64,000 bases of DNA from NCBI RefSeq assembly GCF_025144465.1, contig NZ_CP083553.1, positions 1,176,001-1,240,000 on the forward strand, read 5' to 3'. Shown here piece after piece: positions 1 to 64,000 of the stretch (positions are counted from its first letter, which is position 1; every line of letters begins with the position of its first letter). The DNA is from Leisingera sp. S132. GTDB taxonomy: Bacteria; Pseudomonadota; Alphaproteobacteria; Rhodobacterales; Rhodobacteraceae. Both the position numbers and the translations under genes were made by a program. The notes below the pieces were generated by a model. It was not told the DNA's origin and searched no databases. It saw only the letters and a list, made by a program, of their open reading frames with translations.

Positions 1-531
1 CAGCGTTGCGTCGGTGTCGATGTCCATCCAGCGGACGTTGAACCGCAACGCGCCATTGTCAGAGATCTGGTAGTCGGCCCCGGCGTTCACCGCGACGCCA
101 AAGCTGTCGTCCAGCTTGAGCGTGCCAAGCGCGGTCTCTTCCTCAAAGAAGGTGGTGTAATTCAGGCCCAGGCCAAGGAACGGCTTGATCACCCCTTGGG
201 TGGGGAAGTGGTAGTTGACCGACAGGGTCGGCGGCAGCTGCTTGGCGGAGGCCGCATAGGCACCACCCAGGTTGACGTCGTGCTCAAACGGCGTGGCCGC
301 CAGCAACTCGACACCCCAGTTGTCACGGAAGAAGTACTCAACGGTCAGCGACAGCGCGGTGCCGTCATCAATGTCAGCCAGCGCGCCGGCCAGGGTGCCA
401 TTGCCGGATTTCGGGTTCACATTGGCGATACCGACGCCGACAGTCCAGTCGCCTTGCTCCTGAGCAAGTGCGGGGGCGGCCAGCGCGGCCAGGGCGGAGG
501 TCAGCGCAAGTGCGGAAACCATGCGTTTCAT
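1..531 (-). CDS. ompW: OmpW-family outer membrane protein, 3' end beyond window
   Basis: Reading the minus strand from ATG at 531 gives 177 residues with no stop before the window edge. The N-terminus is a signal peptide (MKRMVSALALTSALAALAAP, cleavage after ALA-Q). The mature part has the alternating strands of a small beta-barrel, with OmpW-like stretches such as WTVGVGIANVNPKSGNGT, VEYFFRDNWGVELLAATPF, VNYHF, IKPFLGLGLNYT and LRFNVRWMDI. OmpW proteins are eight-stranded outer membrane porins of about 200 to 230 residues, so the last strands are missing here. A second in-frame ATG at 522 is possible but would shorten the signal peptide. An FNR-type box lies 62 bp upstream, which fits the oxygen control known for ompW in other proteobacteria. 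Confidence 0.85.
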   Translation of the reverse strand, partial: MKRMVSALALTSALAALAAPALAQEQGDWTVGVGIANVNPKSGNGTLAGALADIDDGTALSLTVEYFFRDNWGVELLAATPFEHDVNLGGAYAASAKQLPPTLSVNYHFPTQGVIKPFLGLGLNYTTFFEEETALGTLKLDDSFGVAVNAGADYQISDNGALRFNVRWMDIDTDATL

Positions 532-592
532 GGGGTGCGTCCCTTTTCTTGTGTTCACCTCGACGTGATGCGCCCGAAACGGGCGGCAGACC

Positions 593-606
593 CTGATCTG
601 AGTCAA
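593..606 (-). promoter_or_regulatory. FNR/FnrL-like binding site upstream of ompW
   Basis: CTGATCTGAGTCAA matches the FNR-family consensus TTGAT-N4-ATCAA at 8 of 10 fixed positions and keeps the dyad. It lies about 62 bp before the ompW ATG and 75 bp before the divergent acyl-CoA synthetase gene, a plausible activator distance for ompW. Assignment to ompW rather than the divergent operon is inference. Confidence 0.5.
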
Positions 607-680
607 ATGGGTGTGATGTTACCTATTGAAAACGCGAAGAAAAAACGCATACCGGCTATGCGTTTCAGGAATGTCTAAAC

Positions 681-2210
681 ATGCATCAAGAACGTAACAT
701 TCCAGGGCTTCGCGCAGACGGCAGCTGGGACTTGCCAGGGCGGTTGAATATGGCCGCGCAATGCCTGGCGCAGCCGGACGATGCGCTGGCGCTGATTGAC
801 ATGACCGGCCCTGTACGCCGCGACATTTCCTATGGCGAATTGGCGGCAATGACAGACGGGCTGGCGCGCTATCTGCTGACCCGCATCCAGCCCGGCGACC
901 GGGTCGGGGTGCTGCTCAGCCAGTCGCCCTGGTGCGCGGCGGCACATCTGGCGGTCTGGAAGACGGGCGGCATCTCTGTGCCGCTGTTCAAACTGTTCAA
1001 ACATGACGCGCTGGCCTCGCGGGCTGGCGATGCCGGAGTGCGGTTTGTCTTTACCGATGCCGAGGGCGCGGACTTGCTGGGCAATTTGGCCGAGGCCGTG
1101 ATGGCGGACACAGCCGGCATTGATGGCGCGCCGGTGACCTTCGCTGACACCGAACCGGATACCCCAGCCGTTCTGATCTACACCTCCGGCACCACCGGCA
1201 GCCCCAAAGGCGCGCTGCATGGCCATAGAGTGCTGACCGGCCACCTGCCGGGCGTTGCCATCAGCCATGATCACCTCGGCCAGCCGGGTGATGTCCTTTG
1301 GACGCCGGCGGACTGGGCCTGGATCGGCGGCCTGTTCGATGTGCTGATGCCGGGCCTGGCGCTGGGCGTGCCGGTGGTTGCGGCGCGGCTGGACAAGTTC
1401 ACGCCGGAGGCCTGCGCGGAGCTGATCGCGCAGGCAGGCGTGCGCAACATCTTCTTTCCGCCGACCGCACTCAGGATGCTGAAGGCAGCCGGGCAGGGGC
1501 TCAGCGGTCTGCGCTCTGTTGCCAGCGGCGGAGAGCCCCTGGGCGCCGAGATGCTCGCCTGGGGCCGGCGGCAGCTGGGGGTGACCATCAACGAGTTTTA
1601 CGGCCAGACCGAATGCAACATGGTGGCCTCCTCCTGCGCCGCGGACTTCGAGCCGCGCCCGGGCTGCATCGGCAAGGCGGTGCCGGGGCATGAGCTGGCG
1701 GTGATCGACGAAGCGGGCAACCCTGCGCAAGGCGAGGGCGACGTCGCCATCCGCCGCGGCTCGGCCTCGATGCTGCTGGAATACTGGAACCGGCCTGTGG
1801 AAACTGCGGCCAAATTTCGCGACGACTGGCTGGTGACTGGCGACCGCGGCATCTGGGAGGGGGATTACTTGCGTTTCGTAGGCCGCGAGGATGACGTGAT
1901 TACCTCCGGCGGCTACCGCATCGGTCCGGCAGAGATCGAGGATTGTTTGATGACCCACCCGGCAGTGGCGACGGTTGGCGTGGTCGGCAAGCCCGACAGC
2001 CTGCGCACCGAGATCGTCAAAGCCTATGTGGTGCTGAAGCCGGGGGCGGAGGCCTCGGAACGGGAACTGCAGGATTACGTAAAGGGCCGCCTCGCGCAGT
2101 ACTCCTATCCGCGTGAGGTGGCGTTCCTGGACGCGCTGCCGATGACCGTGACCGGCAAGGTGATCCGCAAGGAATTGAAGGCGCGGGCTGCGGGGGAGAT
2201 TAAGCAGTAA
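681..2210 (+). CDS. AMP-dependent acyl-CoA synthetase of leucine-catabolic operon
   Basis: This 509-residue enzyme belongs to the acyl-adenylate-forming superfamily, which activates a carboxylic acid with ATP and CoA. The P-loop-like AMP-binding motif LIYTSGTTGSPKG lies near residue 165. The YGQTE motif, the TGDRG aspartate, the hinge region (VGREDDVITSGGYRIGPAEI) and the C-terminal catalytic lysine in TGKVIRKELK are all present. The length is at the short end for acetyl-CoA synthetase relatives and fits medium-chain or acetoacetate-type ligases. It is the first gene before methylcrotonyl-CoA carboxylase, so a branched short-chain acid or acetoacetate is the likely substrate; this is inferred from context. 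Its stop overlaps the next start as TAATG. Confidence 0.85.
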   Translation: MHQERNIPGLRADGSWDLPGRLNMAAQCLAQPDDALALIDMTGPVRRDISYGELAAMTDGLARYLLTRIQPGDRVGVLLSQSPWCAAAHLAVWKTGGISVPLFKLFKHDALASRAGDAGVRFVFTDAEGADLLGNLAEAVMADTAGIDGAPVTFADTEPDTPAVLIYTSGTTGSPKGALHGHRVLTGHLPGVAISHDHLGQPGDVLWTPADWAWIGGLFDVLMPGLALGVPVVAARLDKFTPEACAELIAQAGVRNIFFPPTALRMLKAAGQGLSGLRSVASGGEPLGAEMLAWGRRQLGVTINEFYGQTECNMVASSCAADFEPRPGCIGKAVPGHELAVIDEAGNPAQGEGDVAIRRGSASMLLEYWNRPVETAAKFRDDWLVTGDRGIWEGDYLRFVGREDDVITSGGYRIGPAEIEDCLMTHPAVATVGVVGKPDSLRTEIVKAYVVLKPGAEASERELQDYVKGRLAQYSYPREVAFLDALPMTVTGKVIRKELKARAAGEIKQ

Positions 2211-3127
2211 TGAGCAACAGTGACACAGCCGACGACCTGCAGCGGTTTCTGACGGATGTAGACCGAAAGTTTTATGCCGAGTTTGACCCTTTTTACTTCT
2301 GGACCCTTGCTGAGTGTTTGAACAAGGCAACACCAAGCAGCTTACGAATTCAGGACATCGATTCTGGTGAAGTCTTGGGAGAGCATTCCGTTCTAGATGG
2401 GCTTAAAATTTCTCGTGAACGGTATGAAGAGTATGCGATCCATACCATTAGGGCGTTGCGCTACTTTTCCTCTGAAACATTGGTTCTGTTCATTTTGTGC
2501 GGCTCAGACTTCGGGCCATTTGCGCGAATTGCATCCACGATGCGGGAAAGGGCATTGGCTCAGGTCTATCGGGCACTGAAAGATGAAAAAGTGCCTGAAG
2601 GGTTTGAGGTAGTTATTGGCGGGCAACCGCTCGCATTCAATGAATGGCTGTCCTACCAACTTTTCGCTGACCCGCGACAGTTGGAGGCTGTCACTCAAGG
2701 GGAGATCAAGCGGCTGGTTGTAGAGGAAGCTGATCTACTCTCTGAACGCGGAGCAATAAACGCATTTAAGCACGGAAAGCCAACTTATTTTGGCCCTGGC
2801 GTTGCTTTGAAGGTCAAAGACGAAACTGGTGAGTTTAGCCCCCTGAACGAAGTGGTTTCAGGGCTGAATTGGGTTGATTGGTACGAAAGCAAGGGGCGGG
2901 ACTTCTCCGTAGCTTTCGGGACCGAAGAACTGAATTCGGAACAGGATATGAAACGCCTCATGGCTGTTTCTTTACTGCTGCATTCGATTTGTTTGGTCAG
3001 AGGAGCAGTATCAAGAGGGGAAGCACAAGTTGATGTACACCTCCCCAATAACTTTGAAACCGGCCTTTCCGTGAAAAGGCAGAAGTTCAAGTTTTCGTTC
3101 AAACAAAAGGGAGTGCCGGTTAAATGA
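2210..3127 (+). CDS. Unrecognised AT-rich 305-residue protein inside leucine operon
   Basis: I do not recognise a family. The 305-residue product is soluble, with no signal peptide or membrane segment, and is rich in aromatic and acidic residues near its start. It has an [11 protein letters not shown] stretch near residue 185 and a very basic C-terminus ([14 protein letters not shown]). Base composition is visibly lower in GC than both neighbours (for example 28 of 60 bases at 2281-2340). The start overlaps the upstream TAA by one base (TAATG) and the stop overlaps the mccB start (ATGA), so the gene is translationally coupled on both sides. A full-length frame with operon-compatible ends argues for a functional gene. 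Composition suggests it was acquired. Function unknown. Confidence 0.75.
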
Positions 3128-4728
3128 AACTCACATCCAAGGCGATGCCCTCCTCGGACGGCTTCAAGCAGAACCGCGAGGCGCATCTGGCGGCTCTTGC
3201 GCAGATCAGCGAGGCGGCTGAGGCCGCGCGCTTGGGCGGCGGCGAGAAATCCCGCGCCCGGCACGAAAGCCGCGGCAAGATGCTGCCGCGCCGCCGGGTG
3301 GCAAACCTGCTGGACCCCGGCTCCCCGTTCCTGGAGATCGGCGCCACCGCGGCGCATGCCATGTATGACGGCGCCGCGCCCGCGGCGGGCGTGATTGCGG
3401 GCATCGGCCGGGTGCACGGGCAGGAGGTCATGGTGGTCTGCAATGACGCCACCGTGAAAGGCGGCACCTATTACCCGATGACGGTGAAGAAACACCTGCG
3501 CGCGCAGGAAATTGCCGAGGAAAACCGTCTCCCCTGCATCTATCTGGTCGACTCGGGCGGCGCCAACCTGCCCAACCAGGACGAGGTCTTCCCCGACCGC
3601 GACCATTTCGGGCGCATCTTCTACAACCAGGCGCGGATGTCGGCCAAGGGCATCCCGCAAATCGCGGTCGTCATGGGCTCCTGCACCGCGGGCGGCGCCT
3701 ATGTGCCGGCTATGTCGGACGTCACCATCATCGTTAAGGAGCAGGGCACCATCTTCCTGGCCGGCCCGCCGCTGGTGAAGGCCGCGACGGGCGAGGTCGT
3801 CAGCGCCGAGGATCTGGGCGGCGGTGATGTGCACACGCGCCTCTCCGGTGTGGCCGATTATTTGGCCGAGGATGACGCCCACGCGCTGGCGCTGGCCCGC
3901 CGTGCGGTGCAGTCGCTGAACATCACCAAGCCGCTGACGGTGAACTGGGCCAGCCCGGAAGAGCCGGCTTACGACCCCGAGGAAATCCTTGGCGTGGTTC
4001 CGGGCGATCTGCGCACGCCTTATGACATCCGCGAAGTGATCGCGCGGCTGGTCGACGGCTCCCGCTTTGACGAGTTCAAACCGCGCTTCGGCGAAACCCT
4101 GGTGACCGGCTTTGCCCACCTCAAGGGCTGCCCGATCGGCATCATCGCCAACAACGGCGTCTTGTTCTCCGAAGCCGCCCAGAAAGGCGCGCATTTCGTG
4201 GAACTGTGCAGCCAGCGCAAGATCCCGCTGGTGTTCCTGCAGAACATCACCGGCTTCATGGTCGGCCGCAAATACGAAAACGAAGGCATCGCCCGCCACG
4301 GCGCCAAGATGGTGACGGCCGTCGCCACCACCAATGTCCCCAAGATCACCATGCTGGTCGGCGGCTCCTTTGGTGCCGGCAACTACGGCATGTCGGGCCG
4401 CGCTTACTCCCCGCGCTTCCTGTGGACCTGGCCGAATTCCCGCATCTCGGTGATGGGCGGCGAGCAGGCGGCGGGTGTGCTGGCGACCGTGAAACGCGAC
4501 GCCATCGAACGCCAGGGGGGCAGCTGGAGCACCGAGGACGAAGCGGAGTTCAAACGCCCCACCATCGAGATGTTCGAGGAACAGAGCCATCCGCTTTATG
4601 CCTCGGCCCGCCTCTGGGATGACGGCATAATCGACCCGCGCAAATCCCGCGACGTGCTGGCCCTGTCGCTGAGCGCCGCGCTGAATGCCCCGATCGAAGA
4701 CACGCGCTTCGGCGTGTTCCGGATGTGA
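3124..4728 (+). CDS. mccB: Methylcrotonoyl-CoA carboxylase carboxyltransferase (beta) subunit
   Basis: This 534-residue protein matches the biotin-dependent carboxyltransferase family and has the usual length for MccB (about 535). It transfers the carboxyl group from biotin to 3-methylcrotonyl-CoA in leucine breakdown. Diagnostic stretches include the N-terminal [54 protein letters not shown] and the oxyanion-hole glycines in [15 protein letters not shown]. The C-terminal half has [20 protein letters not shown] and [13 protein letters not shown]. The start ATG overlaps the stop of the preceding orphan gene (ATGA). The alpha subunit follows 9 bp downstream. LiuB would be an equivalent name. 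Confidence 0.95.
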
Positions 4729-4737
4729 GGATCTCCC

Positions 4738-6663
4738 ATGTTTGACAAAATCCTGATTGCCAACCGCGGAGAGATTGCCTGCCGCGTGATGGAAACCGCC
4801 CGTGCCATGGGGGTGCTGACCGTGGCTGTTTACTCCGACGCCGATGCGGCTTCGAAACATGTGGCGCTGGCGGATGAGGCCGTGCATATCGGCGGCCCGG
4901 CCCCGGCAGACAGCTACCTGAAGGGCGACGAGATCATCCGCGTCGCACAGGAAACCGGCGCCCAGGCGATCCACCCGGGGTACGGCTTCCTGTCGGAAAA
5001 CCCGAAATTCGTCGAGGCGGTGGAGGCTGCGGGCCTCACTTTCATCGGGCCGTCGGCGGATGCGATCCGCAAGATGGGCCTCAAGGACGCCGCCAAGGCG
5101 CTGATGGAAGAGGCCGGCGTGCCGGTGGTGCCGGGCTATCACGGTGCCAATCAGGACCCGGAGTTCCTGGCCGGCGAGGCGGAGAAGATCGGCTATCCGG
5201 TGCTGATCAAGGCGGTTGCCGGCGGCGGCGGCAAAGGCATGCGGTTGGTCGAAAAGCCTGCCGAATTTGCCGATGCCCTGAAAAGTGCCCAAGGCGAGGC
5301 GACCACCGCCTTTGGCAACCCGGATGTCCTGATCGAGAAATACATCCAGCAGCCGCGGCATATCGAGGTCCAGGTCTTTGGCGACGGGACCCACGCGGTG
5401 CATCTGTTCGAGCGCGACTGCTCCCTGCAGCGCCGCCATCAGAAGGTGATCGAGGAAGCGCCCGCGCCGGGCATGACCGAGGAGATGCGCGAGGCGATGG
5501 GACAGGCTGGCGTGCGGGCGGCGGAGGCCATCGGCTATAAGGGCGCGGGCACGGTCGAGTTCATCGTTGACGGCTCTGACGGGCTGCGCCCCGACGGGTT
5601 CTGGTTCATGGAAATGAACACCCGCCTGCAGGTGGAGCATCCGGTGACCGAGCTGATCACCGGCGTCGATCTGGTGGAGTGGCAGTTGCGCGTCGCCTCT
5701 GGCGAGAGTCTGCCCGCCAAGCAGGAAGACCTCACCATCACCGGCCACGCCTTTGAGGCGCGGCTTTACGCGGAGGACGTGCCCAAGGGCTTCCTGCCCG
5801 CAACCGGCACCCTAACCCATCTGTCCTTCCCGGCTGAGGCCCGCGCCGACAGCGGTGTGCGGGCAGGGGATACTATCAGCCCCTGGTACGACCCGATGAT
5901 CTCCAAGGTGATCGTGCATGGTTCCACCCGCAAGGTGGCGCTGTCGCGGCTGGCCCGCGCGCTGGAGGAAACGCAAGTCGGCGGAACCGTCACCAACCTG
6001 GCATTCCTTGGCGCACTGGCGGCGCATGAGGGCTTTGCCAACGGCGAGGTGGACACCGGACTGATTGCCCGCGATCTGGACGCGCTGACCGCAGCGCCGG
6101 TGGTGGAACTGCGCCACAAGGCAGCGGCCGGCATGGTGGCGCTGGATCTGGTGGAGGCTGCACCGGACACCGGTTTCACCCTCTGGGCGCCTCTGCACCG
6201 GGCCGTCATCCTTTCCCATGCGGGTGAGGAGTTTACGGCGGATGTGCAGGTGGACGGGCCGGACCGGCAGCTTTGGACCATTGATGGCGAAACCGTCGTG
6301 GCCGAACGCAGCCAGGGCCAGTGGCGCATTGACGAGCGCCGGATGCCCGCGGTGTCGCAGTCGGGAACGCTGATCACTGTGCATGATGCCTACGGGCTGG
6401 AGTTCACCGCGATAGACCCGCTGGACCGCGATGCGGCAGCAGGCGGCGACAGCAACGTGATCGAGGCGCCGATGCCGGGCCTCGTGAAGGCGGTCTTTGC
6501 CGAAGCCGGCCAGGCGGTGAAGGAGGGCGACCGGCTTGCGATTCTGGAAGCGATGAAAATGGAGCATTCGCTGCTGGCGGCCCGCGACGGTGTGGTGGCC
6601 GAGGTTCTGGCCGCTGCAGGCGACCAGGTTGAAGCCGGTGCAGCGCTGGTGCGGCTGGAATAA
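4738..6663 (+). CDS. mccA: Methylcrotonoyl-CoA carboxylase biotin-carboxylase (alpha) subunit
   Basis: This 641-residue, two-function subunit carboxylates biotin with ATP and bicarbonate. The N-terminal biotin carboxylase starts FDKILIANRGEIACRV and has the ATP-grasp loop GGGGKGMRLV, the RDCSLQRRHQK active-site region and EMNTRLQVEHPVTE. A linker domain leads to a C-terminal biotinyl domain in which ILEAMKMEH places the biotinylated lysine at residue 607. The biotin protein ligase encoded at 26547 is the obvious modifying enzyme. Methylcrotonyl rather than acetyl- or propionyl-CoA specificity is inferred from the adjacent mccB, HMG-CoA lyase and methylglutaconyl-CoA hydratase genes. Confidence 0.95.
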   Translation: MFDKILIANRGEIACRVMETARAMGVLTVAVYSDADAASKHVALADEAVHIGGPAPADSYLKGDEIIRVAQETGAQAIHPGYGFLSENPKFVEAVEAAGLTFIGPSADAIRKMGLKDAAKALMEEAGVPVVPGYHGANQDPEFLAGEAEKIGYPVLIKAVAGGGGKGMRLVEKPAEFADALKSAQGEATTAFGNPDVLIEKYIQQPRHIEVQVFGDGTHAVHLFERDCSLQRRHQKVIEEAPAPGMTEEMREAMGQAGVRAAEAIGYKGAGTVEFIVDGSDGLRPDGFWFMEMNTRLQVEHPVTELITGVDLVEWQLRVASGESLPAKQEDLTITGHAFEARLYAEDVPKGFLPATGTLTHLSFPAEARADSGVRAGDTISPWYDPMISKVIVHGSTRKVALSRLARALEETQVGGTVTNLAFLGALAAHEGFANGEVDTGLIARDLDALTAAPVVELRHKAAAGMVALDLVEAAPDTGFTLWAPLHRAVILSHAGEEFTADVQVDGPDRQLWTIDGETVVAERSQGQWRIDERRMPAVSQSGTLITVHDAYGLEFTAIDPLDRDAAAGGDSNVIEAPMPGLVKAVFAEAGQAVKEGDRLAILEAMKMEHSLLAARDGVVAEVLAAAGDQVEAGAALVRLE

Positions 6664-6681
6664 GAAGACGGCTGATCTGGG

Positions 6682-6740
6682 GCGGGGGCGGCGCGCCTGC
6701 CGCCCCCGCTGCGGTTTGAGTATTTTTGGAAAGATGAAGC
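6682..6740 (+). repeat. Hairpin plus GAGTATTTTTGGAAAGATGAAG dispersed motif, copy 1
   Basis: Between mccA and the lyase gene is a perfect 11-bp stem (GCGGGGGCGGC at 6682-6692 with its complement at 6699-6709, 6-nt loop). Eight bases later comes a T-rich stretch at 6718-6740 beginning GAGTATTTTTGG and ending AAGATGAAGC. A second hairpin-plus-motif copy occurs at 50561-50617 after an unrelated gene, so it is a dispersed element. It resembles an intrinsic terminator, but the T-run is displaced from the stem. Confidence 0.6.
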
Positions 6741-6753
6741 CGGAGGGCATTCC

Positions 6754-7611
6754 ATGGGTGAATTTGCCGAAATCTTCGAAGTTGGCCCGCGCGACGGGCT
6801 GCAGAACGAAAAGCGGGAGATCCCGGTTGCGGAAAAGGTGGCGCTGACCGACTGCCTCAGCCGCGCCGGGTTCAAACGCATCGAGGTGGCCAGTTTCGTG
6901 TCGCCCAAATGGGTGCCGCAGATGGCGGGCAGCGCGGAGGTGCTGGCGGGTATCACCCGCGCATCTGGCGTCCGCTATGCAGCTCTGACCCCCAATATGC
7001 GCGGATATGAAGACGCGGTAGCCGCCAAAGCGGATGAGATCGCGGTCTTTGCATCGGCTTCCGAAGGCTTCTCCAAGGCAAATATCAACGCCACCATCGA
7101 GGAAAGCATAACGCGCTTCCTTCCGATCCTGGAGGCCGCCAAGGAAACCGGGCTGCCGGTCCGGGGCTATGTCTCCTGCGTGACCGACTGCCCTTATGAC
7201 GGGGCCACGCCGCCCGGGAAGGTGGCAGAGGTGGCCGAACGGCTGTTCTCGCTCGGCTGTTACGAGATCTCGCTGGGCGACACCATCGGACAGGGCACCC
7301 CGGAGGCGATCACTGCGATGCTCAATGCTGTCACCGCGCGGGTGCCCGCTGTACAGCTGGCAGGCCACTACCACGATACCGCGGGCCGGGCGCTCGACAA
7401 TATCGAAGCTTCGCTGGCGCAGGGCGTGCGGGTGTTCGATGCGGCCGTTGGCGGCCTCGGCGGCTGCCCCTATGCGCCGGGCGCGGCGGGCAATGTGGCA
7501 ACGGAAGCGGTGCACAAGCGCCTGACCGGACTGGGCTATGAAACCGGCCTGGATGCGGAGGTGCTGGAAGAAGCCGCAGCACTCGCCCGGGCCATGCGCG
7601 GCCTGCAGTAA
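6754..7611 (+). CDS. mvaB: Hydroxymethylglutaryl-CoA lyase
   Basis: This 285-residue TIM-barrel lyase splits 3-hydroxy-3-methylglutaryl-CoA into acetyl-CoA and acetoacetate, the last step of leucine degradation. The start FEVGPRDGLQNEK carries the conserved metal-binding GPRDGLQ motif. The catalytic cysteine signature appears as VGGLGGCPYAPGAAGNVATE, and the metal-binding histidines as AGHYHDT. Length is typical for bacterial HMG-CoA lyases. A good ribosome site (GGAGGG) precedes the ATG. The lyase follows mccA after 90 bp holding a dispersed hairpin element, and the hydratase gene follows 20 bp downstream. Confidence 0.95.
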   Translation: MGEFAEIFEVGPRDGLQNEKREIPVAEKVALTDCLSRAGFKRIEVASFVSPKWVPQMAGSAEVLAGITRASGVRYAALTPNMRGYEDAVAAKADEIAVFASASEGFSKANINATIEESITRFLPILEAAKETGLPVRGYVSCVTDCPYDGATPPGKVAEVAERLFSLGCYEISLGDTIGQGTPEAITAMLNAVTARVPAVQLAGHYHDTAGRALDNIEASLAQGVRVFDAAVGGLGGCPYAPGAAGNVATEAVHKRLTGLGYETGLDAEVLEEAAALARAMRGLQ

Positions 7612-7631
7612 GAATTCAGCGGAGATACAAG

Positions 7632-8414
7632 ATGTTCGAGACAATCACCCTGGACACCGACGCCCGCGGCGTTTGCACCCTGACCCTGAACCGGGCCGAG
7701 AAGCACAACGCCATGTCCGGCCAGATGCTGCAGGAACTGACCCTGGCGGCAAAGCGGCTGGCCGAGGATGAGACCGTCCGCGTTGTGGTGCTGACCGGTG
7801 CAGGCAAGAGCTTTTGCGCAGGCGGCGATCTGGGCTGGATGCGGGCGCAGATGGATGCTGATGCTGAAACCCGGGCGCGCGAGGCGCGGGTGCTGGCGGA
7901 GATGCTGATGGCGCTCAACATGCTTCCGAAGCCGCTGATCGGTGCGGTGCAGGGCAACGCCTTTGGCGGCGGTGTCGGGATGGCATCGGTTTGCGACGTG
8001 GCTATTGGGGCGGATCATCTGAAGATGGGCCTGACCGAGACCAGGCTGGGGCTGATTCCCGCCACCATCGGGCCTTACGTGATCGCCCGCATGGGCGAAG
8101 CCAAGGCGCGCCGGGTGTTTATGTCGGCCCGTCTGTTCGGTGCGGCAGAGGCCGTGGAACTCGGGCTGCTGGCCAAGGCGGTGCCCGCGGAGCAGCTTGC
8201 TGAGGCGGTCGCGGCGGAGGTTGCGCCCTATCTGAACTGTGCTCCCGGAGCGGTTGCCGCAGCCAAGAAGCTGGCCCGCGATCTGGGTCCGCGGCTGGAC
8301 AGCAGCGTGATCGACCATACAATCAAGGCGCTTGTGGATTGCTGGGAAGGGCCGGAGGCTGGCGAGGGCATCGCGGCGTTCTTTGAAAAACGCAAACCGG
8401 CATGGCAAAGCTGA
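7632..8414 (+). CDS. Enoyl-CoA hydratase, probable methylglutaconyl-CoA hydratase
   Basis: This 260-residue crotonase-fold enzyme has the oxyanion-hole segment GKSFCAGGDLGWM and the second conserved block GNAFGGGVGMASVCDVAIG, followed by ETRLGLIPATIGPYV. Crotonases hydrate enoyl-CoA thioesters in the cytoplasm. The neighbours make 3-methylglutaconyl-CoA the likely substrate, linking methylcrotonyl-CoA carboxylase to HMG-CoA lyase; it would then correspond to LiuC. It is the last gene of the operon, and a hairpin with a T-run follows its stop. Specificity is inferred only from context. Confidence 0.9.
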   Translation: MFETITLDTDARGVCTLTLNRAEKHNAMSGQMLQELTLAAKRLAEDETVRVVVLTGAGKSFCAGGDLGWMRAQMDADAETRAREARVLAEMLMALNMLPKPLIGAVQGNAFGGGVGMASVCDVAIGADHLKMGLTETRLGLIPATIGPYVIARMGEAKARRVFMSARLFGAAEAVELGLLAKAVPAEQLAEAVAAEVAPYLNCAPGAVAAAKKLARDLGPRLDSSVIDHTIKALVDCWEGPEAGEGIAAFFEKRKPAWQS

Positions 8415-8444
8415 AAAGCGGCATAATTGAATCACGTTTTCACG

Positions 8445-8476
8445 GCGGCTGCAGATCTCCCTGCGGCCGCTTTTCT
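8445..8476 (+). terminator. Intrinsic terminator after leucine operon
   Basis: A 10-bp stem with one G-T pair (GCGGCTGCAG at 8445-8454, CTGCGGCCGC at 8461-8470, loop ATCTCC) is followed by TTTTCTTAT. An alternative long pairing exists between AAAAGCGGC (8414-8422) and GCCGCTTTT (8466-8474). It separates the leucine operon from the nuo promoter. Confidence 0.7.
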
Positions 8477-8556
8477 TATGAAAACACTTGGGAATTATCC
8501 CTGTGTTGCAACAGTGCTTTTTCTATCCAAACCCCTGTGGATTAACCTTGCTTTAG

Positions 8557-8585
8557 TTGACGCTCCCCGGGCGCGGGGGTATGCA
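8557..8585 (+). promoter_or_regulatory. Sigma-70-type promoter for the nuo operon
   Basis: TTGACG at 8557-8562 and TATGCA at 8580-8585 are separated by 17 bp, close to the housekeeping consensus. They lie about 60 bp before the nuoA start and just after the terminator of the previous operon. The spacer contains a GC-rich dyad (CCCCGGGCGCGGGG). Confidence 0.5.
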
Positions 8586-8647
8586 CTGTCCAAATCAACA
8601 CGCCAATTGACGCCGCGCGGAAAACCGCCCGGGGAAAGGAGCTGCTC

Positions 8648-9013
8648 TTGGAAGAGATGTTGAGGGAATACCTGCCAATCCTGGTCTTCCTGGCCGTCGC
8701 GGCAGGTTTGGGGATTGTCCTTATCCTTGCAGCCGTCGTTCTGGCGGTCCGCAACCCGGACCCGGAAAAGGTCAGCGCCTATGAATGCGGTTTCAACGCC
8801 TTTGACGATGCCCGCATGAAATTCGATGTCCGGTTTTATCTGGTGTCGATTCTCTTCATCATTTTCGACCTTGAGATCGCCTTCCTGTTTCCCTGGGCCG
8901 TCGGTTTCAAGGACATCAGCGACCTCGGCTTCTGGTCGATGATGGTGTTCCTCGGTGTGCTGACCATCGGCTTTGCCTATGAATGGAAGAAAGGGGCTCT
9001 GGAATGGCAGTGA
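8648..9013 (+). CDS. nuoA: NADH-quinone oxidoreductase subunit A
   Basis: NuoA is a three-helix membrane subunit of complex I. The product is 121 residues, with hydrophobic segments near 9-34, 66-86 and 92-112 and the conserved loop [21 protein letters not shown]. The chosen start is TTG, because AAAGGAG lies 7 bases before it; the next in-frame ATG (8657) would be 16 bases away. This is the first gene of the nuo operon, about 60 bp after a good promoter. Its stop lies inside the start of nuoB. Confidence 0.93.
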
Positions 9014-9537
9014 TGACCGGACCCAACACGGCGGGCGTGGACAAGGAAGTCGTCACCCGGGCCATCAATGCCGAGCTTCAGGACAAGGGCTTCCTGCTCA
9101 CCTCGGCTGAGGATATCATCAACTGGGCCCGTACCGGCTCGCTTCACTGGATGACCTTTGGCCTGGCCTGCTGCGCAGTTGAGATGATGCACACCTCGAT
9201 GCCGCGCTATGACGCCGAACGCTTCGGCATCGCACCGCGCGCCTCGCCGCGCCAGTCGGACGTGATGATCGTCGCAGGCACCCTCACCAACAAGATGGCG
9301 CCGGCGCTGCGCAAGGTCTACGACCAGATGCCCGAGCCGCGTTATGTGATCTCGATGGGCTCCTGCGCCAACGGCGGCGGCTATTACCACTACAGCTATT
9401 CCGTGGTGCGCGGCTGCGACCGGGTTGTGCCGGTTGACGTCTATGTGCCCGGCTGCCCGCCAACGGCAGAGGCGCTGCTCTATGGTCTGATGCAGTTGCA
9501 GCGCAAGATCCGCCGCACCGGCACCCTGGTGCGCTAA
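9004..9537 (+). CDS. nuoB: NADH-quinone oxidoreductase subunit B
   Basis: NuoB carries iron-sulfur cluster N2, the last electron carrier before quinone. In the 177-residue product the ligands are Cys56 and Cys57 in [11 protein letters not shown], Cys121 in [10 protein letters not shown] and Cys151 in VPGCPP, all present. I chose ATG 9004 because AGGGG lies 7 bases before it; a longer frame from 8983 has no ribosome site, and ATG 9013 (TGATG with the nuoA stop) is an alternative. The start lies within the end of nuoA, suggesting coupled translation. Confidence 0.95.
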
Positions 9538-9554
9538 GGAGGGGCGGAGACAAC

Positions 9555-10160
9555 ATGACTGAAGCACTGAAAGAGCTGGGCGCCCAGATTGAAGCCAAAC
9601 GCCCCGATTGCGTGGTGGCCTGGGATGTTTCCTTTGATGAACTGAACATCGACGTCACACCCTCGAACATCGCCGGTCTGGTGGAGTTCCTGAAGCTGGA
9701 CGCCAACTGCAAGTTTTCGACCCTGGTGGACATCACCGCGGTGGACTACCCCGACCGCGCCAAGCGCTTTGACGTGGTCTACCACTTCCTGTCGATGTAC
9801 CGGAACCAGCGCATCCGCCTGCGCGCTGCCGTGCGCGAGGATGAGATGGTGCCCTCGATCATCAACGTGCATCCCTCGGCCAACTGGTTCGAGCGGGAAG
9901 TCTACGACATGTTTGGCATCCTGTTCTCCGGCCACCCGGACCTGCGCCGGATCCTGACCGACTATGGCTTCCGCGGCTATCCGCTGCGCAAGGACTTCCC
10001 GACCACCGGGTATACCGAGGTCCGCTATGACGAGGCGCAGAAGCGCGTGGTCTATGAGCCGGTGAAGCTGGTGCAGGAATACCGTCAGTTTGATTTCATG
10101 TCCCCGTGGGAAGGTGCCGAATACATCCTGCCCGGCGACGAGAAGGAGGGGGCGCAATGA
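9555..10160 (+). CDS. nuoC: NADH-quinone oxidoreductase subunit C
   Basis: NuoC is a soluble peripheral-arm subunit (30-kDa type) that helps form the quinone-binding connection with NuoD. The 201-residue product contains the signature [24 protein letters not shown] and the following [14 protein letters not shown]. It is separate from NuoD, unlike the NuoCD fusion of Escherichia coli. Its stop overlaps the nuoD start by ATGA. A GGAGG-type ribosome site precedes the ATG. Confidence 0.95.
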
Positions 10161-11383
10161 TGGACGGCTCCAAATTTGACGACGGCAGCGTTGACGCGCT
10201 GAGCGGCGAGCAGAAGATCCGCAACTTCAACATCAACTTCGGCCCGCAGCACCCTGCGGCGCATGGGGTTCTGCGTCTGGTGCTTGAACTCGACGGCGAG
10301 ATTGTCGAGCGCTGCGACCCGCATATTGGCCTGCTGCACCGCGGCACCGAAAAGCTGATGGAAAGCCGCACCTACCTGCAGAACCTGCCGTATTTCGACC
10401 GCCTCGATTACGTGGCGCCGATGAACCAGGAACATGCCTGGTGCCTGGCCATCGAAAAGCTGACCGGCACCGAAGTGCCGCGCCGGGGCCAGCTGATCCG
10501 GGTGCTCTACTCGGAAATCGGCCGGGTGCTGAACCACCTCCTCAACGTCACCACGCAGGCGATGGACGTCGGCGCGCTGACCCCGCCGCTCTGGGGCTTT
10601 GAAGAGCGCGAAAAGCTGATGATCTTCTACGAGCGGGCCTGCGGCGCGCGCCTGCATGCGGCCTACTTCCGCCCCGGCGGTGTGCATCAGGACCTTCCGG
10701 ATGAACTGCTGGACGACATCGACCTCTGGGCGATGGAATTCCCCAAGGTGCTGGACGACATTGACGGCCTCTTGACTGAAAACCGCATTTTCAAGCAGCG
10801 CAACTGCGACATCGGTGTGGTGACCGAGAAGGACATCCAGGAATACGGCTTCTCCGGCGTCATGGTCCGCGGCTCCGGCCTTGCGTGGGACCTGCGCCGC
10901 GCGCAGCCCTATGAATGTTATGACGAATTCGAGTTCCAGGTGCCGATCGGCAAGAACGGCGACTGCTATGACCGCTACCTCTGCCGGATGGAAGAGATGC
11001 GCCAGTCGACCTCGATCATCCGCCAGGCGGTTGCCAAGCTTCGCGAAGCCACCGGCGACGTGATGGCCCGCGGCAAGCTGAGCCCGCCCAAGCGCGGCGA
11101 CATGAAGACCTCGATGGAAAGCCTGATCCACCATTTCAAGCTGTACACCGAAGGGTTCCACGTCCCGGCAGGCGAGGTTTATGCAGCAGTCGAGGCGCCC
11201 AAGGGCGAGTTCGGCGTCTATCTGGTGGCGGACGGGTCCAACAAGCCCTACCGCTCCAAGATCCGCGCGCCGGGCTTCCTGCATCTGCAGGCGATGGACC
11301 ACGTTGCCAAGGGCCACCAGCTGGCCGACGTCGCCGCCATCATCGGCACCATGGACGTCGTATTTGGAGAGATTGACCGCTAA
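10157..11383 (+). CDS. nuoD: NADH-quinone oxidoreductase subunit D
   Basis: NuoD (49-kDa type) forms the quinone pocket next to NuoB. The product is 408 residues from ATG 10157, which overlaps the nuoC stop (ATGA) and has GGAGGGGG upstream; an open extension to 10106 overlaps nuoC and is rejected. Family blocks include [15 protein letters not shown], the quinone-site [23 protein letters not shown] and the C-terminal [10 protein letters not shown]. The last base of its TAA is the first base of the nuoE ATG. Confidence 0.95.
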
Positions 11384-12570
11384 TGCTTCGCCGTCTGCAT
11401 TCCGAACAACCCGACAGCTTTGCCTTCACCCCGGCCAACCAGGCCTGGGCTGAGGCGCAGATCACCAAGTATCCTGAGGGCCGTCAGGCCTCTGCGGTCA
11501 TTCCGCTTTTGTGGCGTGCGCAGGAACAGGAAGGCTGGGTTACCAAACCCGCGATCGAAGCCGTCGCCGATATGCTCGGCATGGCCTATATCCGGGTGCT
11601 GGAGGTTGCCTCCTTCTACTTCATGTTCCAGCTGCAGCCGACCGGTTCCATCGCCAATATCCAGATCTGCGGCACCACGTCCTGCATGATCTGCGGCGCC
11701 GAGGATCTGGTGGCGGTCTGCAAGGAAAAGATTGCCGAGAAGCCGCACACCCTTTCGGCAGATGGCAAGTTCACCTGGGAAGAGGTCGAGTGCCTGGGGG
11801 CCTGCACCAACGCCCCCATGGCGCAGATCGGCAAGGACTATTATGAAGACTTGACCGTCGAGAGCTTCACCAAGCTGCTGGACGATCTGGCGGCTGGCAA
11901 GGTTGTGGCACCAGGGCCGCAAAACGGGCGTTATGCAGCTGAGCCGAAATCGGGCCTCACCTCGCTGACCGAGTTTGACAGCGGCAAGACCCAATACAAC
12001 GCGAGCGCGCAGCTGGCGATGGACATCAAGGACGGCGTCAAGCGCATCCAGGGCGATGAAGTGCCGCTGCTGACGCCTTGGGTCGGCAAGGACGGTGTTG
12101 TGGCCGGCCGCGCCGCCGAAGGTCAGCCGCCGAAAGCGCCGGAAGCACCGAAGCCTGCCGTGAAGCAGGCAGAGGAAGCCGCCAAGGCAGCGCCGAAGAA
12201 ATCCGCCGCGGCAGAACCCGCTTCGCCGGAAGGGGCTGCGGCGAAACCCGCGGCAGACAGCCAGGCAGAAGAAAGCCAGCCCGAGGTCCTGAAAGAGGCC
12301 CGCGGCGGCCTGCCGGATGATCTGAAGCTCCTGAAGGGCGTCGGCCCCAAGCTGGAAGAAAAGCTGAACGAACTGGGTTTCTTCCACTTTGACCAGATCG
12401 CCGAATGGACCGGGGCCGAAGTCGCCTGGGTTGATGCGCGTCTCAAGTTCAAAGGCCGGATCGAACGGGACGGCTGGATCGAACAGGCCAAGCGCCTTTC
12501 GGTGGGTGACGAGACCGAGTTTGCGAAGCGTGCCAAAAAAGAGCACCTCTACGACGATAAAGAAGATTGA
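11383..12570 (+). CDS. nuoE: NADH-quinone oxidoreductase subunit E with long C-terminal extension
   Basis: NuoE holds the 2Fe-2S cluster N1a beside FMN. Residues 1-165 form the usual thioredoxin-like domain, with ligands Cys96, Cys101, Cys137 and Cys141. Ordinary NuoE proteins stop at about 170-240 residues; this one has 395. After the core comes a segment ending near residue 235, an Ala/Pro/Glu/Lys-rich linker (about 245-305) and a C-terminal domain starting [20 protein letters not shown]. That domain resembles a helix-hairpin-helix repeat. Similar extensions are known in alphaproteobacterial NuoE. The start overlaps the nuoD stop (TAATG). Confidence 0.93.
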
Positions 12571-12614
12571 TCGGAAGCGGCCCGTCTGGGCCGCCTTCGG
12601 GTGATAGGGAACAG

Positions 12615-12842
12615 ATGAGCAAGGAACAGGATCAGGCCATTGCAGCAAAAGGCCGGCATATCGCATTGGTGATTGCCGGGACCATTTCGCTGTGGATCGT
12701 GGTCTCGCTGTTCATCGGCCCCATGCTGGGTCTGCCGGGGCGCTATGCGCTCTTGTTCGACTTCGCCGCGCTGGCGGGCATGATCTATGCCCTGGTCAAC
12801 ATATTTCAACTCTGGCGCATGCGCCGGGACAGCCAAAGGTAG
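12615..12842 (+). CDS. Small two-helix membrane protein in nuo operon (DUF5337-like)
   Basis: The 75-residue product starts at ATG 12615 (MSKEQDQAIAAKGRHIAL), after a short gap from nuoE. It has two hydrophobic segments, about residues 16-38 and 44-64, and a basic tail (WRMRRDSQR). From memory it resembles the DUF5337 family of Rhodobacteraceae, which occurs next to nuoE and nuoF; this was not checked. Composition matches the nuo genes, so it looks native. It lies 6 bp before nuoF. Role unknown; a complex I assembly or accessory role is only suggested by position. Confidence 0.75.
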   Translation: MSKEQDQAIAAKGRHIALVIAGTISLWIVVSLFIGPMLGLPGRYALLFDFAALAGMIYALVNIFQLWRMRRDSQR

Positions 12843-12848
12843 GCACAC

Positions 12849-14147
12849 ATGCTGAAGGATCAGGACCGGATCTTTACCAACCTTTACGGAATGCACGACC
12901 GCAACCTGGCGGGCGCCAAGGCGCGCGGCCATTGGGACGGCACCGCTGGCATCATCGAAAAGGGCCGCGACTGGATCATTCAGACGATGAAGGATTCCGG
13001 TCTGCGCGGCCGTGGCGGCGCGGGCTTCCCGACCGGCCTCAAGTGGTCCTTCATGCCCAAGGAAAGCGACGGCCGCCCGGCGTATCTGGTCATCAACGCC
13101 GATGAATCCGAGCCCGGCACCTGCAAGGACCGGGAAATCATGCGCCACGATCCGCACACGCTGATCGAGGGCGCGCTGATCGCCTCCTTCGCGATGAACG
13201 CGCATACCTGCTACATCTACCTGCGCGGCGAATACATCCGCGAGCGCGAGGCGCTGCAGGCCGCGATCGACGAATGCTACGACAAGGGGCTGCTGGGCAA
13301 GAACGCCGCCGGTTCCGGCTGGGACTTCGACGTCTTCCTGCACCATGGGGCAGGGGCCTACATCTGCGGCGAAGAAACCGCGCTGATCGAGAGCCTGGAA
13401 GGCAAGAAGGGCATGCCCCGGATGAAGCCGCCGTTCCCGGCGGGCGCGGGCCTTTACGGCTGCCCGACCACCGTGAACAACGTGGAATCCATCGCGGTTG
13501 TGCCGACCATCCTGCGACGCGGCGCCGACTGGTTCGCGTCCTTCGGGCGCCAGAACAACGCGGGCACCAAGCTGTTTGCGATCTCCGGCCACGTCAACAA
13601 TCCCTGTGTGGTCGAAGAGGCGATGTCGATAGGTTTCGAGGAATTGATCGAAAAGCATTGCGGCGGCATCCGCGGCGGCTGGGATAATCTGCTGGCCGTG
13701 ATCCCCGGCGGCTCCTCTGTCCCCTGTGTGCGCGGCGAGAACATGCGTGACGCGATCATGGACTTCGACTACCTGCGTGGCGAGCTGGGCTCCGGCCTCG
13801 GCACTGCGGCGGTGATCGTGATGGACAAGCAGACCGACATCATCAAGGCGATCTGGCGACTGTCCAAGTTCTACAAGCACGAAAGCTGCGGCCAGTGCAC
13901 CCCCTGCCGCGAAGGCACCGGCTGGATGATGCGCGTCATGGACCGCCTGGTGAAGGGCGAGGCCGAGCTGGAAGAGATCGACATGCTGTGGGACGTGACC
14001 AAACAGGTCGAAGGCCACACCATCTGCGCCCTTGGCGACGCAGCTGCTTGGCCGATCCAGGGCCTGATCAAAAACTTCCGCGAAGAAATCGAGGACCGCA
14101 TCAAGGCCCAGAAAACCGGCCGTATGGGCGCGATGGCGGCGGAATGA
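12849..14147 (+). CDS. nuoF: NADH-quinone oxidoreductase subunit F
   Basis: NuoF binds NADH, FMN and 4Fe-4S cluster N3 and is the electron entry point of complex I. The 432-residue product has the FMN/NADH motif [13 protein letters not shown] from residue 54, [16 protein letters not shown], and the second nucleotide motif [19 protein letters not shown]. The cluster ligands are Cys347, Cys350, Cys353 (SCGQCTPC) and Cys393. Its stop overlaps the start of an AT-rich small gene (ATGA) instead of the next nuo gene. Confidence 0.96.
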
Positions 14148-14542
14148 AGAAACTTGCGACGATACTCTTTCTGGCATGCGGGCCAGCTTCTGCAACGGAG
14201 CTGCCGTATCCGCCGTATGAGTTCTCGCTGTACTTGTCCTGGGGGCAGATCGCCGTTGATGTTGCAAAGCACTGTAAGACCTTAGCAATCGACAAAGAGC
14301 AGTATCGTGTCCTGGAAGAAGAAAATTTTCAGTTGCTAGAGCGGGAAGGCTTCTCGCGTGGCAATTGGCGAAATGAAATGGAGGAAGTCCCGGTTGGGAT
14401 CAGAGACCAAGTGAACTTCGAGTTCTATTTTGCCTATGGCATTCGCACTGGAACGCTTGAGAGCGAATGGTGCCATGCGGGGCGGCAAGCGATGAAAAAA
14501 AATAAGTATTTGGACCAGTTGTTGACTGAGCAATGGTGGTAA
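14144..14542 (+). CDS. Secreted AT-rich protein, diverged DUF5333-like paralogue
   Basis: The 132-residue product has a short signal peptide ([17 protein letters not shown]) and is presumably periplasmic. It contains two cysteines, Cys44 and Cys110. Without gaps, its region 40-125 lines up with the protein encoded at 15427-15831. Both have exactly 66 residues between the cysteines, a G-[FY]-S 25 residues after the first, CxxGR at the second, and a following K-N pair. The codons are markedly more AT-rich than nuoF or the downstream gene. The start overlaps the nuoF stop (ATGA) and the stop is 4 bp before the MAPEG gene. Function unknown. Confidence 0.75.
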
Positions 14543-14546
14543 CTTG

Positions 14547-14963
14547 ATGGAAGCCTTCGACGCATATTCCCACGCTCTGGCCGCGCTGGTGATCTTTACC
14601 CTGATCACCCTGGCGCTGTCGCCGTTTTCGGCGCTGGCCAAGCAGAAGGCGGGCCTCGCTCCGGGCGCCACGCCGCAAGAGGACTATGCGGAGAAGGCCT
14701 ACCGGCTGAACCGGGCGTATCTGAACGGCTGCGAGACTTTGCCGGCCTTCCTGACTGTGACACTGGTGGCAATTCTTGCGGGTGCGGCGCCGTTCTGGGT
14801 GAACCTGCTGGCGTCTATGGCGGTGGTGTCCCGTGTGTTCATGATTTTCATTCACCTGCAGGGCATCGGCAAACCGCACAGCGGTCCGCGCTCTGTTTTC
14901 TACGTTCTCGGCTGGGCCTGTATGGCGGGTCTGGCGATCCTGGCATTGGCGGCAGTATTTTGA
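14547..14963 (+). CDS. MAPEG-family membrane protein
   Basis: This 138-residue protein has four hydrophobic segments (about 9-28, 66-84, 87-103 and 118-137). Its AYRLNRAYLNGCETLPAFL loop resembles the RAxxNxxE-type pattern of MAPEG (membrane-associated eicosanoid and glutathione metabolism) proteins. Bacterial members are often of unknown substrate. ATG 14547 was chosen over an in-frame TTG three bases upstream. It sits between AT-rich and normal small genes of the nuo operon, and its stop overlaps the region just before the next start. A role in complex I is not established. Confidence 0.8.
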   Translation: MEAFDAYSHALAALVIFTLITLALSPFSALAKQKAGLAPGATPQEDYAEKAYRLNRAYLNGCETLPAFLTVTLVAILAGAAPFWVNLLASMAVVSRVFMIFIHLQGIGKPHSGPRSVFYVLGWACMAGLAILALAAVF

Positions 14964-14965
14964 GC

Positions 14966-15325
14966 ATGATGAAGACATACCGGATGGCCGTTCCGGCGGC
15001 CTGCCTGGCGGCTCTGGCGCTGGTTTCGGCCTGCGGCACCTCCACGACCAACAAGAACCGCGAGCTGTACGACGGCGTGGCGTTCAAGGCGAAGGCCAAG
15101 CCCATCGACAAGAAGACAAACCCCGCGGTGTTCCAGATCGACATCAAAGGCGTTGAGCGCTCGGTCAAGGGCGCGCGGGAAGCGGCGGCCCATGGCGGCA
15201 CCACCTACTGCGTGACCACCTACGGGTCCTCAAAGATCAACTGGGCCAACGACCCGCGTGACGAGGAGACCCCGCTGACCATCACTGATGGCCGCGCTGT
15301 GTTCCAGGGGACCTGCACCCCGTGA
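14966..15325 (+). CDS. Putative lipoprotein in nuo operon
   Basis: The 119-residue product has a signal peptide ending in the lipobox LVSAC (Cys about residue 23), so it is likely lipid-anchored. The mature part contains ELYDGVAF, a VFQIDIKG strand, AAAHGGTTYCVTTYG and a terminal GTC. The small lipoprotein at 17856 shows the same order of elements (Y-x-G-V, an aliphatic strand ending in G, a Y-x-x-YG-like stretch, a late Cys), a weak hint of kinship. ATG 14966 or 14969 could be the start. It follows the MAPEG stop by 2 bp. I do not recognise a named family. Confidence 0.7.
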   Translation: MMKTYRMAVPAACLAALALVSACGTSTTNKNRELYDGVAFKAKAKPIDKKTNPAVFQIDIKGVERSVKGAREAAAHGGTTYCVTTYGSSKINWANDPRDEETPLTITDGRAVFQGTCTP

Positions 15326-15360
15326 GCGGATTTCCGGCATATCAGGGCCTTACGGTCCGG

Positions 15361-15377
15361 CTGCTATTGCATAGCAG
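15361..15377. other. Small perfect inverted repeat in 100-bp gap
   Basis: CTGCTAT (15361-15367) and ATAGCAG (15371-15377) form a 7-bp dyad around TGC. It lies in the only sizeable gap (about 100 bp) inside the front half of the nuo operon, about 50 bp before the next ATG. No T-run follows, so it is not a terminator; it could be an operator or an mRNA processing hairpin. Confidence 0.4.
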
Positions 15378-15426
15378 AAGCGCGCGCCTGCGCATGGGGG
15401 CTTCGAAACTGAAGGAGACCCATGCC

Positions 15427-15831
15427 ATGCGTGCCCTGATTGCCGCTGTTCTGTCCACTGTTGTTGCCTTGCCAGCCGCAGCGCTGGCGAAACCGTCGCT
15501 GCGTGATGTGCAGGAAATCGAAGACCCGCTGTTTGCCGTTGCGGTGGCCAAGGAAGTCTCGGACTACTGCGACGACATCTCTCCGCGTTACCTGAAAGGG
15601 CTGGGCGAGTTGCGCCGGCTCAAAGCGCGGGCCAACGCGCTGGGATACTCGGACGCGGAAATCCGCAGCTACATCGAATCTGATGCTGAAAAGGCCCGGA
15701 TGCGCGCCAAGGGAGAACAGCTCCTGGCGCAGAACGGCGTCGACTACGGCGAACCCGAAACATTCTGCGCCTATGGCCGCGCAGAGATTGAGAAAAACAG
15801 CGCGATCGGCGTGTTACTGAGGGCGAAATAG
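15427..15831 (+). CDS. Secreted DUF5333-like protein in nuo operon
   Basis: The 134-residue product has a signal peptide (MRALIAAVLSTVVALPAAALA) followed by KPSLRDVQEIEDPLFAVAVAKEVSDYC. It carries two cysteines (Cys48 and Cys114), GYSDAEIRSYIE, and ends with FCAYGRAEIEKNSAIGVLL. From memory this is the DUF5333 family of Rhodobacteraceae. The start ATG 15427 follows GAAGGAGA; the longer frame from 15322 would destroy the signal peptide. nuoG begins 3 bp after the stop. The AT-rich gene at 14144 encodes an apparent paralogue with identical cysteine spacing. Function unknown; a disulfide is plausible. Confidence 0.8.
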   Translation: MRALIAAVLSTVVALPAAALAKPSLRDVQEIEDPLFAVAVAKEVSDYCDDISPRYLKGLGELRRLKARANALGYSDAEIRSYIESDAEKARMRAKGEQLLAQNGVDYGEPETFCAYGRAEIEKNSAIGVLLRAK

Positions 15832-15834
15832 ACC

Positions 15835-17859
15835 ATGTCTGACCTCCGCAAGATCAACATTGACGGAACCGAGATCGAGGTGGATGGGGCAATGACCCTG
15901 ATCCAGGCCTGTGAGGAGGCCGGCGTCGAGATCCCGCGCTTCTGCTACCATGAGCGCCTGTCGATTGCCGGCAATTGCCGCATGTGCCTGGTTGAGGTCG
16001 TCGGCGGCCCGCCCAAGCCCGCCGCCTCCTGTGCGATGCAGGTCCGCGATCTGCGCCCCGGGCCCGAAGGCCAGGCGCCGCAGGTGAAGACGAACTCGCC
16101 GATGGTCAAGAAGGCCCGCGAAGGCGTGATGGAGTTCATGCTGATCAACCACCCGCTGGACTGCCCGATCTGCGACCAGGGCGGCGAATGCGACCTGCAG
16201 GACCAGGCGATGGCCTATGGCCTGTCGGGCAGCCGCTTCAAGGAAGCCAAGCGCGCGGTGGATGATCTGGACCTCGGTCCGCTGGTTTCCACCACCATGA
16301 CCCGCTGCATCTCCTGCACCCGCTGCGTGCGCTTCACCACTGAGGTCGCCGGCATCACCCAGATGGGTCAGACCGGGCGCGGCGAGGATGCGGAGATCAC
16401 CTCCTATCTGAACCAGACACTGCAATCGAACCTGCAGGGCAACATCATCGACCTGTGCCCGGTGGGCGCGCTCACGTCGAAACCCTATGCCTTCACCGCC
16501 CGTCCGTGGGAGCTGACCAAGACCGAAACCATCGACGTGATGGACGCGCTGGGGTCGAACATCCGCGTGGATACCAAGGGCCGCGAAGTGATGCGCATCC
16601 TGCCGCGCAACCACGACGGCGTGAACGAGGAATGGATCAGCGACAAGACCCGCTTTGTATGGGACGGGCTGCGCCGGCAGCGTCTTGACCGCCCCTATGT
16701 GCGCGTCGATGGCAAGCTGAAGCCCGCGACCTGGGCAGAGGCGCTGTCTGCTGCCGCAACCGCCATGAAGGGCAAGAAGATTGCGGGTCTCATTGGCGAT
16801 TTGGCCCCGGTTGAGGCAGCCTTTGCTCTGAAACAGCTGGTTGAAGGTCTGGGCGGCAAGGTTGAATGCCGTACAGACAACGCGCGCCTGCCGATCGGCA
16901 ACCGGGCGGGCTATGCCGGCACCGCGACCATCGAAGACGTCGATGACGCACAGATGATCCTGCTGATCGGCACCAACCCGCGCGACGAGGCGCCGGTGCT
17001 GAACGCCCGCATCCGCAAGGCCTGGGCCAAGGGCGCCGAAGTAGCGCTGATCGGACCGGCGGCGGATCTGACCTATGAATACTACCATGCCGGCACCGGC
17101 CGCGACGCGCTCAGCGATATGATCGCCAAAGGCGTCTCGGAAGAAACCCGCGACAACAAGAAGACCTTGATCATCGTGGGGCAGGGCGCCCTGCGCGAGG
17201 CTGATAGCCTGGCGGTCCTGGCGGCTGCGCAGAAGATGGCGGAGCTGTCCGGCTCCAAGCTGATGGTGCTGCATACCGCCGCCTCCCGCGTGGGCGCGAT
17301 GGACATCGGCGCTGTGACCGAAGGCGGCATGGCCGCCGCCATTGACGGGGCTGACGTGATTTACAACCTCGGTGCCGATGAGGTGGAAATCGACGCAGGC
17401 GCCTTTGTGATCTACCAGGGCAGCCACGGCGACCGCGGCGCGCACCGCGCCGATGTGATCCTGCCGGGCGCTGCCTATACCGAGGAAAACGGCCTGTTCG
17501 TGAACACCGAAGGCCGGCCGCAGCTGGCGATGCGCGCAGCCTTTGCGCCGGGTGAGGCCAAGGAAAACTGGGCGATCCTGCGCGCGCTGAGCGCGGAGGC
17601 GGATGCCAAGCTGGGCTATGACTCGCTGGCCCAGCTGCGCCAGGCGCTGGTCGCTGAGGTGCCGCATCTGGCAAAGATCGACGAAGTGGCCGAGAAGGAC
17701 GGCGAGGCGCTGGAGCAGGACAAGCTTGGCAACGCGGACTTCCTGCCCGCAATCAAGGATTTCTACCTGACCAACCCGATTGCCCGCGCGTCCCAGCTGA
17801 TGGCGGAACTGTCGGCAGGTGTGAAAGCCCGCGGAAACGAGGCAATGGCCGCCGAATGA
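15835..17859 (+). CDS. nuoG: NADH-quinone oxidoreductase subunit G
   Basis: NuoG is the largest peripheral-arm subunit, carrying several iron-sulfur clusters. In the 674-residue product the 2Fe-2S ligands are Cys37, Cys48, Cys51 and Cys66. The His-ligated cluster N5 uses His106, Cys110, Cys113 and Cys119 ([14 protein letters not shown]). The N4 ligands are Cys158, Cys161, Cys164 and Cys208. The extra N7 cluster motif of Escherichia coli is not evident. A molybdopterin-oxidoreductase-like domain with no cofactor makes up the rest. The stop overlaps the next small gene by ATGA. Confidence 0.96.
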
Positions 17860-18242
17860 TCCGCTTTGCCCTCATAACGCCCTTCCTGCTGGCCGCCTGC
17901 GCAATGGCGCCCGGCACCGGAGGCGAGCGGCCCGCTCCGGTTTACGAAGGGGTGGAAACCAGCCTGCTGGAGGGCGATCTGGTGCAATTTCACGTCTCCA
18001 TGCGAGGGGCTGCCGCACCGGAAGACGTTGAGAACTATGCGGAATGCGCCGCCGCGCAATACGCGCTGATCCGGGGCTACGGATTTGCGCGACATGTGCG
18101 CACAACTTTGACACAGGCTGGGGGCAAATCTTCCGCGGATGCGGTCTATCTGATTTCGCCCTCTCTGCCGCGCGGGCTGCGCACCATCGACGCCAATGTC
18201 GCGGTTGCGGATTGCACGGCAAACGGAATACCCACGGTGTGA
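17856..18242 (+). CDS. Putative lipoprotein between nuoG and nuoH
   Basis: The 128-residue product has a short signal ending in the lipobox LLAAC (Cys about residue 15), so it is probably an outer- or inner-membrane lipoprotein. Visible elements are [42 protein letters not shown] and DANVAVADC near the end. The start overlaps the nuoG stop (ATGA), and nuoH starts 6 bp after the stop, so it is part of the operon. I recall similar unnamed genes in this position in other Rhodobacteraceae but cannot name a family. It may be related to the lipoprotein at 14966. Confidence 0.72.
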
Positions 18243-18248
18243 GGACCT

Positions 18249-19286
18249 ATGGCTGATTTCTTTAACACTCCAGGCGGCATCGCTGTTCTGATCCTGGCGC
18301 AAGTGCTTGCAGTTGTTGCCTTTGTGATGATCTCGCTCCTGTTCCTCGTCTACGGGGACCGCAAGATCTGGGCTGCGGTCCAGATGCGCCGGGGCCCGAA
18401 CGTGGTGGGCGTCTACGGCTTGCTGCAATCGGTGGCCGACGCGCTGAAATACGTGGTCAAGGAAGTGGTGATCCCGGCCGGTGCCGACCGAACCGTCTTT
18501 ATCCTGGCGCCGATGACCTCCTTCGTGCTGGCGATGATCGCCTGGGCGGTGATCCCCTTCAATGACGGCTGGGTGCTCTCGGACATCAACGTCGCCATCC
18601 TCTATGTCTTCGCGGTCTCATCTCTGGAGGTCTACGGCGTGATCATGGGCGGCTGGGCGTCGAACTCGAAATATCCGTTCCTGGGCAGCTTGCGCTCCGC
18701 GGCACAGATGATCTCCTACGAGGTCTCCATCGGCCTCATCATCATCGGCGTGATCATCTCCACCGGTTCGATGAACTTCGGTGACATCGTTCGCGCGCAG
18801 GACGGCGATCTGGGACTGTTGAACTGGTACTGGATCCCGCATTTCCCGATGGTCTTCCTGTTCTTCATCTCGGCGCTGGCGGAAACCAACCGGCCGCCGT
18901 TCGACCTGCCGGAAGCGGAATCGGAACTGGTGGCGGGCTACCAGGTTGAATATTCGGCAACGCCGTTCCTCTTGTTCATGGCCGGGGAATACATCGCAAT
19001 CTTCCTGATGTGCGCGCTGACAACCCTGCTGTTCTTCGGCGGCTGGCTGTCACCGATCCCGGGCCTGCCTGATGGCGTCCTGTGGATGGTTGCCAAGATG
19101 GCGTTCTTCTTCTTCCTCTTCGCAATGGTGAAGGCGATCACCCCGCGCTACCGCTACGACCAGCTGATGCGCCTGGGCTGGAAAGTGTTCCTGCCGTTCT
19201 CGCTGGCCTGGGTGGTTTTCGTGTCCTTTGCTGCAAAATTTGACTGGTTCTGGGGCATCTTCGCCCGCTGGACCGTGGGAGGCTAA
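18249..19286 (+). CDS. nuoH: NADH-quinone oxidoreductase subunit H
   Basis: NuoH is the membrane subunit that joins the peripheral arm and shapes the quinone entrance. The 345-residue product has about eight transmembrane segments and the family blocks [37 protein letters not shown] and the highly conserved cytoplasmic loop [26 protein letters not shown]. Glutamates of the E-channel are included in that loop. nuoI follows 3 bp downstream. Confidence 0.96.
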
Positions 19287-19289
19287 CTG

Positions 19290-19784
19290 ATGGCGAACAT
19301 CGACTACACCCGCGCCGCCAAATACTTCCTGCTGCAGGATTTCTGGGTCGGCTTCAAACTGGGGATGAAGTATTTCTTTGCCCCCAAGGCTACCCTGAAC
19401 TACCCGCACGAGAAGGGTCCGCTGTCGCCGCGTTTCCGCGGCGAGCACGCGCTGCGCCGCTACCCCAACGGCGAGGAGCGCTGCATTGCCTGCAAGCTCT
19501 GCGAGGCGGTCTGCCCGGCGCAGGCGATCACCATCGACGCGGAACCGCGCGAGGACGGCAGCCGCCGCACCACGCGCTATGACATCGACATGACCAAATG
19601 CATCTACTGCGGTTTCTGCCAGGAAGCCTGCCCGGTGGATGCGATTGTCGAAGGCCCGAACTTCGAATTCGCCACCGAAACCCGCGAGGAGCTGTTCTAC
19701 GACAAGGAGAAGCTGCTTTCGAACGGCGAACGCTGGGAAGCCGAGATTGCCCGCAACCTGGAAATCGACGCGCCGTACCGATGA
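19290..19784 (+). CDS. nuoI: NADH-quinone oxidoreductase subunit I
   Basis: NuoI is the 8-iron ferredoxin-like subunit that passes electrons from NuoG to NuoB. The 164-residue product has two complete 4Fe-4S motifs: Cys65, 68, 71 and 75 ([12 protein letters not shown]), and Cys104, 107, 110 and 114 ([12 protein letters not shown]). Length is typical of alphaproteobacterial NuoI. The next gene starts inside its stop (ATGA). Confidence 0.96.
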
Positions 19785-20200
19785 GCGATCCCAAGAACCC
19801 TTTCGAGGCCATGATGGCCCAGGCCCAGCAGATGGCCAAGGCGTTCAACCCGGCGCTGGAGAACTTCTCGCCTTCCGAGGCGTTCAAGGAGTTCGAGGCG
19901 CTGTGGCCCACCATGCCCAAAGAGGTCATGGAAATGATGTTCGGCAACACCGTCAACAAGGACGGGCTGGATGCCAAGACCCGGCTGCTGCTGACACTGG
20001 CCGGGCTGACAATGCAGGGCGCACAGGCCGACAGTGCCGTGCGCCAGACCGTGCGCCACGCCCTTGCGGCCGGCGCCAAGAAACAAGAGATCGTGGAAAC
20101 GATCGGACAAATGTCGGTATTTGCCGGCATTCCGGCCATGAACCGGGCGCTGGATCTGGCGCAGGGGGTCATGGACGACAAAAGGGACGATGAGACATGA
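19781..20200 (+). CDS. Carboxymuconolactone-decarboxylase-like small protein in nuo operon
   Basis: The 139-residue product starts at ATG 19781, overlapping the nuoI stop (ATGA). After an N-terminal helix rich in Met and Gln ([11 protein letters not shown]), residues about 50-130 ([49 protein letters not shown]) match the helical AhpD/CMD fold. Many CMD proteins have a CxxC pair used in peroxide reduction; this one has no cysteine, so a peroxidase role is unlikely. The stop overlaps the nuoJ start (ATGA). Its role near complex I is unknown. Confidence 0.8.
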
Positions 20201-20799
20201 GCGTTTTTGCCTTCTACCTCTTCGCCATCAGCGCCATCACCGGCGGGCTGTTCACCGTGATCAGCCGCCAGCCGGTGCATTCGGTCCTGTGGCTGATCCT
20301 GGCTTTCCTTTCTTCGGCCGGGCTGTTTGTGCTTCTGGGGGCGGAGTTCGTCGCCATGCTGCTGGTCATCGTCTACGTGGGCGCGGTCGCGGTGCTGTTC
20401 CTGTTTGTGGTGATGATGCTGGACGTGGACTTTGCCGAGCTGAAGGCGGAGATGGCGCGCTACATGCCGCTGGCGCTGCTCATCGGGCTGGTGATCCTGA
20501 TGCAGTTCGTGATGGCCTTCGGTGTCTGGGAAACCGCCCACAAGGCGCCGGAGCTGCTGGCCAATCCGGTGCCTGCGGACCGCCACAACACCGAGGCGCT
20601 CGGCCTCATCATCTATGATCAATATTTCCTTCTGTTCCAGCTTGCGGGCCTGATCCTGCTGGTGGCGATGATCGGTGCGATCGTGCTGACCCTGCGCCAC
20701 CGCACCGACGTCAAGCGCCAGGACGTGGTTGCCCAGATGATGCGCGACCCGGCCGCTGCGATGGAGCTGAAGGACGTGAAACCGGGGCAGGGGCTGTGA
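20197..20799 (+). CDS. nuoJ: NADH-quinone oxidoreductase subunit J
   Basis: NuoJ is a five-helix membrane subunit containing the pi-bulge helix (here [23 protein letters not shown]). The 200-residue product has the typical early [25 protein letters not shown] block and a cytoplasmic tail ([20 protein letters not shown]). The start overlaps the preceding CMD-like gene (ATGA). The stop TGA overlaps the start of an AT-rich small gene by TGATG, where nuoK would normally follow directly. Confidence 0.95.
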
Positions 20800-21047
20800 T
20801 GAGGAGAACAATCCTTACCGTTGCCGCGCTGGGTACAATTGCAGCGCAGATTGGCTTCATTGGCACAGAAGGCCTCGCCGGTACTCATCCTTGGAGCCAT
20901 TCCTTCGGCCCCAACCTACCGGGGGTGTACACAACCGTTTCCGGATCATTCTTAGAACCAGTTGATGGATCGATATGCTCCTTCGGCTTTGGTTGTATCG
21001 ATCAGCGTCCTGGACTTATTCAGCTATACGAGAGCTTGTTACCATGA
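20799..21047 (+). CDS. Unrecognised small secreted AT-rich protein between nuoJ and nuoK
   Basis: The 82-residue product begins [19 protein letters not shown], which looks like a signal peptide or membrane anchor. It continues with a Gly/Pro/Ser/aromatic-rich mature part holding two cysteines (Cys60, Cys66). Composition is clearly lower in GC than nuoJ and nuoK. The start shares one base with the nuoJ stop (TGATG), and the stop overlaps the nuoK start (ATGA). nuoJ and nuoK usually overlap each other, so this gene occupies their junction. I do not recognise a family. The precise ends argue it is translated; the short length leaves some doubt. Confidence 0.6.
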
Positions 21048-21349
21048 TCGGACTTGAACATTATCTGACCGTCGCGGCGACGCTGTTCGTCATCGGCATC
21101 TTCGGGCTCTTCCTGAACCGCAAAAACGTGATCATCCTTCTGATGAGCATCGAACTGATGCTCCTGGCGGTGAACATCAACCTGGTCGCATTCTCCAGCT
21201 TCCTGGGCGACTTAGTGGGGCAGGTATTCACCCTGTTCGTGCTGACCGTGGCCGCGGCTGAGGCCGCCATCGGCCTTGCGATCCTGGTCTGTTTCTTCCG
21301 CAACCGCGGCACCATCGCCGTCGAAGACGTCAACGTGATGAAGGGCTGA
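21044..21349 (+). CDS. nuoK: NADH-quinone oxidoreductase subunit K
   Basis: NuoK is a three-helix antiporter-like subunit. The 101-residue product starts [20 protein letters not shown] and contains the proton-channel glutamates in [17 protein letters not shown] and [12 protein letters not shown]. Length is typical. The start is ATG 21044; an open extension upstream to 20975 has no support. It overlaps the stop of the AT-rich small gene (ATGA), and nuoL begins 6 bp after its stop. Confidence 0.95.
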
Positions 21350-21355
21350 AGACAC

Positions 21356-23473
21356 ATGGAAACCATCCTCCTCTTTGCCCCGCTGGTTGGCGCCATCATC
21401 TGCGGCTTCGGCCACAAGATGATCGGCGAGAAAGCCGCCACCGTGACCGCCACGGCGCTGCTGTTTCTGGCAGCGCTGCTCAGCTGGATCACCTTCCTGA
21501 CTTTCGACGGGCAGACCGAGACCATCCAGATTCTGCGCTGGATCGAAAGCGGCACGCTCTCCACTGACTGGGCGATCCGCCTGGACCGGCTGACCGCGAT
21601 CATGCTGATCGTGATCACCACGGTCTCCTCGCTCGTGCACCTCTATTCCTTCGGCTACATGGATCATGACCCGCAGTGGAAAGAGGGCGAAAGCTACAAG
21701 CCGCGCTTCTTTGCCTATCTGTCGTTCTTCACCTTCGCGATGCTGATGCTGGTGACCTCCGACAACCTGGTGCAGATGTTCTTCGGCTGGGAAGGCGTGG
21801 GCGTGGCCTCCTACCTGCTGATCGGATTCTACTACCGCAAGCCTAGCGCCAATGCAGCGGCGATGAAGGCCTTCATCGTCAACCGGGTCGGCGACTTCGG
21901 CTTTGCGCTGGGGATCTTCGGGCTGTTCCTCGTTACAGACGGAAGCATCAACTTCAAAGATATTTTTGCTGAAGTGCCGACGATTGCGGAAACCCAGGTC
22001 TCCTTCCTGTGGAGCGAATGGAACGCCGCGAACCTGCTGGCCTTCCTGCTGTTTGTCGGCGCCATGGGCAAATCGGCGCAACTGATCCTGCACACCTGGC
22101 TGCCGGACGCGATGGAAGGCCCGACCCCGGTGTCGGCGCTGATCCACGCCGCGACCATGGTGACCGCGGGTGTGTTCCTGGTCTGCCGCATGTCGCCGCT
22201 GATCGAATTTGCGCCTGAGGCCGCGGCCTTCATCACTGCCCTTGGCGCGGCGACCGCCTTCTTTGCCGCAACCGTGGGCCTGGTGCAGAACGACATCAAG
22301 CGCGTGATTGCGTACTCGACCTGCTCGCAGCTGGGCTACATGTTCGTGGCTGCCGGCGTCGGGATGTATTCGGCGGCGATGTTCCACCTGTTCACCCACG
22401 CCTTCTTCAAGGCGATGCTGTTCCTGGGCGCCGGCTCGGTGATCCACGCCATGCACCACGAGCAGGACATGCGGAACTACGGCGCGCTGCGCAAGAAGAT
22501 CCCCTATACCTTCTGGGCGATGATGATCGGCACGCTGGCCATCACCGGCGTCGGCATTCCGCTGAGCGGCTGGGTTGGCTTTGCCGGCTTCGTCTCCAAG
22601 GATGCGATCATCGAAAGCGCCTATGCGGGCGGTTCCATGTTCGGCTTCTGGGCGCTGGTGATCGCGGCCTTCATGACCTCCTTCTATTCCTGGCGCCTGA
22701 TCTTCATGACCTTCTACGGCGAGGCGCGCGGCGACAAGCACACCCACGACCACGCCCATGAAAGCCCCTGGACCATGCTGGTGCCGCTGGGCGTGCTGGC
22801 CCTCGGCGCGATCTTCTCGGGCATGCTGTGGTACAGCAGCTTCTTCGGCCACGCTGATCAAGTCGGCAAATTCTATGGCATCCCGGTGGCGGAAGCGTCT
22901 GCTGCCGCGCATGGCGAAGAGGCCGAGCATGGCGATGACGCTGCGCACGGTGAAGAGGCCGCCCATGGCGAAGACGCGGCACATGGCGGCGAGCACCACT
23001 ATGTGTTTGCCGGCAAGCCGGGTGAGGGCGCACTGTACATCGCGCCGGACAACCACATCCTGGAGGATGCCCACGCGGCGCCGAAATGGGTGAAGCTGTC
23101 CCCGTTTGCAGCCATGATCGGCGGCCTGGTGCTGGCACTGTGGTTCTACATCTGGAACCCGTCGCTGCCCGCACGCCTGGCCAAGCAGCAGCGTCCGCTG
23201 TACCTGTTCCTCTTGAACAAGTGGTACTTTGACGAAATCTACAACGTGATCTTCGTCAAGCCGGCTGTGGCCCTTGGCCGCTTCTTCTGGAAACGCGGCG
23301 ATGGCAACACCATCGACGGATTCCTGAATGGCCTGGCCATGGGTGTGGTGCCCTTCTTCACCCGTCTCGCTGGGCGCGCGCAGTCCGGTTACATCTTTAC
23401 TTATGCCTTCTGGATGGTGCTGGGCATTGCTGCCCTGGTCACCTGGATGTCGATCGGCGGAGGAGCGCACTGA
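21356..23473 (+). CDS. nuoL: NADH-quinone oxidoreductase subunit L
   Basis: NuoL is the distal proton-pumping subunit of complex I. The 705-residue product has the antiporter-like core ([71 protein letters not shown]) and the long C-terminal part with the lateral helix. It is longer than the usual 610-660 residues, partly because of a His/Glu/Asp-rich low-complexity insert at residues 517-546. That insert is encoded by five 18-nt units. The stop overlaps the nuoM start (TGATG). Confidence 0.95.
22904..22993 (+). repeat. Five tandem 18-nt units in nuoL encoding His/acidic repeats
   Basis: Five imperfect 18-nt units encode [24 protein letters not shown] and AAHGGE in succession. Third-position differences between units show they are not newly copied. 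The segment lies in a hydrophilic loop before the last helices of NuoL, next to other histidines (HTHDHAHE near residue 462 and EHHY just after). Confidence 0.85.
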
Positions 23474-25020
23474 TGGACAATCTCCTTTCTATTGTCACCT
23501 TCATCCCGGCGCTCGCGGCGGCCATCCTGGCCCTGTTCCTGCGCGGCGAGGATAAGGCGGCGCAGCGCAACGCCAAGTTTGTTGCGCTCTTTGCCACCAC
23601 GATCACCTTCCTGGTGAGCCTGGGGATCTATTCCCAGTTCGACCCGGCCAACACCGGCTTCCAGTTTGTCGAAGACCGGGCCTGGATCTTCGGCCTGAAG
23701 TACAAGATGGGCGTTGATGGCATTTCGGTTCTGTTCGTGATGCTGACCACCTTCATCATGCCGTTGACCATCCTGGCCAGCTGGTCGGTCACTGACCGGG
23801 TGAAGGAGTACATGATCGCCTTCCTGCTCCTGGAGACCCTGATGCTGGGTGTCTTCGTGGCGCTGGACCTGGTGCTGTTCTACCTGTTCTTCGAAGCAGG
23901 CCTCATTCCGATGTTCCTGATCATCGGCATCTGGGGCGGCAAGGAGCGGATCTACGCGTCCTTCAAATTCTTCCTCTACACCTTCTTCGGCTCGGTGCTG
24001 ATGCTGGTGGCGATGGTCTTCATGTATGTGGATGCCGGCACCACTGATATCGAGACCCTGCTGACCCACAGCTTCTCGGCGGCGTCGTTCGACGTCTTGG
24101 GCATCCATGTTCTGGGCGGCGCCCAGACCCTGATGTTCCTCGCCTTCTTTGCCTCCTTCGCGGTGAAGATGCCGATGTGGCCGGTGCACACCTGGCTGCC
24201 GGACGCCCACGTGCAGGCGCCGACCGCGGGTTCCGTGGTGCTGGCGGCGATCCTGCTGAAGATGGGCGGCTACGGCTTCCTGCGCTTCTCCCTGCCGATG
24301 TTCCCGGTGGGCGCGGATGTGATGACCGATGTGGTCCTGTGGATGTCCGCGATTGCGGTGGTCTACACCTCGCTGGTGGCGATGGTGCAGGAGGACATGA
24401 AGAAGCTGATCGCCTATTCCTCGGTGGCGCACATGGGCTTTGTCACCATGGGCATCTTTGCCGCCAATCAGCAGGGCATCGACGGCGCCATCTTCCAGAT
24501 GCTGTCGCACGGGTTCATCTCCGCCGCGCTCTTCCTTTGCGTTGGCGTCATCTATGACCGCATGCACACCCGCGACATCGATGCCTATGGCGGCCTGGTG
24601 ATCCGGATGCCCTCCTATGCGCTGGTCTTCATGTTCTTCACCATGGGCAACGTCGGCCTGCCGGGCACCTCTGGCTTCGTCGGTGAATTCCTGACCCTGA
24701 TGGGAACGTTCCAGAAGAACACCTGGGTGACCGCTGTGGCGGCAACCGGCGTGATCTTCTCGGCCGGCTATGCGCTGTGGCTCTACCGCCGGGTGGTGTT
24801 CGGCGATCTGATCAAGGGCAGCCTGATGGGGATCAAGGACATGTCGGCACGCGAGCGTTTCGTCTTTGCGCCGCTGGTCGTCATGACCCTGCTTCTGGGC
24901 GTTTACCCGTCGCTGGTCACCGACATCATCAGCCCCTCGACCGAGGCGCTGATTGCAAACTTCAACCAGTCTCTGGCAGCGGCCGATACCTCGGCCGCGA
25001 CCCAGATTGCTTCGCACTAA
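23473..25020 (+). CDS. nuoM: NADH-quinone oxidoreductase subunit M
   Basis: NuoM is an antiporter-like proton-pumping subunit with about 14 transmembrane helices. The 515-residue product contains the conserved [21 protein letters not shown] glutamate helix. It also has the [22 protein letters not shown] lysine/histidine channel region and [15 protein letters not shown]. Length is typical. The start shares one base with the nuoL stop. nuoN follows after 15 bp. Confidence 0.96.
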
Positions 25021-25035
25021 GGGAGCATCAGGCAG

Positions 25036-26475
25036 ATGATCCAAGCTGATCTTACCGTAATCCTGCCAGAGATCGTTCTGGCGCTTTACGCCATGGCAGC
25101 GCTGCTTGGCGCCGTCTACACCGGCAAGGACAAGCTGGCTGTGCCGCTGGTCTGGAGCACAGCCGCGCTGCTGGCGCTGGTTGCGTTCTGGATCGCCTCC
25201 AGCCCGGCCGGTACTCAGACCGCATTCAACGGCATGTTCATCGACGACGGCTTTTCACGCTTTGCCAAGGTGGCGCTGCTCTTGGGCGCCTCTGCCGTGC
25301 TGCTGATTGGCCAGGACTATATGGCGCGCCGGGGCATCCTGCGGTTCGAATACCCGGTTCTGGTGGCGCTGGCTGCTGTCGGCATGATGATGATGGTCTC
25401 CGCCGGTGACCTGATGTCCCTCTACATGGGGCTGGAGCTGCAGTCGCTGTCGCTCTACGTCGTGGCCGCCATGCGCCGCGACAGCGTCAAGTCGACCGAG
25501 GCGGGCCTCAAATACTTTGTGCTGGGCGCACTGTCCTCCGGCCTGCTGCTTTATGGCGCCTCGCTGGTCTACGGCTTTGCCGGAACCACCCAGTTCGCGG
25601 GCATCATCCAGGTTGCGGAGCAGGGCCATATGTCCATCGGCATGCTGTTCGGCCTGGTGTTCATGATCTCGGGGCTTGCGTTCAAGGTCTCGGCGGTTCC
25701 GTTCCACATGTGGACCCCGGACGTCTATGAAGGTTCGCCGACGCCTGTGACGGCCTTCTTTGCCACCGCGCCCAAGGTTGCGGCCATGGGCCTGTTTGCA
25801 CGCGTCCTGTTTGACGCCTTCGGCGGCGCAATCGCCGACTGGCAGCAGATTATCGTGGTGCTGTCGGTGCTGTCGATGTTCCTGGGTGCCATCGCGGCAA
25901 TCGGCCAGCGCGACATCAAGCGGCTGATGGCGTTCTCCTCGATCGCCCACATGGGTTATGCGATGATCGGCCTGGCGGCGGGCACCGAAGCCGGCATCAC
26001 CGCGATGCTGGTGTACCTCGCGATCTACGTCACCATGAACATCGGCACCTTCTCCTTCATTCTGATGCTGGAAAAGGACGGCAAGCCGGTGACCGATATT
26101 CAGGCCCTGAACCAGTTCGCTGCGCGCGAGCCGGGCAAGGCGCTGGCCGTGCTGATCCTGATGTTCTCGCTGGCGGGCGTTCCGCCGATGCTGGGTTTCT
26201 TTGCCAAGTTCGGCGTGTGGCAGGCGGGTATTGATGCGGGCCTGATGACGCTGGTCATTGCCTCCGCCGTCGCTTCTGTCATCGGCGCATTCTACTACCT
26301 GCGCATCGTCTTCTACATGTATTTCGGTACTGGCGAAGACGACGTGGAGGCGAAGGGCTCTCCGGTTCTGGGCGTGGCGCTGATGGCCTCTGCCGCGCTG
26401 ATGCTGGTGGGCGTGGTCTACCAGTTCGGCATCGACAGCGCCGCGGCTGCCGCCGCAGCAACCCTTGTAAATTGA
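25036..26475 (+). CDS. nuoN: NADH-quinone oxidoreductase subunit N
   Basis: NuoN is the third antiporter-like subunit and the last gene of the operon. The 479-residue product has about 14 helices, with family blocks [41 protein letters not shown] and [20 protein letters not shown]. The start ATG follows GGGAGC. A strong terminator hairpin lies about 25 bp after the stop and before birA. Confidence 0.96.
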
Positions 26476-26499
26476 TCTGCTTTTCAGGCAGGCTAGGGA

Positions 26500-26525
26500 G
26501 GCCCGGTCACGCGACCGGGCCTTTT
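26500..26525 (+). terminator. Intrinsic terminator of the nuo operon
   Basis: A perfect 9-bp stem (GGCCCGGTC at 26500-26508, GACCGGGCC at 26513-26521, loop ACGC) is followed at once by TTTT. It lies between the nuoN stop and the birA start, with the birA ribosome site (AAGGA) just beyond it. birA must then have read-through or its own promoter. Confidence 0.85.
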
Positions 26526-26546
26526 CGCACTTTCTAAGGAACGCAG

Positions 26547-27293
26547 ATGAGCTGGCCAGCAGGATACGGAAAACGGGTGCTCGCCGAGGTGGACAGCACC
26601 TTGAACGAAGCCGCGCGCATCGCAAACGAGCTGGCAGGCCCGGAGTGGATCCTGGCGCTGCGCCAGACACAAGGACGGGGCCGCCGCGGCCGTGACTGGA
26701 AAGATCCCAAGGGAAATTTCGCCGCCACTCTGGTGATGCGCCCCGAAGGCGCACCGGATCAGGCGGCACTGCGCAGCTTTGTCGCCGCCTTGGCGGTTTA
26801 TGACGCCTGCGTCGCGGTCACAGGCCGCAGTGAGGGCCTGTCGCTGAAATGGCCCAACGATGTGCTGCTGAAGGGCGGAAAGCTGGCAGGCATCCTTTTG
26901 GAAAGCGCGGGCAATGGCAAAGGCGTCAGCCACCTGTTCGTCGGCATCGGCGTCAATCTGGTGGAAACGCCGATGAAGGAATGGCTGGAACCCGGCGCGG
27001 TCTGGCCTGTGTCGCTGCTGTCGGAAACTGGCGTGCAGGTCACGCCGGAGGAATTCCTGGAGGCCGTGGCCGGGGCCTTCGCCCGCTACGAGCAGCAGTT
27101 CGCGACCTACGGGTTCGAGCCGATCCGCACCGAATGGCTCGCGCGTGCAGCCAAACTGGGCGAGGTGATTAGTGCCAGGACCGCGTCGTCAGAGACCGAA
27201 GGCACCTTTGAAACGGTGGACGCCAGCGGCAACCTTGTCCTAAACACCGCCAAGGGCCGCGTCAGCATTCCCGCGGCGGACATCTATTTCTAG
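26547..27293 (+). CDS. birA: Biotin--[acetyl-CoA-carboxylase] ligase
   Basis: The 248-residue enzyme activates biotin to biotinyl-AMP and transfers it to the AMKM lysine of carboxylases such as the MccA encoded at 4738. The catalytic loop is QTQGRGRRGRDWKDPKG near residue 50, followed by LSLKWPNDVLLKGGKLAGILLE and VGIGVNLV. It lacks the N-terminal DNA-binding domain of Escherichia coli BirA, so it is a class I ligase without repressor function. It starts a birA-coaX-rnj set and is followed 12 bp later by coaX. Confidence 0.93.
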   Translation: MSWPAGYGKRVLAEVDSTLNEAARIANELAGPEWILALRQTQGRGRRGRDWKDPKGNFAATLVMRPEGAPDQAALRSFVAALAVYDACVAVTGRSEGLSLKWPNDVLLKGGKLAGILLESAGNGKGVSHLFVGIGVNLVETPMKEWLEPGAVWPVSLLSETGVQVTPEEFLEAVAGAFARYEQQFATYGFEPIRTEWLARAAKLGEVISARTASSETEGTFETVDASGNLVLNTAKGRVSIPAADIYF

Positions 27294-27305
27294 GAAGGAG
27301 CAGCA

Positions 27306-28088
27306 ATGCTTCTGGCAGTTGATTGCGGCAATACCAATACCGTCTTCTCGATCTATGACGGCGAGAAGTTCATTGGCATGTGGCGCACCGCCACCGAATG
27401 GCAGCGCACCGCCGACCAGTATTACGTCTGGCTCAGTACCCTGATGAAACTGCAGGGGATCGAGGCGGACATCACCGACATGATCATCTCCTCCACCGTG
27501 CCGCGGGTGGTATTTAACCTGCGTGTGCTGGCGGACCGCTACTTTAACACCCGGCCGCTGGTGGTGGGCAAACCCGAATGCCTGCTGCCCGTCGCAGTGC
27601 GGGTGGACGAGGGCACCGCCGTCGGTCCAGACCGGCTGGTCAACACGGTTTCGGGGTTCGATACCTACGGCGGCAACCTGATCGTTGTCGATTTCGGCAC
27701 GGCGACAACTTTTGACGTGGTGGCCGAGGACGGCGCCTATGTCGGCGGGGTGATCGCGCCCGGCGTGAACCTCAGCCTGGAGGCGCTGCACCAGGCCGCC
27801 GCCGCGCTGCCCCATGTCGACATTTCCAAGCCGCAGAACGTGATCGGCACCAATACCGTCGCCTGTATGCAATCCGGCGTGTTCTGGGGGTATGTCGGCC
27901 TCGTGCGCGAGATTTGCACCCGCATCAAGTCGGAGCGGGCGGTGCCGATGAAAGTGATCTCGACAGGCGGACTGGCGCCTTTGTTCCAGCAATCTGCTGA
28001 TCTGTTTGACGCATTTGAGGATGACCTCACCATGCACGGGCTGCAGATCATCCATAAATACAATAAGGATAACGGTACTGACGCATGA
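27306..28088 (+). CDS. coaX: Type III pantothenate kinase
   Basis: The 260-residue ASKHA-fold kinase phosphorylates pantothenate in the first step of coenzyme A synthesis. The phosphate-binding start LLAVDCGNTNTVFSIYDG, the pantothenate-site VGPDRLVN, the catalytic VVDFGTATTFDVV and the ADP-site GGVIAPGVNLSLEAL are all seen. CoaX-type kinases need a monovalent cation and resist CoA feedback. A GGAAGGAG ribosome site precedes the ATG. Its stop overlaps the ribonuclease J start (ATGA). Confidence 0.95.
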   Translation: MLLAVDCGNTNTVFSIYDGEKFIGMWRTATEWQRTADQYYVWLSTLMKLQGIEADITDMIISSTVPRVVFNLRVLADRYFNTRPLVVGKPECLLPVAVRVDEGTAVGPDRLVNTVSGFDTYGGNLIVVDFGTATTFDVVAEDGAYVGGVIAPGVNLSLEALHQAAAALPHVDISKPQNVIGTNTVACMQSGVFWGYVGLVREICTRIKSERAVPMKVISTGGLAPLFQQSADLFDAFEDDLTMHGLQIIHKYNKDNGTDA

Positions 28089-29752
28089 GCAGTGATAGAT
28101 TGATCTACCTGCCCCTCGGCGGGGCAGGCGAAATTGGCATGAACGCCTATGTCTACGGCTACGGCCCGCAGGGCAAGGAACGGCTGGTCCTGGTGGATCT
28201 GGGCGTGACTTTCCCTGACATGGACACCACTCCGGGCGTGGACTTGATCATGCCCGACATCACCTGGCTGAAGGAGCGCGCCGACCGGCTGGAAGGCATC
28301 TTCATCACTCACGGGCATGAGGACCACATCGGCGCCATTGCCCATCTTTATGCGCATCTGAACGTGCCGGTCTACGCCCGCGCTTTCACCGCCAACCTGG
28401 CGCGCCGCAAGATGGAAGAGGCCGGCCACGACCCGGCCAACGTGCACACCGTGCAGGCCTGGCCGGAGACAACCAAGCTTGGCCCCTTCACCATCGGCGT
28501 TGCGCCGATGAGCCACTCGATTCCCGAAAGCGGCGGTTTGGTGATCGACAGCCCGGCAGGGCGGGTGGTGCACACCGGTGACTTCAAGCTGGACGCAAAC
28601 CCGCTGGTGGGTGAGCCCTTTGATCCGGAGATGTGGGAGGAGATCGCAAAGGACGGCATCCAGGCACTGGTCTGCGATTCCACCAATGTGTTCTCGCAGC
28701 ATCCGGGGCGTTCGGAATCGGAACTGCCCGAGGAAATCACCCGGCTGTTCTCCGAGGCCAAGGGCCTGGTCGCCGCGACCACATTTGCCTCCAACGTGGC
28801 GCGGGTGAAAACCCTGGCAGAGGCCGGTGTGAAGGCAGGCCGCTCCGTGGTGCTGCTGGGCCGTGCCATGCGCCGGATGATCGAGGCGGCTGTGGAAACC
28901 GGGGTGCTGGTCGATTTCCCCAAAGTGATCAGCCCCGAGGACGCCGCCAATGTACCGCGCGACAACCTGATGCTGATCACCACCGGCAGCCAGGGCGAGC
29001 GCCGCGCGGCCACCGCGCAGCTGGCGCGCGGCAAGTACCGCGGGCTGGAGCTGAAGGAGGGCGATCTGTTCTTGTTCTCCTCCAAGACCATTCCGGGCAA
29101 CGAAAAGGGCGTCATCCGCATCATCAACCAGTTCTCCGAAATGGGGGTGGATGTGGTCGATGACAGCTCCGGCCTCTATCATGTGTCCGGGCACGCCAAC
29201 GGTCCGGACCTGGAGGTTGTTCACAAACTGCTGAAGCCCAAGATGCTGATCCCGATGCATGGCGAGCACCGCCACCTGCGCCAGCACGCCCGCCTGGGCG
29301 AGGAAAAGGGAATTGCCAGCGCCGTCGTGGTAAACGGCATGATGATGGACCTGACCGGCGATGTACCGTCTGTCACCGAATGGATCGATACTGGGCGCAC
29401 CTATCTGGACGGCTCCGTCAAATACGGTGCCATGGACGGCATCATCCGCGATCGCATCCGCATGGCGCTGAACGGGCATGTGCTGGTGACGGTGATTCTC
29501 GATGAAGAAGACGAGCCGCTGGGCGAGCCCTGGTGCGATCTCAAGGGCTTGGCCGAAACCGGCACCTCCAAGGCCGCGCTGGTTGATGTGCTGGAGGAGG
29601 ACCTGAACCAGTTTTTGATGCGGGCAGGCGCCAAGACTCTGCGCGACGACGACAAGCTGGAACAGGAGCTGCGCCGCATTACCCGCCAGACCGCACAGGC
29701 TGAGATCGGCAAGAAGCCCGAGGTAACGGTGGTGGTCAGCCGCATGCGCTGA
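28085..29752 (+). CDS. rnj: Ribonuclease J
   Basis: This 555-residue metallo-beta-lactamase/beta-CASP nuclease processes and degrades RNA, acting as endonuclease and 5' exonuclease. Zinc ligands begin with HGHEDH (His76, His78, Asp80, His81). Later blocks are SHSIPES, HTGDFKLDANP, VCDSTNVFSQHPGRSE, VSGHANGPDL and the helical MIPMHGEHRHLRQHARL. Length matches alphaproteobacterial RNase J. It is the last gene of the birA-coaX-rnj set and is followed by a bidirectional terminator. Confidence 0.95.
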   Translation: MSSDRLIYLPLGGAGEIGMNAYVYGYGPQGKERLVLVDLGVTFPDMDTTPGVDLIMPDITWLKERADRLEGIFITHGHEDHIGAIAHLYAHLNVPVYARAFTANLARRKMEEAGHDPANVHTVQAWPETTKLGPFTIGVAPMSHSIPESGGLVIDSPAGRVVHTGDFKLDANPLVGEPFDPEMWEEIAKDGIQALVCDSTNVFSQHPGRSESELPEEITRLFSEAKGLVAATTFASNVARVKTLAEAGVKAGRSVVLLGRAMRRMIEAAVETGVLVDFPKVISPEDAANVPRDNLMLITTGSQGERRAATAQLARGKYRGLELKEGDLFLFSSKTIPGNEKGVIRIINQFSEMGVDVVDDSSGLYHVSGHANGPDLEVVHKLLKPKMLIPMHGEHRHLRQHARLGEEKGIASAVVVNGMMMDLTGDVPSVTEWIDTGRTYLDGSVKYGAMDGIIRDRIRMALNGHVLVTVILDEEDEPLGEPWCDLKGLAETGTSKAALVDVLEEDLNQFLMRAGAKTLRDDDKLEQELRRITRQTAQAEIGKKPEVTVVVSRMR

Positions 29753-29888
29753 TTCTGCCAAACGGGCAGGGCGGCTCTCCCGCCCGGCCCATGCCGCATC
29801 AAAGATGCAGCAGGCCCCGTTGGGTCTGGCGCCGCAGCCCCTGAGGGGCCTGCGGCGCGGGCACGGACCGGCAAGGCTGAATGAACAG

Positions 29889-29921
29889 AAACGCCGCGGC
29901 CCCCGGGGCACGCGGCGTTTT
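29889..29921. terminator. Bidirectional intrinsic terminator after rnj
   Basis: A perfect 10-bp stem, AAACGCCGCG (29889-29898) with CGCGGCGTTT (29911-29920), encloses a C/G-rich loop and has a T-run on the plus strand and an A-run before it, so T's also follow on the minus strand. It lies between rnj and the convergent small gene at 29960. Confidence 0.8.
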
Positions 29922-29959
29922 CATTTCAGGGCGCAGCTTCGAAAGAAGCCGCGACAACC

Positions 29960-30139
29960 TCAGCTGTGCAGCGGACGGGCGCAGCTGGGGCAGGAGACCA
30001 CCTTGCGCGGGGCGCTGAACAGGGCGCCGAACAGGCGGCGCATCATGGCGGCGAAAGCCTGGGCGCGCAGCTCATGGGCGCGGGCTTCGATAGCTTGGAA
30101 CTGGGAAATGGTCAGGGTTTTGGTGTCGGTGGTGTTCAT
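29960..30139 (-). CDS. Small basic protein with C-terminal CxxC
   Basis: The 59-residue product starts at the ATG at 30139 (MNTTDTKTLTISQFQAIEAR). The middle is an amphipathic, Arg/Ala-rich helix (RAHELRAQAFAAMMRRLFGALF), and the tail is VSCPSCARPLHS with a single CxxC. I recall short Rhodobacterales proteins with the same beginning (RSP_7527-like) but am not certain. The longer frame from 30184 has a weaker start. The convergent bidirectional terminator downstream supports a transcribed unit. Function unknown; the small basic helix could interact with nucleic acid or membrane. Confidence 0.6.
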   Translation of the reverse strand: MNTTDTKTLTISQFQAIEARAHELRAQAFAAMMRRLFGALFSAPRKVVSCPSCARPLHS

Positions 30140-30306
30140 GGCGTGGCCCATCATCAATGGCGCGTTTCGTGTTGATGGAAGCAATACGCCCGTTTGCGCG
30201 GTTTGACGCCATACAAGATCGAAGACCCGCTATGCTGCAAGTGCAAAGGTAGCCATGTGCTGACAGCATGCAGACAGCAAGGTGAATGTGCCTGGGGCCA
30301 ATGCAG

Positions 30307-30332
30307 AAGGCCGCCCGGGGCAGGGCGGCCTT
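30307..30332 (-). other. Strong hairpin after the RhlE-type helicase gene
   Basis: AAGGCCGCCC (30307-30316) pairs perfectly with GGGCGGCCTT (30323-30332) around a 6-nt loop. It sits 24 bp after the helicase stop on the minus strand. The T-run lies before rather than after the hairpin on that strand, so it may stop or protect transcripts but is not a textbook terminator. Confidence 0.45.
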
Positions 30333-30355
30333 GAAAAAATCAGAATGTGCCAGGA

Positions 30356-31756
30356 TCAGCTGGCGCGGCGCTCGGCAAAGCTGAGCGCGATAAAGCTGGG
30401 CAGGTGGTCGCCCATGCCGACCACAGCCTTGTCGTCGCGTTTGCCGTGCTTGCCGCCGCGGCCCGAGGAACGCTCCTGCTTCTGCGCAGGCTTTTCATCC
30501 CTGCGGCGCTCGCGCGCCTCATCCTTGCGGCTCTCGCGGGTGTCCGCGTCTGCCTTCTCTGCTTTTGCAGGCCGGGCAGGCTTTTCCTTCTTGGGTTCCG
30601 GCTTGACCGGATTCTCCAGGCGCGGGATTTCCTTCTGGATCAGGCCCTCGACAGCGGCCAGCGCCTTGTCGTCGCGCGGGATGCAGATGGTGATCGCCTT
30701 GCCCTCGCGGCCGGCACGGCCGGTGCGGCCGATGCGGTGGACGTAGTCCTCGGCATGGCCCGGAACGTCAAAGTTGAACACATGGCTGACGCTCGGCACA
30801 TCCAGACCGCGTGCGGCCACGTCAGAGGCGACCAGTATGCGCAGATTGCCTTCGCGGAAGGCATCCAAAGTCCTGGTGCGCTGGCTCTGGTCCAGATCGC
30901 CATGAATGGCAGCGGCGTCATAGCCGTACTTCTTGAGCGACTTCGCGCAGATGTCCACATCCGTCTTGCGGTTGCAGAAGATGATCCCGTTGGTCAGCTT
31001 GTCGCCCTCAGCGTCGATCAGGGCGCGCAGCACGGTGCGCTTCTCGCTGCCCTCGCGGTCGCGGCGCGACGCCTTGAACTGCACCACGGCCTGCTCGATG
31101 GTCTCCGACGCAGTGGCCTGGCGGGCTACTTCAATGCGGGCAGGGCCGGACAGGAACGTGTTGGTGATCCGCTCAATTTCCGGCGCCATGGTGGCCGAGA
31201 AGAACAGCGTCTGGCGGGTGAACGGAGTCAGCGAGAAGATGCGTTCGATATCCGGGATGAAACCCATGTCGAGCATCCGGTCGGCCTCGTCCACCACCAT
31301 GATCTGAACGCCGGTCAGCAACAGCTTGCCGCGCTCGAAATGATCCAGCAGGCGGCCCGGGGTGGCAATCAGCACGTCGACACCCTTGTCGATCAGCGCG
31401 TCCTGCTCCTTGAAGGAGACGCCGCCAATCAGCAGCGCCTTGGTGAGCTTCACATGCTTGGCATAGGTGTCGAAATTCTCGGCCACCTGGGCGGCCAGCT
31501 CGCGGGTGGGGCACAGGACCAGGCTGCGCGGCATTCGGGCGCGGGCGCGGCCGCGGGCCAGAAGCGTGATCATCGGCAGCGTGAACGATGCGGTCTTGCC
31601 GGTTCCGGTCTGGGCGATTCCCAGAACATCGCGCCCCTCCAGCGCCGGCGGGATTGCCCCTGCCTGAATCGGGGTGGGGTTTTCGTACCCGGCTTCCTCA
31701 ATAGCTTTGAGGACCTTGGGATTAAGGTTCAGATCGGTGAATTTTGTCATTTGCAT
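30356..31756 (-). CDS. rhlE: DEAD-box RNA helicase, RhlE type
   Basis: The 466-residue protein is an ATP-dependent RNA helicase. It shows the Q motif (PTPIQAGAIPPAL), motif I AQTGTGKT, Ia PTRELAAQV, II as DEAD in VVDEADRMLDMGF, III SAT, IV/V (RILVASDVAARGLD) and VI (HRIGRTGRAG). After residue 370 the sequence turns into a highly charged Lys/Arg/Glu tail, as in RhlE proteins, used for RNA binding. Start at 31756 (MQMTKF) or at the ATG two codons later (31750); neither has a strong ribosome site. Likely role: ribosome assembly or RNA decay; substrates unknown. Confidence 0.92.
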   Translation of the reverse strand: MQMTKFTDLNLNPKVLKAIEEAGYENPTPIQAGAIPPALEGRDVLGIAQTGTGKTASFTLPMITLLARGRARARMPRSLVLCPTRELAAQVAENFDTYAKHVKLTKALLIGGVSFKEQDALIDKGVDVLIATPGRLLDHFERGKLLLTGVQIMVVDEADRMLDMGFIPDIERIFSLTPFTRQTLFFSATMAPEIERITNTFLSGPARIEVARQATASETIEQAVVQFKASRRDREGSEKRTVLRALIDAEGDKLTNGIIFCNRKTDVDICAKSLKKYGYDAAAIHGDLDQSQRTRTLDAFREGNLRILVASDVAARGLDVPSVSHVFNFDVPGHAEDYVHRIGRTGRAGREGKAITICIPRDDKALAAVEGLIQKEIPRLENPVKPEPKKEKPARPAKAEKADADTRESRKDEARERRRDEKPAQKQERSSGRGGKHGKRDDKAVVGMGDHLPSFIALSFAERRAS

Positions 31757-31933
31757 CCGTCATTGCGGACACTGACCTGGCCCGCGCGTGTGTGTTGCAG
31801 CCGGCTCCGCAAAAGGTCATGCGGTGTGGCAGCTGCCGGCTCGTCGCGGGGCATAGCAAAATCCCATGCGCAGGTCAATTAATGCCGGGTTTTGCAGGGT
31901 TTTCGTCGCCGGGATCGGCAAATTAGAAACAAT

Positions 31934-32122
31934 TTACCCAAAATCCGGGAAATGTTTTTGCCGTTTGCCCACGAGGCCGAGCGGGCGATTCCGCACCAGC
32001 CCGCGCTCCTGCAGTTTGCGGTAGACCTCAGGATCCCGGGCACTGACTTCATCGAAGAAGCTGCGCAGGCCCTCCTGTCCGTGCTCCTCTTCTATCAGTA
32101 AAAGCAGTTCATGAGAATTCAA
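31934..32122 (-). CDS. Hypothetical 62-residue acidic protein
   Basis: The frame encodes a helical, charged peptide (LLLLIEEEHGQEGLRSFFDEVSARDPEVYRKLQERGLV) ending RQKHFPDFG. The only in-frame start is TTG at 32122, without a clear ribosome site. Codon use looks coding (GC-rich third positions), and there is no competing gene on the other strand, so it is kept as a possible gene. No family recognised. Confidence 0.4.
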   Translation of the reverse strand: MNSHELLLLIEEEHGQEGLRSFFDEVSARDPEVYRKLQERGLVRNRPLGLVGKRQKHFPDFG

Positions 32123-32227
32123 TCCGCCGAACAGCCGGGAATACCCCGGTCTTAATCCGGGCCGGTAGGAACCGTGCTGCAGCAGGGGGCGGCATCGTTG
32201 ATGCTGATGGCTCCTGACGGTGCAAGT

Positions 32228-32980
32228 TCAGCCGTTTTCCTCGTGGGGGACTTTGTACCGCTGTATTCGGCCAAAGATGCTGCGTGGGTCGCTCATCACT
32301 AGCCGTAGCATCTGAACGCCCAGGGGTTGCAGAACCACGTCGTTCTCCGTGTAGCGCCAAAGACGGGCGAGCATGTTCTTGTCCAGATCACCCCGGTCAA
32401 GAGAGTAGGCGTCCATGCCAAAGGCCAGATCGTCGGGTCTCGGCCCGCCCCGTCTTCTGGGAAACCCGCTGCTGTTTTTGCGACCGCTTTGGCGGCGTTC
32501 GCTGTCGTGAAGCTTGATCAGATCGAACAGCATCATGAGGCCTTGACCGCCTAGGCGCTGATCGATGGTTTTCCCATGATCAGCAAAAGTTGTGGCGGCA
32601 GCAACTAGCCATCGCACCGGCAGTGCGGTGGCCATTTGATGTCCGTGTTCTGTCCATATGCGCAGAAACAGCTGCCGCGCCTGCTCGACCGGAGGCTGCC
32701 TGCGCAGGATTGCGATACAAAGCGCATGCAGGGCCAAGAGTTCGGGCTCGCCGCAAAACTCTGCCCTGAGTAACGCGTGCTTTTGTATAGCGTCGGTGCG
32801 GTCGCCGGGCCCGTCTGCCGCTTCGACAGGCTCAGCTATGCGTTGCTCCAGAAGCGATTCCAGGTCGCAATCCGGCGGGGGCAGGGCTGCAAGCGGATTG
32901 TGAAACGGACGTTCCCGTTTCTCTATCCGCCGCATGATGGAATAGAACCTGCCAGGGTAGTTTTCTCGATCCAGGTCCAA
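32228..32980 (-). CDS. Unrecognised 250-residue protein downstream of prfC
   Basis: The product starts MDLDRENYPGRFYSIMRRIEKRERPFHNPLAAL and is Arg/Leu-rich and soluble, with a helical middle and no signal peptide. A PRRRGGPRPDDLAFGMDAY stretch lies near residue 175 and GRIQRYKVPHEENG ends the protein. The GC level is slightly below that of prfC. It lies 37 bp after prfC on the same strand and could be cotranscribed. I do not recognise a family or motif that suggests a reaction. Confidence 0.55.
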   Translation of the reverse strand: MDLDRENYPGRFYSIMRRIEKRERPFHNPLAALPPPDCDLESLLEQRIAEPVEAADGPGDRTDAIQKHALLRAEFCGEPELLALHALCIAILRRQPPVEQARQLFLRIWTEHGHQMATALPVRWLVAAATTFADHGKTIDQRLGGQGLMMLFDLIKLHDSERRQSGRKNSSGFPRRRGGPRPDDLAFGMDAYSLDRGDLDKNMLARLWRYTENDVVLQPLGVQMLRLVMSDPRSIFGRIQRYKVPHEENG

Positions 32981-33017
32981 GGCGGCTCCTTTGGCACTGA
33001 GTTGGAAAATTGAGCGC

Positions 33018-34625
33018 TTAGACCATCATTTCCTTGGTCGCGGTCAGGTTCAAGTCCGGGTAATCCCGCACCACCCGGTCGATGTCCCATTGCAGGCGGG
33101 TCAGGTACACGATGTCGCCGTCGTGGTCATGGGCGATGTGCTGCTTGTTGGCGTTGATGAACTTGTCCACCGCCGCCTTGTCGCCGCTGACCCAGCGCGC
33201 GCTGGTGAACTGGCTTGCCTCGAACCGCACCGGCAGGCCGTATTCCATCTCGATCCGGCTGGCCAGCACTTCGAACTGCAGCTGGCCGACCACACCGACG
33301 ATGAAGCCGGAGCCGATCGAGGGTTTGAACACCTTGGCGGCGCCTTCCTCGGCGAACTGCATCAGCGCCTTTTCCAGGTGCTTGGCCTTCATCGGATCGC
33401 CCGCGCGCACCGTCTGCAGCAGTTCCGGCGCAAACGACGGGATGCCGGTCACCCGGATCGCCTCGCCCTCGGTCAGCGTGTCGCCGATGCGCAGCTGGCC
33501 GTGGTTCGGAATGCCGATGATATCGCCGGCCCAGGCCTCTTCTGCCAGTTCCCGGTCGGAGGCCAGGAACAGCACCGGGTTCGACACGGCCATCGGCTTC
33601 TTGGTGCGCACATGGGTCAGCTTCATGCCGCGCTTGAAGTGGCCTGATGCCATCCGCACAAACGCCACCCGGTCGCGGTGCTTGGGGTCCATGTTGGCCT
33701 GAACCTTGAACACGAAGCCCGCAACCTTCTTTTCCTCCGGCGCCACCTGGCGCGGCTCGGCGGACTGGGGCTGCGGTTCGGGGCCGTATTTGCCGATGCC
33801 GTCCATCAGTTCCTTGACACCAAAGGAGTTGATGGCCGAGCCGAACCAGATCGGGGTCATGTGGCCCTCAAGCACCGATTGCGGATCGAGGGCGGGCAGC
33901 AGTTCGCGCGCCATCTCGACCTCTTCCAGCAGTTTGTCCAGCAGATGCGCGGGCACGTGTTCGGCCAGCTTGGGGTCGTCCAGGCCCTCAATCGCGATGC
34001 TTTCCGCCACCTTGTTGCGGTCGGCGCGGTCCATCAGCTCCAGCCGGTCGCGCAACATGTCGTAGCAGCCGATAAAATCGCGCCCGACACCGATGGGCCA
34101 GCTGGCCGGGGTCACATCGATCGCCAGCATCTCCTGGATTTCGTCGATGATCTCAAAGGTGTCGCGGCTTTCGCGGTCCATCTTGTTACAGAAGGTCAGG
34201 ATCGGCAGATCGCGCAGGCGGCAAACCTCGAACAGTTTCTGGGTCTGGCTTTCCACACCTTTGGCGCCGTCAATCACCATCACCGCCGCATCCACCGCTG
34301 TCAGGGTGCGGTAGGTGTCCTCGGAGAAATCCGAGTGGCCGGGCGTGTCCACCAGGTTAAAGCGGAAGCCGCTGAAATCAAAGGACATCGCAGATGCGGA
34401 TACCGAGATTCCGCGGTCCTTTTCCATCTGCATGAAGTCCGAGCGCGTGCGCCGCGCCTCGCCCTTGGCGCGCACCTGGCCGGCCATCTGAATCGCACCG
34501 CCGTAAAGCAGGAACTTTTCAGTCAGCGTTGTCTTGCCGGCGTCCGGATGCGAGATGATCGCAAAGGTCCGGCGCCGGGCAATTTCGGCGGGCAGTTCGG
34601 GGCGGTTTGCAGCGGTGTCCAACAT
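33018..34625 (-). CDS. prfC: Peptide chain release factor 3
   Basis: The 535-residue GTPase recycles release factors 1 and 2 from the ribosome. G1 is SHPDAGKTTLTE, the switch region is GISVSASAMSFDF, G3 is DTPGHSDFSEDTYR and G4 is NKMDRE. The RF3-specific C-terminal domain ends ASQFTSARWVSG followed by the DIDRVVRDYPDL region. I place the start at the ATG at 34625 (MLDTAANRPELPAEI), which gives the usual length; the longer frame to 34661 would begin with TTG. It diverges from the histidine kinase gene at 34811. Confidence 0.93.
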   Translation of the reverse strand: MLDTAANRPELPAEIARRRTFAIISHPDAGKTTLTEKFLLYGGAIQMAGQVRAKGEARRTRSDFMQMEKDRGISVSASAMSFDFSGFRFNLVDTPGHSDFSEDTYRTLTAVDAAVMVIDGAKGVESQTQKLFEVCRLRDLPILTFCNKMDRESRDTFEIIDEIQEMLAIDVTPASWPIGVGRDFIGCYDMLRDRLELMDRADRNKVAESIAIEGLDDPKLAEHVPAHLLDKLLEEVEMARELLPALDPQSVLEGHMTPIWFGSAINSFGVKELMDGIGKYGPEPQPQSAEPRQVAPEEKKVAGFVFKVQANMDPKHRDRVAFVRMASGHFKRGMKLTHVRTKKPMAVSNPVLFLASDRELAEEAWAGDIIGIPNHGQLRIGDTLTEGEAIRVTGIPSFAPELLQTVRAGDPMKAKHLEKALMQFAEEGAAKVFKPSIGSGFIVGVVGQLQFEVLASRIEMEYGLPVRFEASQFTSARWVSGDKAAVDKFINANKQHIAHDHDGDIVYLTRLQWDIDRVVRDYPDLNLTATKEMMV

Positions 34626-34741
34626 GCGGCTGGCTGTATCCACAAACCGCGTCAGAGGCAAGAAAAACGGAACCCGGCGGGCGTTGGAGCGGCATTCCGC
34701 AATGAGATAGAATGTTTTGCCTATAATTCGCTAACGCTTTT

Positions 34742-34776
34742 CCTGTAACACTTGCGCTGCACCTGTGTGTTACAGG
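34742..34776. promoter_or_regulatory. 10-bp perfect inverted repeat in prfC/kinase intergenic region
   Basis: CCTGTAACAC (34742-34751) and GTGTTACAGG (34767-34776) are perfect complements separated by 15 bp. They lie 35 bp before the GTG start of the hybrid kinase and about 20 bp after a TATAAT at 34722-34727 on the plus strand. It could be a dimeric repressor site or a hairpin in the kinase leader; the lack of a following T-run argues against a terminator. Confidence 0.55.
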
Positions 34777-34810
34777 GGATCAATAAGCTCTTTCGTTTCA
34801 GGAACGATGC

Positions 34811-36424
34811 GTGCAGCAGGATGAGATTTCAGATCATTTTGGCGTTCTCGACGCCGTCGAGTTAGCGGTGATAGTCCTGAAGGTGGGCGAAGACGGGCTG
34901 CCGCGCTACGTCCACATGAACACCAAGTCGCGTGAGTTCACCAAGTTCGAGTACGGCGATTATGCAGGCAAGACCGCACTCGAACTTTACGGCGGGGCAA
35001 CCGGGCGCCGCGCTTTGAACCACCATCTGGCCGTGATCAGCAGCGGCAGGGAAGCAACCTACGACATTGTCCTCCCGACCCAGAACAAGGAGAAATACCT
35101 CAGCACCACGCTCCGCCCCGTGTTTGGCGCGGACGGGCGGATGACCTATCTTGTCGGGTCGTCGACAGACATCACAACCGAGCGGGAGCGCGACGAGGCG
35201 CTGGAGCTGACCCGGATGGCCCTGGACAAGGCCGAAGAGGCCAGCCAGGCCAAGGAACGGTTTCTCGCCAACATGAGCCATGAGATCAGGACGCCGATGA
35301 ACGGCATCATCGGCATGTGCGAGCTGCTGAAAGAGACTGATCTTGACGAACAGCAGCAGCTGTTTGCCGATACAATCTTCAATTCCGCGACGGCCCTGCT
35401 GACGGTGATCAACGACGTGCTCGATTTCTCCAAGATCCAGGCCGACAAGATCTCCTTGCACGATGCGCCGTTTTCGCTGCGGGACGTGGTTCAGGACGTG
35501 GGAACCCTCCTGTGGGCCAGGGCCGCGTACAAGGGGATCGATCTGCGCACCGAATACCCCGGGGACGTGCCGCATGAATTTGCAGGCGATGCGAGCAAGA
35601 TCCGTCAGATCCTGATGAACCTGCTGGGCAACGCGATCAAGTTCACCGAAGACGGCCATGTCACCGTCAGTGTCGCCTATGACCCCGGGGCTGCCTCGCT
35701 GCCCCTGTGTATCCAGGTCTCCGATTCCGGTATCGGGATTGAGCCTGCACAGATGAATTGGATCTTTTCCGCCTTTGAACAGGTCGACAGGAAGGAAGCC
35801 CGCGTGATCGAGGGGACAGGGCTGGGGCTGGCCATCACCCGTGCGCTGGCGGAGCGGATGGGGGGCAGGGTCACGGCTGCCTCTGTGCCCGGTGAGGGGT
35901 CGGTTTTCACAGTTCGCCTGGACTTGCCGCAGGCGGGCGGCGCGGCTCCTGACGGTCCGGGCATGGCGCCTTTTCAGGACAGCAGGCGGGCGCTGGCCGC
36001 CCCGCCCAGCATGGCAGTGCCGGAGCTGCCGCCGGAGGCGCTGAATGGCATGCGTATTCTGGTGGCCGAAGATAACAGGACCAACCAGCTGCTGGTCCGG
36101 AAAATGCTGAAGTCCACCGGCGCCGATCTGCGCTTTGCCGCCAATGGGTTGACTGCGCAGGAAATTTTTACCGCTGAAGGCGCGGATCTGATCCTGATGG
36201 ACCTGTCGATGCCGGTCCTGGGCGGGCTGGACGCCGCCCGCCGGATCCGCGCGCATGAACGGGAGCGAGGCCTGCCGGAATGCCCCATCGTCGCTCTGAC
36301 CGCCAATGCCCAGCCCAGCGATGTGGAGGCCTGCCTGGCCGCCGGGATGAATGATTTCCTGGCCAAACCCTTCCGCAAGAATGAGCTGCTGGCGCGGATC
36401 CTGCGGCAGGCAAAACCAGCCTGA
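34811..36424 (+). CDS. Hybrid sensor histidine kinase with receiver domain
   Basis: The 537-residue protein has no membrane segment, so it senses cytoplasmic signals. A PAS domain covers about residues 10-120, followed by a coiled helix and the HisKA domain with MSHEIRTPMNG (phospho-acceptor His157). The ATPase domain has N-box LLGNAIKF, DSGIGI and GTGLGLAI. A Pro/Ala linker leads to a receiver domain with the phospho-acceptor Asp464 (LMDLSMP). The start is GTG with AGGA about 8 bases before. No partner regulator lies next to it; it may pass phosphate to a separate Hpt protein. Confidence 0.9.
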   Translation: MQQDEISDHFGVLDAVELAVIVLKVGEDGLPRYVHMNTKSREFTKFEYGDYAGKTALELYGGATGRRALNHHLAVISSGREATYDIVLPTQNKEKYLSTTLRPVFGADGRMTYLVGSSTDITTERERDEALELTRMALDKAEEASQAKERFLANMSHEIRTPMNGIIGMCELLKETDLDEQQQLFADTIFNSATALLTVINDVLDFSKIQADKISLHDAPFSLRDVVQDVGTLLWARAAYKGIDLRTEYPGDVPHEFAGDASKIRQILMNLLGNAIKFTEDGHVTVSVAYDPGAASLPLCIQVSDSGIGIEPAQMNWIFSAFEQVDRKEARVIEGTGLGLAITRALAERMGGRVTAASVPGEGSVFTVRLDLPQAGGAAPDGPGMAPFQDSRRALAAPPSMAVPELPPEALNGMRILVAEDNRTNQLLVRKMLKSTGADLRFAANGLTAQEIFTAEGADLILMDLSMPVLGGLDAARRIRAHERERGLPECPIVALTANAQPSDVEACLAAGMNDFLAKPFRKNELLARILRQAKPA

Positions 36425-36622
36425 AAAAGCGGGGGTGCCGGGCGTGCACCCCCTGTACACCCCCTGTGCCCCCCCGGTGCCGCGTGGCGGGGCAGAGGCC
36501 TGCCCGGCGGTGTTGCGGGGGCACCGTACGCACCGCTGGCGCGGAATTAACCGGATCGGGGCAGGGTGGGATCAGCGCGGAAGTGCCGCCCCGCGCCGAA
36601 ACCGCCGCCACGGGAGAGAGCG

Positions 36623-36988
36623 ATGCCCAGCAAGCGATACTATGACAATGAAATGCAGCTGGAGCTTGATGAGCTGCAGCAATCCCTGCGCCGCGACTGG
36701 CTGGACAAGAGCCTGCCCCGCGAATGGGACGGCATGGACAGTTGGGAGCGGACCAGCAAGCCCAAGACACGGGTGACGATCCGGCTGGATGCGGACATGG
36801 TGAAATGGTTCCGCAAGCTGGGCCCGAACTACAGCCGCCGCATCAACTCCGTGCTGCGGACCTACTGGATGGCGCTGATGGCGGGCTATATCCAGGCCCA
36901 CGACAAGGACAACACCATCCTGCGGCTGAGCCTGCAGGCGCGCTACATCGCGATGGGCCGGAATGCCGACGGGACGGAGCGGAAGTGA
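36623..36988 (+). CDS. BrnA-like antitoxin/DNA-binding protein without adjacent toxin
   Basis: The 121-residue product starts at ATG 36623 after GGGAGAGAG. Its C-terminal half (TRVTIRLDADMVKWFRKLGPNYSRRINSVLRTYW) matches the ribbon-helix-helix DNA-binding end of BrnA antitoxins. The N-terminal half is acidic/helical (MQLELDELQQSLRRDWLDKSLP). BrnA is normally encoded just after the toxin brnT; here the upstream 200 bp hold no BrnT-like frame, and downstream is an IS5 element. It could be a solitary regulator, or its partner was lost. Confidence 0.7.
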   Translation: MPSKRYYDNEMQLELDELQQSLRRDWLDKSLPREWDGMDSWERTSKPKTRVTIRLDADMVKWFRKLGPNYSRRINSVLRTYWMALMAGYIQAHDKDNTILRLSLQARYIAMGRNADGTERK

Positions 36989-37029
36989 CGGGGGAAGGGT
37001 GGGCGTTGTGACTATTGCCCCGTTCGGAA

Positions 37030-38079
37030 GGCTCTGTTGCGCAAATCGGGTGAGGGATTCATCTCATGAATCCAGCGTGATAGCTGGAGGGCATGAGCAG
37101 ACCAACACCCCCGACCTACAAGATCAAGAACTGGCGGGCCTATAACGAAGCGCTGAAGCGTCGTGGCTCTCTGACGATCTGGTTCGATCCCGAGATGACG
37201 TGGGAGGCCCGGCCGACCGGCAAGAGAGGCCGACAGCCCATCTATAGCGACGCCGCGATCAAGACCTGCCTGACGATGAAGGTGCTGTTCCGTATGGCGC
37301 TCAGGCAGACGACCGGCTTCGTGGAAAGTCTCCTGCGATTGAGTGGATTGGACTGGTCGGTACCGGATTTTAGCACGCTTTCACGCCGCCAGAAGTCTCT
37401 CGCCGTGAACATCCCGTATCGTGGTTCTGAGGGGCCGCTACACCTGCTGATCGACAGCACTGGGATAAAGGTAGAGGGCGAAGGCGAGTGGAATGCGCGC
37501 AAGCACGGTGGCTCGAAACGCCGCGTGTGGCGCAAGGTTCACCTCGGTATCGACGAAAAGACACTGGAAATCCGGGCAGTCGAGTTCACCAGTAGCAACA
37601 TTGGTGATGCGCCCATGCTGCCGGAACTGCTTAATCAGATCCCGCCCGAGCAGGAGATCGGCAGTGTCACGGCAGATGGCGCCTACGATACGCGCAAGTG
37701 CCACGATGCCATCGCCAACCGAGGTGCCAATGCCGTCGTCCCGCCCCGCAAGAACGCCAAGCCCTGGAAACCCGACACCGCAGGCGCGATTGCGCGCAAC
37801 GAAGCGCTGCGGGCGTCGAAATACCTTGGCCGAGCGCTTTGGCGGAAATGGAGTGGATACCACCGCCGAAGTCGTGCCGAAACCAAGATGCACTGCATGA
37901 AACTGCTGGGACAAAGACTGATGGCACGGGATCCTGGACGTCAGGTTGCCGAGCTTCAGCTCCGTGTTGCGGTCATGAACGGATTCACCGCGCTTGGCAT
38001 ACCCGTCACAGAGGCAGTGGGATAAGTCCGTCTGGGGAAAGGGGAACCTTGGCCCTCAACCGATTTGCGCAACAGAGTC
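37030..38079 (+). mobile_element. IS5-family insertion sequence (IS903-like)
   Basis: The left end GGCTCTGTTGCGCAAATCGG (37030-37049) is repeated in inverted form at 38060-38079 with one mismatch. The enclosed 1.05 kb holds a single transposase gene. The 9-bp flanks differ (CGTTCGGAA left, TCTTTGATC right), so no target duplication remains. That suggests a rearrangement or deletion after insertion. Confidence 0.9.
37093..38025 (+). CDS. IS5-family transposase
   Basis: The 310-residue DDE transposase begins MSRPTPPTYKIKNWRAYNEAL and has the DDE blocks LLIDSTGIKVEGEGEW (first Asp), VTADGAYDTRKC (second Asp) and the Y-2-R-3-E-6-K-like signature YHRRSRAETKMHCMKLLG. It appears complete. It lies wholly inside the IS5 element and is probably active or recently active. 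The DUF772-type N-terminal part is replaced by the short IS903 form. Confidence 0.92.
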   Translation: MSRPTPPTYKIKNWRAYNEALKRRGSLTIWFDPEMTWEARPTGKRGRQPIYSDAAIKTCLTMKVLFRMALRQTTGFVESLLRLSGLDWSVPDFSTLSRRQKSLAVNIPYRGSEGPLHLLIDSTGIKVEGEGEWNARKHGGSKRRVWRKVHLGIDEKTLEIRAVEFTSSNIGDAPMLPELLNQIPPEQEIGSVTADGAYDTRKCHDAIANRGANAVVPPRKNAKPWKPDTAGAIARNEALRASKYLGRALWRKWSGYHRRSRAETKMHCMKLLGQRLMARDPGRQVAELQLRVAVMNGFTALGIPVTEAVG

Positions 38080-38182
38080 TCTTTGATCAAGCGAGATCGG
38101 CGCCCCTGAATGACCGGTCTGAACTTCGTCCCTGTTGCCGGACACCAGGGTAATTTACCCCTGTCCAGGAAAGGAGCATGGA

Positions 38183-38479
38183 ATGGGACAAACGAGACGG
38201 ACGTTCACAGATGAATTCAAAGCCGCAGCGGTTGGTCGGCTTTATAAGCCTGGTGCTACACAAGGTGGTGTTGCCAAGGAGCTTGGAGTGACGAGCTCGC
38301 AATTGAAGCCGTGGCGCTTGGAGATCGAAGCGGCGGGATCAATGGCGGCACTGCGCAGGCAGCAGGCGGATGCGGCGGAACTGGATCGTCTACGGAAGGA
38401 AAACAAACGTTTGAAGGTGGAAAATGAAATCCTTGAGAAAGCTTCCGCTTTTTTCGCCTCAAGGGCAGCGAAGACATGA
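38183..38479 (+). CDS. IS3-family OrfA, copy 1
   Basis: The 98-residue protein has the HTH_Tnp_1 start (QTRRTFTDEFKAAAVGRLY, VAKELGVTSSQLKPWRLEI) and a leucine-zipper-like tail (AAELDRLRKENKRLKVENEIL), typical for DNA binding and dimerisation. The frame carries T-TTT-TTC at 38449-38455. A -1 slip there enters an open frame leading into OrfB, giving an OrfAB fusion transposase. Start ATG 38183 follows AAAGGAGCATG. Confidence 0.9.
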   Translation: MGQTRRTFTDEFKAAAVGRLYKPGATQGGVAKELGVTSSQLKPWRLEIEAAGSMAALRRQQADAAELDRLRKENKRLKVENEILEKASAFFASRAAKT

Positions 38480-39375
38480 CTGCGAAACATGCCTTTGTCG
38501 CTGCCCATAAGGCTCTTTATCCCATTTCCCTGCTCTGTCGCATTCTGGGGATCGGCCGCAGTTGGTTTTATGGTTTTACTCAGTCGCAACCAACCCGAGA
38601 TCAGCGGCAAAAGCTGCGTACCGACCGGGACGCCGAGTTGCTGCCAAAGATAAAAGCGGCGTTTTCTCAAAGCAAAAAACGATATGGGTCAAAGCGGGTC
38701 CACCAGGATCTGAAAGCCGATGGCGAGGCAGTCTCGGAGCGTCGCGTCGCCAGAATAATGAAGGAAAACAGTATCTCACCGCGTCTGCGCAAGCGCCGGA
38801 AGCCGCGCACGACTGACAGCAATCACTCTTTGAAACCATCGCCGAATTTGCTGGAGCAGCAGTTCGATTGTTCCGTTCCAAACCGGGTTTGGCTGGCCGA
38901 CATTACCTACGTCGATACGGACGAAGGATGGCTCTACGTCGCCGCCATCAAAGACATGGCAACACGTGAAATCGTCGGCTGGGCCATGGACGGTCATCTG
39001 CGATCCAAACTGTGCTGTGATGCCTTGAACATGGCCCTGGGGCGGCGTGGTCCGGTGCCTGGGCTCATTCACCATTCGGATCGCGGCGTGCAATACGCTG
39101 GCAGCGAATACCGTGCGCTGCTCGGGTCCGCGAAGATCATCCAATCAATGAGCCGAACCGGCGAATGCCTGGATAACGCTCCAATGGAAAGTTTCTTCGC
39201 ATCACTGAAAAAGGAACTGGTTCACCGGGAGCGCTTCAAAACGCGCGCCCAGGCAAAGGCGGCGATCTTCGAATACATTGAGGTCTTCTACAATCGCCAG
39301 CGACGTCATTCTGCCATCGGCTACCAAACCCCCGCGCAAGCATACGAAACCATGGCTTGGAAAAGCGCAGCGTAG
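38476..39375 (+). CDS. IS3-family OrfB transposase, copy 1
   Basis: The 299-residue integrase-type DDE protein has an N-terminal HTH_21 region (RYGSKRVHQDLKADGEAVSERRVARIMKE) and an rve core with VWLADITYVDTDEG (first Asp), HHSDRGVQYAG (second Asp) and NAPMESFFASLKKELV (Glu). The start ATG overlaps the orfA stop (ATGA) and is one frame back relative to orfA. Complete. Confidence 0.92.
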   Translation: MTAKHAFVAAHKALYPISLLCRILGIGRSWFYGFTQSQPTRDQRQKLRTDRDAELLPKIKAAFSQSKKRYGSKRVHQDLKADGEAVSERRVARIMKENSISPRLRKRRKPRTTDSNHSLKPSPNLLEQQFDCSVPNRVWLADITYVDTDEGWLYVAAIKDMATREIVGWAMDGHLRSKLCCDALNMALGRRGPVPGLIHHSDRGVQYAGSEYRALLGSAKIIQSMSRTGECLDNAPMESFFASLKKELVHRERFKTRAQAKAAIFEYIEVFYNRQRRHSAIGYQTPAQAYETMAWKSAA

Positions 39376-39553
39376 GGTCAATAATCAAACTGTCCGGAAA
39401 TCGGGACGAACTCCAGTCTGGCGAAATTCGCTGCAAGACAGCGATGAACGTGCCGCACTTGCGAACGAATGCTGCGTCAGCGAAGCCCAATGAACTTCGT
39501 CCCTGTTGCCGGACACCAGGGTAATTTACCCCTGTCCAGGAAAGGAGCATGGA

Positions 39554-39850
39554 ATGGGACAAACGAGACGGACGTTCACAGATGAATTCAAAGCCGCAGC
39601 GGTTGGTCGGCTTTATAAGCCTGGTGCTACACAAGGTGGTGTTGCCAAGGAGCTTGGAGTGACGAGCTCGCAATTGAAGACGTGGCGCTTGGAGATCGAA
39701 GCGGCGGGATCAATGGCGGCACTGCGCAGGCAGCAGGCGGATGCGGCGGAACTGGATCGTCTACGGAAGGAAAACAAACGTTTGAAGGTGGAAAATGAAA
39801 TCCTTGAGAAAGCTTCCGCTTTTTTCGCCTCAAGGGCAGCGAAGACATGA
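39554..39850 (+). CDS. IS3-family OrfA, copy 2
   Basis: Identical to the 98-residue OrfA of copy 1 except LKTWRL in the helix-turn-helix region where copy 1 has LKPWRL. A proline in that helix makes copy 1 the more likely mutant version, and Thr the ancestral residue. The slippery site T-TTT-TTC is at 39820-39826. Confidence 0.9.
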   Translation: MGQTRRTFTDEFKAAAVGRLYKPGATQGGVAKELGVTSSQLKTWRLEIEAAGSMAALRRQQADAAELDRLRKENKRLKVENEILEKASAFFASRAAKT

Positions 39851-40746
39851 CTGCGAAACATGCCTTTGTCGCTGCCCATAAGGCTCTTTATCCCATTTCC
39901 CTGCTCTGTCGCATTCTGGGGATCGGCCGCAGTTGGTTTTATGGTTTGACTCAGTCGCAACCAACCCGAGATCAGCGGCAAAAGCTGCGTACCGACCGGG
40001 ACGCCGAGTTGCTGCCAAAGATAAAAGCGGCGTTTTCTCAAAGCAAAAAACGATATGGGTCAAAGCGGGTCCACCAGGATCTGAAAGCCGATGGCGAGGC
40101 AGTCTCGGAGCGTCGCGTCGCCAGAATAATGAAGGAAAACAGTATCTCACCGCGTCTGCGCAAGCGCCGGAAGCCGCGCACGACTGACAGCAATCACTCT
40201 TTGAAACCATCGCCGAATTTGCTGGAGCAGCAGTTCGATTGTTCCGTTCCAAACCGGGTTTGGCTGGCCGACATTACCTACGTCGATACGGACGAAGGAT
40301 GGCTCTACGTCGCCGCCATCAAAGACATGGCAACACGTGAAATCGTCGGCTGGGCCATGGACGGTCATCTGCGATCCAAACTGTGCTGTGATGCCTTGAA
40401 CATGGCCCTGGGGCGGCGTGGTCCGGTGCCTGGGCTCATTCACCATTCGGATCGCGGCGTGCAATACGCTGGCAGCGAATACCGTGCGCTGCTCGGGTCC
40501 GCGAAGATCATCCAATCAATGAGCCGAACCGGCGAATGCCTGGATAACGCTCCAACGGAAAGTTTCTTCGCATCACTGAAAAAGGAACTGGTTCACCGGG
40601 AGCGCTTCAAAACGCGCGCCCAGGCAAAGGCGGCGATCTTCGAATACATTGAGGTCTTCTACAATCGCCAGCGACGTCATTCTGCCATCGGCTACCAAAC
40701 CCCCGCGCAAGCATACGAAACCATGGCTTGGAAAAGCGCAGCGTAG
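39847..40746 (+). CDS. IS3-family OrfB transposase, copy 2
   Basis: The 299-residue DDE transposase equals OrfB of copy 1 apart from WFYGLTQ (copy 1 WFYGFTQ) and NAPTESF (copy 1 NAPMESF). The second change sits two residues from the catalytic Glu; many IS3 transposases have M or T here, so both may be active. Start overlaps the orfA stop. Confidence 0.92.
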   Translation: MTAKHAFVAAHKALYPISLLCRILGIGRSWFYGLTQSQPTRDQRQKLRTDRDAELLPKIKAAFSQSKKRYGSKRVHQDLKADGEAVSERRVARIMKENSISPRLRKRRKPRTTDSNHSLKPSPNLLEQQFDCSVPNRVWLADITYVDTDEGWLYVAAIKDMATREIVGWAMDGHLRSKLCCDALNMALGRRGPVPGLIHHSDRGVQYAGSEYRALLGSAKIIQSMSRTGECLDNAPTESFFASLKKELVHRERFKTRAQAKAAIFEYIEVFYNRQRRHSAIGYQTPAQAYETMAWKSAA

Positions 40747-40786
40747 GGTCAATAATCAAACTGTCCGGAAATCGGGACGAACTCCA

Positions 40787-41082
40787 CAAAAAGTGAATGA
40801 CCGAAAAGTCCCGCACTGTGTGAGTTCACCGGTTCCAAAACCTCGCAGCCGCAGCGAACGGCCGGAACGGCGGGCTGCGCCGCGGCATGAAACCTCGGCG
40901 GGTTGCGTCAAACGGCCGAGTTTGCAAAGGGTGCTTTCTGCGCAAAGCGGATGCGCGACGTTACCCAGGCTGCACCCGCAGCGAACGGCAGCAAGGTCCG
41001 GCCCCCCCCGATTGATTTTTTCCGCCGCCTTTGCCTAGATACCCGCAAGCCCTTGATTGCAAACCACGGGGAAAGAGGCGGG
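40787..41082. other. Intergenic remnant with no complete gene
   Basis: About 300 bp follow the IS3 element. The first 20 bases repeat TGAATGACCG (40794-40803), also present just before IS3 copy 1 (38107-38116), so the IS elements split a host intergenic repeat. The rest has no convincing frame; ACGGGGAAAGAGGCGGG just before 41083 looks like the old ribosome site of the pseudogene that follows. Confidence 0.5.
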
Positions 41083-41533
41083 ATGCTGTATCGGATTTGG
41101 CTGTTCCGGGCCGCGGTGGCGGGGTGGTGCTGGCGCTCCTGGCGCTTGTCAATTCTCCGGCCCGGGCGGGGGAGCGGATTGCGCTGGTGGTGGGCAATTC
41201 GAACTATGCCCATACCGCGCCGCTGGCCAATCCCGGCAATGATGCGCGGGTGATGGCGGCAGCGCTGGAGGGGGCGGGGTTCGAGGTGACCACGCTCTTG
41301 GATGCGGATCTGGGCGGTATGAAACAGGCGCTCTTGCGGTTCGGGCGGCGGCTGCGCGGCGAGGGGGGGAGGCCGGGCTGCGCCAGGAAGTGGTGATGGA
41401 GGACCGCGACGGGCTGCAGGAGCTGCGCCTGCGGCCGCTGGGGCAGGTCACCTGGATCACGCTGACGCTGAGCGGCGTTTATCCCGGCAGCAGGTACCGC
41501 GATACCGCGGTCAGCGAGGTGCAGTTCCGCTGA
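41083..41533 (+). pseudogene. Decayed caspase-family (peptidase C14-like) gene
   Basis: Three pieces in different frames make one damaged gene. The first is a signal-peptide start (MLYRIWLFRAAVAG). After a frameshift comes VLALLALVNSPARAGERIAL-VVGNSNYAHTAPLANPGNDARVMAAALEGAGFEVTTLLD, the N-terminal caspase p20 pattern. At a G-run near 41360-41370 the frame changes again to a short C-terminal piece (ITLTLSGVYPGSRYRDTAVSE) like the end of NADase-type glycan-binding domains. The catalytic His/Cys region is missing, so an internal deletion joined the two ends. It lies just beyond the IS cluster, a likely cause. Confidence 0.75.
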
Positions 41534-41600
41534 GCGCGGGCGGTTTTTGCGGCTGCTGTGCCGGGGCGTCCCGGCCCAGGGAGCGGAAACCGGCCCCGCG

Positions 41601-42023
41601 TCAGGCCGTGGCGCATTGCGGCGGGGTGCATATCTCCCACATATCCTGCAGCGCGCTCAGCACCTTTTTGGTGCCGGCGGCGGAGCTTGGCTTGATGATG
41701 TAGCCGCTCACGTTGCGGTGGTAGGCACGGGCGATGTCCTTGGGGTTGTCCGAAGTGGTGAACATGAACACGATGTTGCCGGAAATCTCGTCCTTGGCGC
41801 GCAGTTCCTCAAGAAACTCATGCCCGTTCATGCGCGGCATGTTGATGTCCAGCAGGATGAAGAACGGGCGCGGCAGGTCCCGCGCGCGTTCAGTGGTGAG
41901 GATCTCCAGCGCCTCCAGGCCGTCGCAGGCCCGCACGATCCTGGCTGACGGGGACTGCTTTTTCAGCGTGCGCTCCAGGATGAGCGCATCCACGTCATTG
42001 TCCTCAACCAGAAGGATGTTCAT
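41601..42023 (-). CDS. Single-domain response regulator
   Basis: The 140-residue protein is one receiver domain (MNILLVEDNDVDALILERTL) with phospho-acceptor Asp59 in FFILLDINMPRMNG, the conserved Thr/Ser in FMFTTSD and Lys in YIIKP. It belongs to the Rcp1-like group used with phytochrome-type or CHASE kinases and has no output domain. It lies 15 bp downstream of the CHASE kinase gene on the same strand and is its likely partner. Confidence 0.9.
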   Translation of the reverse strand: MNILLVEDNDVDALILERTLKKQSPSARIVRACDGLEALEILTTERARDLPRPFFILLDINMPRMNGHEFLEELRAKDEISGNIVFMFTTSDNPKDIARAYHRNVSGYIIKPSSAAGTKKVLSALQDMWEICTPPQCATA

Positions 42024-42038
42024 TCAGTATTCTCCACG

Positions 42039-43874
42039 TCAGGCGGCTTTGTCTTGGTGTTCTGCCGGGGCACTGCGCCCCTGGCCCGGCCAGCTAAACC
42101 GGAATTCGGCGCCGTGTCCAACCTCTGATTCCACGGTCACCTCAAACCCGTGCTGTTCCACAGATTTCTTGACGATGGCGAGGCCTATGCCGGTGCTTTC
42201 CGGCTCACCGGCGCGGCGCAGCGTCTGAAAGACATCGAAGATCCTGCTGTGGTAGTCAGGAGCGATGCCGGCGCCGTTGTCGCAGACCGAGACGTCGTAG
42301 CGGCTTCCTTTATCCTCCACTGTGACAGTGATCTGTGCCTGTTCCGGGTCGGGGTGGTACTTGACCGCATTACCCACAAGGTTTTCCAGCACGCGGACAA
42401 AGTTGAAGGTATCCGTGGTGATGCGGGTTGCGTTGCCGCTCAGCTCCAGCTGGGTGCCGGACAGGCCAAAGTCGGACCGCAGCGCCTTGATCATATCCTG
42501 CAGGCACAGCTCCGCGTCTTCGGCTGAATGCACGCCGGTCCGCGCATATTCCATCACCCCCTGCGTCAGGTTGTTCATCCGGGCCACCCGTTCGGTGATC
42601 CGGGCCAGGTTGGCGGCCACATCCGGGTCTGCATCAGCGGAGTTGAAGTAGTCTTCCAGGTCTTCCTGGATCATCTCCGTCAGCGCCCCGATACCGCGCA
42701 CCGGCGTCTTCAGGTCGTGGGAGGTGATGTAGACAAACTGCTCCAGCTCGTCGTGGGCCTTCTCGAGCCTCAAGGTCTTTTCCTTCAGGTCCGCGGTGAC
42801 CCGGTCCGCATAGGCCCTGGCGCGCCTGCCGGAGCGCGCCATGAGGAACAGCAGCGAAATCACCAGCGTTTCGATCACCAGGCCGCCGATCAGGATCAGC
42901 ACCGGCTGGGAGTAGGAGTGCGCTTGCCGGAAGCCGAGGCTGGTACGGAAGTCGAGTGTCCAGGTGCGGCCGTAAATCTCCATCTCGACCGTCTCGGAGA
43001 ACCGGGGGGCCGGGTCGAACTGAGGGTCCGCCGGATCATGTTCGTCATAGATCGTCTCGCCGCCGTCACTGATGCTGAAGCGCACGTGCCGGAGGTCCTT
43101 GGACAGCAAGCCCGCCATCAGCTTGCGGACCACAAAGGGCGCATAAACCATGCCGTCCAGATGCCGTTCGTCCGGTGCGGCGCTGGTGCTGATGCCGCCG
43201 GTGTAAAAGGGGGCATAGAACAGGAAACCCGGAGTGCTGCTTTCATCCTGCACCAGCACGATCGGGCCGGTGATCCGGGCTTCGCCTGTTGCGCTGCTGG
43301 CCAGGGCTGCTGTCCGGCGGTTCACCTCATGCGCGACATCCAATCCAACCGCTGCGGCGTTGATGTCTTCCGGCTCGATAAAGGAGATGGGCAGGCGGAT
43401 GCTGTTTTCGTGATCCGGGTAAACGGCGAACCCTGGCCGCTCCTGACGCCGGGTCTGCAGATAGCTTTCGAAGTCGCCCGGCTCGACATGATGAATGATG
43501 CCGATGCCGTTGATCCCGGCATAGCGTTTGTCCACACGCAGGGAACGCGCAAATTCCTTCCACTCCTGATAACTCATGTCACCGCCATGGGACTGTACTG
43601 CGGAAACACCGGCCCAGAGCGCGTCCTCATATTTCGCCATCCGGGCGGAAATCAGGCCGACCGCCTGGTCGCGTGCGGCCTTGAAGGCGTTTTCGGTGCG
43701 GGTCTCGGTCTGCGCCTTGGCGTAGTACCAGGCCCCGAGGGTCATCATCAGCGACAGGCCGATGATCAGAACATGGATCAGCGAGAGATGGCTGTGGCTG
43801 AAAAGCCGGCGCCAATTTTGCAATCTAGAGGAATGTTCCGGCATGTAATCGCAATCCCTTGCCCACCAGTTCAT
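42039..43874 (-). CDS. CHASE-domain sensor histidine kinase
   Basis: The 611-residue membrane kinase has one transmembrane segment near residues 30-50, a periplasmic CHASE domain (about 75-290, with GINGIGIIHHVEPGDFESYL and PISFIEPEDINAAAVGLDV) and a second segment near 325-345. HisKA follows with TSHDLKTPVRGIG, and the ATPase domain has LVGNAVKYH, DNGAGIAPDYHSRIFD and STGIGLAIVKK. CHASE domains bind small extracellular ligands; which one is unknown. The start could also be the ATG at 43844. It is followed by its receiver gene. Confidence 0.9.
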   Translation of the reverse strand: MNWWARDCDYMPEHSSRLQNWRRLFSHSHLSLIHVLIIGLSLMMTLGAWYYAKAQTETRTENAFKAARDQAVGLISARMAKYEDALWAGVSAVQSHGGDMSYQEWKEFARSLRVDKRYAGINGIGIIHHVEPGDFESYLQTRRQERPGFAVYPDHENSIRLPISFIEPEDINAAAVGLDVAHEVNRRTAALASSATGEARITGPIVLVQDESSTPGFLFYAPFYTGGISTSAAPDERHLDGMVYAPFVVRKLMAGLLSKDLRHVRFSISDGGETIYDEHDPADPQFDPAPRFSETVEMEIYGRTWTLDFRTSLGFRQAHSYSQPVLILIGGLVIETLVISLLFLMARSGRRARAYADRVTADLKEKTLRLEKAHDELEQFVYITSHDLKTPVRGIGALTEMIQEDLEDYFNSADADPDVAANLARITERVARMNNLTQGVMEYARTGVHSAEDAELCLQDMIKALRSDFGLSGTQLELSGNATRITTDTFNFVRVLENLVGNAVKYHPDPEQAQITVTVEDKGSRYDVSVCDNGAGIAPDYHSRIFDVFQTLRRAGEPESTGIGLAIVKKSVEQHGFEVTVESEVGHGAEFRFSWPGQGRSAPAEHQDKAA

Positions 43875-44041
43875 TCTGCTTTTACGCGATTAATATTGTG
43901 TGAACAAACCTTTTGGGAGTGGCATGTTTTCTTGCGTCAGGCCGGAGATTCGGACTCCCTTCTGCTTCGATGCGGGACCGCCTTGCGTGGCCTCGGCAAG
44001 CCCTTGAATTTGAATTGCCTGCCGGGTCAAAGTTTCGCGGC

Positions 44042-45055
44042 TTAGCGCAGCGAAGAGCGTTTCAGCAGCCGAACCGCGTCCGGCCGGTCCAGCAGGGAGC
44101 GGTTCACGTCCAGCCCGTGGGCGCCGCGTGTGTGGGCCGCCGGCAGGGTGCCGGGGCGGGTGGCCCAGAAATCCTCGGGCAGCACCTGACGGGTGACCGG
44201 ATCCAGGAAGGTGCTCTCGGCCGCGATGCCCTCGGCATAGATGATATGGTGCTGGTCGAACAGGATCTGGAAGTAGTCGGTAAAGCCGCCGTCGAGCACG
44301 ACCACGCTGCCGCCGTTCACCAGATCGCGGGCGCGCACCAGCAGTTCCGGCGCGCCGGCGCCGATCTCATCCCTGCGCTGGTAGACCATCAGCCGGTGGC
44401 TGGGGCTGACGATCAGGTCGTTGGAATTGTTGAGGGCACCCTTGCGGATCAGGATCGGCGCCAGATCGCCCACCGCGCGCAGGGTGGACTGGCCGACCCA
44501 GCGCACCTCCTGGATGCCGTCGTCGCGGGTCAGCACCCGGTCGCCTGCGCGCATCTCTTCGATCGGGCGCTGTTCGCCGGTCGACAGGGTGATGCGGGTG
44601 CCGCGGGTAAAGGAGACGCAGGCCGACTGCGCCAGCTTGCGCCGGGCCGGTTCGCGCGCAGCCTTCACCAGCGTGTAGGGCATCTGGGTCTGCAGCGGCG
44701 CCAGCGGCACCAGGAAAATGGCAGCGATATAGCCCTCTGCGTCGGCTTCCACCATCACCAGGGTCTCAGTGTTGGGGCCGCGGTCAGGCATCAGGGTCAG
44801 CAGGCAGTCAAGATGCAGCACCGCGCCGGGGGTGCCGATGGCGCTGCCTTCCGCAATGGTGAAACTGCCGTCGTGATGGGCGGCGATGCCAAGGCGCTGC
44901 GGCGGGGCCGGGCCGTCGAGCAGATAGATGTCGTCCAGCACCAGATCTTCCAGCACGCCAAGCGGGTCGCCCGCGTTGGCGCCGTATTCGACACGGAAAC
45001 GCTCGGCCGGGTAGGCCTGAACGGAAGAGAGGCTGGCAGTCACTGTCTGTCCCAT
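44042..45055 (-). CDS. Hint-domain protein
   Basis: From the ATG at 45055 the product has 337 residues. The first 150 form a beta-rich region of unknown role (LVLDDIYLLDG, GTPGAVLHLDCLLTL). The Hint fold begins at ACVSFTRGTRITLSTGEQRPIEEMRAGDRVLTRDDG and runs to FDQHHIIYAEGIAAEST, like intein or Hedgehog self-splicing modules. The first-position Cys is present, but the His-Asn end of true inteins is not evident, and nothing follows that would be spliced. Such proteins are frequent in Roseobacter genomes. A longer frame to 45220 lacks start support. Confidence 0.8.
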   Translation of the reverse strand: MGQTVTASLSSVQAYPAERFRVEYGANAGDPLGVLEDLVLDDIYLLDGPAPPQRLGIAAHHDGSFTIAEGSAIGTPGAVLHLDCLLTLMPDRGPNTETLVMVEADAEGYIAAIFLVPLAPLQTQMPYTLVKAAREPARRKLAQSACVSFTRGTRITLSTGEQRPIEEMRAGDRVLTRDDGIQEVRWVGQSTLRAVGDLAPILIRKGALNNSNDLIVSPSHRLMVYQRRDEIGAGAPELLVRARDLVNGGSVVVLDGGFTDYFQILFDQHHIIYAEGIAAESTFLDPVTRQVLPEDFWATRPGTLPAAHTRGAHGLDVNRSLLDRPDAVRLLKRSSLR

Positions 45056-45259
45056 CTGCGGGTCTGTCTTGGTCCATATGTGGGCGCGCGCAGGGCGCTG
45101 TCCAACAAAAATGCCTGCGGAATGTGGCACAATGGCGGTGGAACGGGGCTGATTTTCCGGCAGCTTCACGATTGGGTCAGCCGCCGTCCGGGGCTGGCCT
45201 TTGGCGGGCGGGCGGTGCACTCTCCGGCAAACGGTGAAGAATCCGGAGGGAGGAAAACG

Positions 45260-46039
45260 ATGGATCTGGGTATTTCGGGCAAGCGCGCGCTGGTCTGTGC
45301 CAGCAGCAAGGGGCTGGGCCTTGGCTGCGCAGAGGCGCTGGCGGAGGCCGGTGTGAACCTGGTGATGAACGCCCGCGGTTCAGAGGCGTTGGAGGCCTCG
45401 GCGCAGGCCATCCGTGACCAGTACGGCGTAGATATGGTGACGGTGGCTGCGGATGTCGCCACGCCGCAGGGCCAGAAGCAGGTGCTGGATGCGGCAGAGG
45501 GCGTCGATATCCTGGTCACCAACGCGGGCGGTCCGCCGCCGGGCATGTGGACCGATTGGGACCGCGAGGATTTCATCAAGGCCCTGGATGCCAACATGCT
45601 GGCGCCGATTGCGCTGATGAAGGCGCTGCTGCCCGGCATGATGGAGCGCGGCTGGGGCCGGGTGGTCAACATCACCTCGGTTTCGGTCAAATCGCCGGTG
45701 TCGGTGCTGGGGCTGTCGAACTCGGCCCGTGCAGGGCTGACGGGCTATGTCGCGGGCACTTCGCGGCAGGTGGCGGGCCACGGCGTCACCATCAACAACC
45801 TGCAGCCGGGCATCCATGCCACCGACCGCGCCGTGGCGCTGGATGGCGGCGCGGCCAAGGCGCAGGGGATCACCCCCGAAGAAGCGCAGAAACAGCGGTT
45901 TGCCACCATTCCCGCGGGCCGCTATGGCACCCGGCAGGAATTTGGTGCCGCCTGCGCCTTCCTGTGTTCGCAGCACGCGGGCTTTATCGTCGGGCAGAAC
46001 ATCCTGCTGGACGGCGGCGCCACCAACAGCACGATGTAA
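45260..46039 (+). CDS. SDR-family oxidoreductase lacking the YxxxK motif
   Basis: The 259-residue product starts at ATG 45260 after GGAGGGAGGA; an open frame reaching far upstream is only the antisense of the Hint gene. It has a Rossmann start (GKRALVCASSKGLGLGCAEAL) and the NAG motif variant TNAGGPPPGMW. The usual catalytic Tyr-x-x-x-Lys is replaced by Ser/Asn-x-Ala-Arg (LGLSNSARAGLTGY). This matches the BKR-like SDR subgroup (cd05344-like, from memory), which lacks the standard tetrad. Substrate unknown. The AlkC/AlkD-like gene follows 15 bp later. Confidence 0.85.
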   Translation: MDLGISGKRALVCASSKGLGLGCAEALAEAGVNLVMNARGSEALEASAQAIRDQYGVDMVTVAADVATPQGQKQVLDAAEGVDILVTNAGGPPPGMWTDWDREDFIKALDANMLAPIALMKALLPGMMERGWGRVVNITSVSVKSPVSVLGLSNSARAGLTGYVAGTSRQVAGHGVTINNLQPGIHATDRAVALDGGAAKAQGITPEEAQKQRFATIPAGRYGTRQEFGAACAFLCSQHAGFIVGQNILLDGGATNSTM

Positions 46040-46054
46040 GGAGGGGCAGGGCGC

Positions 46055-47179
46055 ATGGACGGCGGGTTTTCCCTGAAGGACCAGTTGTTTAACCGGGGCA
46101 AGGTTCGCTATCTGGCGGGCCTGTTCGCGGCTGCGGACGGCGGGTTCGATGCTGATGCTTTCGAGACCAAGGTGATGGCAGACCTGCCGGCGCTCGAGCT
46201 GAAACAGCGGATGACGCTCATTGCGGATGTGCTGGCGGATCACCTGCCGGAGGCGCTGCCCGAGGCCGCGCCGGTGCTGCTGAAGGCGCTGCCGCCGCCC
46301 TTGGACCCGTCGAAAACCGATGATGATTTCGGAGATTTCATCTTTGCTCCCTTGGGCGAATATGTGGCCGCCAGGGGGATCGGGGCGCATCCGGAGCTGT
46401 CGCTGGACCTGCTGGAAGAAATCACCCAGCGGTTTTCCATGGAATGGGCGATCCGCCCGTTCCTGAACCGCTGGCCGGCAGAGGTGCTGGCGCGGATGGA
46501 GCTATGGGCCAGCCACTCCAGCTATCACGTCCGCCGCCTGGTCAGTGAAGGCACCCGGCCGCGGCTGCCCTGGGGTGAGGCGGTGGGATTGCAGCTGGAT
46601 GAGCCGCTGCCGCTGCTGGACCGTCTGCATTCCGACCCGACCCGTTATGTCACCCGGTCAATCGCCAACCACCTGAACGACGTCGCCAAGAAAGACCCGG
46701 ATCTGGTGATGGACCGTCTGGAGCACTGGCAGGCAGCCGGGGCGCAAGCGGCCAAGGAATTGGACTGGATGACCTCCCACGCGCTGCGCGGGCTGGTCAA
46801 GGCAGGGCACCCGCGGGCAATGAAGATGCTGGGCTATGACCCGGATCTGGCGCTGGGCGTAGAAATCGCGCTGAAAGCGCAGGATGTGCGGATTGGCGAA
46901 GCTCTGGAGTTCTCGGTGCATCTGGAGGGACAGGCAGGTTCGCCCGTCCTGATCGACTATATCCTTCATTTTCAGCGGCCTGGCGGCAAGGTCTCGGCGA
47001 AAGTGTTCAAGCTGAAGCAATCGAAAATTTCTGGCAAATTGTTGAAATTGGACAAGCGCCACAAGCTGAAGGGCAACGCCACGACCTTTAAACTGGTGCC
47101 GGGGCCGCACCGGATTGAGCTGATGGTCAATGGCAGAGTGCGGGCCGAGGCGGAGTTTGAACTGCTGCCGGAGAGGTGA
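46055..47179 (+). CDS. HEAT-repeat DNA alkylation repair protein, AlkC/AlkD-like
   Basis: The 374-residue protein is mostly helical, with HEAT-like repeats and the block WASHSSYHVRRLVSEGTRPRLPW (about residues 150-172), typical of AlkC-type glycosylases, then IANHLNDVAKKDPDLVMDRL. A beta-rich C-terminal domain (about 270-374, VEIALKAQDVRIGEALEFSVHL) is like the immunoglobulin-like tail of AlkC. AlkC/AlkD enzymes remove alkylated bases such as 3-methyladenine. It follows the SDR gene closely; a functional link is not obvious. Confidence 0.8.
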   Translation: MDGGFSLKDQLFNRGKVRYLAGLFAAADGGFDADAFETKVMADLPALELKQRMTLIADVLADHLPEALPEAAPVLLKALPPPLDPSKTDDDFGDFIFAPLGEYVAARGIGAHPELSLDLLEEITQRFSMEWAIRPFLNRWPAEVLARMELWASHSSYHVRRLVSEGTRPRLPWGEAVGLQLDEPLPLLDRLHSDPTRYVTRSIANHLNDVAKKDPDLVMDRLEHWQAAGAQAAKELDWMTSHALRGLVKAGHPRAMKMLGYDPDLALGVEIALKAQDVRIGEALEFSVHLEGQAGSPVLIDYILHFQRPGGKVSAKVFKLKQSKISGKLLKLDKRHKLKGNATTFKLVPGPHRIELMVNGRVRAEAEFELLPER

Positions 47180-47209
47180 GCCTCAGCCACGTCATCGAAA
47201 AAATTTTCC

Positions 47210-47341
47210 GCCCGGCCGGCAGGCCGGGCCGCGCAATCCCCACGTTCTATCACAGTTGCGTCAGGCCTCCCGCCGGCCCGATTGCCGGAGTGCCTGAGGG
47301 GCGCTATCCCGATGGTCCGGAACCATCAGGAAAGGCGCCCC
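47210..47341 (+). promoter_or_regulatory. Highly structured leader of the ArsM-like gene (candidate RNA element)
   Basis: Three hairpins are stacked before the ATG at 47343. A perfect 8-bp stem spans 47210-47229. A second spans 47261-47297 (TCAGGC with GCCTGA, inner CCGGC with GCCGG). The third, directly abutting it, spans 47298-47341 (GGGGCGC with GCGCCCC), enclosing a GATGGT/ACCATC hairpin. The ribosome site AGGAAAGG (47328-47335) lies between the inner hairpin and the right arm of the outer stem, so folding could hide it. It does not match a riboswitch consensus I know. Confidence 0.5.
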
Positions 47342-47342
47342 C

Positions 47343-48392
47343 ATGAAACATGAAAACGTGCAGACTTATTACGGCGAGGTGCTGCAAGGCAGCGACGACC
47401 TCCAGACCAACGCCTGCTGCACGCCGGATGATATGCCGGATCATGTGAAGGCGGTGCTGTCGAAGATCCACGATGAGGTGCTGACCCGCTACTATGGTTG
47501 CGGGCTGATCGCGCCCGAGGCGCTGGAAGGGGTCAAGATCCTCGACCTTGGCTGCGGCGCGGGACGGGACGTCTATGCGCTGTCGGCGCTGGTTGGCGAG
47601 CACGGCAGGGTGGTCGGCGTCGACATGACACCCGCCCAGCTGGAGGTGGCTCGCCGCCATCAGGACTATCACGCTGAGGTATTCGGCTATGCCAAGTCCA
47701 ACGTCGAGTTTCACCGCGGGTTTATCGAGACGCTGGAGGAACTGGACCTGGAGCCGGGCTCCTTTGACATCATCGTCTCCAACTGCGTGATCAACCTGGC
47801 CACCGACAAGGGCGCGGTGCTGCGCGGCGCGCATCACCTGCTGAAAGAAGGCGGGGAGATGTATTTTTCCGACGTTTACGCCGACCGGCGGGTGCCGCAG
47901 GAGATGGCGGAGGATGAGGTTCTGTACGGAGAGTGCCTGTCCGGGGCGCTCTATTGGAACGATTTTCTGTCAATCGCCAAAGAGTCCGGTTTCAAGGACC
48001 CGCGGATGGTGACCTCACGCCTTTTGACCATAGAAAACCCGGTGCTGGAAAAACGGGTGCAGCCGCTGAAGTTCCTGTCGGCCACCTACCGGCTTTTCAA
48101 GCTGCCAGTCTTGGAACCGGCTTGTGAGGATTACGGACAGGCGGTGATCTACAAGGGCACCATTCCGCACGCGCCCCACGTCTTTGCGCTGGACGATCAT
48201 CACGTGATCGAGGCGGGCAAGGTGTTTCCGGTCTGCGGCAACACCTGGATGATGCTGCAGAATACCCGGTTGGCGCCGCATTTTGAGTTCATTGGCAGCT
48301 TTGAGACCCACTATGGGATATTCGAAGGCTGCGGCGGCAATTCGCCCTTCAACGGGCTGGAACAGGACGGCGCCGCGCCGGGGTGCTGTTAA
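47343..48392 (+). CDS. arsM: ArsM-like arsenite S-adenosylmethionine methyltransferase
   Basis: The 349-residue protein has the SAM-binding motif ILDLGCGAGRDVYALSALV (residues 66-84) and GVDMTPAQLEVARRH. Cysteines match the ArsM layout: an NACC pair at 25-26, Cys53, Cys71, Cys148 in SNCVINLA and Cys198 in GECLSGA; the last two are the arsenite-binding positions of characterised enzymes. A further C-terminal domain ends in a CC pair. The likely reaction is methylation of As(III). No arsR, arsB or arsC lies beside it, and control may be through the structured leader. Another SAM-dependent role is possible. Confidence 0.8.
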   Translation: MKHENVQTYYGEVLQGSDDLQTNACCTPDDMPDHVKAVLSKIHDEVLTRYYGCGLIAPEALEGVKILDLGCGAGRDVYALSALVGEHGRVVGVDMTPAQLEVARRHQDYHAEVFGYAKSNVEFHRGFIETLEELDLEPGSFDIIVSNCVINLATDKGAVLRGAHHLLKEGGEMYFSDVYADRRVPQEMAEDEVLYGECLSGALYWNDFLSIAKESGFKDPRMVTSRLLTIENPVLEKRVQPLKFLSATYRLFKLPVLEPACEDYGQAVIYKGTIPHAPHVFALDDHHVIEAGKVFPVCGNTWMMLQNTRLAPHFEFIGSFETHYGIFEGCGGNSPFNGLEQDGAAPGCC

Positions 48393-48560
48393 CACGGCAA
48401 ATCCGAAATTGAAGTCTGCCGCCCGGCGGCACCGCCGGGCGCTGCCCTCGCCAAATTCTCTTCCTTGGCCTTAGGCTGACCGCACCGCTTGCGGCGCTGC
48501 CGCTGGGTTGCTATCCCGGCGTGAACCCAAGCGTTTTCATCGGAAACAGCCCGAGGCCTC

Positions 48561-49667
<1,107 letters not shown>

Positions 49668-49709
49668 CCGTTAGAGGGCAGTCTGCAGCCAGCGGAACGG
49701 GAGGTGCAG

Positions 49710-50561
49710 ATGCAGGGCAGCTATCAGATCAGGCCGCTGGCGGGTGCGGAAATCCAGACTGCTGTGGACTGGGCCGCGCGCGAAGGCTGGAACCCCGGCC
49801 ACCGGGATGCCGCCTGCTTTGCGAGCGTGGATCCGGAAGGCTTCTGGGGCGGGTTCCTGGACGGGCAGATAATCGCCTGCATTTCAGTGGTGAACTACGG
49901 CGCGGCGTTTGCCTTCCTCGGCTTCTACATCGTGGCGCCGGAGTGTCGCGGGCAGGGTTACGGGTATGCCTTGTGGCAGCAGGCGCTGGCCCATGCCGGG
50001 GGGAGGGTTGTCGGCCTTGACGGGGTGGTGGACCAGCAGGAGAACTACCGCCGCTCGGGATTTGAGCTTGCCTACCGCAATATCCGCTTTGGCGGGGTGC
50101 CGTCAGCCGGGCTGGCGGTTTCTGAGGACTATGATGTGACAGCACTTACTGCCCCCGCGGCGGAGCTGGAGGCGCTGGACGCCCGCGTCTTTCCAGCGCC
50201 GCGCCGGGTGTTCTGGCGACAATGGCTTGGGGCAGAGGGGCATCACTCCGTTGCCGCGTACCGGGACGGGAGTCTTGCCGGTTTCGGCACCCTGCGGCCC
50301 TGCGGCAACGGTTGCAAGATCGGGCCGCTGGTCGCGGTCTCCCGCATGGCGGCAAAGGCGGTGCTGGCGCGGCTGCTGCAGGAACTGCCACCCGGACAGG
50401 AAGTGTTTCTGGATGTGCCGGAGCCCCATGGCGCGGCGGTGGAACTGGCGCGCGGCATGGGGCTGGAGCCGGTGTTTGAGACCGCCCGGATGTACCGCGG
50501 GCCTGCGCCGCAACTGGATACGGATTTGATTTACGGTGTGACGAGCTTCGAGCTGGGTTAG
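49710..50561 (+). CDS. GNAT-family N-acetyltransferase with second GNAT-like domain
   Basis: The 283-residue product begins at ATG 49710 after GGGAGG. Residues about 5-135 form a GNAT domain with the acetyl-CoA loop VAPECRGQGYGYALWQQAL. Residues about 150-283 form a second, weaker GNAT-like half (Acetyltransf_18 type: LAGFGTLRPCGNGCKIGPLV, VFLDVPEPHGAAVELARGMGL). Such two-half proteins are common; substrates are unknown. It is followed by the second copy of the dispersed hairpin element. Confidence 0.85.
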   Translation: MQGSYQIRPLAGAEIQTAVDWAAREGWNPGHRDAACFASVDPEGFWGGFLDGQIIACISVVNYGAAFAFLGFYIVAPECRGQGYGYALWQQALAHAGGRVVGLDGVVDQQENYRRSGFELAYRNIRFGGVPSAGLAVSEDYDVTALTAPAAELEALDARVFPAPRRVFWRQWLGAEGHHSVAAYRDGSLAGFGTLRPCGNGCKIGPLVAVSRMAAKAVLARLLQELPPGQEVFLDVPEPHGAAVELARGMGLEPVFETARMYRGPAPQLDTDLIYGVTSFELG

Positions 50562-50617
50562 GGGCGCTGCCCCCGCCGCCGCTGGCGGCTCCCCCGGAGT
50601 ATTTTGAGAAAGATGAA
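50561..50617 (+). repeat. Hairpin plus GAGTATTTTGAGAAAGATGAA dispersed motif, copy 2
   Basis: Directly after the GNAT stop lie GGGG/CCCC and GCCGCC/GGCGGC dyads (50575-50580 with 50584-50589), then TCCCCC and a T-rich motif at 50597-50617. The motif matches the copy at 6718-6740 in 18 of about 21 positions. It lies between convergent genes and may serve both as terminator. Confidence 0.6.
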
Positions 50618-50622
50618 AGAGC

Positions 50623-51303
50623 TTAGCCAGAGTTTCCGTAAGGATCGTAATCCTGCAGCCGCTTGCCGGGTTCGTCCACGAACAGCTCGGGCAGGGCAGA
50701 GGCGTCCTCGATCAGGTCGACCCGGAACACCCGGAAGGCCTCGCGGGTTTCGCACCAGGCGGTGAGGGTCCAGACCCGGCCCCAGTACTCCATGTGCAGC
50801 GGGCGGATTTTGCGCTCTGTCAGGGTGCCGTCGATGCGGCGGTATGTCAGCTGCAGTTTCTGGCGCGCTTTGATGGCAGCGCGCAGGGTTGGCATATGGG
50901 CAAGGGCGCGGGCGGCGTCCGAAAACGGATAGACCGCGAATTTCCAGGCGTCGGCCTCTGCGATGGTCTGCTCCGGCAGCACCGCGTCCACCTTGGCTGC
51001 CAGCGACAGCGCGGCAGCCTTCAGGTCCGGATCGGCGGCCTCAGCCACAATGGCCATGCCAAGGTTGAGCGCCTCCAGTTCCTCTGGCGTTAGGGTCAGC
51101 GGCGGCAGGCTGATCTGCTCGCGCACCATGTAGCCGACGCCGCGCTCGCCCTCCACCGGCACACCGGAGGCCACCAGCGTGTCCATGTCGCGGTAGATAG
51201 TGCGGGTGGAGACCTCCAGCCGTTCGGCGATGTCCTGGGCGCGGTGAAGCTTCCCGTCGCGCAGGATCTGGATGATTTCGAAAAGGCGGTCGGTGCGGCG
51301 CAT
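50623..51303 (-). CDS. YafY-type transcriptional regulator (HTH plus WYL domain)
   Basis: The 226-residue product from the ATG at 51303 has an N-terminal HTH (MRRTDRLFEIIQILRDGKLHRAQDIAERLEVSTRTIYRDMDTL) and a WYL effector domain (RKIRPLHMEYWGRVWTLTAWCETREAFRVFRVDLI). WYL regulators sense ligands and often control the neighbouring gene. It follows the small gene at 51405 on the same strand, and a 24-bp palindrome lies before that gene. A longer frame to 51339 lacks start support. Confidence 0.88.
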   Translation of the reverse strand: MRRTDRLFEIIQILRDGKLHRAQDIAERLEVSTRTIYRDMDTLVASGVPVEGERGVGYMVREQISLPPLTLTPEELEALNLGMAIVAEAADPDLKAAALSLAAKVDAVLPEQTIAEADAWKFAVYPFSDAARALAHMPTLRAAIKARQKLQLTYRRIDGTLTERKIRPLHMEYWGRVWTLTAWCETREAFRVFRVDLIEDASALPELFVDEPGKRLQDYDPYGNSG

Positions 51304-51404
51304 GGGGCTAGCCTTTGCGCGGTGGCGTGAGGAGGTCAAGGGCTGCGCCCGGCCCGCAGGCGCAGCCTGCAGTGATTCCGGCCTTCAGGCGCAGCCCGGC
51401 AGGC

Positions 51405-51713
51405 TTAGGGCGTCATCTGCCACAGCACCTCTTCATGGCGCATGCTGGCACTGTCAGGCGCAAGGGCCGCCGCCACCTCCGGCGCGAAGTCCTGCTGCAT
51501 GAAGGTCTGCGCCACCTGTTTTGCCGTTGCCATGTCCTTCCAGACCACATAGTCGGTCCACTTGCCGTCCTCGCCCTGGCTGAGCTGGCGTGTGACAAAG
51601 CCGTCCTGGGCGCGCACGAAGCCCTCGGTGCGCTGCATCAGCGCTGTGAAATCTGCGGGACTCACGCCATCGGCCAGTTTGAAGGTCACGATTTCGGCGA
51701 CATGTTTGCTCAT
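51405..51713 (-). CDS. Small dimeric alpha-beta barrel (ABM-like) protein
   Basis: The 102-residue product starts at ATG 51713 after AAGGAGAAAC. The pattern AEIVTFKLADGVSPADFTALMQRTEGFVRAQDGFVTRQLSQGEDG-KWTDYVVWKDMATA resembles ferredoxin-like dimeric barrels such as antibiotic-biosynthesis monooxygenase relatives. No cofactor residue can be named. A perfect 9-bp-arm palindrome lies 46 bp before its start, and the WYL regulator gene is 102 bp downstream, so it is the likely regulated target. Confidence 0.75.
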   Translation of the reverse strand: MSKHVAEIVTFKLADGVSPADFTALMQRTEGFVRAQDGFVTRQLSQGEDGKWTDYVVWKDMATAKQVAQTFMQQDFAPEVAAALAPDSASMRHEEVLWQMTP

Positions 51714-51758
51714 CACGTTTCTCCTTTGTTCATGTGATGGGCTGGATTTACCGCCTTG

Positions 51759-51782
51759 CAACTGACATAAACCTGTCAGTTG
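51759..51782. promoter_or_regulatory. 24-bp palindrome, probable WYL regulator operator
   Basis: CAACTGACA (51759-51767) and TGTCAGTTG (51774-51782) are perfect complements around a 6-bp spacer. It lies 46 bp before the ATG at 51713, at the expected position of its promoter, upstream of the two-gene unit that ends with the YafY-type regulator. Confidence 0.65.
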
Positions 51783-51879
51783 GATGCGGGCGGCCGGCAA
51801 AAACTTCGGATTCCCGCGCTTGCAGGCGCTTTCTGCGTGCGGAGTTGCTTTCGCTCAAAGCAGCGGCCGCGCTAAACCC

Positions 51880-51975
51880 GTAGCGAACAATTCCACCGGC
51901 GCCGCCAATCTGCGCCGGATCAAGTAAGTAGCGAACAATTCCACCGGCGCCGCCAATCTGCGCCGGATCAAGTAA
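51880..51975 (+). repeat. Perfect 48-bp tandem duplication before tatA
   Basis: Units 51880-51927 and 51928-51975 are identical. Each holds a 7-bp dyad (CCGGCGC with GCGCCGG) and ends ATCAAGTAA; the second unit abuts the tatA ribosome site (GGAGAG). The lack of any mismatch implies a recent event. Each unit carries the hairpin, so the tatA leader has two in a row. Confidence 0.95.
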
Positions 51976-51987
51976 GGAGAGACTCAT

Positions 51988-52215
51988 ATGCTCAACAACA
52001 TCGGCCTGCCTGGCCTGCTGCTCATCGCTGTCGTGGTGCTGGTCCTGTTCGGCCGCGGCAAGATTTCCTCGCTGATGGGGGAAGTCGGCAAGGGCATCAC
52101 CTCGTTCAAGAAGGGCATCAACGAAGGCACCAAGGAGCTGGAGCAGGACGCCGCTGACGCCGCCAAGGACGTCACCCCGGGAGCCGAATCTGCGACCGAA
52201 AAAGACAAGGCCTAA
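51988..52215 (+). CDS. tatA: Sec-independent translocase subunit TatA
   Basis: The 75-residue protein has one N-terminal membrane helix ([20 protein letters not shown]), with the FGRGKI hinge and amphipathic helix ([19 protein letters not shown]) typical of TatA, and an acidic tail. TatA polymerises to form the pore for folded proteins with twin-arginine signals. It starts the tatABC operon, 12 bp after the duplicated leader. tatB starts 6 bp after its stop. Confidence 0.95.
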
Positions 52216-52221
52216 GCGCGG

Positions 52222-52698
52222 ATGTTCGATCTTGGGTGGACCGAACTGCTGGTCATCGGCGTTGTCGCGCTGATCGTCGTCGGCCCCAAGGACCTGCCGG
52301 TGCTGTTCCGCAATGTGGGGCGGTTTGTCGGCAAGGCCAAGGGGATGGCGCGCGAGTTCAGCCGTGCGATGCATGACGCGGCGGATGAGGCCGGGGTCAA
52401 TGAGGTCGCCAAGGGGCTGAAGGCTGCGTCGAACCCGATGAGCACCGCCATGGACGGGGTCAAGCAAGCCGCGCAGGAGATGGCGTCGTCGATCGACCCC
52501 ACCAAATACGACCCCGAAAGCGAGACCGGCAAGCTGGCGGCTGAGCGCGCGGAAGACGCCAAGAAGATCCAGGCGTCGACAGCGCGTGCCGCAGCCGAGC
52601 GCAAGGCGCGCGAGGCGGAGGAGGCGCTGGCTAAGGCGGAAGCTGCCGAGGCGGCGCTGAAACCTGCGGCAGCGAAGGAAGAAGAGGCCAAGTCATGA
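52222..52698 (+). CDS. tatB: Sec-independent translocase subunit TatB
   Basis: The 158-residue protein begins [30 protein letters not shown], with the TatB glutamate in the helix and the GPKDLP hinge. An amphipathic helix follows ([22 protein letters not shown]), then a long Ala/Glu/Lys-rich coiled tail. TatB and TatC bind signal peptides first. The stop overlaps the tatC start (ATGA). Confidence 0.95.
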
Positions 52699-53585
52699 GC
52701 AAGACGGATGAGATCGACGACTCAACCGCGCCGCTGATCGAGCATCTGGCCGAGCTGCGCACGCGGCTCATCCATTCGGTGCTGGCTTTCATCGCTGGCA
52801 TGGTGATCTGCTTCACCGTGGCGACGCCGGTGTTCAACTTCCTGACCGCGCCGCTGTGCCAGGTGCTGGCCGAGAGCGGGCAGGATTGCGCGCTGATCTT
52901 CATCAGCCCGCAGGAAGGCTTCTTCGTCGCGATCAAGATCTCCTTCCTGGGCGGTTTCATCCTGGCGTTTCCCTATATCGGGTTCCAGATGTGGCGGTTT
53001 GTGGCGCCGGGGCTGTATAAATCCGAGAAGGGGGCGTTCCTGCCTTTCCTGGTTGCGTCGCCCTTCATGTTCCTCTTGGGCGCCAGCTTTGCCTTCTATG
53101 TGGTCACGCCTCTGGCCTATGACTTCTTCCTCGGTTTCCAGCAGTTCGGTTCCGGCGGCGAGGCGGTGGTCGGCGAGGAAGTGAACCAGGGTCTCAGCGT
53201 GGTGTTCCAGGGCTCCGCCCAGGAGTATCTGAACCTGACGATCAAGTTCATCGTGGCCTTTGGCCTGTGCTTCCAGCTGCCGGTTCTGCTGACCCTGATG
53301 GGTAAGGCCGGGCTGGTCAGCGCCGACGGCCTGGGATCTGTCCGCAAATATGCGGTGGTGGCGATCCTGGTGCTGGCGGCCCTGGTGACGCCGCCGGATG
53401 TGATCACCCAGATCATCCTGTTTGTGGTGGTCTACGGGCTTTACGAGATCTCAATCTTCCTGGTCCGCCGGGTGGAGGCCAAGCGCGAGGCGAAGCTGCG
53501 CGCGGAGGGCTACTATGACGACGAGGAGATGGAGGCCCATCCGGATGATCCGGTGCCTGCCGAGGCCGAGGACGGCAAGGGCTGA
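52695..53585 (+). CDS. tatC: Sec-independent translocase subunit TatC
   Basis: The 296-residue protein has six membrane helices and the conserved N-terminal [21 protein letters not shown] that binds twin-arginine signals. [29 protein letters not shown] and [19 protein letters not shown] also match TatC. A hydrophilic acidic C-terminal tail follows. It overlaps tatB, and a terminator lies 26 bp after its stop. Confidence 0.96.
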
Positions 53586-53610
53586 AGGGCCTGAAACGGT
53601 TTGAAATGGA

Positions 53611-53638
53611 AAAGCGCGCCTGAGAGGGCGCGCTTTTT
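53611..53638 (+). terminator. Intrinsic terminator of tatABC
   Basis: A perfect 10-bp stem (AAAGCGCGCC at 53611-53620, GGCGCGCTTT at 53627-53636, loop TGAGAG) runs into TTTTT. It closes the tat operon. Confidence 0.9.
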
Positions 53639-53749
53639 ATTGGAAGTGCTGGTCTGCAATGAGCCCAACTTGACCGATGCTGCGCAATCAACGAATGTCG
53701 GGTTGCCGTTTCCCAGCTACAGTTCCGCCAATTATTCACAAACAAATTT

Positions 53750-53773
53750 CCGCAACGTCGTGCGACGCTGCGG
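53750..53773 (-). terminator. Probable terminator of the amidohydrolase gene
   Basis: CCGCA-A-CGTCG pairs with CGACG-C-TGCGG (one mismatch, 2-nt loop). On the minus strand the hairpin is followed by AAATTTGTTTG. It lies 30 bp after the amidohydrolase stop. Confidence 0.45.
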
Positions 53774-53804
53774 ATAATCGATTTTGTTGCGTTGTTGCCG
53801 CGCT

Positions 53805-55493
53805 TTAAGGCAGAAGATTATGAACGATCCGGCCATTCAACATTGTCATCAAGACCTTCGTTTCATGAATGGTATGCGGTTCGGTTTCGAACAAGTTTCG
53901 ATCCAGCACAATCATATCAGCCAGTTTGCCCACTGAGATTGAGCCTAGGTCGTCTTCCTGGCCCATCTGATAAGCAGCGGACATGGTGTAAGCTTGGATG
54001 GATTGCTCAAGGCTGATGCTTTCCTCTGCCGGGGCCATCGGATCGCCCTCTGTCTGTCCAAGTCCCAAGCGTGTCAGTCCGACTTCCATTGCATGAAATG
54101 GAGTGCATCCGGTGATCGGGCGCCCGCAGGCCGGAAAGTCACTGCCACTGGTCAGGACCACGCCCGCTTCGATAAATGAGCGCGCCGTGCCAACCATCAG
54201 CGTGTCGTCCTCAAACACAGCAGGATTGCGGTGTTGGAAGTTCAAGTTGTTGCCTTCGAAATTCACCGCGCCAATGACACCCAGTTCCGCAAAACGCGGG
54301 AAGTCGGATTTCATGATCGGGTCCATGTGGGTGATGATGAACCGGCTTTCCGTGTCCGGTTGGGCTGCCCTGGCCGTTTCCATACCATCAAGCGTCTGAG
54401 TGACGGTAAAGGGCGTTGTGGCATGCACCATTACGTTGAGATCAGCCTCGGCAATCCGCGTGAAGATGTCGCTCAATTGCGCGCTGTCGAACAAAAGGTG
54501 AGATTTCGACGGATCAGGTGATTGTCCATCGTTAGAGACCTTGATGCCGGTAATCTTCAGCAGATCGCTGTCGTAGGTGTCCCGAAGCCTTTTGGCCTCT
54601 GCGACGGCCACATCTGCATCGGTTCCATCAATCACGTAGAAAGAACCGTTATAGCGGATGTTGAGTTGCCCGCCCGCTTCTAGTTCTCGCAAAGCGATGT
54701 AGGCGTTTTCCTGAACCGACGGCGTGCCTGCGTCGAACAGGGAAGTGATGCCGACGGTCGCAAAGTCCGGAAGAACCCGTTGATACCCGGCAAGGAACTG
54801 CTCGGGGGTGCCAAGTCCAAGCGCGCTGAGATGTGACCAGAACGCCGCGCCTTCAACCAGGTGGCCTGTTGGCTCGCCGTTGCTGTCCCGACGATAGAAA
54901 TGCGCGCCAGGAACAGGGTCAGGCGTGTCGCGCGTGATATTCAAGACCTCCAGCGCCTTGCTGTTGGCCCAAGCACTGTGGCCAAATCCGGAAATGATAA
55001 AGACAGGGCGATCCGGGACAACAGTATCCAACATCTCCTTTGACGGCCCGGCGGGACCAAAGACGGGCGGTATATATCCAAACCCAGCGATGACTGGCGC
55101 ATCCGGGTTGGCGTCCGCATATTGTTTGACAGCGTCCTGATAGTCACCGATGCGCATGTTCGGCGTCAGGATCACCCCGAGCGCTGTGGCGAGGCCAGCC
55201 ACTCCGGGATGGGTATGAATGTCGTTCAGACCCGGCATCATCATACGCCCATCTACGTCAATGACCTGTGTGTCCTCGTTGCGGTATGTCAGTGCAGAAT
55301 TGGCATCACCCACGAAAGTAATCCGGTTGTCGTCCACAACCACCGCCTCTGCCCAAGGCTGCGCTTGATCCACAGTGTAGACCTTGGCGTTTGTGAAGAT
55401 GTAGTCATCCGCGAACGCGGCGCTGCACAGCGAGACTGACGCGAGTAGGGCAACCGATTGTGTGAGGCTTGGAAAGAGACGAGGAAGTTTCAT
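53805..55493 (-). CDS. Secreted amidohydrolase, YtcJ-like
   Basis: The 562-residue protein has a signal peptide (about residues 1-28, ending CSAAFA), so it is exported. The amidohydrolase-3 fold shows GRMMMPGLNDIHTHPG (metal-binding His pair), FIISGFGHSAWANSKALE, EGAAFW, THMDPIMKSD and VVLTSGSDFPACG (metal-binding Asp). The hydrolysed substrate is unknown. GC is lower than in the tat operon, and codons differ, a sign of transfer. It is divergent from a TetR regulator that probably controls it through palindromes in between. Confidence 0.88.
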   Translation of the reverse strand: MKLPRLFPSLTQSVALLASVSLCSAAFADDYIFTNAKVYTVDQAQPWAEAVVVDDNRITFVGDANSALTYRNEDTQVIDVDGRMMMPGLNDIHTHPGVAGLATALGVILTPNMRIGDYQDAVKQYADANPDAPVIAGFGYIPPVFGPAGPSKEMLDTVVPDRPVFIISGFGHSAWANSKALEVLNITRDTPDPVPGAHFYRRDSNGEPTGHLVEGAAFWSHLSALGLGTPEQFLAGYQRVLPDFATVGITSLFDAGTPSVQENAYIALRELEAGGQLNIRYNGSFYVIDGTDADVAVAEAKRLRDTYDSDLLKITGIKVSNDGQSPDPSKSHLLFDSAQLSDIFTRIAEADLNVMVHATTPFTVTQTLDGMETARAAQPDTESRFIITHMDPIMKSDFPRFAELGVIGAVNFEGNNLNFQHRNPAVFEDDTLMVGTARSFIEAGVVLTSGSDFPACGRPITGCTPFHAMEVGLTRLGLGQTEGDPMAPAEESISLEQSIQAYTMSAAYQMGQEDDLGSISVGKLADMIVLDRNLFETEPHTIHETKVLMTMLNGRIVHNLLP

Positions 55494-55646
55494 CTTTCGT
55501 TCTCCTGGGGATGCTTAGTTTTGACTTAGGAGCGAATGTGGAAAGACTGGTCTTTAAGGAGCTGTTCTGCCGGAGTGATGAGCATCTATTGGGCTGGGAT
55601 CTTTGTATTGGCGGAGGCAGGTATCATTCAGCGACCCGATAACTTA

Positions 55647-55683
55647 TTAACGGTGTTAACTTGACGCTTATTAACACTGTTAG
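55647..55683. promoter_or_regulatory. Two TetR-type operator palindromes
   Basis: TTAACGGTGTTAA (55647-55659) and TTAACACTGTTAG (55671-55683) are dyads around a 3-bp centre, each preceded by CTTA and spaced 24 bp start to start. They flank the TTGACG of the tetR promoter, a good position for autorepression and control of the divergent amidohydrolase. Confidence 0.6.
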
Positions 55684-55689
55684 TATCTG
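55661..55689 (+). promoter_or_regulatory. Promoter of the TetR-type regulator
   Basis: TTGACG (55661-55666) and TATCTG (55684-55689) are 17 bp apart, 30 bp before the ATG at 55719. The two operator palindromes overlap the spacer and lie just upstream. Confidence 0.45.
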
Positions 55690-55718
55690 TCAAGCACGAA
55701 GAATGCGAAAGTAGTGTA

Positions 55719-56336
55719 ATGAACCAAAGGTTGCCGTCCGCTGAGCGCAGCAAGGAACTCATTGAGATCGCCAAGGCGCTGTTCGTAGATTTTGGACCTG
55801 AGGGAGTGAAGCTGAGAGAGATCGCTCGACAGGCCGGTGTGTCAGCCCCTTCGGTTTACAATCACTTTGCAAGTTTGGAAGACTTGCTGGCGGCAATCCT
55901 GGAAGAACATCTCGACGATCTCCTTGAGGTCTACGCGGCGATAAGCACGCTGCCACCAGAACGGGCTGTGAGGGAACTTTGCAAGGAGCACACAATGCTT
56001 CTGGCCGAAAATCCCGCAGCCGCGCATTTGCTGATGGCCCATCAGCAATTAAAGGCGAAACTCGGTCCCCTGCGCCACATCGCTGAAAAAATCTCCGCCT
56101 TGAACACGGCCGAAGCCGCAATTTTCAAGAGCGGTGAGTCCCAGGGCGTTTTCCAGGAGGTGGACTTTCATGACGTGACGTTGGCCCGACTTGGAATGAC
56201 GACAACTATCCTGTCGGCGCATCGGACCAATAGTGGAATAGTACAGGATCAAGTTGCGACAACTGCCGAAACCGTCTCAGCGTTCGTGCTGAAAATCCTA
56301 AAAGCCACGCGGGTAGCTGGCGACACGCATCAGTAA
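55719..56336 (+). CDS. TetR/AcrR-family transcriptional regulator
   Basis: The 205-residue protein has the TetR N-terminal HTH (ELIEIAKALFVDFGPEGVKLREIARQAGVSAPSVYNHFASLEDLLAAIL, residues about 13-60) and an all-helical ligand domain. Members repress neighbouring genes and release DNA on ligand binding. It is divergent from the amidohydrolase gene, which is probably its target. The GC level is again lower than the surrounding core genes. Confidence 0.9.
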   Translation: MNQRLPSAERSKELIEIAKALFVDFGPEGVKLREIARQAGVSAPSVYNHFASLEDLLAAILEEHLDDLLEVYAAISTLPPERAVRELCKEHTMLLAENPAAAHLLMAHQQLKAKLGPLRHIAEKISALNTAEAAIFKSGESQGVFQEVDFHDVTLARLGMTTTILSAHRTNSGIVQDQVATTAETVSAFVLKILKATRVAGDTHQ

Positions 56337-56604
56337 GCGCCAATGATTCAGGATAATGCCTTGTTGTGGGGCACTGTTTTCAAGACCCGACATTGGAGCT
56401 CCCGCAGCGAAAGCTCAATTTGTCCCGCTCAATTGCCTTTCGCGGTTTCAGGCTATTCAGTCGATCTCCGCAAAAGTGTAAGGCCAAGCCGCAGGCAGGA
56501 CGTCCACACCCCCAACACTCTTTCGTGAAACCCCGCCCGCCAGCGTATCTTTGCTCCACCCCATACGGCATCCTGCGGCCAGTCCTGGATTAAGGGAGGT
56601 TTCC

Positions 56605-57246
56605 ATGAACAAGTTTCTTGCTGTCCTGACCTGCTCTGCGGCCTGTGCGCTGGCCTCTGCGTCTTATGCCGAAGACCCGCCGATGGGTTTTTTTGTCACC
56701 TCCGTCGGCCTCGGCGATGGCGGCAATCTGGGCGGGCTGGAAGGGGCGGATGCCCATTGCGCCAGCCTGGCAGAGGCAGCGGGCGCCGCGGGCCGCACCT
56801 GGCGCGCCTATCTCAGCACCCAGGAAGAGGGCAAGCGCGGCATCTCGGCCCGCTCCCGCATCGGCACCGGCCCCTGGTACAACGCCAATGGGGAGCTGAT
56901 TGCTGTGGATCTGGACCAGCTGCACATCATGCCCAATATCTATGCCCGCACCGCGGTGGATGAGAACGGCAACCGCATCAAGGGCCGCGGTGACAATCCG
57001 AATGAGCATGACATTCTGACCGGCACTCAGGAAGACGGCACCGCCTATTTCCCCTGGCAGGAGGGTGACAAGACCTGCTCGAACTGGACCTCCAACGGCG
57101 AAGGGTCCGCCACGGTCGGCCACCACGACCGCCACGGTGGCGGCAACACGTCGTGGAATGCGGCGCATAACTCGCGCGGCTGCAGTGCAGACAACCTGCG
57201 CGGGACCGGCGGCAACGGGTACTTCTACTGCTTCGCCGCGGATTGA
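56605..57246 (+). CDS. Secreted lectin-like protein (DUF1554-like)
   Basis: The 213-residue product starts at ATG 56605 after GGGAGG and has a signal peptide (MNKFLAVLTCSAACALASAS). The mature part begins FFVTSVGLGDGGNLGGLEGADAHCASLAEAAG, WRAYLSTQEE, ARSRIGTGPWYNANGELIA and ends with WTSNGEGSATVGHHDRHGG and RGCSADNLRGTGGNGYFYCFAAD. This is the C-type-lectin/endostatin-like fold annotated as DUF1554, usually surface or periplasmic. Three or four cysteines probably form disulfides. Role unknown. Confidence 0.75.
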   Translation: MNKFLAVLTCSAACALASASYAEDPPMGFFVTSVGLGDGGNLGGLEGADAHCASLAEAAGAAGRTWRAYLSTQEEGKRGISARSRIGTGPWYNANGELIAVDLDQLHIMPNIYARTAVDENGNRIKGRGDNPNEHDILTGTQEDGTAYFPWQEGDKTCSNWTSNGEGSATVGHHDRHGGGNTSWNAAHNSRGCSADNLRGTGGNGYFYCFAAD

Positions 57247-57308
57247 GACGGGGAGGGCGGGCTAAAGCGTTCCGCAGCCACTATGGCGTGCCGGCTCGGC
57301 GCGCCTTT

Positions 57309-58481
57309 CTATGTGGCACCACCGCGCAGGAAGAAGATCTCTACCGGAGCGGAAACCCCGCGCACATTATGGCGGCCGCAGCTGGCAAACAGACCGGGGG
57401 CGGCCGTGGCGACAGAAGCGGATGCCAGAACGGGATGCCCGGTGGATTTCGTCAGCCCTTCGATCCGGCTCGCCAGGTTCACCGCGGCGCCGAGCACCGT
57501 GAAATCCAGCCTGCCGGGGCTGCCGATGTTGCCATAGCTGACGCGGCCCGCATTCAGGCCGATGCCGATCTCCAGCGGCGGTTTGCCTGTTTCTGTGCGG
57601 GTTGTGTTCACCGCGGCGAGCCCGGCGAGCGCCGTATGCGCCGCCTGCGCTGCCTGCTGGCATTGGGCCTCGCGGCTGCTGCCGCCAGAGGCGGGGAAGA
57701 TCGACAGAATGCCGTCGCCCATGAACTTCAGCACGTCGCCGCCCGCCTCCTCAACTGCCTGCACCACCACGTCGAAATAGATGTTCAGGGCGTCGAACAC
57801 GTCCTCTTCGCTGGCGCTGTCGGAGAGGGCGGTGAAGCCGCGCAGGTCGGTGAACATGACGACAGCCTCCAGCGCCGTGCGCTCGCCGCGCTTGATGGAG
57901 CCGTTCCAGACCGCGTCTGACGGGCCATCGCCGAGATAAGTCCGCAGCAGGCTGCGTGACGATTTGCGCATGGTGACGGGTTCCAAAGCGCAGGAGAGGC
58001 CGGGCAGGGAGGCCTCTATCATCGCTAGGTTCTCCGCCGTGAACCCGTTGTCTGCCTGCGTGACAAAAGTGCAGCCATGCAGCGATCCGTCGCCGTAATA
58101 CAGGAGCGTGGCATAATAATCGGTGCCGCCAGCCTCCGCGAATTCATGATAGGAGATGTGGTCGGCCTCAGGGTCGAGGCCGCGCAGGCTTTTGTGCAGC
58201 GGGCGGCGGTGGGCCAGAATGTATTCAAACGAGCTGCCGACGTAGCTGTCCGTCAGCATCATATCATGGGTGACATCGTAGCTTTCTGCGCCCTCCGGCG
58301 TCCATACCACGCCCCAGGCAATCAGCAGCGGGTTCGCGAAGCGCTGCCCGATGTTGACCCGCCATAGCGGCACGCCGGCCTCGATCAGCGTTGTGCAGAA
58401 ATGCGAGACAACCTTGACCGGATCGCCGCAGCAGCGGCCTTCGGTCATCATCCAGCGGGAGAGTGCGTCCATGGTGTCCAT
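57309..58481 (-). CDS. Class III adenylate cyclase with N-terminal sensor-like region
   Basis: The 390-residue protein makes a cyclic nucleotide from a nucleoside triphosphate. The cyclase domain (about 200-370) has metal Asp212 in MFTDLRGFT, Asp256 in GDG, Lys252 and the later DFTVLGAAVNLASRIEGL with conserved Asp and Asn/Arg. The Lys/Asp pair fits ATP specificity. Residues 1-180 (VNIGQRFANPLLIAWGVVW) are a soluble region common in alphaproteobacterial cyclases. No membrane segment. ATG 58472 is an alternative start. Confidence 0.88.
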   Translation of the reverse strand: MDTMDALSRWMMTEGRCCGDPVKVVSHFCTTLIEAGVPLWRVNIGQRFANPLLIAWGVVWTPEGAESYDVTHDMMLTDSYVGSSFEYILAHRRPLHKSLRGLDPEADHISYHEFAEAGGTDYYATLLYYGDGSLHGCTFVTQADNGFTAENLAMIEASLPGLSCALEPVTMRKSSRSLLRTYLGDGPSDAVWNGSIKRGERTALEAVVMFTDLRGFTALSDSASEEDVFDALNIYFDVVVQAVEEAGGDVLKFMGDGILSIFPASGGSSREAQCQQAAQAAHTALAGLAAVNTTRTETGKPPLEIGIGLNAGRVSYGNIGSPGRLDFTVLGAAVNLASRIEGLTKSTGHPVLASASVATAAPGLFASCGRHNVRGVSAPVEIFFLRGGAT

Positions 58482-58599
58482 GGGGACAGACTAGCCTGAG
58501 TGCCTGCAGTCGAACAGAACTGACTTCCCCTTGCCGCACGCCCCTGAACATGCTTTGAAATCCGGCAACTGACGGCCCGATAACGCAGGGAGGCACCCC

Positions 58600-59442
58600 A
58601 TGGACCAGATCGCATTGACCCGCATTGCCGAGGCGCTGGAGCGGATGTCGCCCGCACCGCTGGAAACCCCGGATTTCAACGCGGCCAGCGCCTTTGTCTG
58701 GCATGTGGGGCCGGAGCGGCTGGAGCCGGTGGCAGAGGTCAACCGGATTGATCTGAACCTGCTGTTGGGTATCAACCGCTCCCGCGATACGCTGCTGGAG
58801 AACACCCGGCGCTTTGCCCAAGGGTTTGCCGCCAACAACGCACTTCTGTGGGGCGCGCGGGGGATGGGGAAGTCCAGCCTGGTGAAAGCCGTGCACGGGG
58901 CGCTGGCGGCGGACCACCCGCAGCTGAAGCTGGTGGAGCTGCAGCGCGAGGATCTGCCTTCGGTCGCGCGGTTGCTGGGGCACCTGCGCGGCTCGGAGCA
59001 CCGCTTCATCCTGTTCTGCGACGACCTGTCGTTCAGCCATGACGACCAGCATTACAAGAGCCTCAAGGCGGTGCTGGATGGCGGTATCGAGGGGCGGCCG
59101 GAAAACGTGGTGTTCTATGCAACCTCCAACCGCCGCCACCTGATGCCGCGGGACATGATCGAGAATGAACGCTCCAGCGCCATCAACCCGTCGGAAGCGG
59201 TAGAGGAGAAGGTCTCGCTGTCGGACCGCTTCGGGCTGTGGCTGGGCTTCCACCCCTGCGATCAGGACGAGTATCTGGCGATGATCGAGGGCTACTGCGC
59301 GGCTTATGGCGTCGAGGTGGACGCCGAAGAGTTGCGCGCCGAGGCGGTCGAATGGCAAGCCACCCGCGGCGCACGCTCAGGCCGGGTGGCCTGGCAGTTT
59401 TTCACCGACCTGGCCGGGCGGCACGGGGTGGCTTTGCGCTGA
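58600..59442 (+). CDS. DUF815 AAA-type ATPase
   Basis: The 280-residue protein has Walker A GARGMGKSS (residues 85-93), Walker B FILFCDDLSF near residue 136, sensor residues in VVFYATSNRRHL and an arginine-rich ending. This is the DUF815 family, found in most alphaproteobacteria. Its process is unknown. It is divergent from the cyclase and convergent with the nlpD gene, with a bidirectional terminator between. Confidence 0.88.
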   Translation: MDQIALTRIAEALERMSPAPLETPDFNAASAFVWHVGPERLEPVAEVNRIDLNLLLGINRSRDTLLENTRRFAQGFAANNALLWGARGMGKSSLVKAVHGALAADHPQLKLVELQREDLPSVARLLGHLRGSEHRFILFCDDLSFSHDDQHYKSLKAVLDGGIEGRPENVVFYATSNRRHLMPRDMIENERSSAINPSEAVEEKVSLSDRFGLWLGFHPCDQDEYLAMIEGYCAAYGVEVDAEELRAEAVEWQATRGARSGRVAWQFFTDLAGRHGVALR

Positions 59443-59463
59443 GGCCGCCGGTCCTGTCAAAAG

Positions 59464-59491
59464 AAAAGCCCGGCTAATCAGCCGGGCTTTT
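59464..59491. terminator. Bidirectional intrinsic terminator
   Basis: A perfect 12-bp stem (AAAAGCCCGGCT at 59464-59475, AGCCGGGCTTTT at 59480-59491, loop AATC) with T-runs on both strands lies between the converging DUF815 and nlpD genes. Confidence 0.92.
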
Positions 59492-59516
59492 CTTTGTTAA
59501 CAGGCTGTTGCTGCCG

Positions 59517-60767
59517 TCAGTTCAGGTAGTTCAGCGGGTCGATGCTCTCGAAACCATCGCGCACCTCGAAATGCACATAGGCGTCGTCACCGCCGCGCAG
59601 CGAGGCAATGCGCTGGCCGCGGACCACGCTGTCGCCCTTCTTCACGGTGATATTGCCGACGTTCTGGTAGACCGTCAGCAGCTTCTGACTGTGGCGGATC
59701 ACCACGATCGGCACATTGCTGGAATCCTTGGTGATCGCCGCGACGGTGCCGGCCTCGGCGGCATTCACCGGCGCCCCGGCGGTGCCGGCAATGTCGATGC
59801 CGTCATTGCGGCCCTTTGAGTAGGTCTTGATGATCTTGCCCTGCACCGGATAAGCCATTGCCGCGCCGCTGCTGCGGGTCGGTTCAGGCAGTTCCGGCTT
59901 GGGCAGGGTGTCCGCCGCCGGCTTGACCGCGGCAGGCTCGACCTTCTCGGCCGGCAGCGGCTTGCTGGCGCTGGGCGGCACCGGCGTCTCGGACCCTGCG
60001 CCCGGCTCTGTCACCACCACGGGGGCCGCTGCAGCGGCAGGCGTCACCTTGGCGGCGGGCTGCTCTTTCAGCGGGATCAGCAGGTACTGGCCTTCGCGCA
60101 CGGCAAAATCGCTTCCCAGGCCGTTCCATTCCGCCAGCGACTTCACCGGCACCTGGTAAAGCCGCGAAATGGTATAGGCTGTCTCGCCGCGTTTCACCTT
60201 GTGGCGCACCGGCTCCGGGCCGGACTGCACCTTGGCGGGCTGCGGCTTGGGGGCGGGCTGGATTTCGGTCGTTGTTACGGAGCCCGCATTAGGCGAGGTC
60301 AGCGGCGCGCTGTCGATGGCCTGGCCCGCCAGTGTGGCGATATCGACGGAACCGGGCGCGGCGCTTCCGGGCAGGCTGGCCGGGGCGCGGCGCGGCAAGG
60401 CCAGAACCTCGCCCTGGCGCATCTTGTCGCTGGATTGCATGCCGTTGTAGCTAGCGACTTCATCCGCGGGCAGGCCGATGCGGGCGGCCACATCGCCGAC
60501 TGTGTCGCCGCGCTGGGCCACGGCCACCTGATAAGACGGGTAGGAGATCAGGCCGCGGGCATCCGGTACCGGGCGGTTCGCGGTCGCGGATTGCGCAGCA
60601 GTGGTGGTGTTGAAACCGCCGATCTGGCCGCGCAGGTCATAGTCCAGCGGGCTCTGGCAGGCTGCCAGCACGCCGGCCAGCGGCAGTACGGCCAGCAACC
60701 GGGCCCGGGGCAGCACCGAACGGGACAGGCCGCGGAACACGGTCCGGGCGGGGGGGATCCGGGTCAT
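59517..60767 (-). CDS. nlpD: NlpD-like lipoprotein with LysM and degenerate LytM domain
   Basis: The 416-residue product starts at ATG 60767 after GAGGAG. It has a signal peptide with lipobox LAAC (Cys37), LysM domains at about 78-125 and 188-233, a Pro/Ala linker, and a LytM/M23 domain at 305-415. The zinc ligands of M23 peptidases are not all kept: the first His is Asn321 (NDGIDIAG), Asp325 is kept, and the HxH pair is Tyr397-Val-His399. It is probably an amidase activator rather than a hydrolase, as with NlpD/EnvC. It ends the surE-pcm-nlpD set. Confidence 0.88.
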   Translation of the reverse strand: MTRIPPARTVFRGLSRSVLPRARLLAVLPLAGVLAACQSPLDYDLRGQIGGFNTTTAAQSATANRPVPDARGLISYPSYQVAVAQRGDTVGDVAARIGLPADEVASYNGMQSSDKMRQGEVLALPRRAPASLPGSAAPGSVDIATLAGQAIDSAPLTSPNAGSVTTTEIQPAPKPQPAKVQSGPEPVRHKVKRGETAYTISRLYQVPVKSLAEWNGLGSDFAVREGQYLLIPLKEQPAAKVTPAAAAAPVVVTEPGAGSETPVPPSASKPLPAEKVEPAAVKPAADTLPKPELPEPTRSSGAAMAYPVQGKIIKTYSKGRNDGIDIAGTAGAPVNAAEAGTVAAITKDSSNVPIVVIRHSQKLLTVYQNVGNITVKKGDSVVRGQRIASLRGGDDAYVHFEVRDGFESIDPLNYLN

Positions 60768-60869
60768 TTCGCTCTCCTCAAAACACGCATCCCCATTTTC
60801 GCGGGGATCCTCTCGCGTCAATCACTATAGCCGATGCCTTTTGCGGCACGGCTGAATTCCGCCGCCAGT

Positions 60870-61517
60870 TTACGTGTCTTTCCCCAGGCCCTCAAGCAGG
60901 GGAACGAAGCGCACCGGGCGCAACTCGTCATACTCCAGCCCGTCCTCTGTCTTGCGGACCCGGATTAGGGTCTGGACGTGATCCGACTGGCCCACCGGCA
61001 GCACCATGATGCCGCCCGTCTTGAGCTGCGCCAGCAGCGGCCCGGGCGGGTCTTCGGCGGCGGCGGTCACGATGATGCGGTCAAACGGCGCCTGTTCGCT
61101 GAGCCCGTGGCTGCCATCGCCGACCAGCGAGGTCACATTGGCCAGCTGCAGCTGCTCAAACACCATCCGCGCCTCGCGCACCAGCCGGGCATGGCGGTCG
61201 ATGGTATAGACGCGGCGCGCCAGTTTAGACAGGATCGCCGCCTGGTAGCCGGAGCCGGTGCCGACCTCCAGCACTGTATCGCGGGGGCTGACCTGCAGCG
61301 CCTGGGTCATCATGCCCACCACGGAAGGCTGCGATATGGTCTGGCCGCAGGCAATCGGCAGCGGCACGTCCTCATAGGCGCGTTCCGCAAAGATGCCGCG
61401 CACGAACAGCCCGCGGTCTATCTCCTCGATCGCCTCCAGCACCTTCTGGTCGGTCACCCCGCGCGAGCGCACGGAGTAGACGAATTGCATCTTGGTTTGC
61501 GCGTCGGGGCCGCTCAT
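60870..61517 (-). CDS. pcm: Protein-L-isoaspartate O-methyltransferase
   Basis: The 215-residue enzyme repairs isoaspartyl sites in aged proteins using SAM. It has the SAM motif [17 protein letters not shown] and the family blocks [18 protein letters not shown] and [16 protein letters not shown]. Length is typical. Its start ATG overlaps the surE stop (ATGA), and nlpD follows about 100 bp later, as in many proteobacteria. Confidence 0.95.
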
Positions 61518-62308
61518 GCGTCAGAGCCCTCGATCGCTTTCAGCGCGTCCATTGCGTCCCGTGCGGTCAGATCAGCGCGCATCGGGGTGACGGAAATATA
61601 GCCGTCCAGGTTCATCGCCGCATCAGAGCCCGGCTCTGTTTCCACATGCTGGTTGCCGCCGCGGATCCACAAATAGCGCCGTCCTGTAGGCGACAGCTGC
61701 TCCTCGGCAGAGAAATGGCTGCCGCGGCGGAAGCCCTGCGGCGCGACGCGGGCGCCCTTCACATCCGCCGCCGGCACCGGCGGGAAGTTGATGTTGTAGA
61801 ACAGCCGGTAGTCCTGGTTGTCCTGCGGCTGGGCCGCCAGGATCTTCTTCACCAGCGCCGCGCCATGCACGGCGGCGGCCTCAAACGGATTATCCGTCTC
61901 GCGGTTGGCGGGGCCGTAGTATTGCGACAGCGCCATCGCCGGGATGCCCTGCAGCGCCGCCTCCATCGCGCCGCCCAGGGTGCCGGAATACAGCGCATTC
62001 TCAGCCGAGTTGTTGCCGCGGTTCACGCCAGACAGCACCAGGTCCGGTTTCTGGTCGTGCATCGCCACATGGATGCCCGCCAGCACGCAGTCGGCGGGCG
62101 AGCCTTCTGCGGCAAAGCGGCGTTCGCCCAGCTGGCTCAGCATGGTGGGGCGGGTGTAGCTGATGCAGTGGCCGACGCCGGACTGCTCAAACGCGGGCGC
62201 CACGGTCCAGACCTCACCGCCGGGTCCCGCGACCTCATGGGCAATGGCGTCCAGAACCTTGAGCCCTTCGGCGCTGATGCCGTCGTCATTGGTGATCAGA
62301 ATGCGCAT
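61514..62308 (-). CDS. surE: 5'/3'-nucleotidase SurE
   Basis: The 264-residue phosphatase acts on nucleoside monophosphates and is linked to stationary-phase survival. The start [19 protein letters not shown] holds the metal Asp pair. [32 protein letters not shown] and YNINFPP match the family. The longer frame to 62491 has no family match before Met at 62308. It is the first gene of the surE-pcm-nlpD set. Confidence 0.95.
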
Positions 62309-62542
62309 GGGGTGCCTGCCGTCTTCAACCGGGTTTTCGATTGAATAGGACCTGCACCTGAAGGGGGCAAGGATTTCGCAGGGAGAAGCCGGATCCGCGG
62401 CAAAGCGGGGCAGGGAGGCAACAGGCGGGACGGACGGGAGAGGCGGGGAGCGCTCCCGCGCCTTTGGCCTGCATCCAAAGATGCCGCCCAAAGCCTTGGG
62501 CCGGGCGCCGCGCAGGAGCGCGGCGCGGGCCGGTCTGAGAGG

Positions 62543-63190
62543 TCAGTCCGCCAGGATCAGCGGCAGCAGGCGCGCGGCCTCGTCCTGGATCGGGGTCAGC
62601 GCATCACGGTCCTCGCCCGGATGGAAGCGGGCGCGCAGCGCGGTGGCCATCGGCTGCGGCTCCAGGATCCGAACCCGCGGGCCTGTGCGCTCTGTCTCGG
62701 CCTGCCAGCTGCGGGCCAGCGCCATCTGCGCCGCCTTGGTGGCGCCATAGGTGCCGTAGAACTTCTCGCCCGCGCGTGCGTCGTCAAAGAACACCGCGCG
62801 GCCCGACTGACCCAGCAGCGGCGCCACATAGGGGATCAGCACCGAGGTCGCGGTGGCGTTGACCGCCACGGCCCTGGTCCAGTCCTTGGGCGCAACCGAC
62901 GGCGCCGGGCACAGGGCAGTGGCATGGATCGCGGTGTGCAGCCACAGGTCCAGCTTGCCCCAACGGTCATGGATGCCGCGGCAGAGCGTCGCCATCGCCT
63001 CCGGCACGGTGATGTCCATCGGCGCCAGGGTGGCAGAGCCGCCCGCCGCCTTGATGCGGTCGTCCAGTTCTTCCAGCGCGCCGGTGGTGCGGGCGACGGC
63101 AACGATGTGATGGGTGGGCGCAAGCGCCTCGGCCAGGGCCGAGCCCAGGCCGCGCGATGCACCGGTGATGAGAGCGATTTTGTCTGTCAT
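62543..63190 (-). CDS. Short-chain dehydrogenase/reductase
   Basis: The 215-residue product from the ATG at 63190 has the Rossmann motif ALITGASRGLGSALAEAL and the active-site YGATK, with Asp and Asn in typical places. It lacks the usual Asn-Ala-Gly (NAG) motif; LHTAIHAT is there instead. It is short for an SDR (most 240-260). Substrate unknown. It lies upstream of surE in the same direction, separated by about 230 bp. Confidence 0.85.
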   Translation of the reverse strand: MTDKIALITGASRGLGSALAEALAPTHHIVAVARTTGALEELDDRIKAAGGSATLAPMDITVPEAMATLCRGIHDRWGKLDLWLHTAIHATALCPAPSVAPKDWTRAVAVNATATSVLIPYVAPLLGQSGRAVFFDDARAGEKFYGTYGATKAAQMALARSWQAETERTGPRVRILEPQPMATALRARFHPGEDRDALTPIQDEAARLLPLILAD

Positions 63191-63305
63191 GGCCGCCTTC
63201 TTGGGCCGCCCGCGCGGGCAGGTCAAGAGGCGGAAGGCAGCGCCGGGGATTTTCGAAAATCCCTGGCAGATTTCCTGGAAGAAATTTGCGCCGCAGCCCG
63301 CCTGC

Positions 63306-63566
63306 TCAGCTGCCCGGCATCTCCAGGCGCCGGGTTTCGCCGCGCTGGTTCAGCACCAGGCCATGGGCGTCGATGGCAATCACCTGGCCCTGCGACAGCC
63401 TGGTGCCGCGCTTCACCTCGCGGGTGCGCCCGGAGGGCAGGCGGATCAGCGCGCTCATGCTGTTTTCCGGCCCGTAGACCCCCAGCAGGCTCAGGTTGCT
63501 GCGGTTCACTGCATTGGTCTGGGTTGCCAGCCCCGCCACCTTGGCGGAGGTCTGCTCGTTCGCCAT
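63306..63566 (-). CDS. Small beta-domain protein, PilP/GspC-like
   Basis: The 86-residue product (MANEQTSAKVAGLATQTNAVNRSN, then LSLLGVYGPENSMSALIRLPSGRTREVKRGTRLSQGQVIAIDAHGLVLNQRGETRRLEMP) resembles the homology region of GspC and PilP proteins: short strands with G-turns. No signal peptide or membrane anchor is seen, so it is unlikely to be a working secretion or pilus part. It may be a stand-alone Rhodobacterales version. Confidence 0.6.
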   Translation of the reverse strand: MANEQTSAKVAGLATQTNAVNRSNLSLLGVYGPENSMSALIRLPSGRTREVKRGTRLSQGQVIAIDAHGLVLNQRGETRRLEMPGS

Positions 63567-63723
63567 CTTCGTCTGCCCCTTGTTTGTCCGGATGGCATCT
63601 GGCGTGCGGCCGCTGCTGTTTCAAGCGGGCAGGGCAGGCCTCGGCGGAAAGCTGCAGTTGGCTGAGTGGAGGACCGCCGACGGCCCCGCGTCAGGCTGCT
63701 TGCACCGGGCCTTGCATCATGAC

Positions 63724-64000
63724 TCAGGCGTCATAGACCAGCGACGGCAGGTCGTGCCCGTAGGCATAGAGCAGCTCCAGCAGCTCCTCCAGCTCTGCGC
63801 CGTCTTTCTGCAGCGGGTAGAGCGGGTGGTTCTGTTCGGTGACTTTCAGCTCCGGGTACTGGCCGCCGGGGCGCATTTCCAGCATGCAGCCCGCAGGCAG
63901 CGGCATGTCCGGCGGGATGGCATTGGCGAGCCAGGCCGGGCGGTCGCCCAGCTTGTCGGTCTCGCGCATCTCAAAGAGGTCGAGATAGGCGTCGAAATCA
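63724..64000 (-). CDS. Unrecognised protein, 5' end beyond window
   Basis: The minus-strand frame runs from a stop at 63724 to the window edge with no stop; it may begin at the ATG at 63969 but the frame stays open (DFDAYLDLFE before it), so more is likely upstream. The visible 92 residues (RPAWLANAIPPDMPLPAGCMLEMRPGGQYPELKVTEQNHPLYPL) show no family I recognise. Confidence 0.6.
   Translation of the reverse strand, partial: DFDAYLDLFEMRETDKLGDRPAWLANAIPPDMPLPAGCMLEMRPGGQYPELKVTEQNHPLYPLQKDGAELEELLELLYAYGHDLPSLVYDA

Follow-up and report, generated by a model that had tools for sequence, protein, structure and literature searches.

AT-rich single genes at variable stop/start junctions of core operons in Leisingera

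Introduction

Operons are usually regarded as conserved blocks in which gene gain is rare. They do gain new genes, and extra reading frames are present in Paracoccus and Rhodobacter complex I operons; the locus described here resembles these in presenting species-specific extra genes between nuo (nqo) genes. A second point of comparison is provided by replacement flexible genomic islands, the content of which, according to Lopez-Perez et al. (2014, PMC4033161), is exchanged by homologous recombination in similar flanks, with the exchanged region always being a complete gene cluster for a function (surface structures). By comparison, the joints of Leisingera operons are alike in holding different genes by lineage (7 of 24 junctions) and, in one case (the nuoD/nuoE cassette of genomes G004 and G013), near-identical content in diverged lineages. 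They differ in that the inserts are single genes inside core operons, with stop/start overlaps, and not whole surface-structure clusters. A limited literature search found no description of within-genus turnover, alternative empty haplotypes or linked core codons. The same joints of the complex I and leucine operons repeatedly change single genes between close species, and coupling survives, making them a clean system for the study of gene entry into operons, the exact restoring of empty states and the role of fast-changing exported proteins.

Materials and Methods

The window is the whole stretch of DNA that was analyzed, 64,000 nt of contig NZ_CP083553.1 of Leisingera sp. S132. The 24 core-gene junctions of this stretch were compared in up to 21 Leisingera genomes, sampled as one genome per species, the core genes of which are ~87-93% identical to those of Leisingera sp. 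S132. The genus tree and parsimony analysis comprised 19 tips, with G016 (fragmentary) and G009 (split over two contigs) missing. For the family-wide insert set, genomes L088-L094 were removed as duplicates of genus genomes, as were inserts shorter than 150 nt, family gaps longer than 3000 nt and the ech/nuoA, nuoL/M and nuoM/N intervals (the nuoL/M and nuoM/N gaps being artefacts); removal of ORFs spanning less than half of the insert retained 265 of 279 records.

Results and Discussion

Three AT-rich genes are nested in operon junctions

The features of the window that bear on the analysis, all on the + strand, are as follows.

681-2210, +: acs, AMP-binding acyl-CoA synthetase (Pfam AMP-binding, 7e-61), 5' neighbour of g1
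2210-3127, +: g1, 305 aa, AT-rich accessory gene in the acs/mccB junction (from composition and relatives)
3124-4728, +: gene that we take to be methylcrotonyl-CoA carboxylase beta, mccB (liuB); detected in all 21 Leisingera genomes (E<=1e-150)
12849-14147, +: presumably nuoF, judged by its size and its place in the operon; identity of 97-100% within the genus; 5' neighbour of g2
14144-14542, +: g2, 132 aa, signal-like N terminus, probably DUF5333-like, in the nuoF/MAPEG junction (sub-cut-off Pfam match; relatives in other genera)
14547-14963, +: MAPEG-family gene (Pfam MAPEG, 1.6e-17), 3' neighbour of g2
15322-15831, +: canonical DUF5333 gene of the nuo operon (Pfam DUF5333, 1.4e-40)
19287-19298, +: nuoH/nuoI junction, empty here; spacer CTG plus nuoI start ATGGCGAAC, the 'empty' haplotype
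20197-20799, +: nuoJ, 5' neighbour of g3, found in 21 of 21 Leisingera genomes
20799-21047, +: g3, 82 aa, orphan, N terminus signal-like, in the nuoJ/nuoK junction (from composition)
21044-21349, +: nuoK, the start of which (ATGA) provides the g3 stop

A preliminary description of this DNA had reported three AT-rich genes that start inside the upstream stop and end at or near the downstream start, and both observations were borne out. The ATG of g1 (2210) lies within TAATG, sharing the acs stop (2208-2210), and its stop (3127) lies within the ATGA of mccB (ATG at 3124). That of g2 (14144) lies within the ATGA of nuoF, and its TAA (14542) precedes the ATG of the MAPEG-family gene (14547) by 4 nt. 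For g3, the ATG (20799) lies within the TGATG of nuoJ and the TGA (21047) within the ATGA of nuoK (ATG at 21044), with an in-frame GTG at 20796 as a possible alternative start. Against a curated list of 25 flanking core genes (GC 62.5 +/- 2.8; GC3 81.0 +/- 5.4), GC values for g1, g2 and g3 are 48.7, 49.9 and 51.8 (z -4.9, -4.5 and -3.8), and GC3 values are 51.0, 59.4 and 49.4 (z -5.6, -4.0 and -5.9), placing GC3 4-6 SD below that of the neighbouring genes. The frame stayed open in 0, 17 and 698 of 20000 same-composition shuffles, respectively; hence, coding is almost certain for g1 and g2 and no more than probable for g3. Overlaps of 1 or 4 nt also occur at 8 of the 24 core junctions of the stretch in this genome, using author-chosen start codons, and overlapping starts are therefore not unusual by themselves. 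The features that go beyond chance expectation are the base composition, the vacancy of these junctions in relatives and the repeated use of the same joints.

Junction occupancy is polymorphic within the genus

Seven of the 24 core junctions are hypervariable, being empty in some species and occupied by single genes in others. The inserts are often unrelated to each other and usually AT-richer, and the flanking proteins are mostly more than 85% identical (86-94% across the genus for acs). At the remaining 17 junctions the length changes by ~80 nt at most; the ~80-nt spacers were treated as non-coding, and one motif found in them is absent from this window. Fitch parsimony, using hand-assigned state labels and counting in two non-coding spacer states, yielded 36 state changes over the 7 junctions in 19 genomes. 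Among the observations that would speak against it, the preliminary description had named the presence of a homologue at this position in every relative. This is not the distribution found: the acs/mccB junction is filled in 9 of 21 Leisingera genomes (by four BLAST-level families, or three if two profile-related ones are merged), the nuoF/MAPEG junction in 4 of 20, and the nuoJ/nuoK junction in 5 of 21, by five families.

Other operons were also compared. The atp operon is invariant, with gap changes never exceeding 4 nt (4 junctions in 20 genomes), and sdhA/sdhB gains a single-gene insert in 2 of 20 genomes. Like atp, nuoA/B and nuoL/M/N count as cold joints. Other intervals of the sdh region vary too; those examined closely were sdhA/sdhB and the gap after sdhB.

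Translational overlap is retained in both occupied and empty junctions. The insert ORF starts inside the upstream stop in 32 of 45 cases and within 6 nt of the stop in 44 of 45, with a start picker limited to 6 nt upstream; for 3 of these 45 (G005 nuoD/E, and nuoC/D of G009 and G010) the chosen frame is probably wrong. Signal-like N termini are frequent, being present in 17 of 26 hand-picked insert families versus a mean of 1.6 and a maximum of 6 in 300 shuffles.

Codons of flanking core genes are linked to occupancy

Within Leisingera, nuoI starts with ATGACCCAA in 9 of 9 genomes with an occupied nuoH/nuoI junction and with ATGGC(G/A)AAC in 11 of 11 with an empty one (p 6e-6), so that nuoI codons 2-3 switch completely with occupancy (9/9 vs 0/11). 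Five BLAST-unrelated cassettes share the occupied-type start. The association with occupancy is 1.0 over the initial 15 nt of nuoI and does not exceed 0.41 between 15 and 240 nt; values of 0.60-0.74 return 120-480 nt before and 240-480 nt after the junction, where each bin contains more columns. In genomes outside Leisingera, occupancy and the nuoI start show no link (ATGA in 5 of 10 occupied and 27 of 51 empty junctions). The nuoD stop is TGA in 33 of 39 occupied versus 15 of 53 empty junctions (p 7e-8); this was one of three stop/start tests out of 12 with values below 0.05, together with the nuoF stop (0.022) and the nuoI start (0.035).

Among the shared cassettes, only the nuoD/nuoE cassette of G004 and G013 clearly exceeds the background: it is 97.7% identical versus a mean of 87.8% over 21 core genes, and likely reflects one recent inter-species transfer. 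Its nearest 100-nt flanks are 96 and 98% identical, and only the downstream flank is exceptional: the first 150 nt of nuoE rank 4th among 171 pairs, and the last 300 nt of nuoD rank 105th. The 15 other cassette-sharing pairs are 43.8-92.2% identical, and in most of them divergence is close to that of the core or greater. SNPs peak at the 3' end of acs (33.9% in the last 30 nt versus 10-15% further away), with weaker peaks at nuoC/D and nuoD/E and none in the 30 nt closest to nuoJ/K; a peak (36.4%) is also present at the nuoE/x12567 joint, which is invariant.

Proposed recombinational exchange of junction haplotypes

On balance, these observations lean towards recombinational exchange of junction haplotypes, combined with selection for coupling, as opposed to a precise insertion machine. 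In Leisingera and the wider Roseobacter group, certain stop/start joints in the operons for leucine catabolism and complex I would exist as alternative haplotypes, either vacant, with a short spacer, or carrying a single gene in the same orientation, often for a small exported protein. Homologous recombination within the conserved genes on either side would let strains swap these haplotypes, possibly with gene transfer agents or natural transformation as the vehicle, and selection would retain the versions whose starts and stops still couple translation, so that the outcome would resemble exact insertion. The genes g1-g3 may have arrived in this way. Exchange plus selection explains the precision of the junctions better than an insertion mode does.

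A rather unlikely alternative is that the inserts are ancient operon-resident genes, very fast evolving and repeatedly lost, with divergence and relaxed codon use accounting for their foreign look. The case for it includes g2, which is probably a very diverged DUF5333-like protein, as judged by sequence comparison. Its direct match to Pfam DUF5333 (PF17267) falls under the 27-bit gathering cut-off (16.3 bits, E 0.012), hhalign against the DUF5333 genes of related nuo operons gave a probability of 2.8, and the hmmsearch E-value of 0.045 is equaled by neighbouring unrelated frames (0.039-0.049). The link holds via intermediate genes located between nuoF and nuoG: g2 matches relatives in G331 (8e-5), G257 (4e-4) and L161 (7e-4), and these intermediates match the DUF5333 profile at 8e-7 to 2e-10. 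DUF5333-like relatives of g2 occupy this position in G257, G331, L146 and L161, with normal GC in all four genomes. Like DUF5333 proteins, g2 presents an aligned cysteine and a CxxGR...LL pattern, a signal-like N terminus and membership in the same operon; it departs from them in its sub-cut-off score, its GC of 50 and its different slot, directly after nuoF. A literature search on DUF5333 found no paper. Two separate joints, nuoF/MAPEG and the duf5333/nuoG joint of L116, hold DUF5333-like inserts, and site fidelity is thus not absolute.

Further support for resident genes is provided by profile-level mergers between two acs/mccB exported clusters (probability 96) and between two nuoD/nuoE clusters (95), and by borderline values among the nuoJ/nuoK clusters (15-23). 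However, a profile probability of at least 30 was reached by 4 of 379 same-junction cluster pairs, leaving 375 below it, although single-sequence profiles are insensitive; none of 1200 randomly sampled different-junction pairs reached it. Also against residence, nine occupied genomes with unrelated genes have one nuoI start in common, and g1 was found in only three Rhodobacteraceae genomes and on rhizobial plasmids. The relatives of g1 are found in G010 (26%), G032 (35%) and two rhizobial plasmids, and it lies immediately 5' of mccB in all three Rhodobacteraceae genomes that have it; by this distribution it is a rare accessory gene. Its profile matched only G000 itself in 385 class genomes, nothing among 80 named loci or solved structures, and none of 189 candidate viral contigs could be confirmed. 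The preliminary description had proposed acquisition or divergence with coupling kept. For g1 acquisition is a fitting origin, and for g2 a family that resides in the operon and diverges fast; the retained overlap agrees with the coupling part of the proposal. g3 is an orphan.

It is improbable that certain inserts, above all g3, are functionless open frames of recent or spurious origin. The 698 open shuffles of g3 and its lack of a codon-position pattern (GC1 53, GC2 53, GC3 49) are compatible with a spurious frame, as is the absence of a convincing homologue among 394 family genomes; for both g2 and g3, the genome-wide searches included G017 alone of the other 20 Leisingera genomes. Matches to g3 were obtained in 5 of the 393 other genomes, at E 5e-4 to 6e-3, and look like chance. 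Yet g3 fits the nuoJ stop and nuoK start exactly and encodes an exported-type N terminus, like four other inserts at that junction. Finally, the precise insertion mode offered in the preliminary description is not supported, and a dedicated mobile element or enzyme that places genes exactly between stop and start is very improbable: insert starts do cluster at -4 and -1 relative to the upstream stop, but recurrence of one BLAST-level family at non-adjacent sites, as in a site-specific mobile cassette, was not seen (of 32 multi-member clusters, 2 extend over more than one junction, in each case adjacent ones), boundaries differ from junction to junction, nuoI codons 2-3 travel with occupancy, and the operons' own genes commonly overlap too.

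Putative roles of the inserts

Under the exchange of junction haplotypes, a broader and tentative proposal, which we consider possible but somewhat short of probable, is that roseobacter core operons serve as docking sites, with fixed stop/start joints exchanging a large pool of exported, fast-turnover single-gene cassettes by recombination and the exchanged unit sometimes taking in the initial codons of the core gene that follows. The operons would then act as expression platforms for a hypervariable periplasmic repertoire, and the housekeeping operon probably supplies steady expression. As to function, our best, weakly held guess is that the inserts encode predicted proteins of the envelope or periplasm on which diversifying or antagonistic selection acts. 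No family was found for g1 in Pfam, NCBIfam or PADLOC up to E 1, and its single-sequence AlphaFold2 model (pLDDT 33.5) provided no usable fold. The known defence models of PADLOC matched none of four proteins up to E 1, leaving g1-g3 unmatched as anti-phage defence genes. At the nuoJ/nuoK junction, g3 itself matches no Pfam family, Rap1a immunity proteins (PF18602) included, and the insert of G012 matches PF18602 at E 4e-4, below the cut-off (21.2 versus 27.7 bits).

Hypervariable junctions of the acs-to-nuoN region in Leisingera

Re-reading of the sequence of the window, positions 1176001-1240000 of contig C1 in genome G000, confirmed the positions and the stop/start overlaps reported in the preliminary description for three AT-rich genes:

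2210-3127: g1, between acs and mccB (leucine catabolism)
14144-14542: g2, between nuoF and a MAPEG gene
20799-21047: g3, between nuoJ and nuoK (complex I)

Their claimed AT-richness was likewise borne out: measured against a curated set of 25 flanking core genes, both GC and GC3 are far lower. The frames of g1 and g2 were open in 0 and 17 of 20,000 shuffles, respectively, which practically excludes chance open frames; with 698 of 20,000, a chance frame is less firmly excluded for g3. The names mccB, mccA and the nuo letters were assigned by operon order; the AMP-binding, MAPEG and DUF5333 genes of the window are confirmed by Pfam. Apart from the genes treated here, candidate frames of about 55% GC that score low on codon usage were seen at 38476-39375, 39847-40746, 53805-55493 and 55719-56336.

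The acs-to-nuoN region was collected from 20 relatives (G009 in two pieces, G016 as fragments only), and all gaps between core genes were measured. At the DNA level, core genes of the window share 87-93% identity with their counterparts in 18 further members of the genus. Gap length differs between species by over 100 nt at seven of 24 junctions.

Hypervariable junctions and the genomes in which they hold a coding insert
acs/mccB: 9 of 21
nuoC/D: 10 of 20, in most of them a gene of 43-56 aa
nuoD/E: 6 of 20
nuoF/MAPEG: 4 of 20
nuoH/I: 9 of 20
nuoI/x19790 (x19790, a nuo operon core gene): 2 of 20
nuoJ/K: 5 of 21

At the remaining 17 junctions the change is no greater than about 80 nt, a negative value from the G016 fragment being an artefact. 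One of them is mccB/mccA, where 9 of 21 genomes have a spacer of roughly 80 nt. This spacer (78-90 nt, e.g. in loci L052 and L056; 9 nt in the other genomes) carries a GC-rich palindrome, CCGGGGG...CCCCCGG, looks like a REP-type element and is absent from the window. Two further local features were noted: the nuoC/nuoD gene of G002, G003, G007, G013, G014, G018 and G020 (43-56 aa) combines a conserved N terminus (MWFEPLAE...) with a hypervariable C-terminal tail, and the nuoI/x19790 junction of G001, G004, G005, G014, G017, G018 and G020 is a 91-106-nt spacer with paired AT-rich hairpins (CAAAAGTTTTC..GAAAACTTTTG).

When both strands of the 36 inserts longer than 200 nt were read, the longest frame lay on the operon strand in every one. 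The start falls inside the upstream stop in 32 of 45 insert ORFs (21 at -4, 11 at -1) and within 6 nt of it in 44, the ORF picker's search having begun 6 nt before the end of the stop; three of the 45 (G005 nuoD/E, G009 and G010 nuoC/D) are probably in the wrong frame. At the 3' end, 22 overlap the next start, and another seven come to within 5 nt of it. Insert ORFs are AT-richer than their flanks in 42 of 45 cases, by more than 5 points in 35. The four closest tree relatives of the window's genome (G008, G011, G012, G019) have neither g1, g3 nor a BLAST-level match of g2 at these junctions, and g1 is absent from them genome-wide; three of the four carry other genes, three in all, at nuoJ/nuoK.

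Relatives, families and predicted functions of the inserts

Within 21 Leisingera genomes, the sole g1 relative (26% identical) occupies the same junction in G010. Among 394 family genomes, about one per genus, the one other is in G032 (35% identical), with a GC of 46 inside a 65.5% GC locus, a 4-nt overlap with mccB and a different upstream neighbour, acyl-CoA dehydrogenase-like by eye. All three Rhodobacteraceae copies found thus lie directly upstream of mccB; stand-alone relatives (23-24% identical) occur on two rhizobial plasmids. For g2, the family genomes G257 and G331 have weak matches (23-25% identical), situated some 20 and 330 nt downstream of nuoF; further relatives, in loci L161 and L146, are located between nuoF and nuoG at a distance of about 700 nt from nuoF. 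These four relatives, all of normal GC, match a DUF5333 profile, as do the inserts that G012 and L112 carry at nuoF/MAPEG; aligned to these sequences, g2 has in common with them a cysteine and the CxxGR...LL ending. Compared directly with Pfam DUF5333, g2 scores 16.3 bits; against DUF5333 genes of related nuo operons, hhalign gives a probability of 2.8 and hmmsearch an E of 0.045, a value also reached by unrelated frames nearby. Because this direct evidence is weak, g2 is called probably a DUF5333-like protein. The third gene, g3, is an orphan.

In 80 Roseobacter-group loci, 7 of them from genus genomes, large variation is seen at the joints that are variable in the genus and also at others such as mccB/mccA and nuoE/x12567 (x12567 and x17856 are also nuo core genes), and nuoA/B, x17856/nuoH, x19790/nuoJ and nuoK/L hardly vary. 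AT bias is less pronounced in these loci, where 156 of 220 inserts exceed their flanks in AT content and 57 do so by more than 5 points. The genus set includes a Leisingera-type nuo/mcc region, L090, from a record titled Nocardioides marinus DP1N28-1, probably mislabelled. The 265 insert proteins of group and genus form 88 clusters, 56 of them singletons; all but two of the 32 multi-member clusters are confined to one junction, and both exceptions span adjacent junctions. Profile comparison detected remote homology in 4 of 379 same-junction pairs versus 0 of 1200 sampled different-junction pairs. Site fidelity is broken once at a remoter level, by DUF5333-like inserts after nuoF (G012, L112) and between the canonical duf5333 gene and nuoG (L116).

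Searches of g1-g3 against PADLOC and PHROGs yielded nothing useful, and 12 of 20 inserts scanned had no Pfam match at E 0.1. A methyltransferase and a carboxymuconolactone decarboxylase exceeded the cut-off in two inserts; sulfotransferase, Rap1a and DUF5333 fell under it, and three more matches were trivial. Of 26 insert families, 17 satisfied a crude signal-peptide rule; shuffled sequences gave a mean of 1.6. Our guess is that the inserts might act in envelope biology or antagonism.

Proposed exchange of junction haplotypes

At nuoH/nuoI, nine occupied genomes hold five BLAST-unrelated insert genes, and the nuoI start reads ATGACCCAA in all nine versus ATGGC(G/A)AAC in all 11 empty genomes (Fisher 6e-6). 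On the nuoI side, the first 15 nt are completely associated with occupancy, and the value does not exceed 0.41 between 15 and 240 nt; the 120 nt nearest the junction on the nuoH side give 0.30-0.46. Farther out, association is 0.60-0.64 upstream (120-480 nt) and 0.74 downstream (240-480 nt), perhaps due to more columns per bin or to shared ancestry. On the core tree, occupied and empty genomes are intermixed, the sisters G001 and G005 differing. Outside Leisingera, nuoI starts with ATGA at 5 of 10 occupied and at 27 of 51 empty junctions; as it occurs in both states, this start may be the older form, the empty haplotype being a later one that spread.

The nuoD/nuoE cassettes of G004 and G013 are 97.7% identical versus a core mean of 87.8%. 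Flank identity is 96 and 98% over the first 100 nt on the two sides, and beyond that 84-94% upstream and 67-93% downstream; among 171 pairs, the downstream flank ranks 4 (unusual) and the upstream flank 105 (not unusual). In 15 other cassette-sharing pairs, cassette divergence is about that of the core or greater (43.8-92.2% identity). An upstream TGA stop, which permits an ATGA, GTGA or TTGA start, is commoner at occupied junctions and TAA at empty ones for nuoD/E (p 7e-8) and nuoF/MAPEG (p 0.022); the other four tests gave no association of stop with occupancy (p 0.13 to 1). We read the nuoI start linkage, the G004/G013 cassette and the stop-codon bias together as pointing to junction haplotypes that would be exchanged by homologous recombination, with selection retaining those that keep translation coupled. 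In Rhodobacteraceae, gene transfer agents would be a plausible candidate for the vehicle.

Exchange by homologous recombination is described for replacement flexible genomic islands (PMC4033161); those are complete gene clusters, whereas the Leisingera junctions hold single genes. A literature search, with subscription papers mostly outside its coverage, found no description of single genes being exchanged where one operon gene stops and the next starts.

Other operons

The atp operon showed no variation above 4 nt (four junctions in 20 genomes). Between sdhA and sdhB, two of 20 genomes carry a 97-aa gene that starts in TGATG and has a signal-like N terminus by eye, and the gap is 11 nt in the other 18. 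The two copies are 91-93% identical, close to the identity of their surroundings, and so show no recent transfer. After sdhB, the gap exceeds 400 nt in 5 of 20 genomes, including that of the window, where it measures 850 nt (about 11527-12376 of the sdh locus L184) and holds an AT-richer frame, exported-looking by eye.
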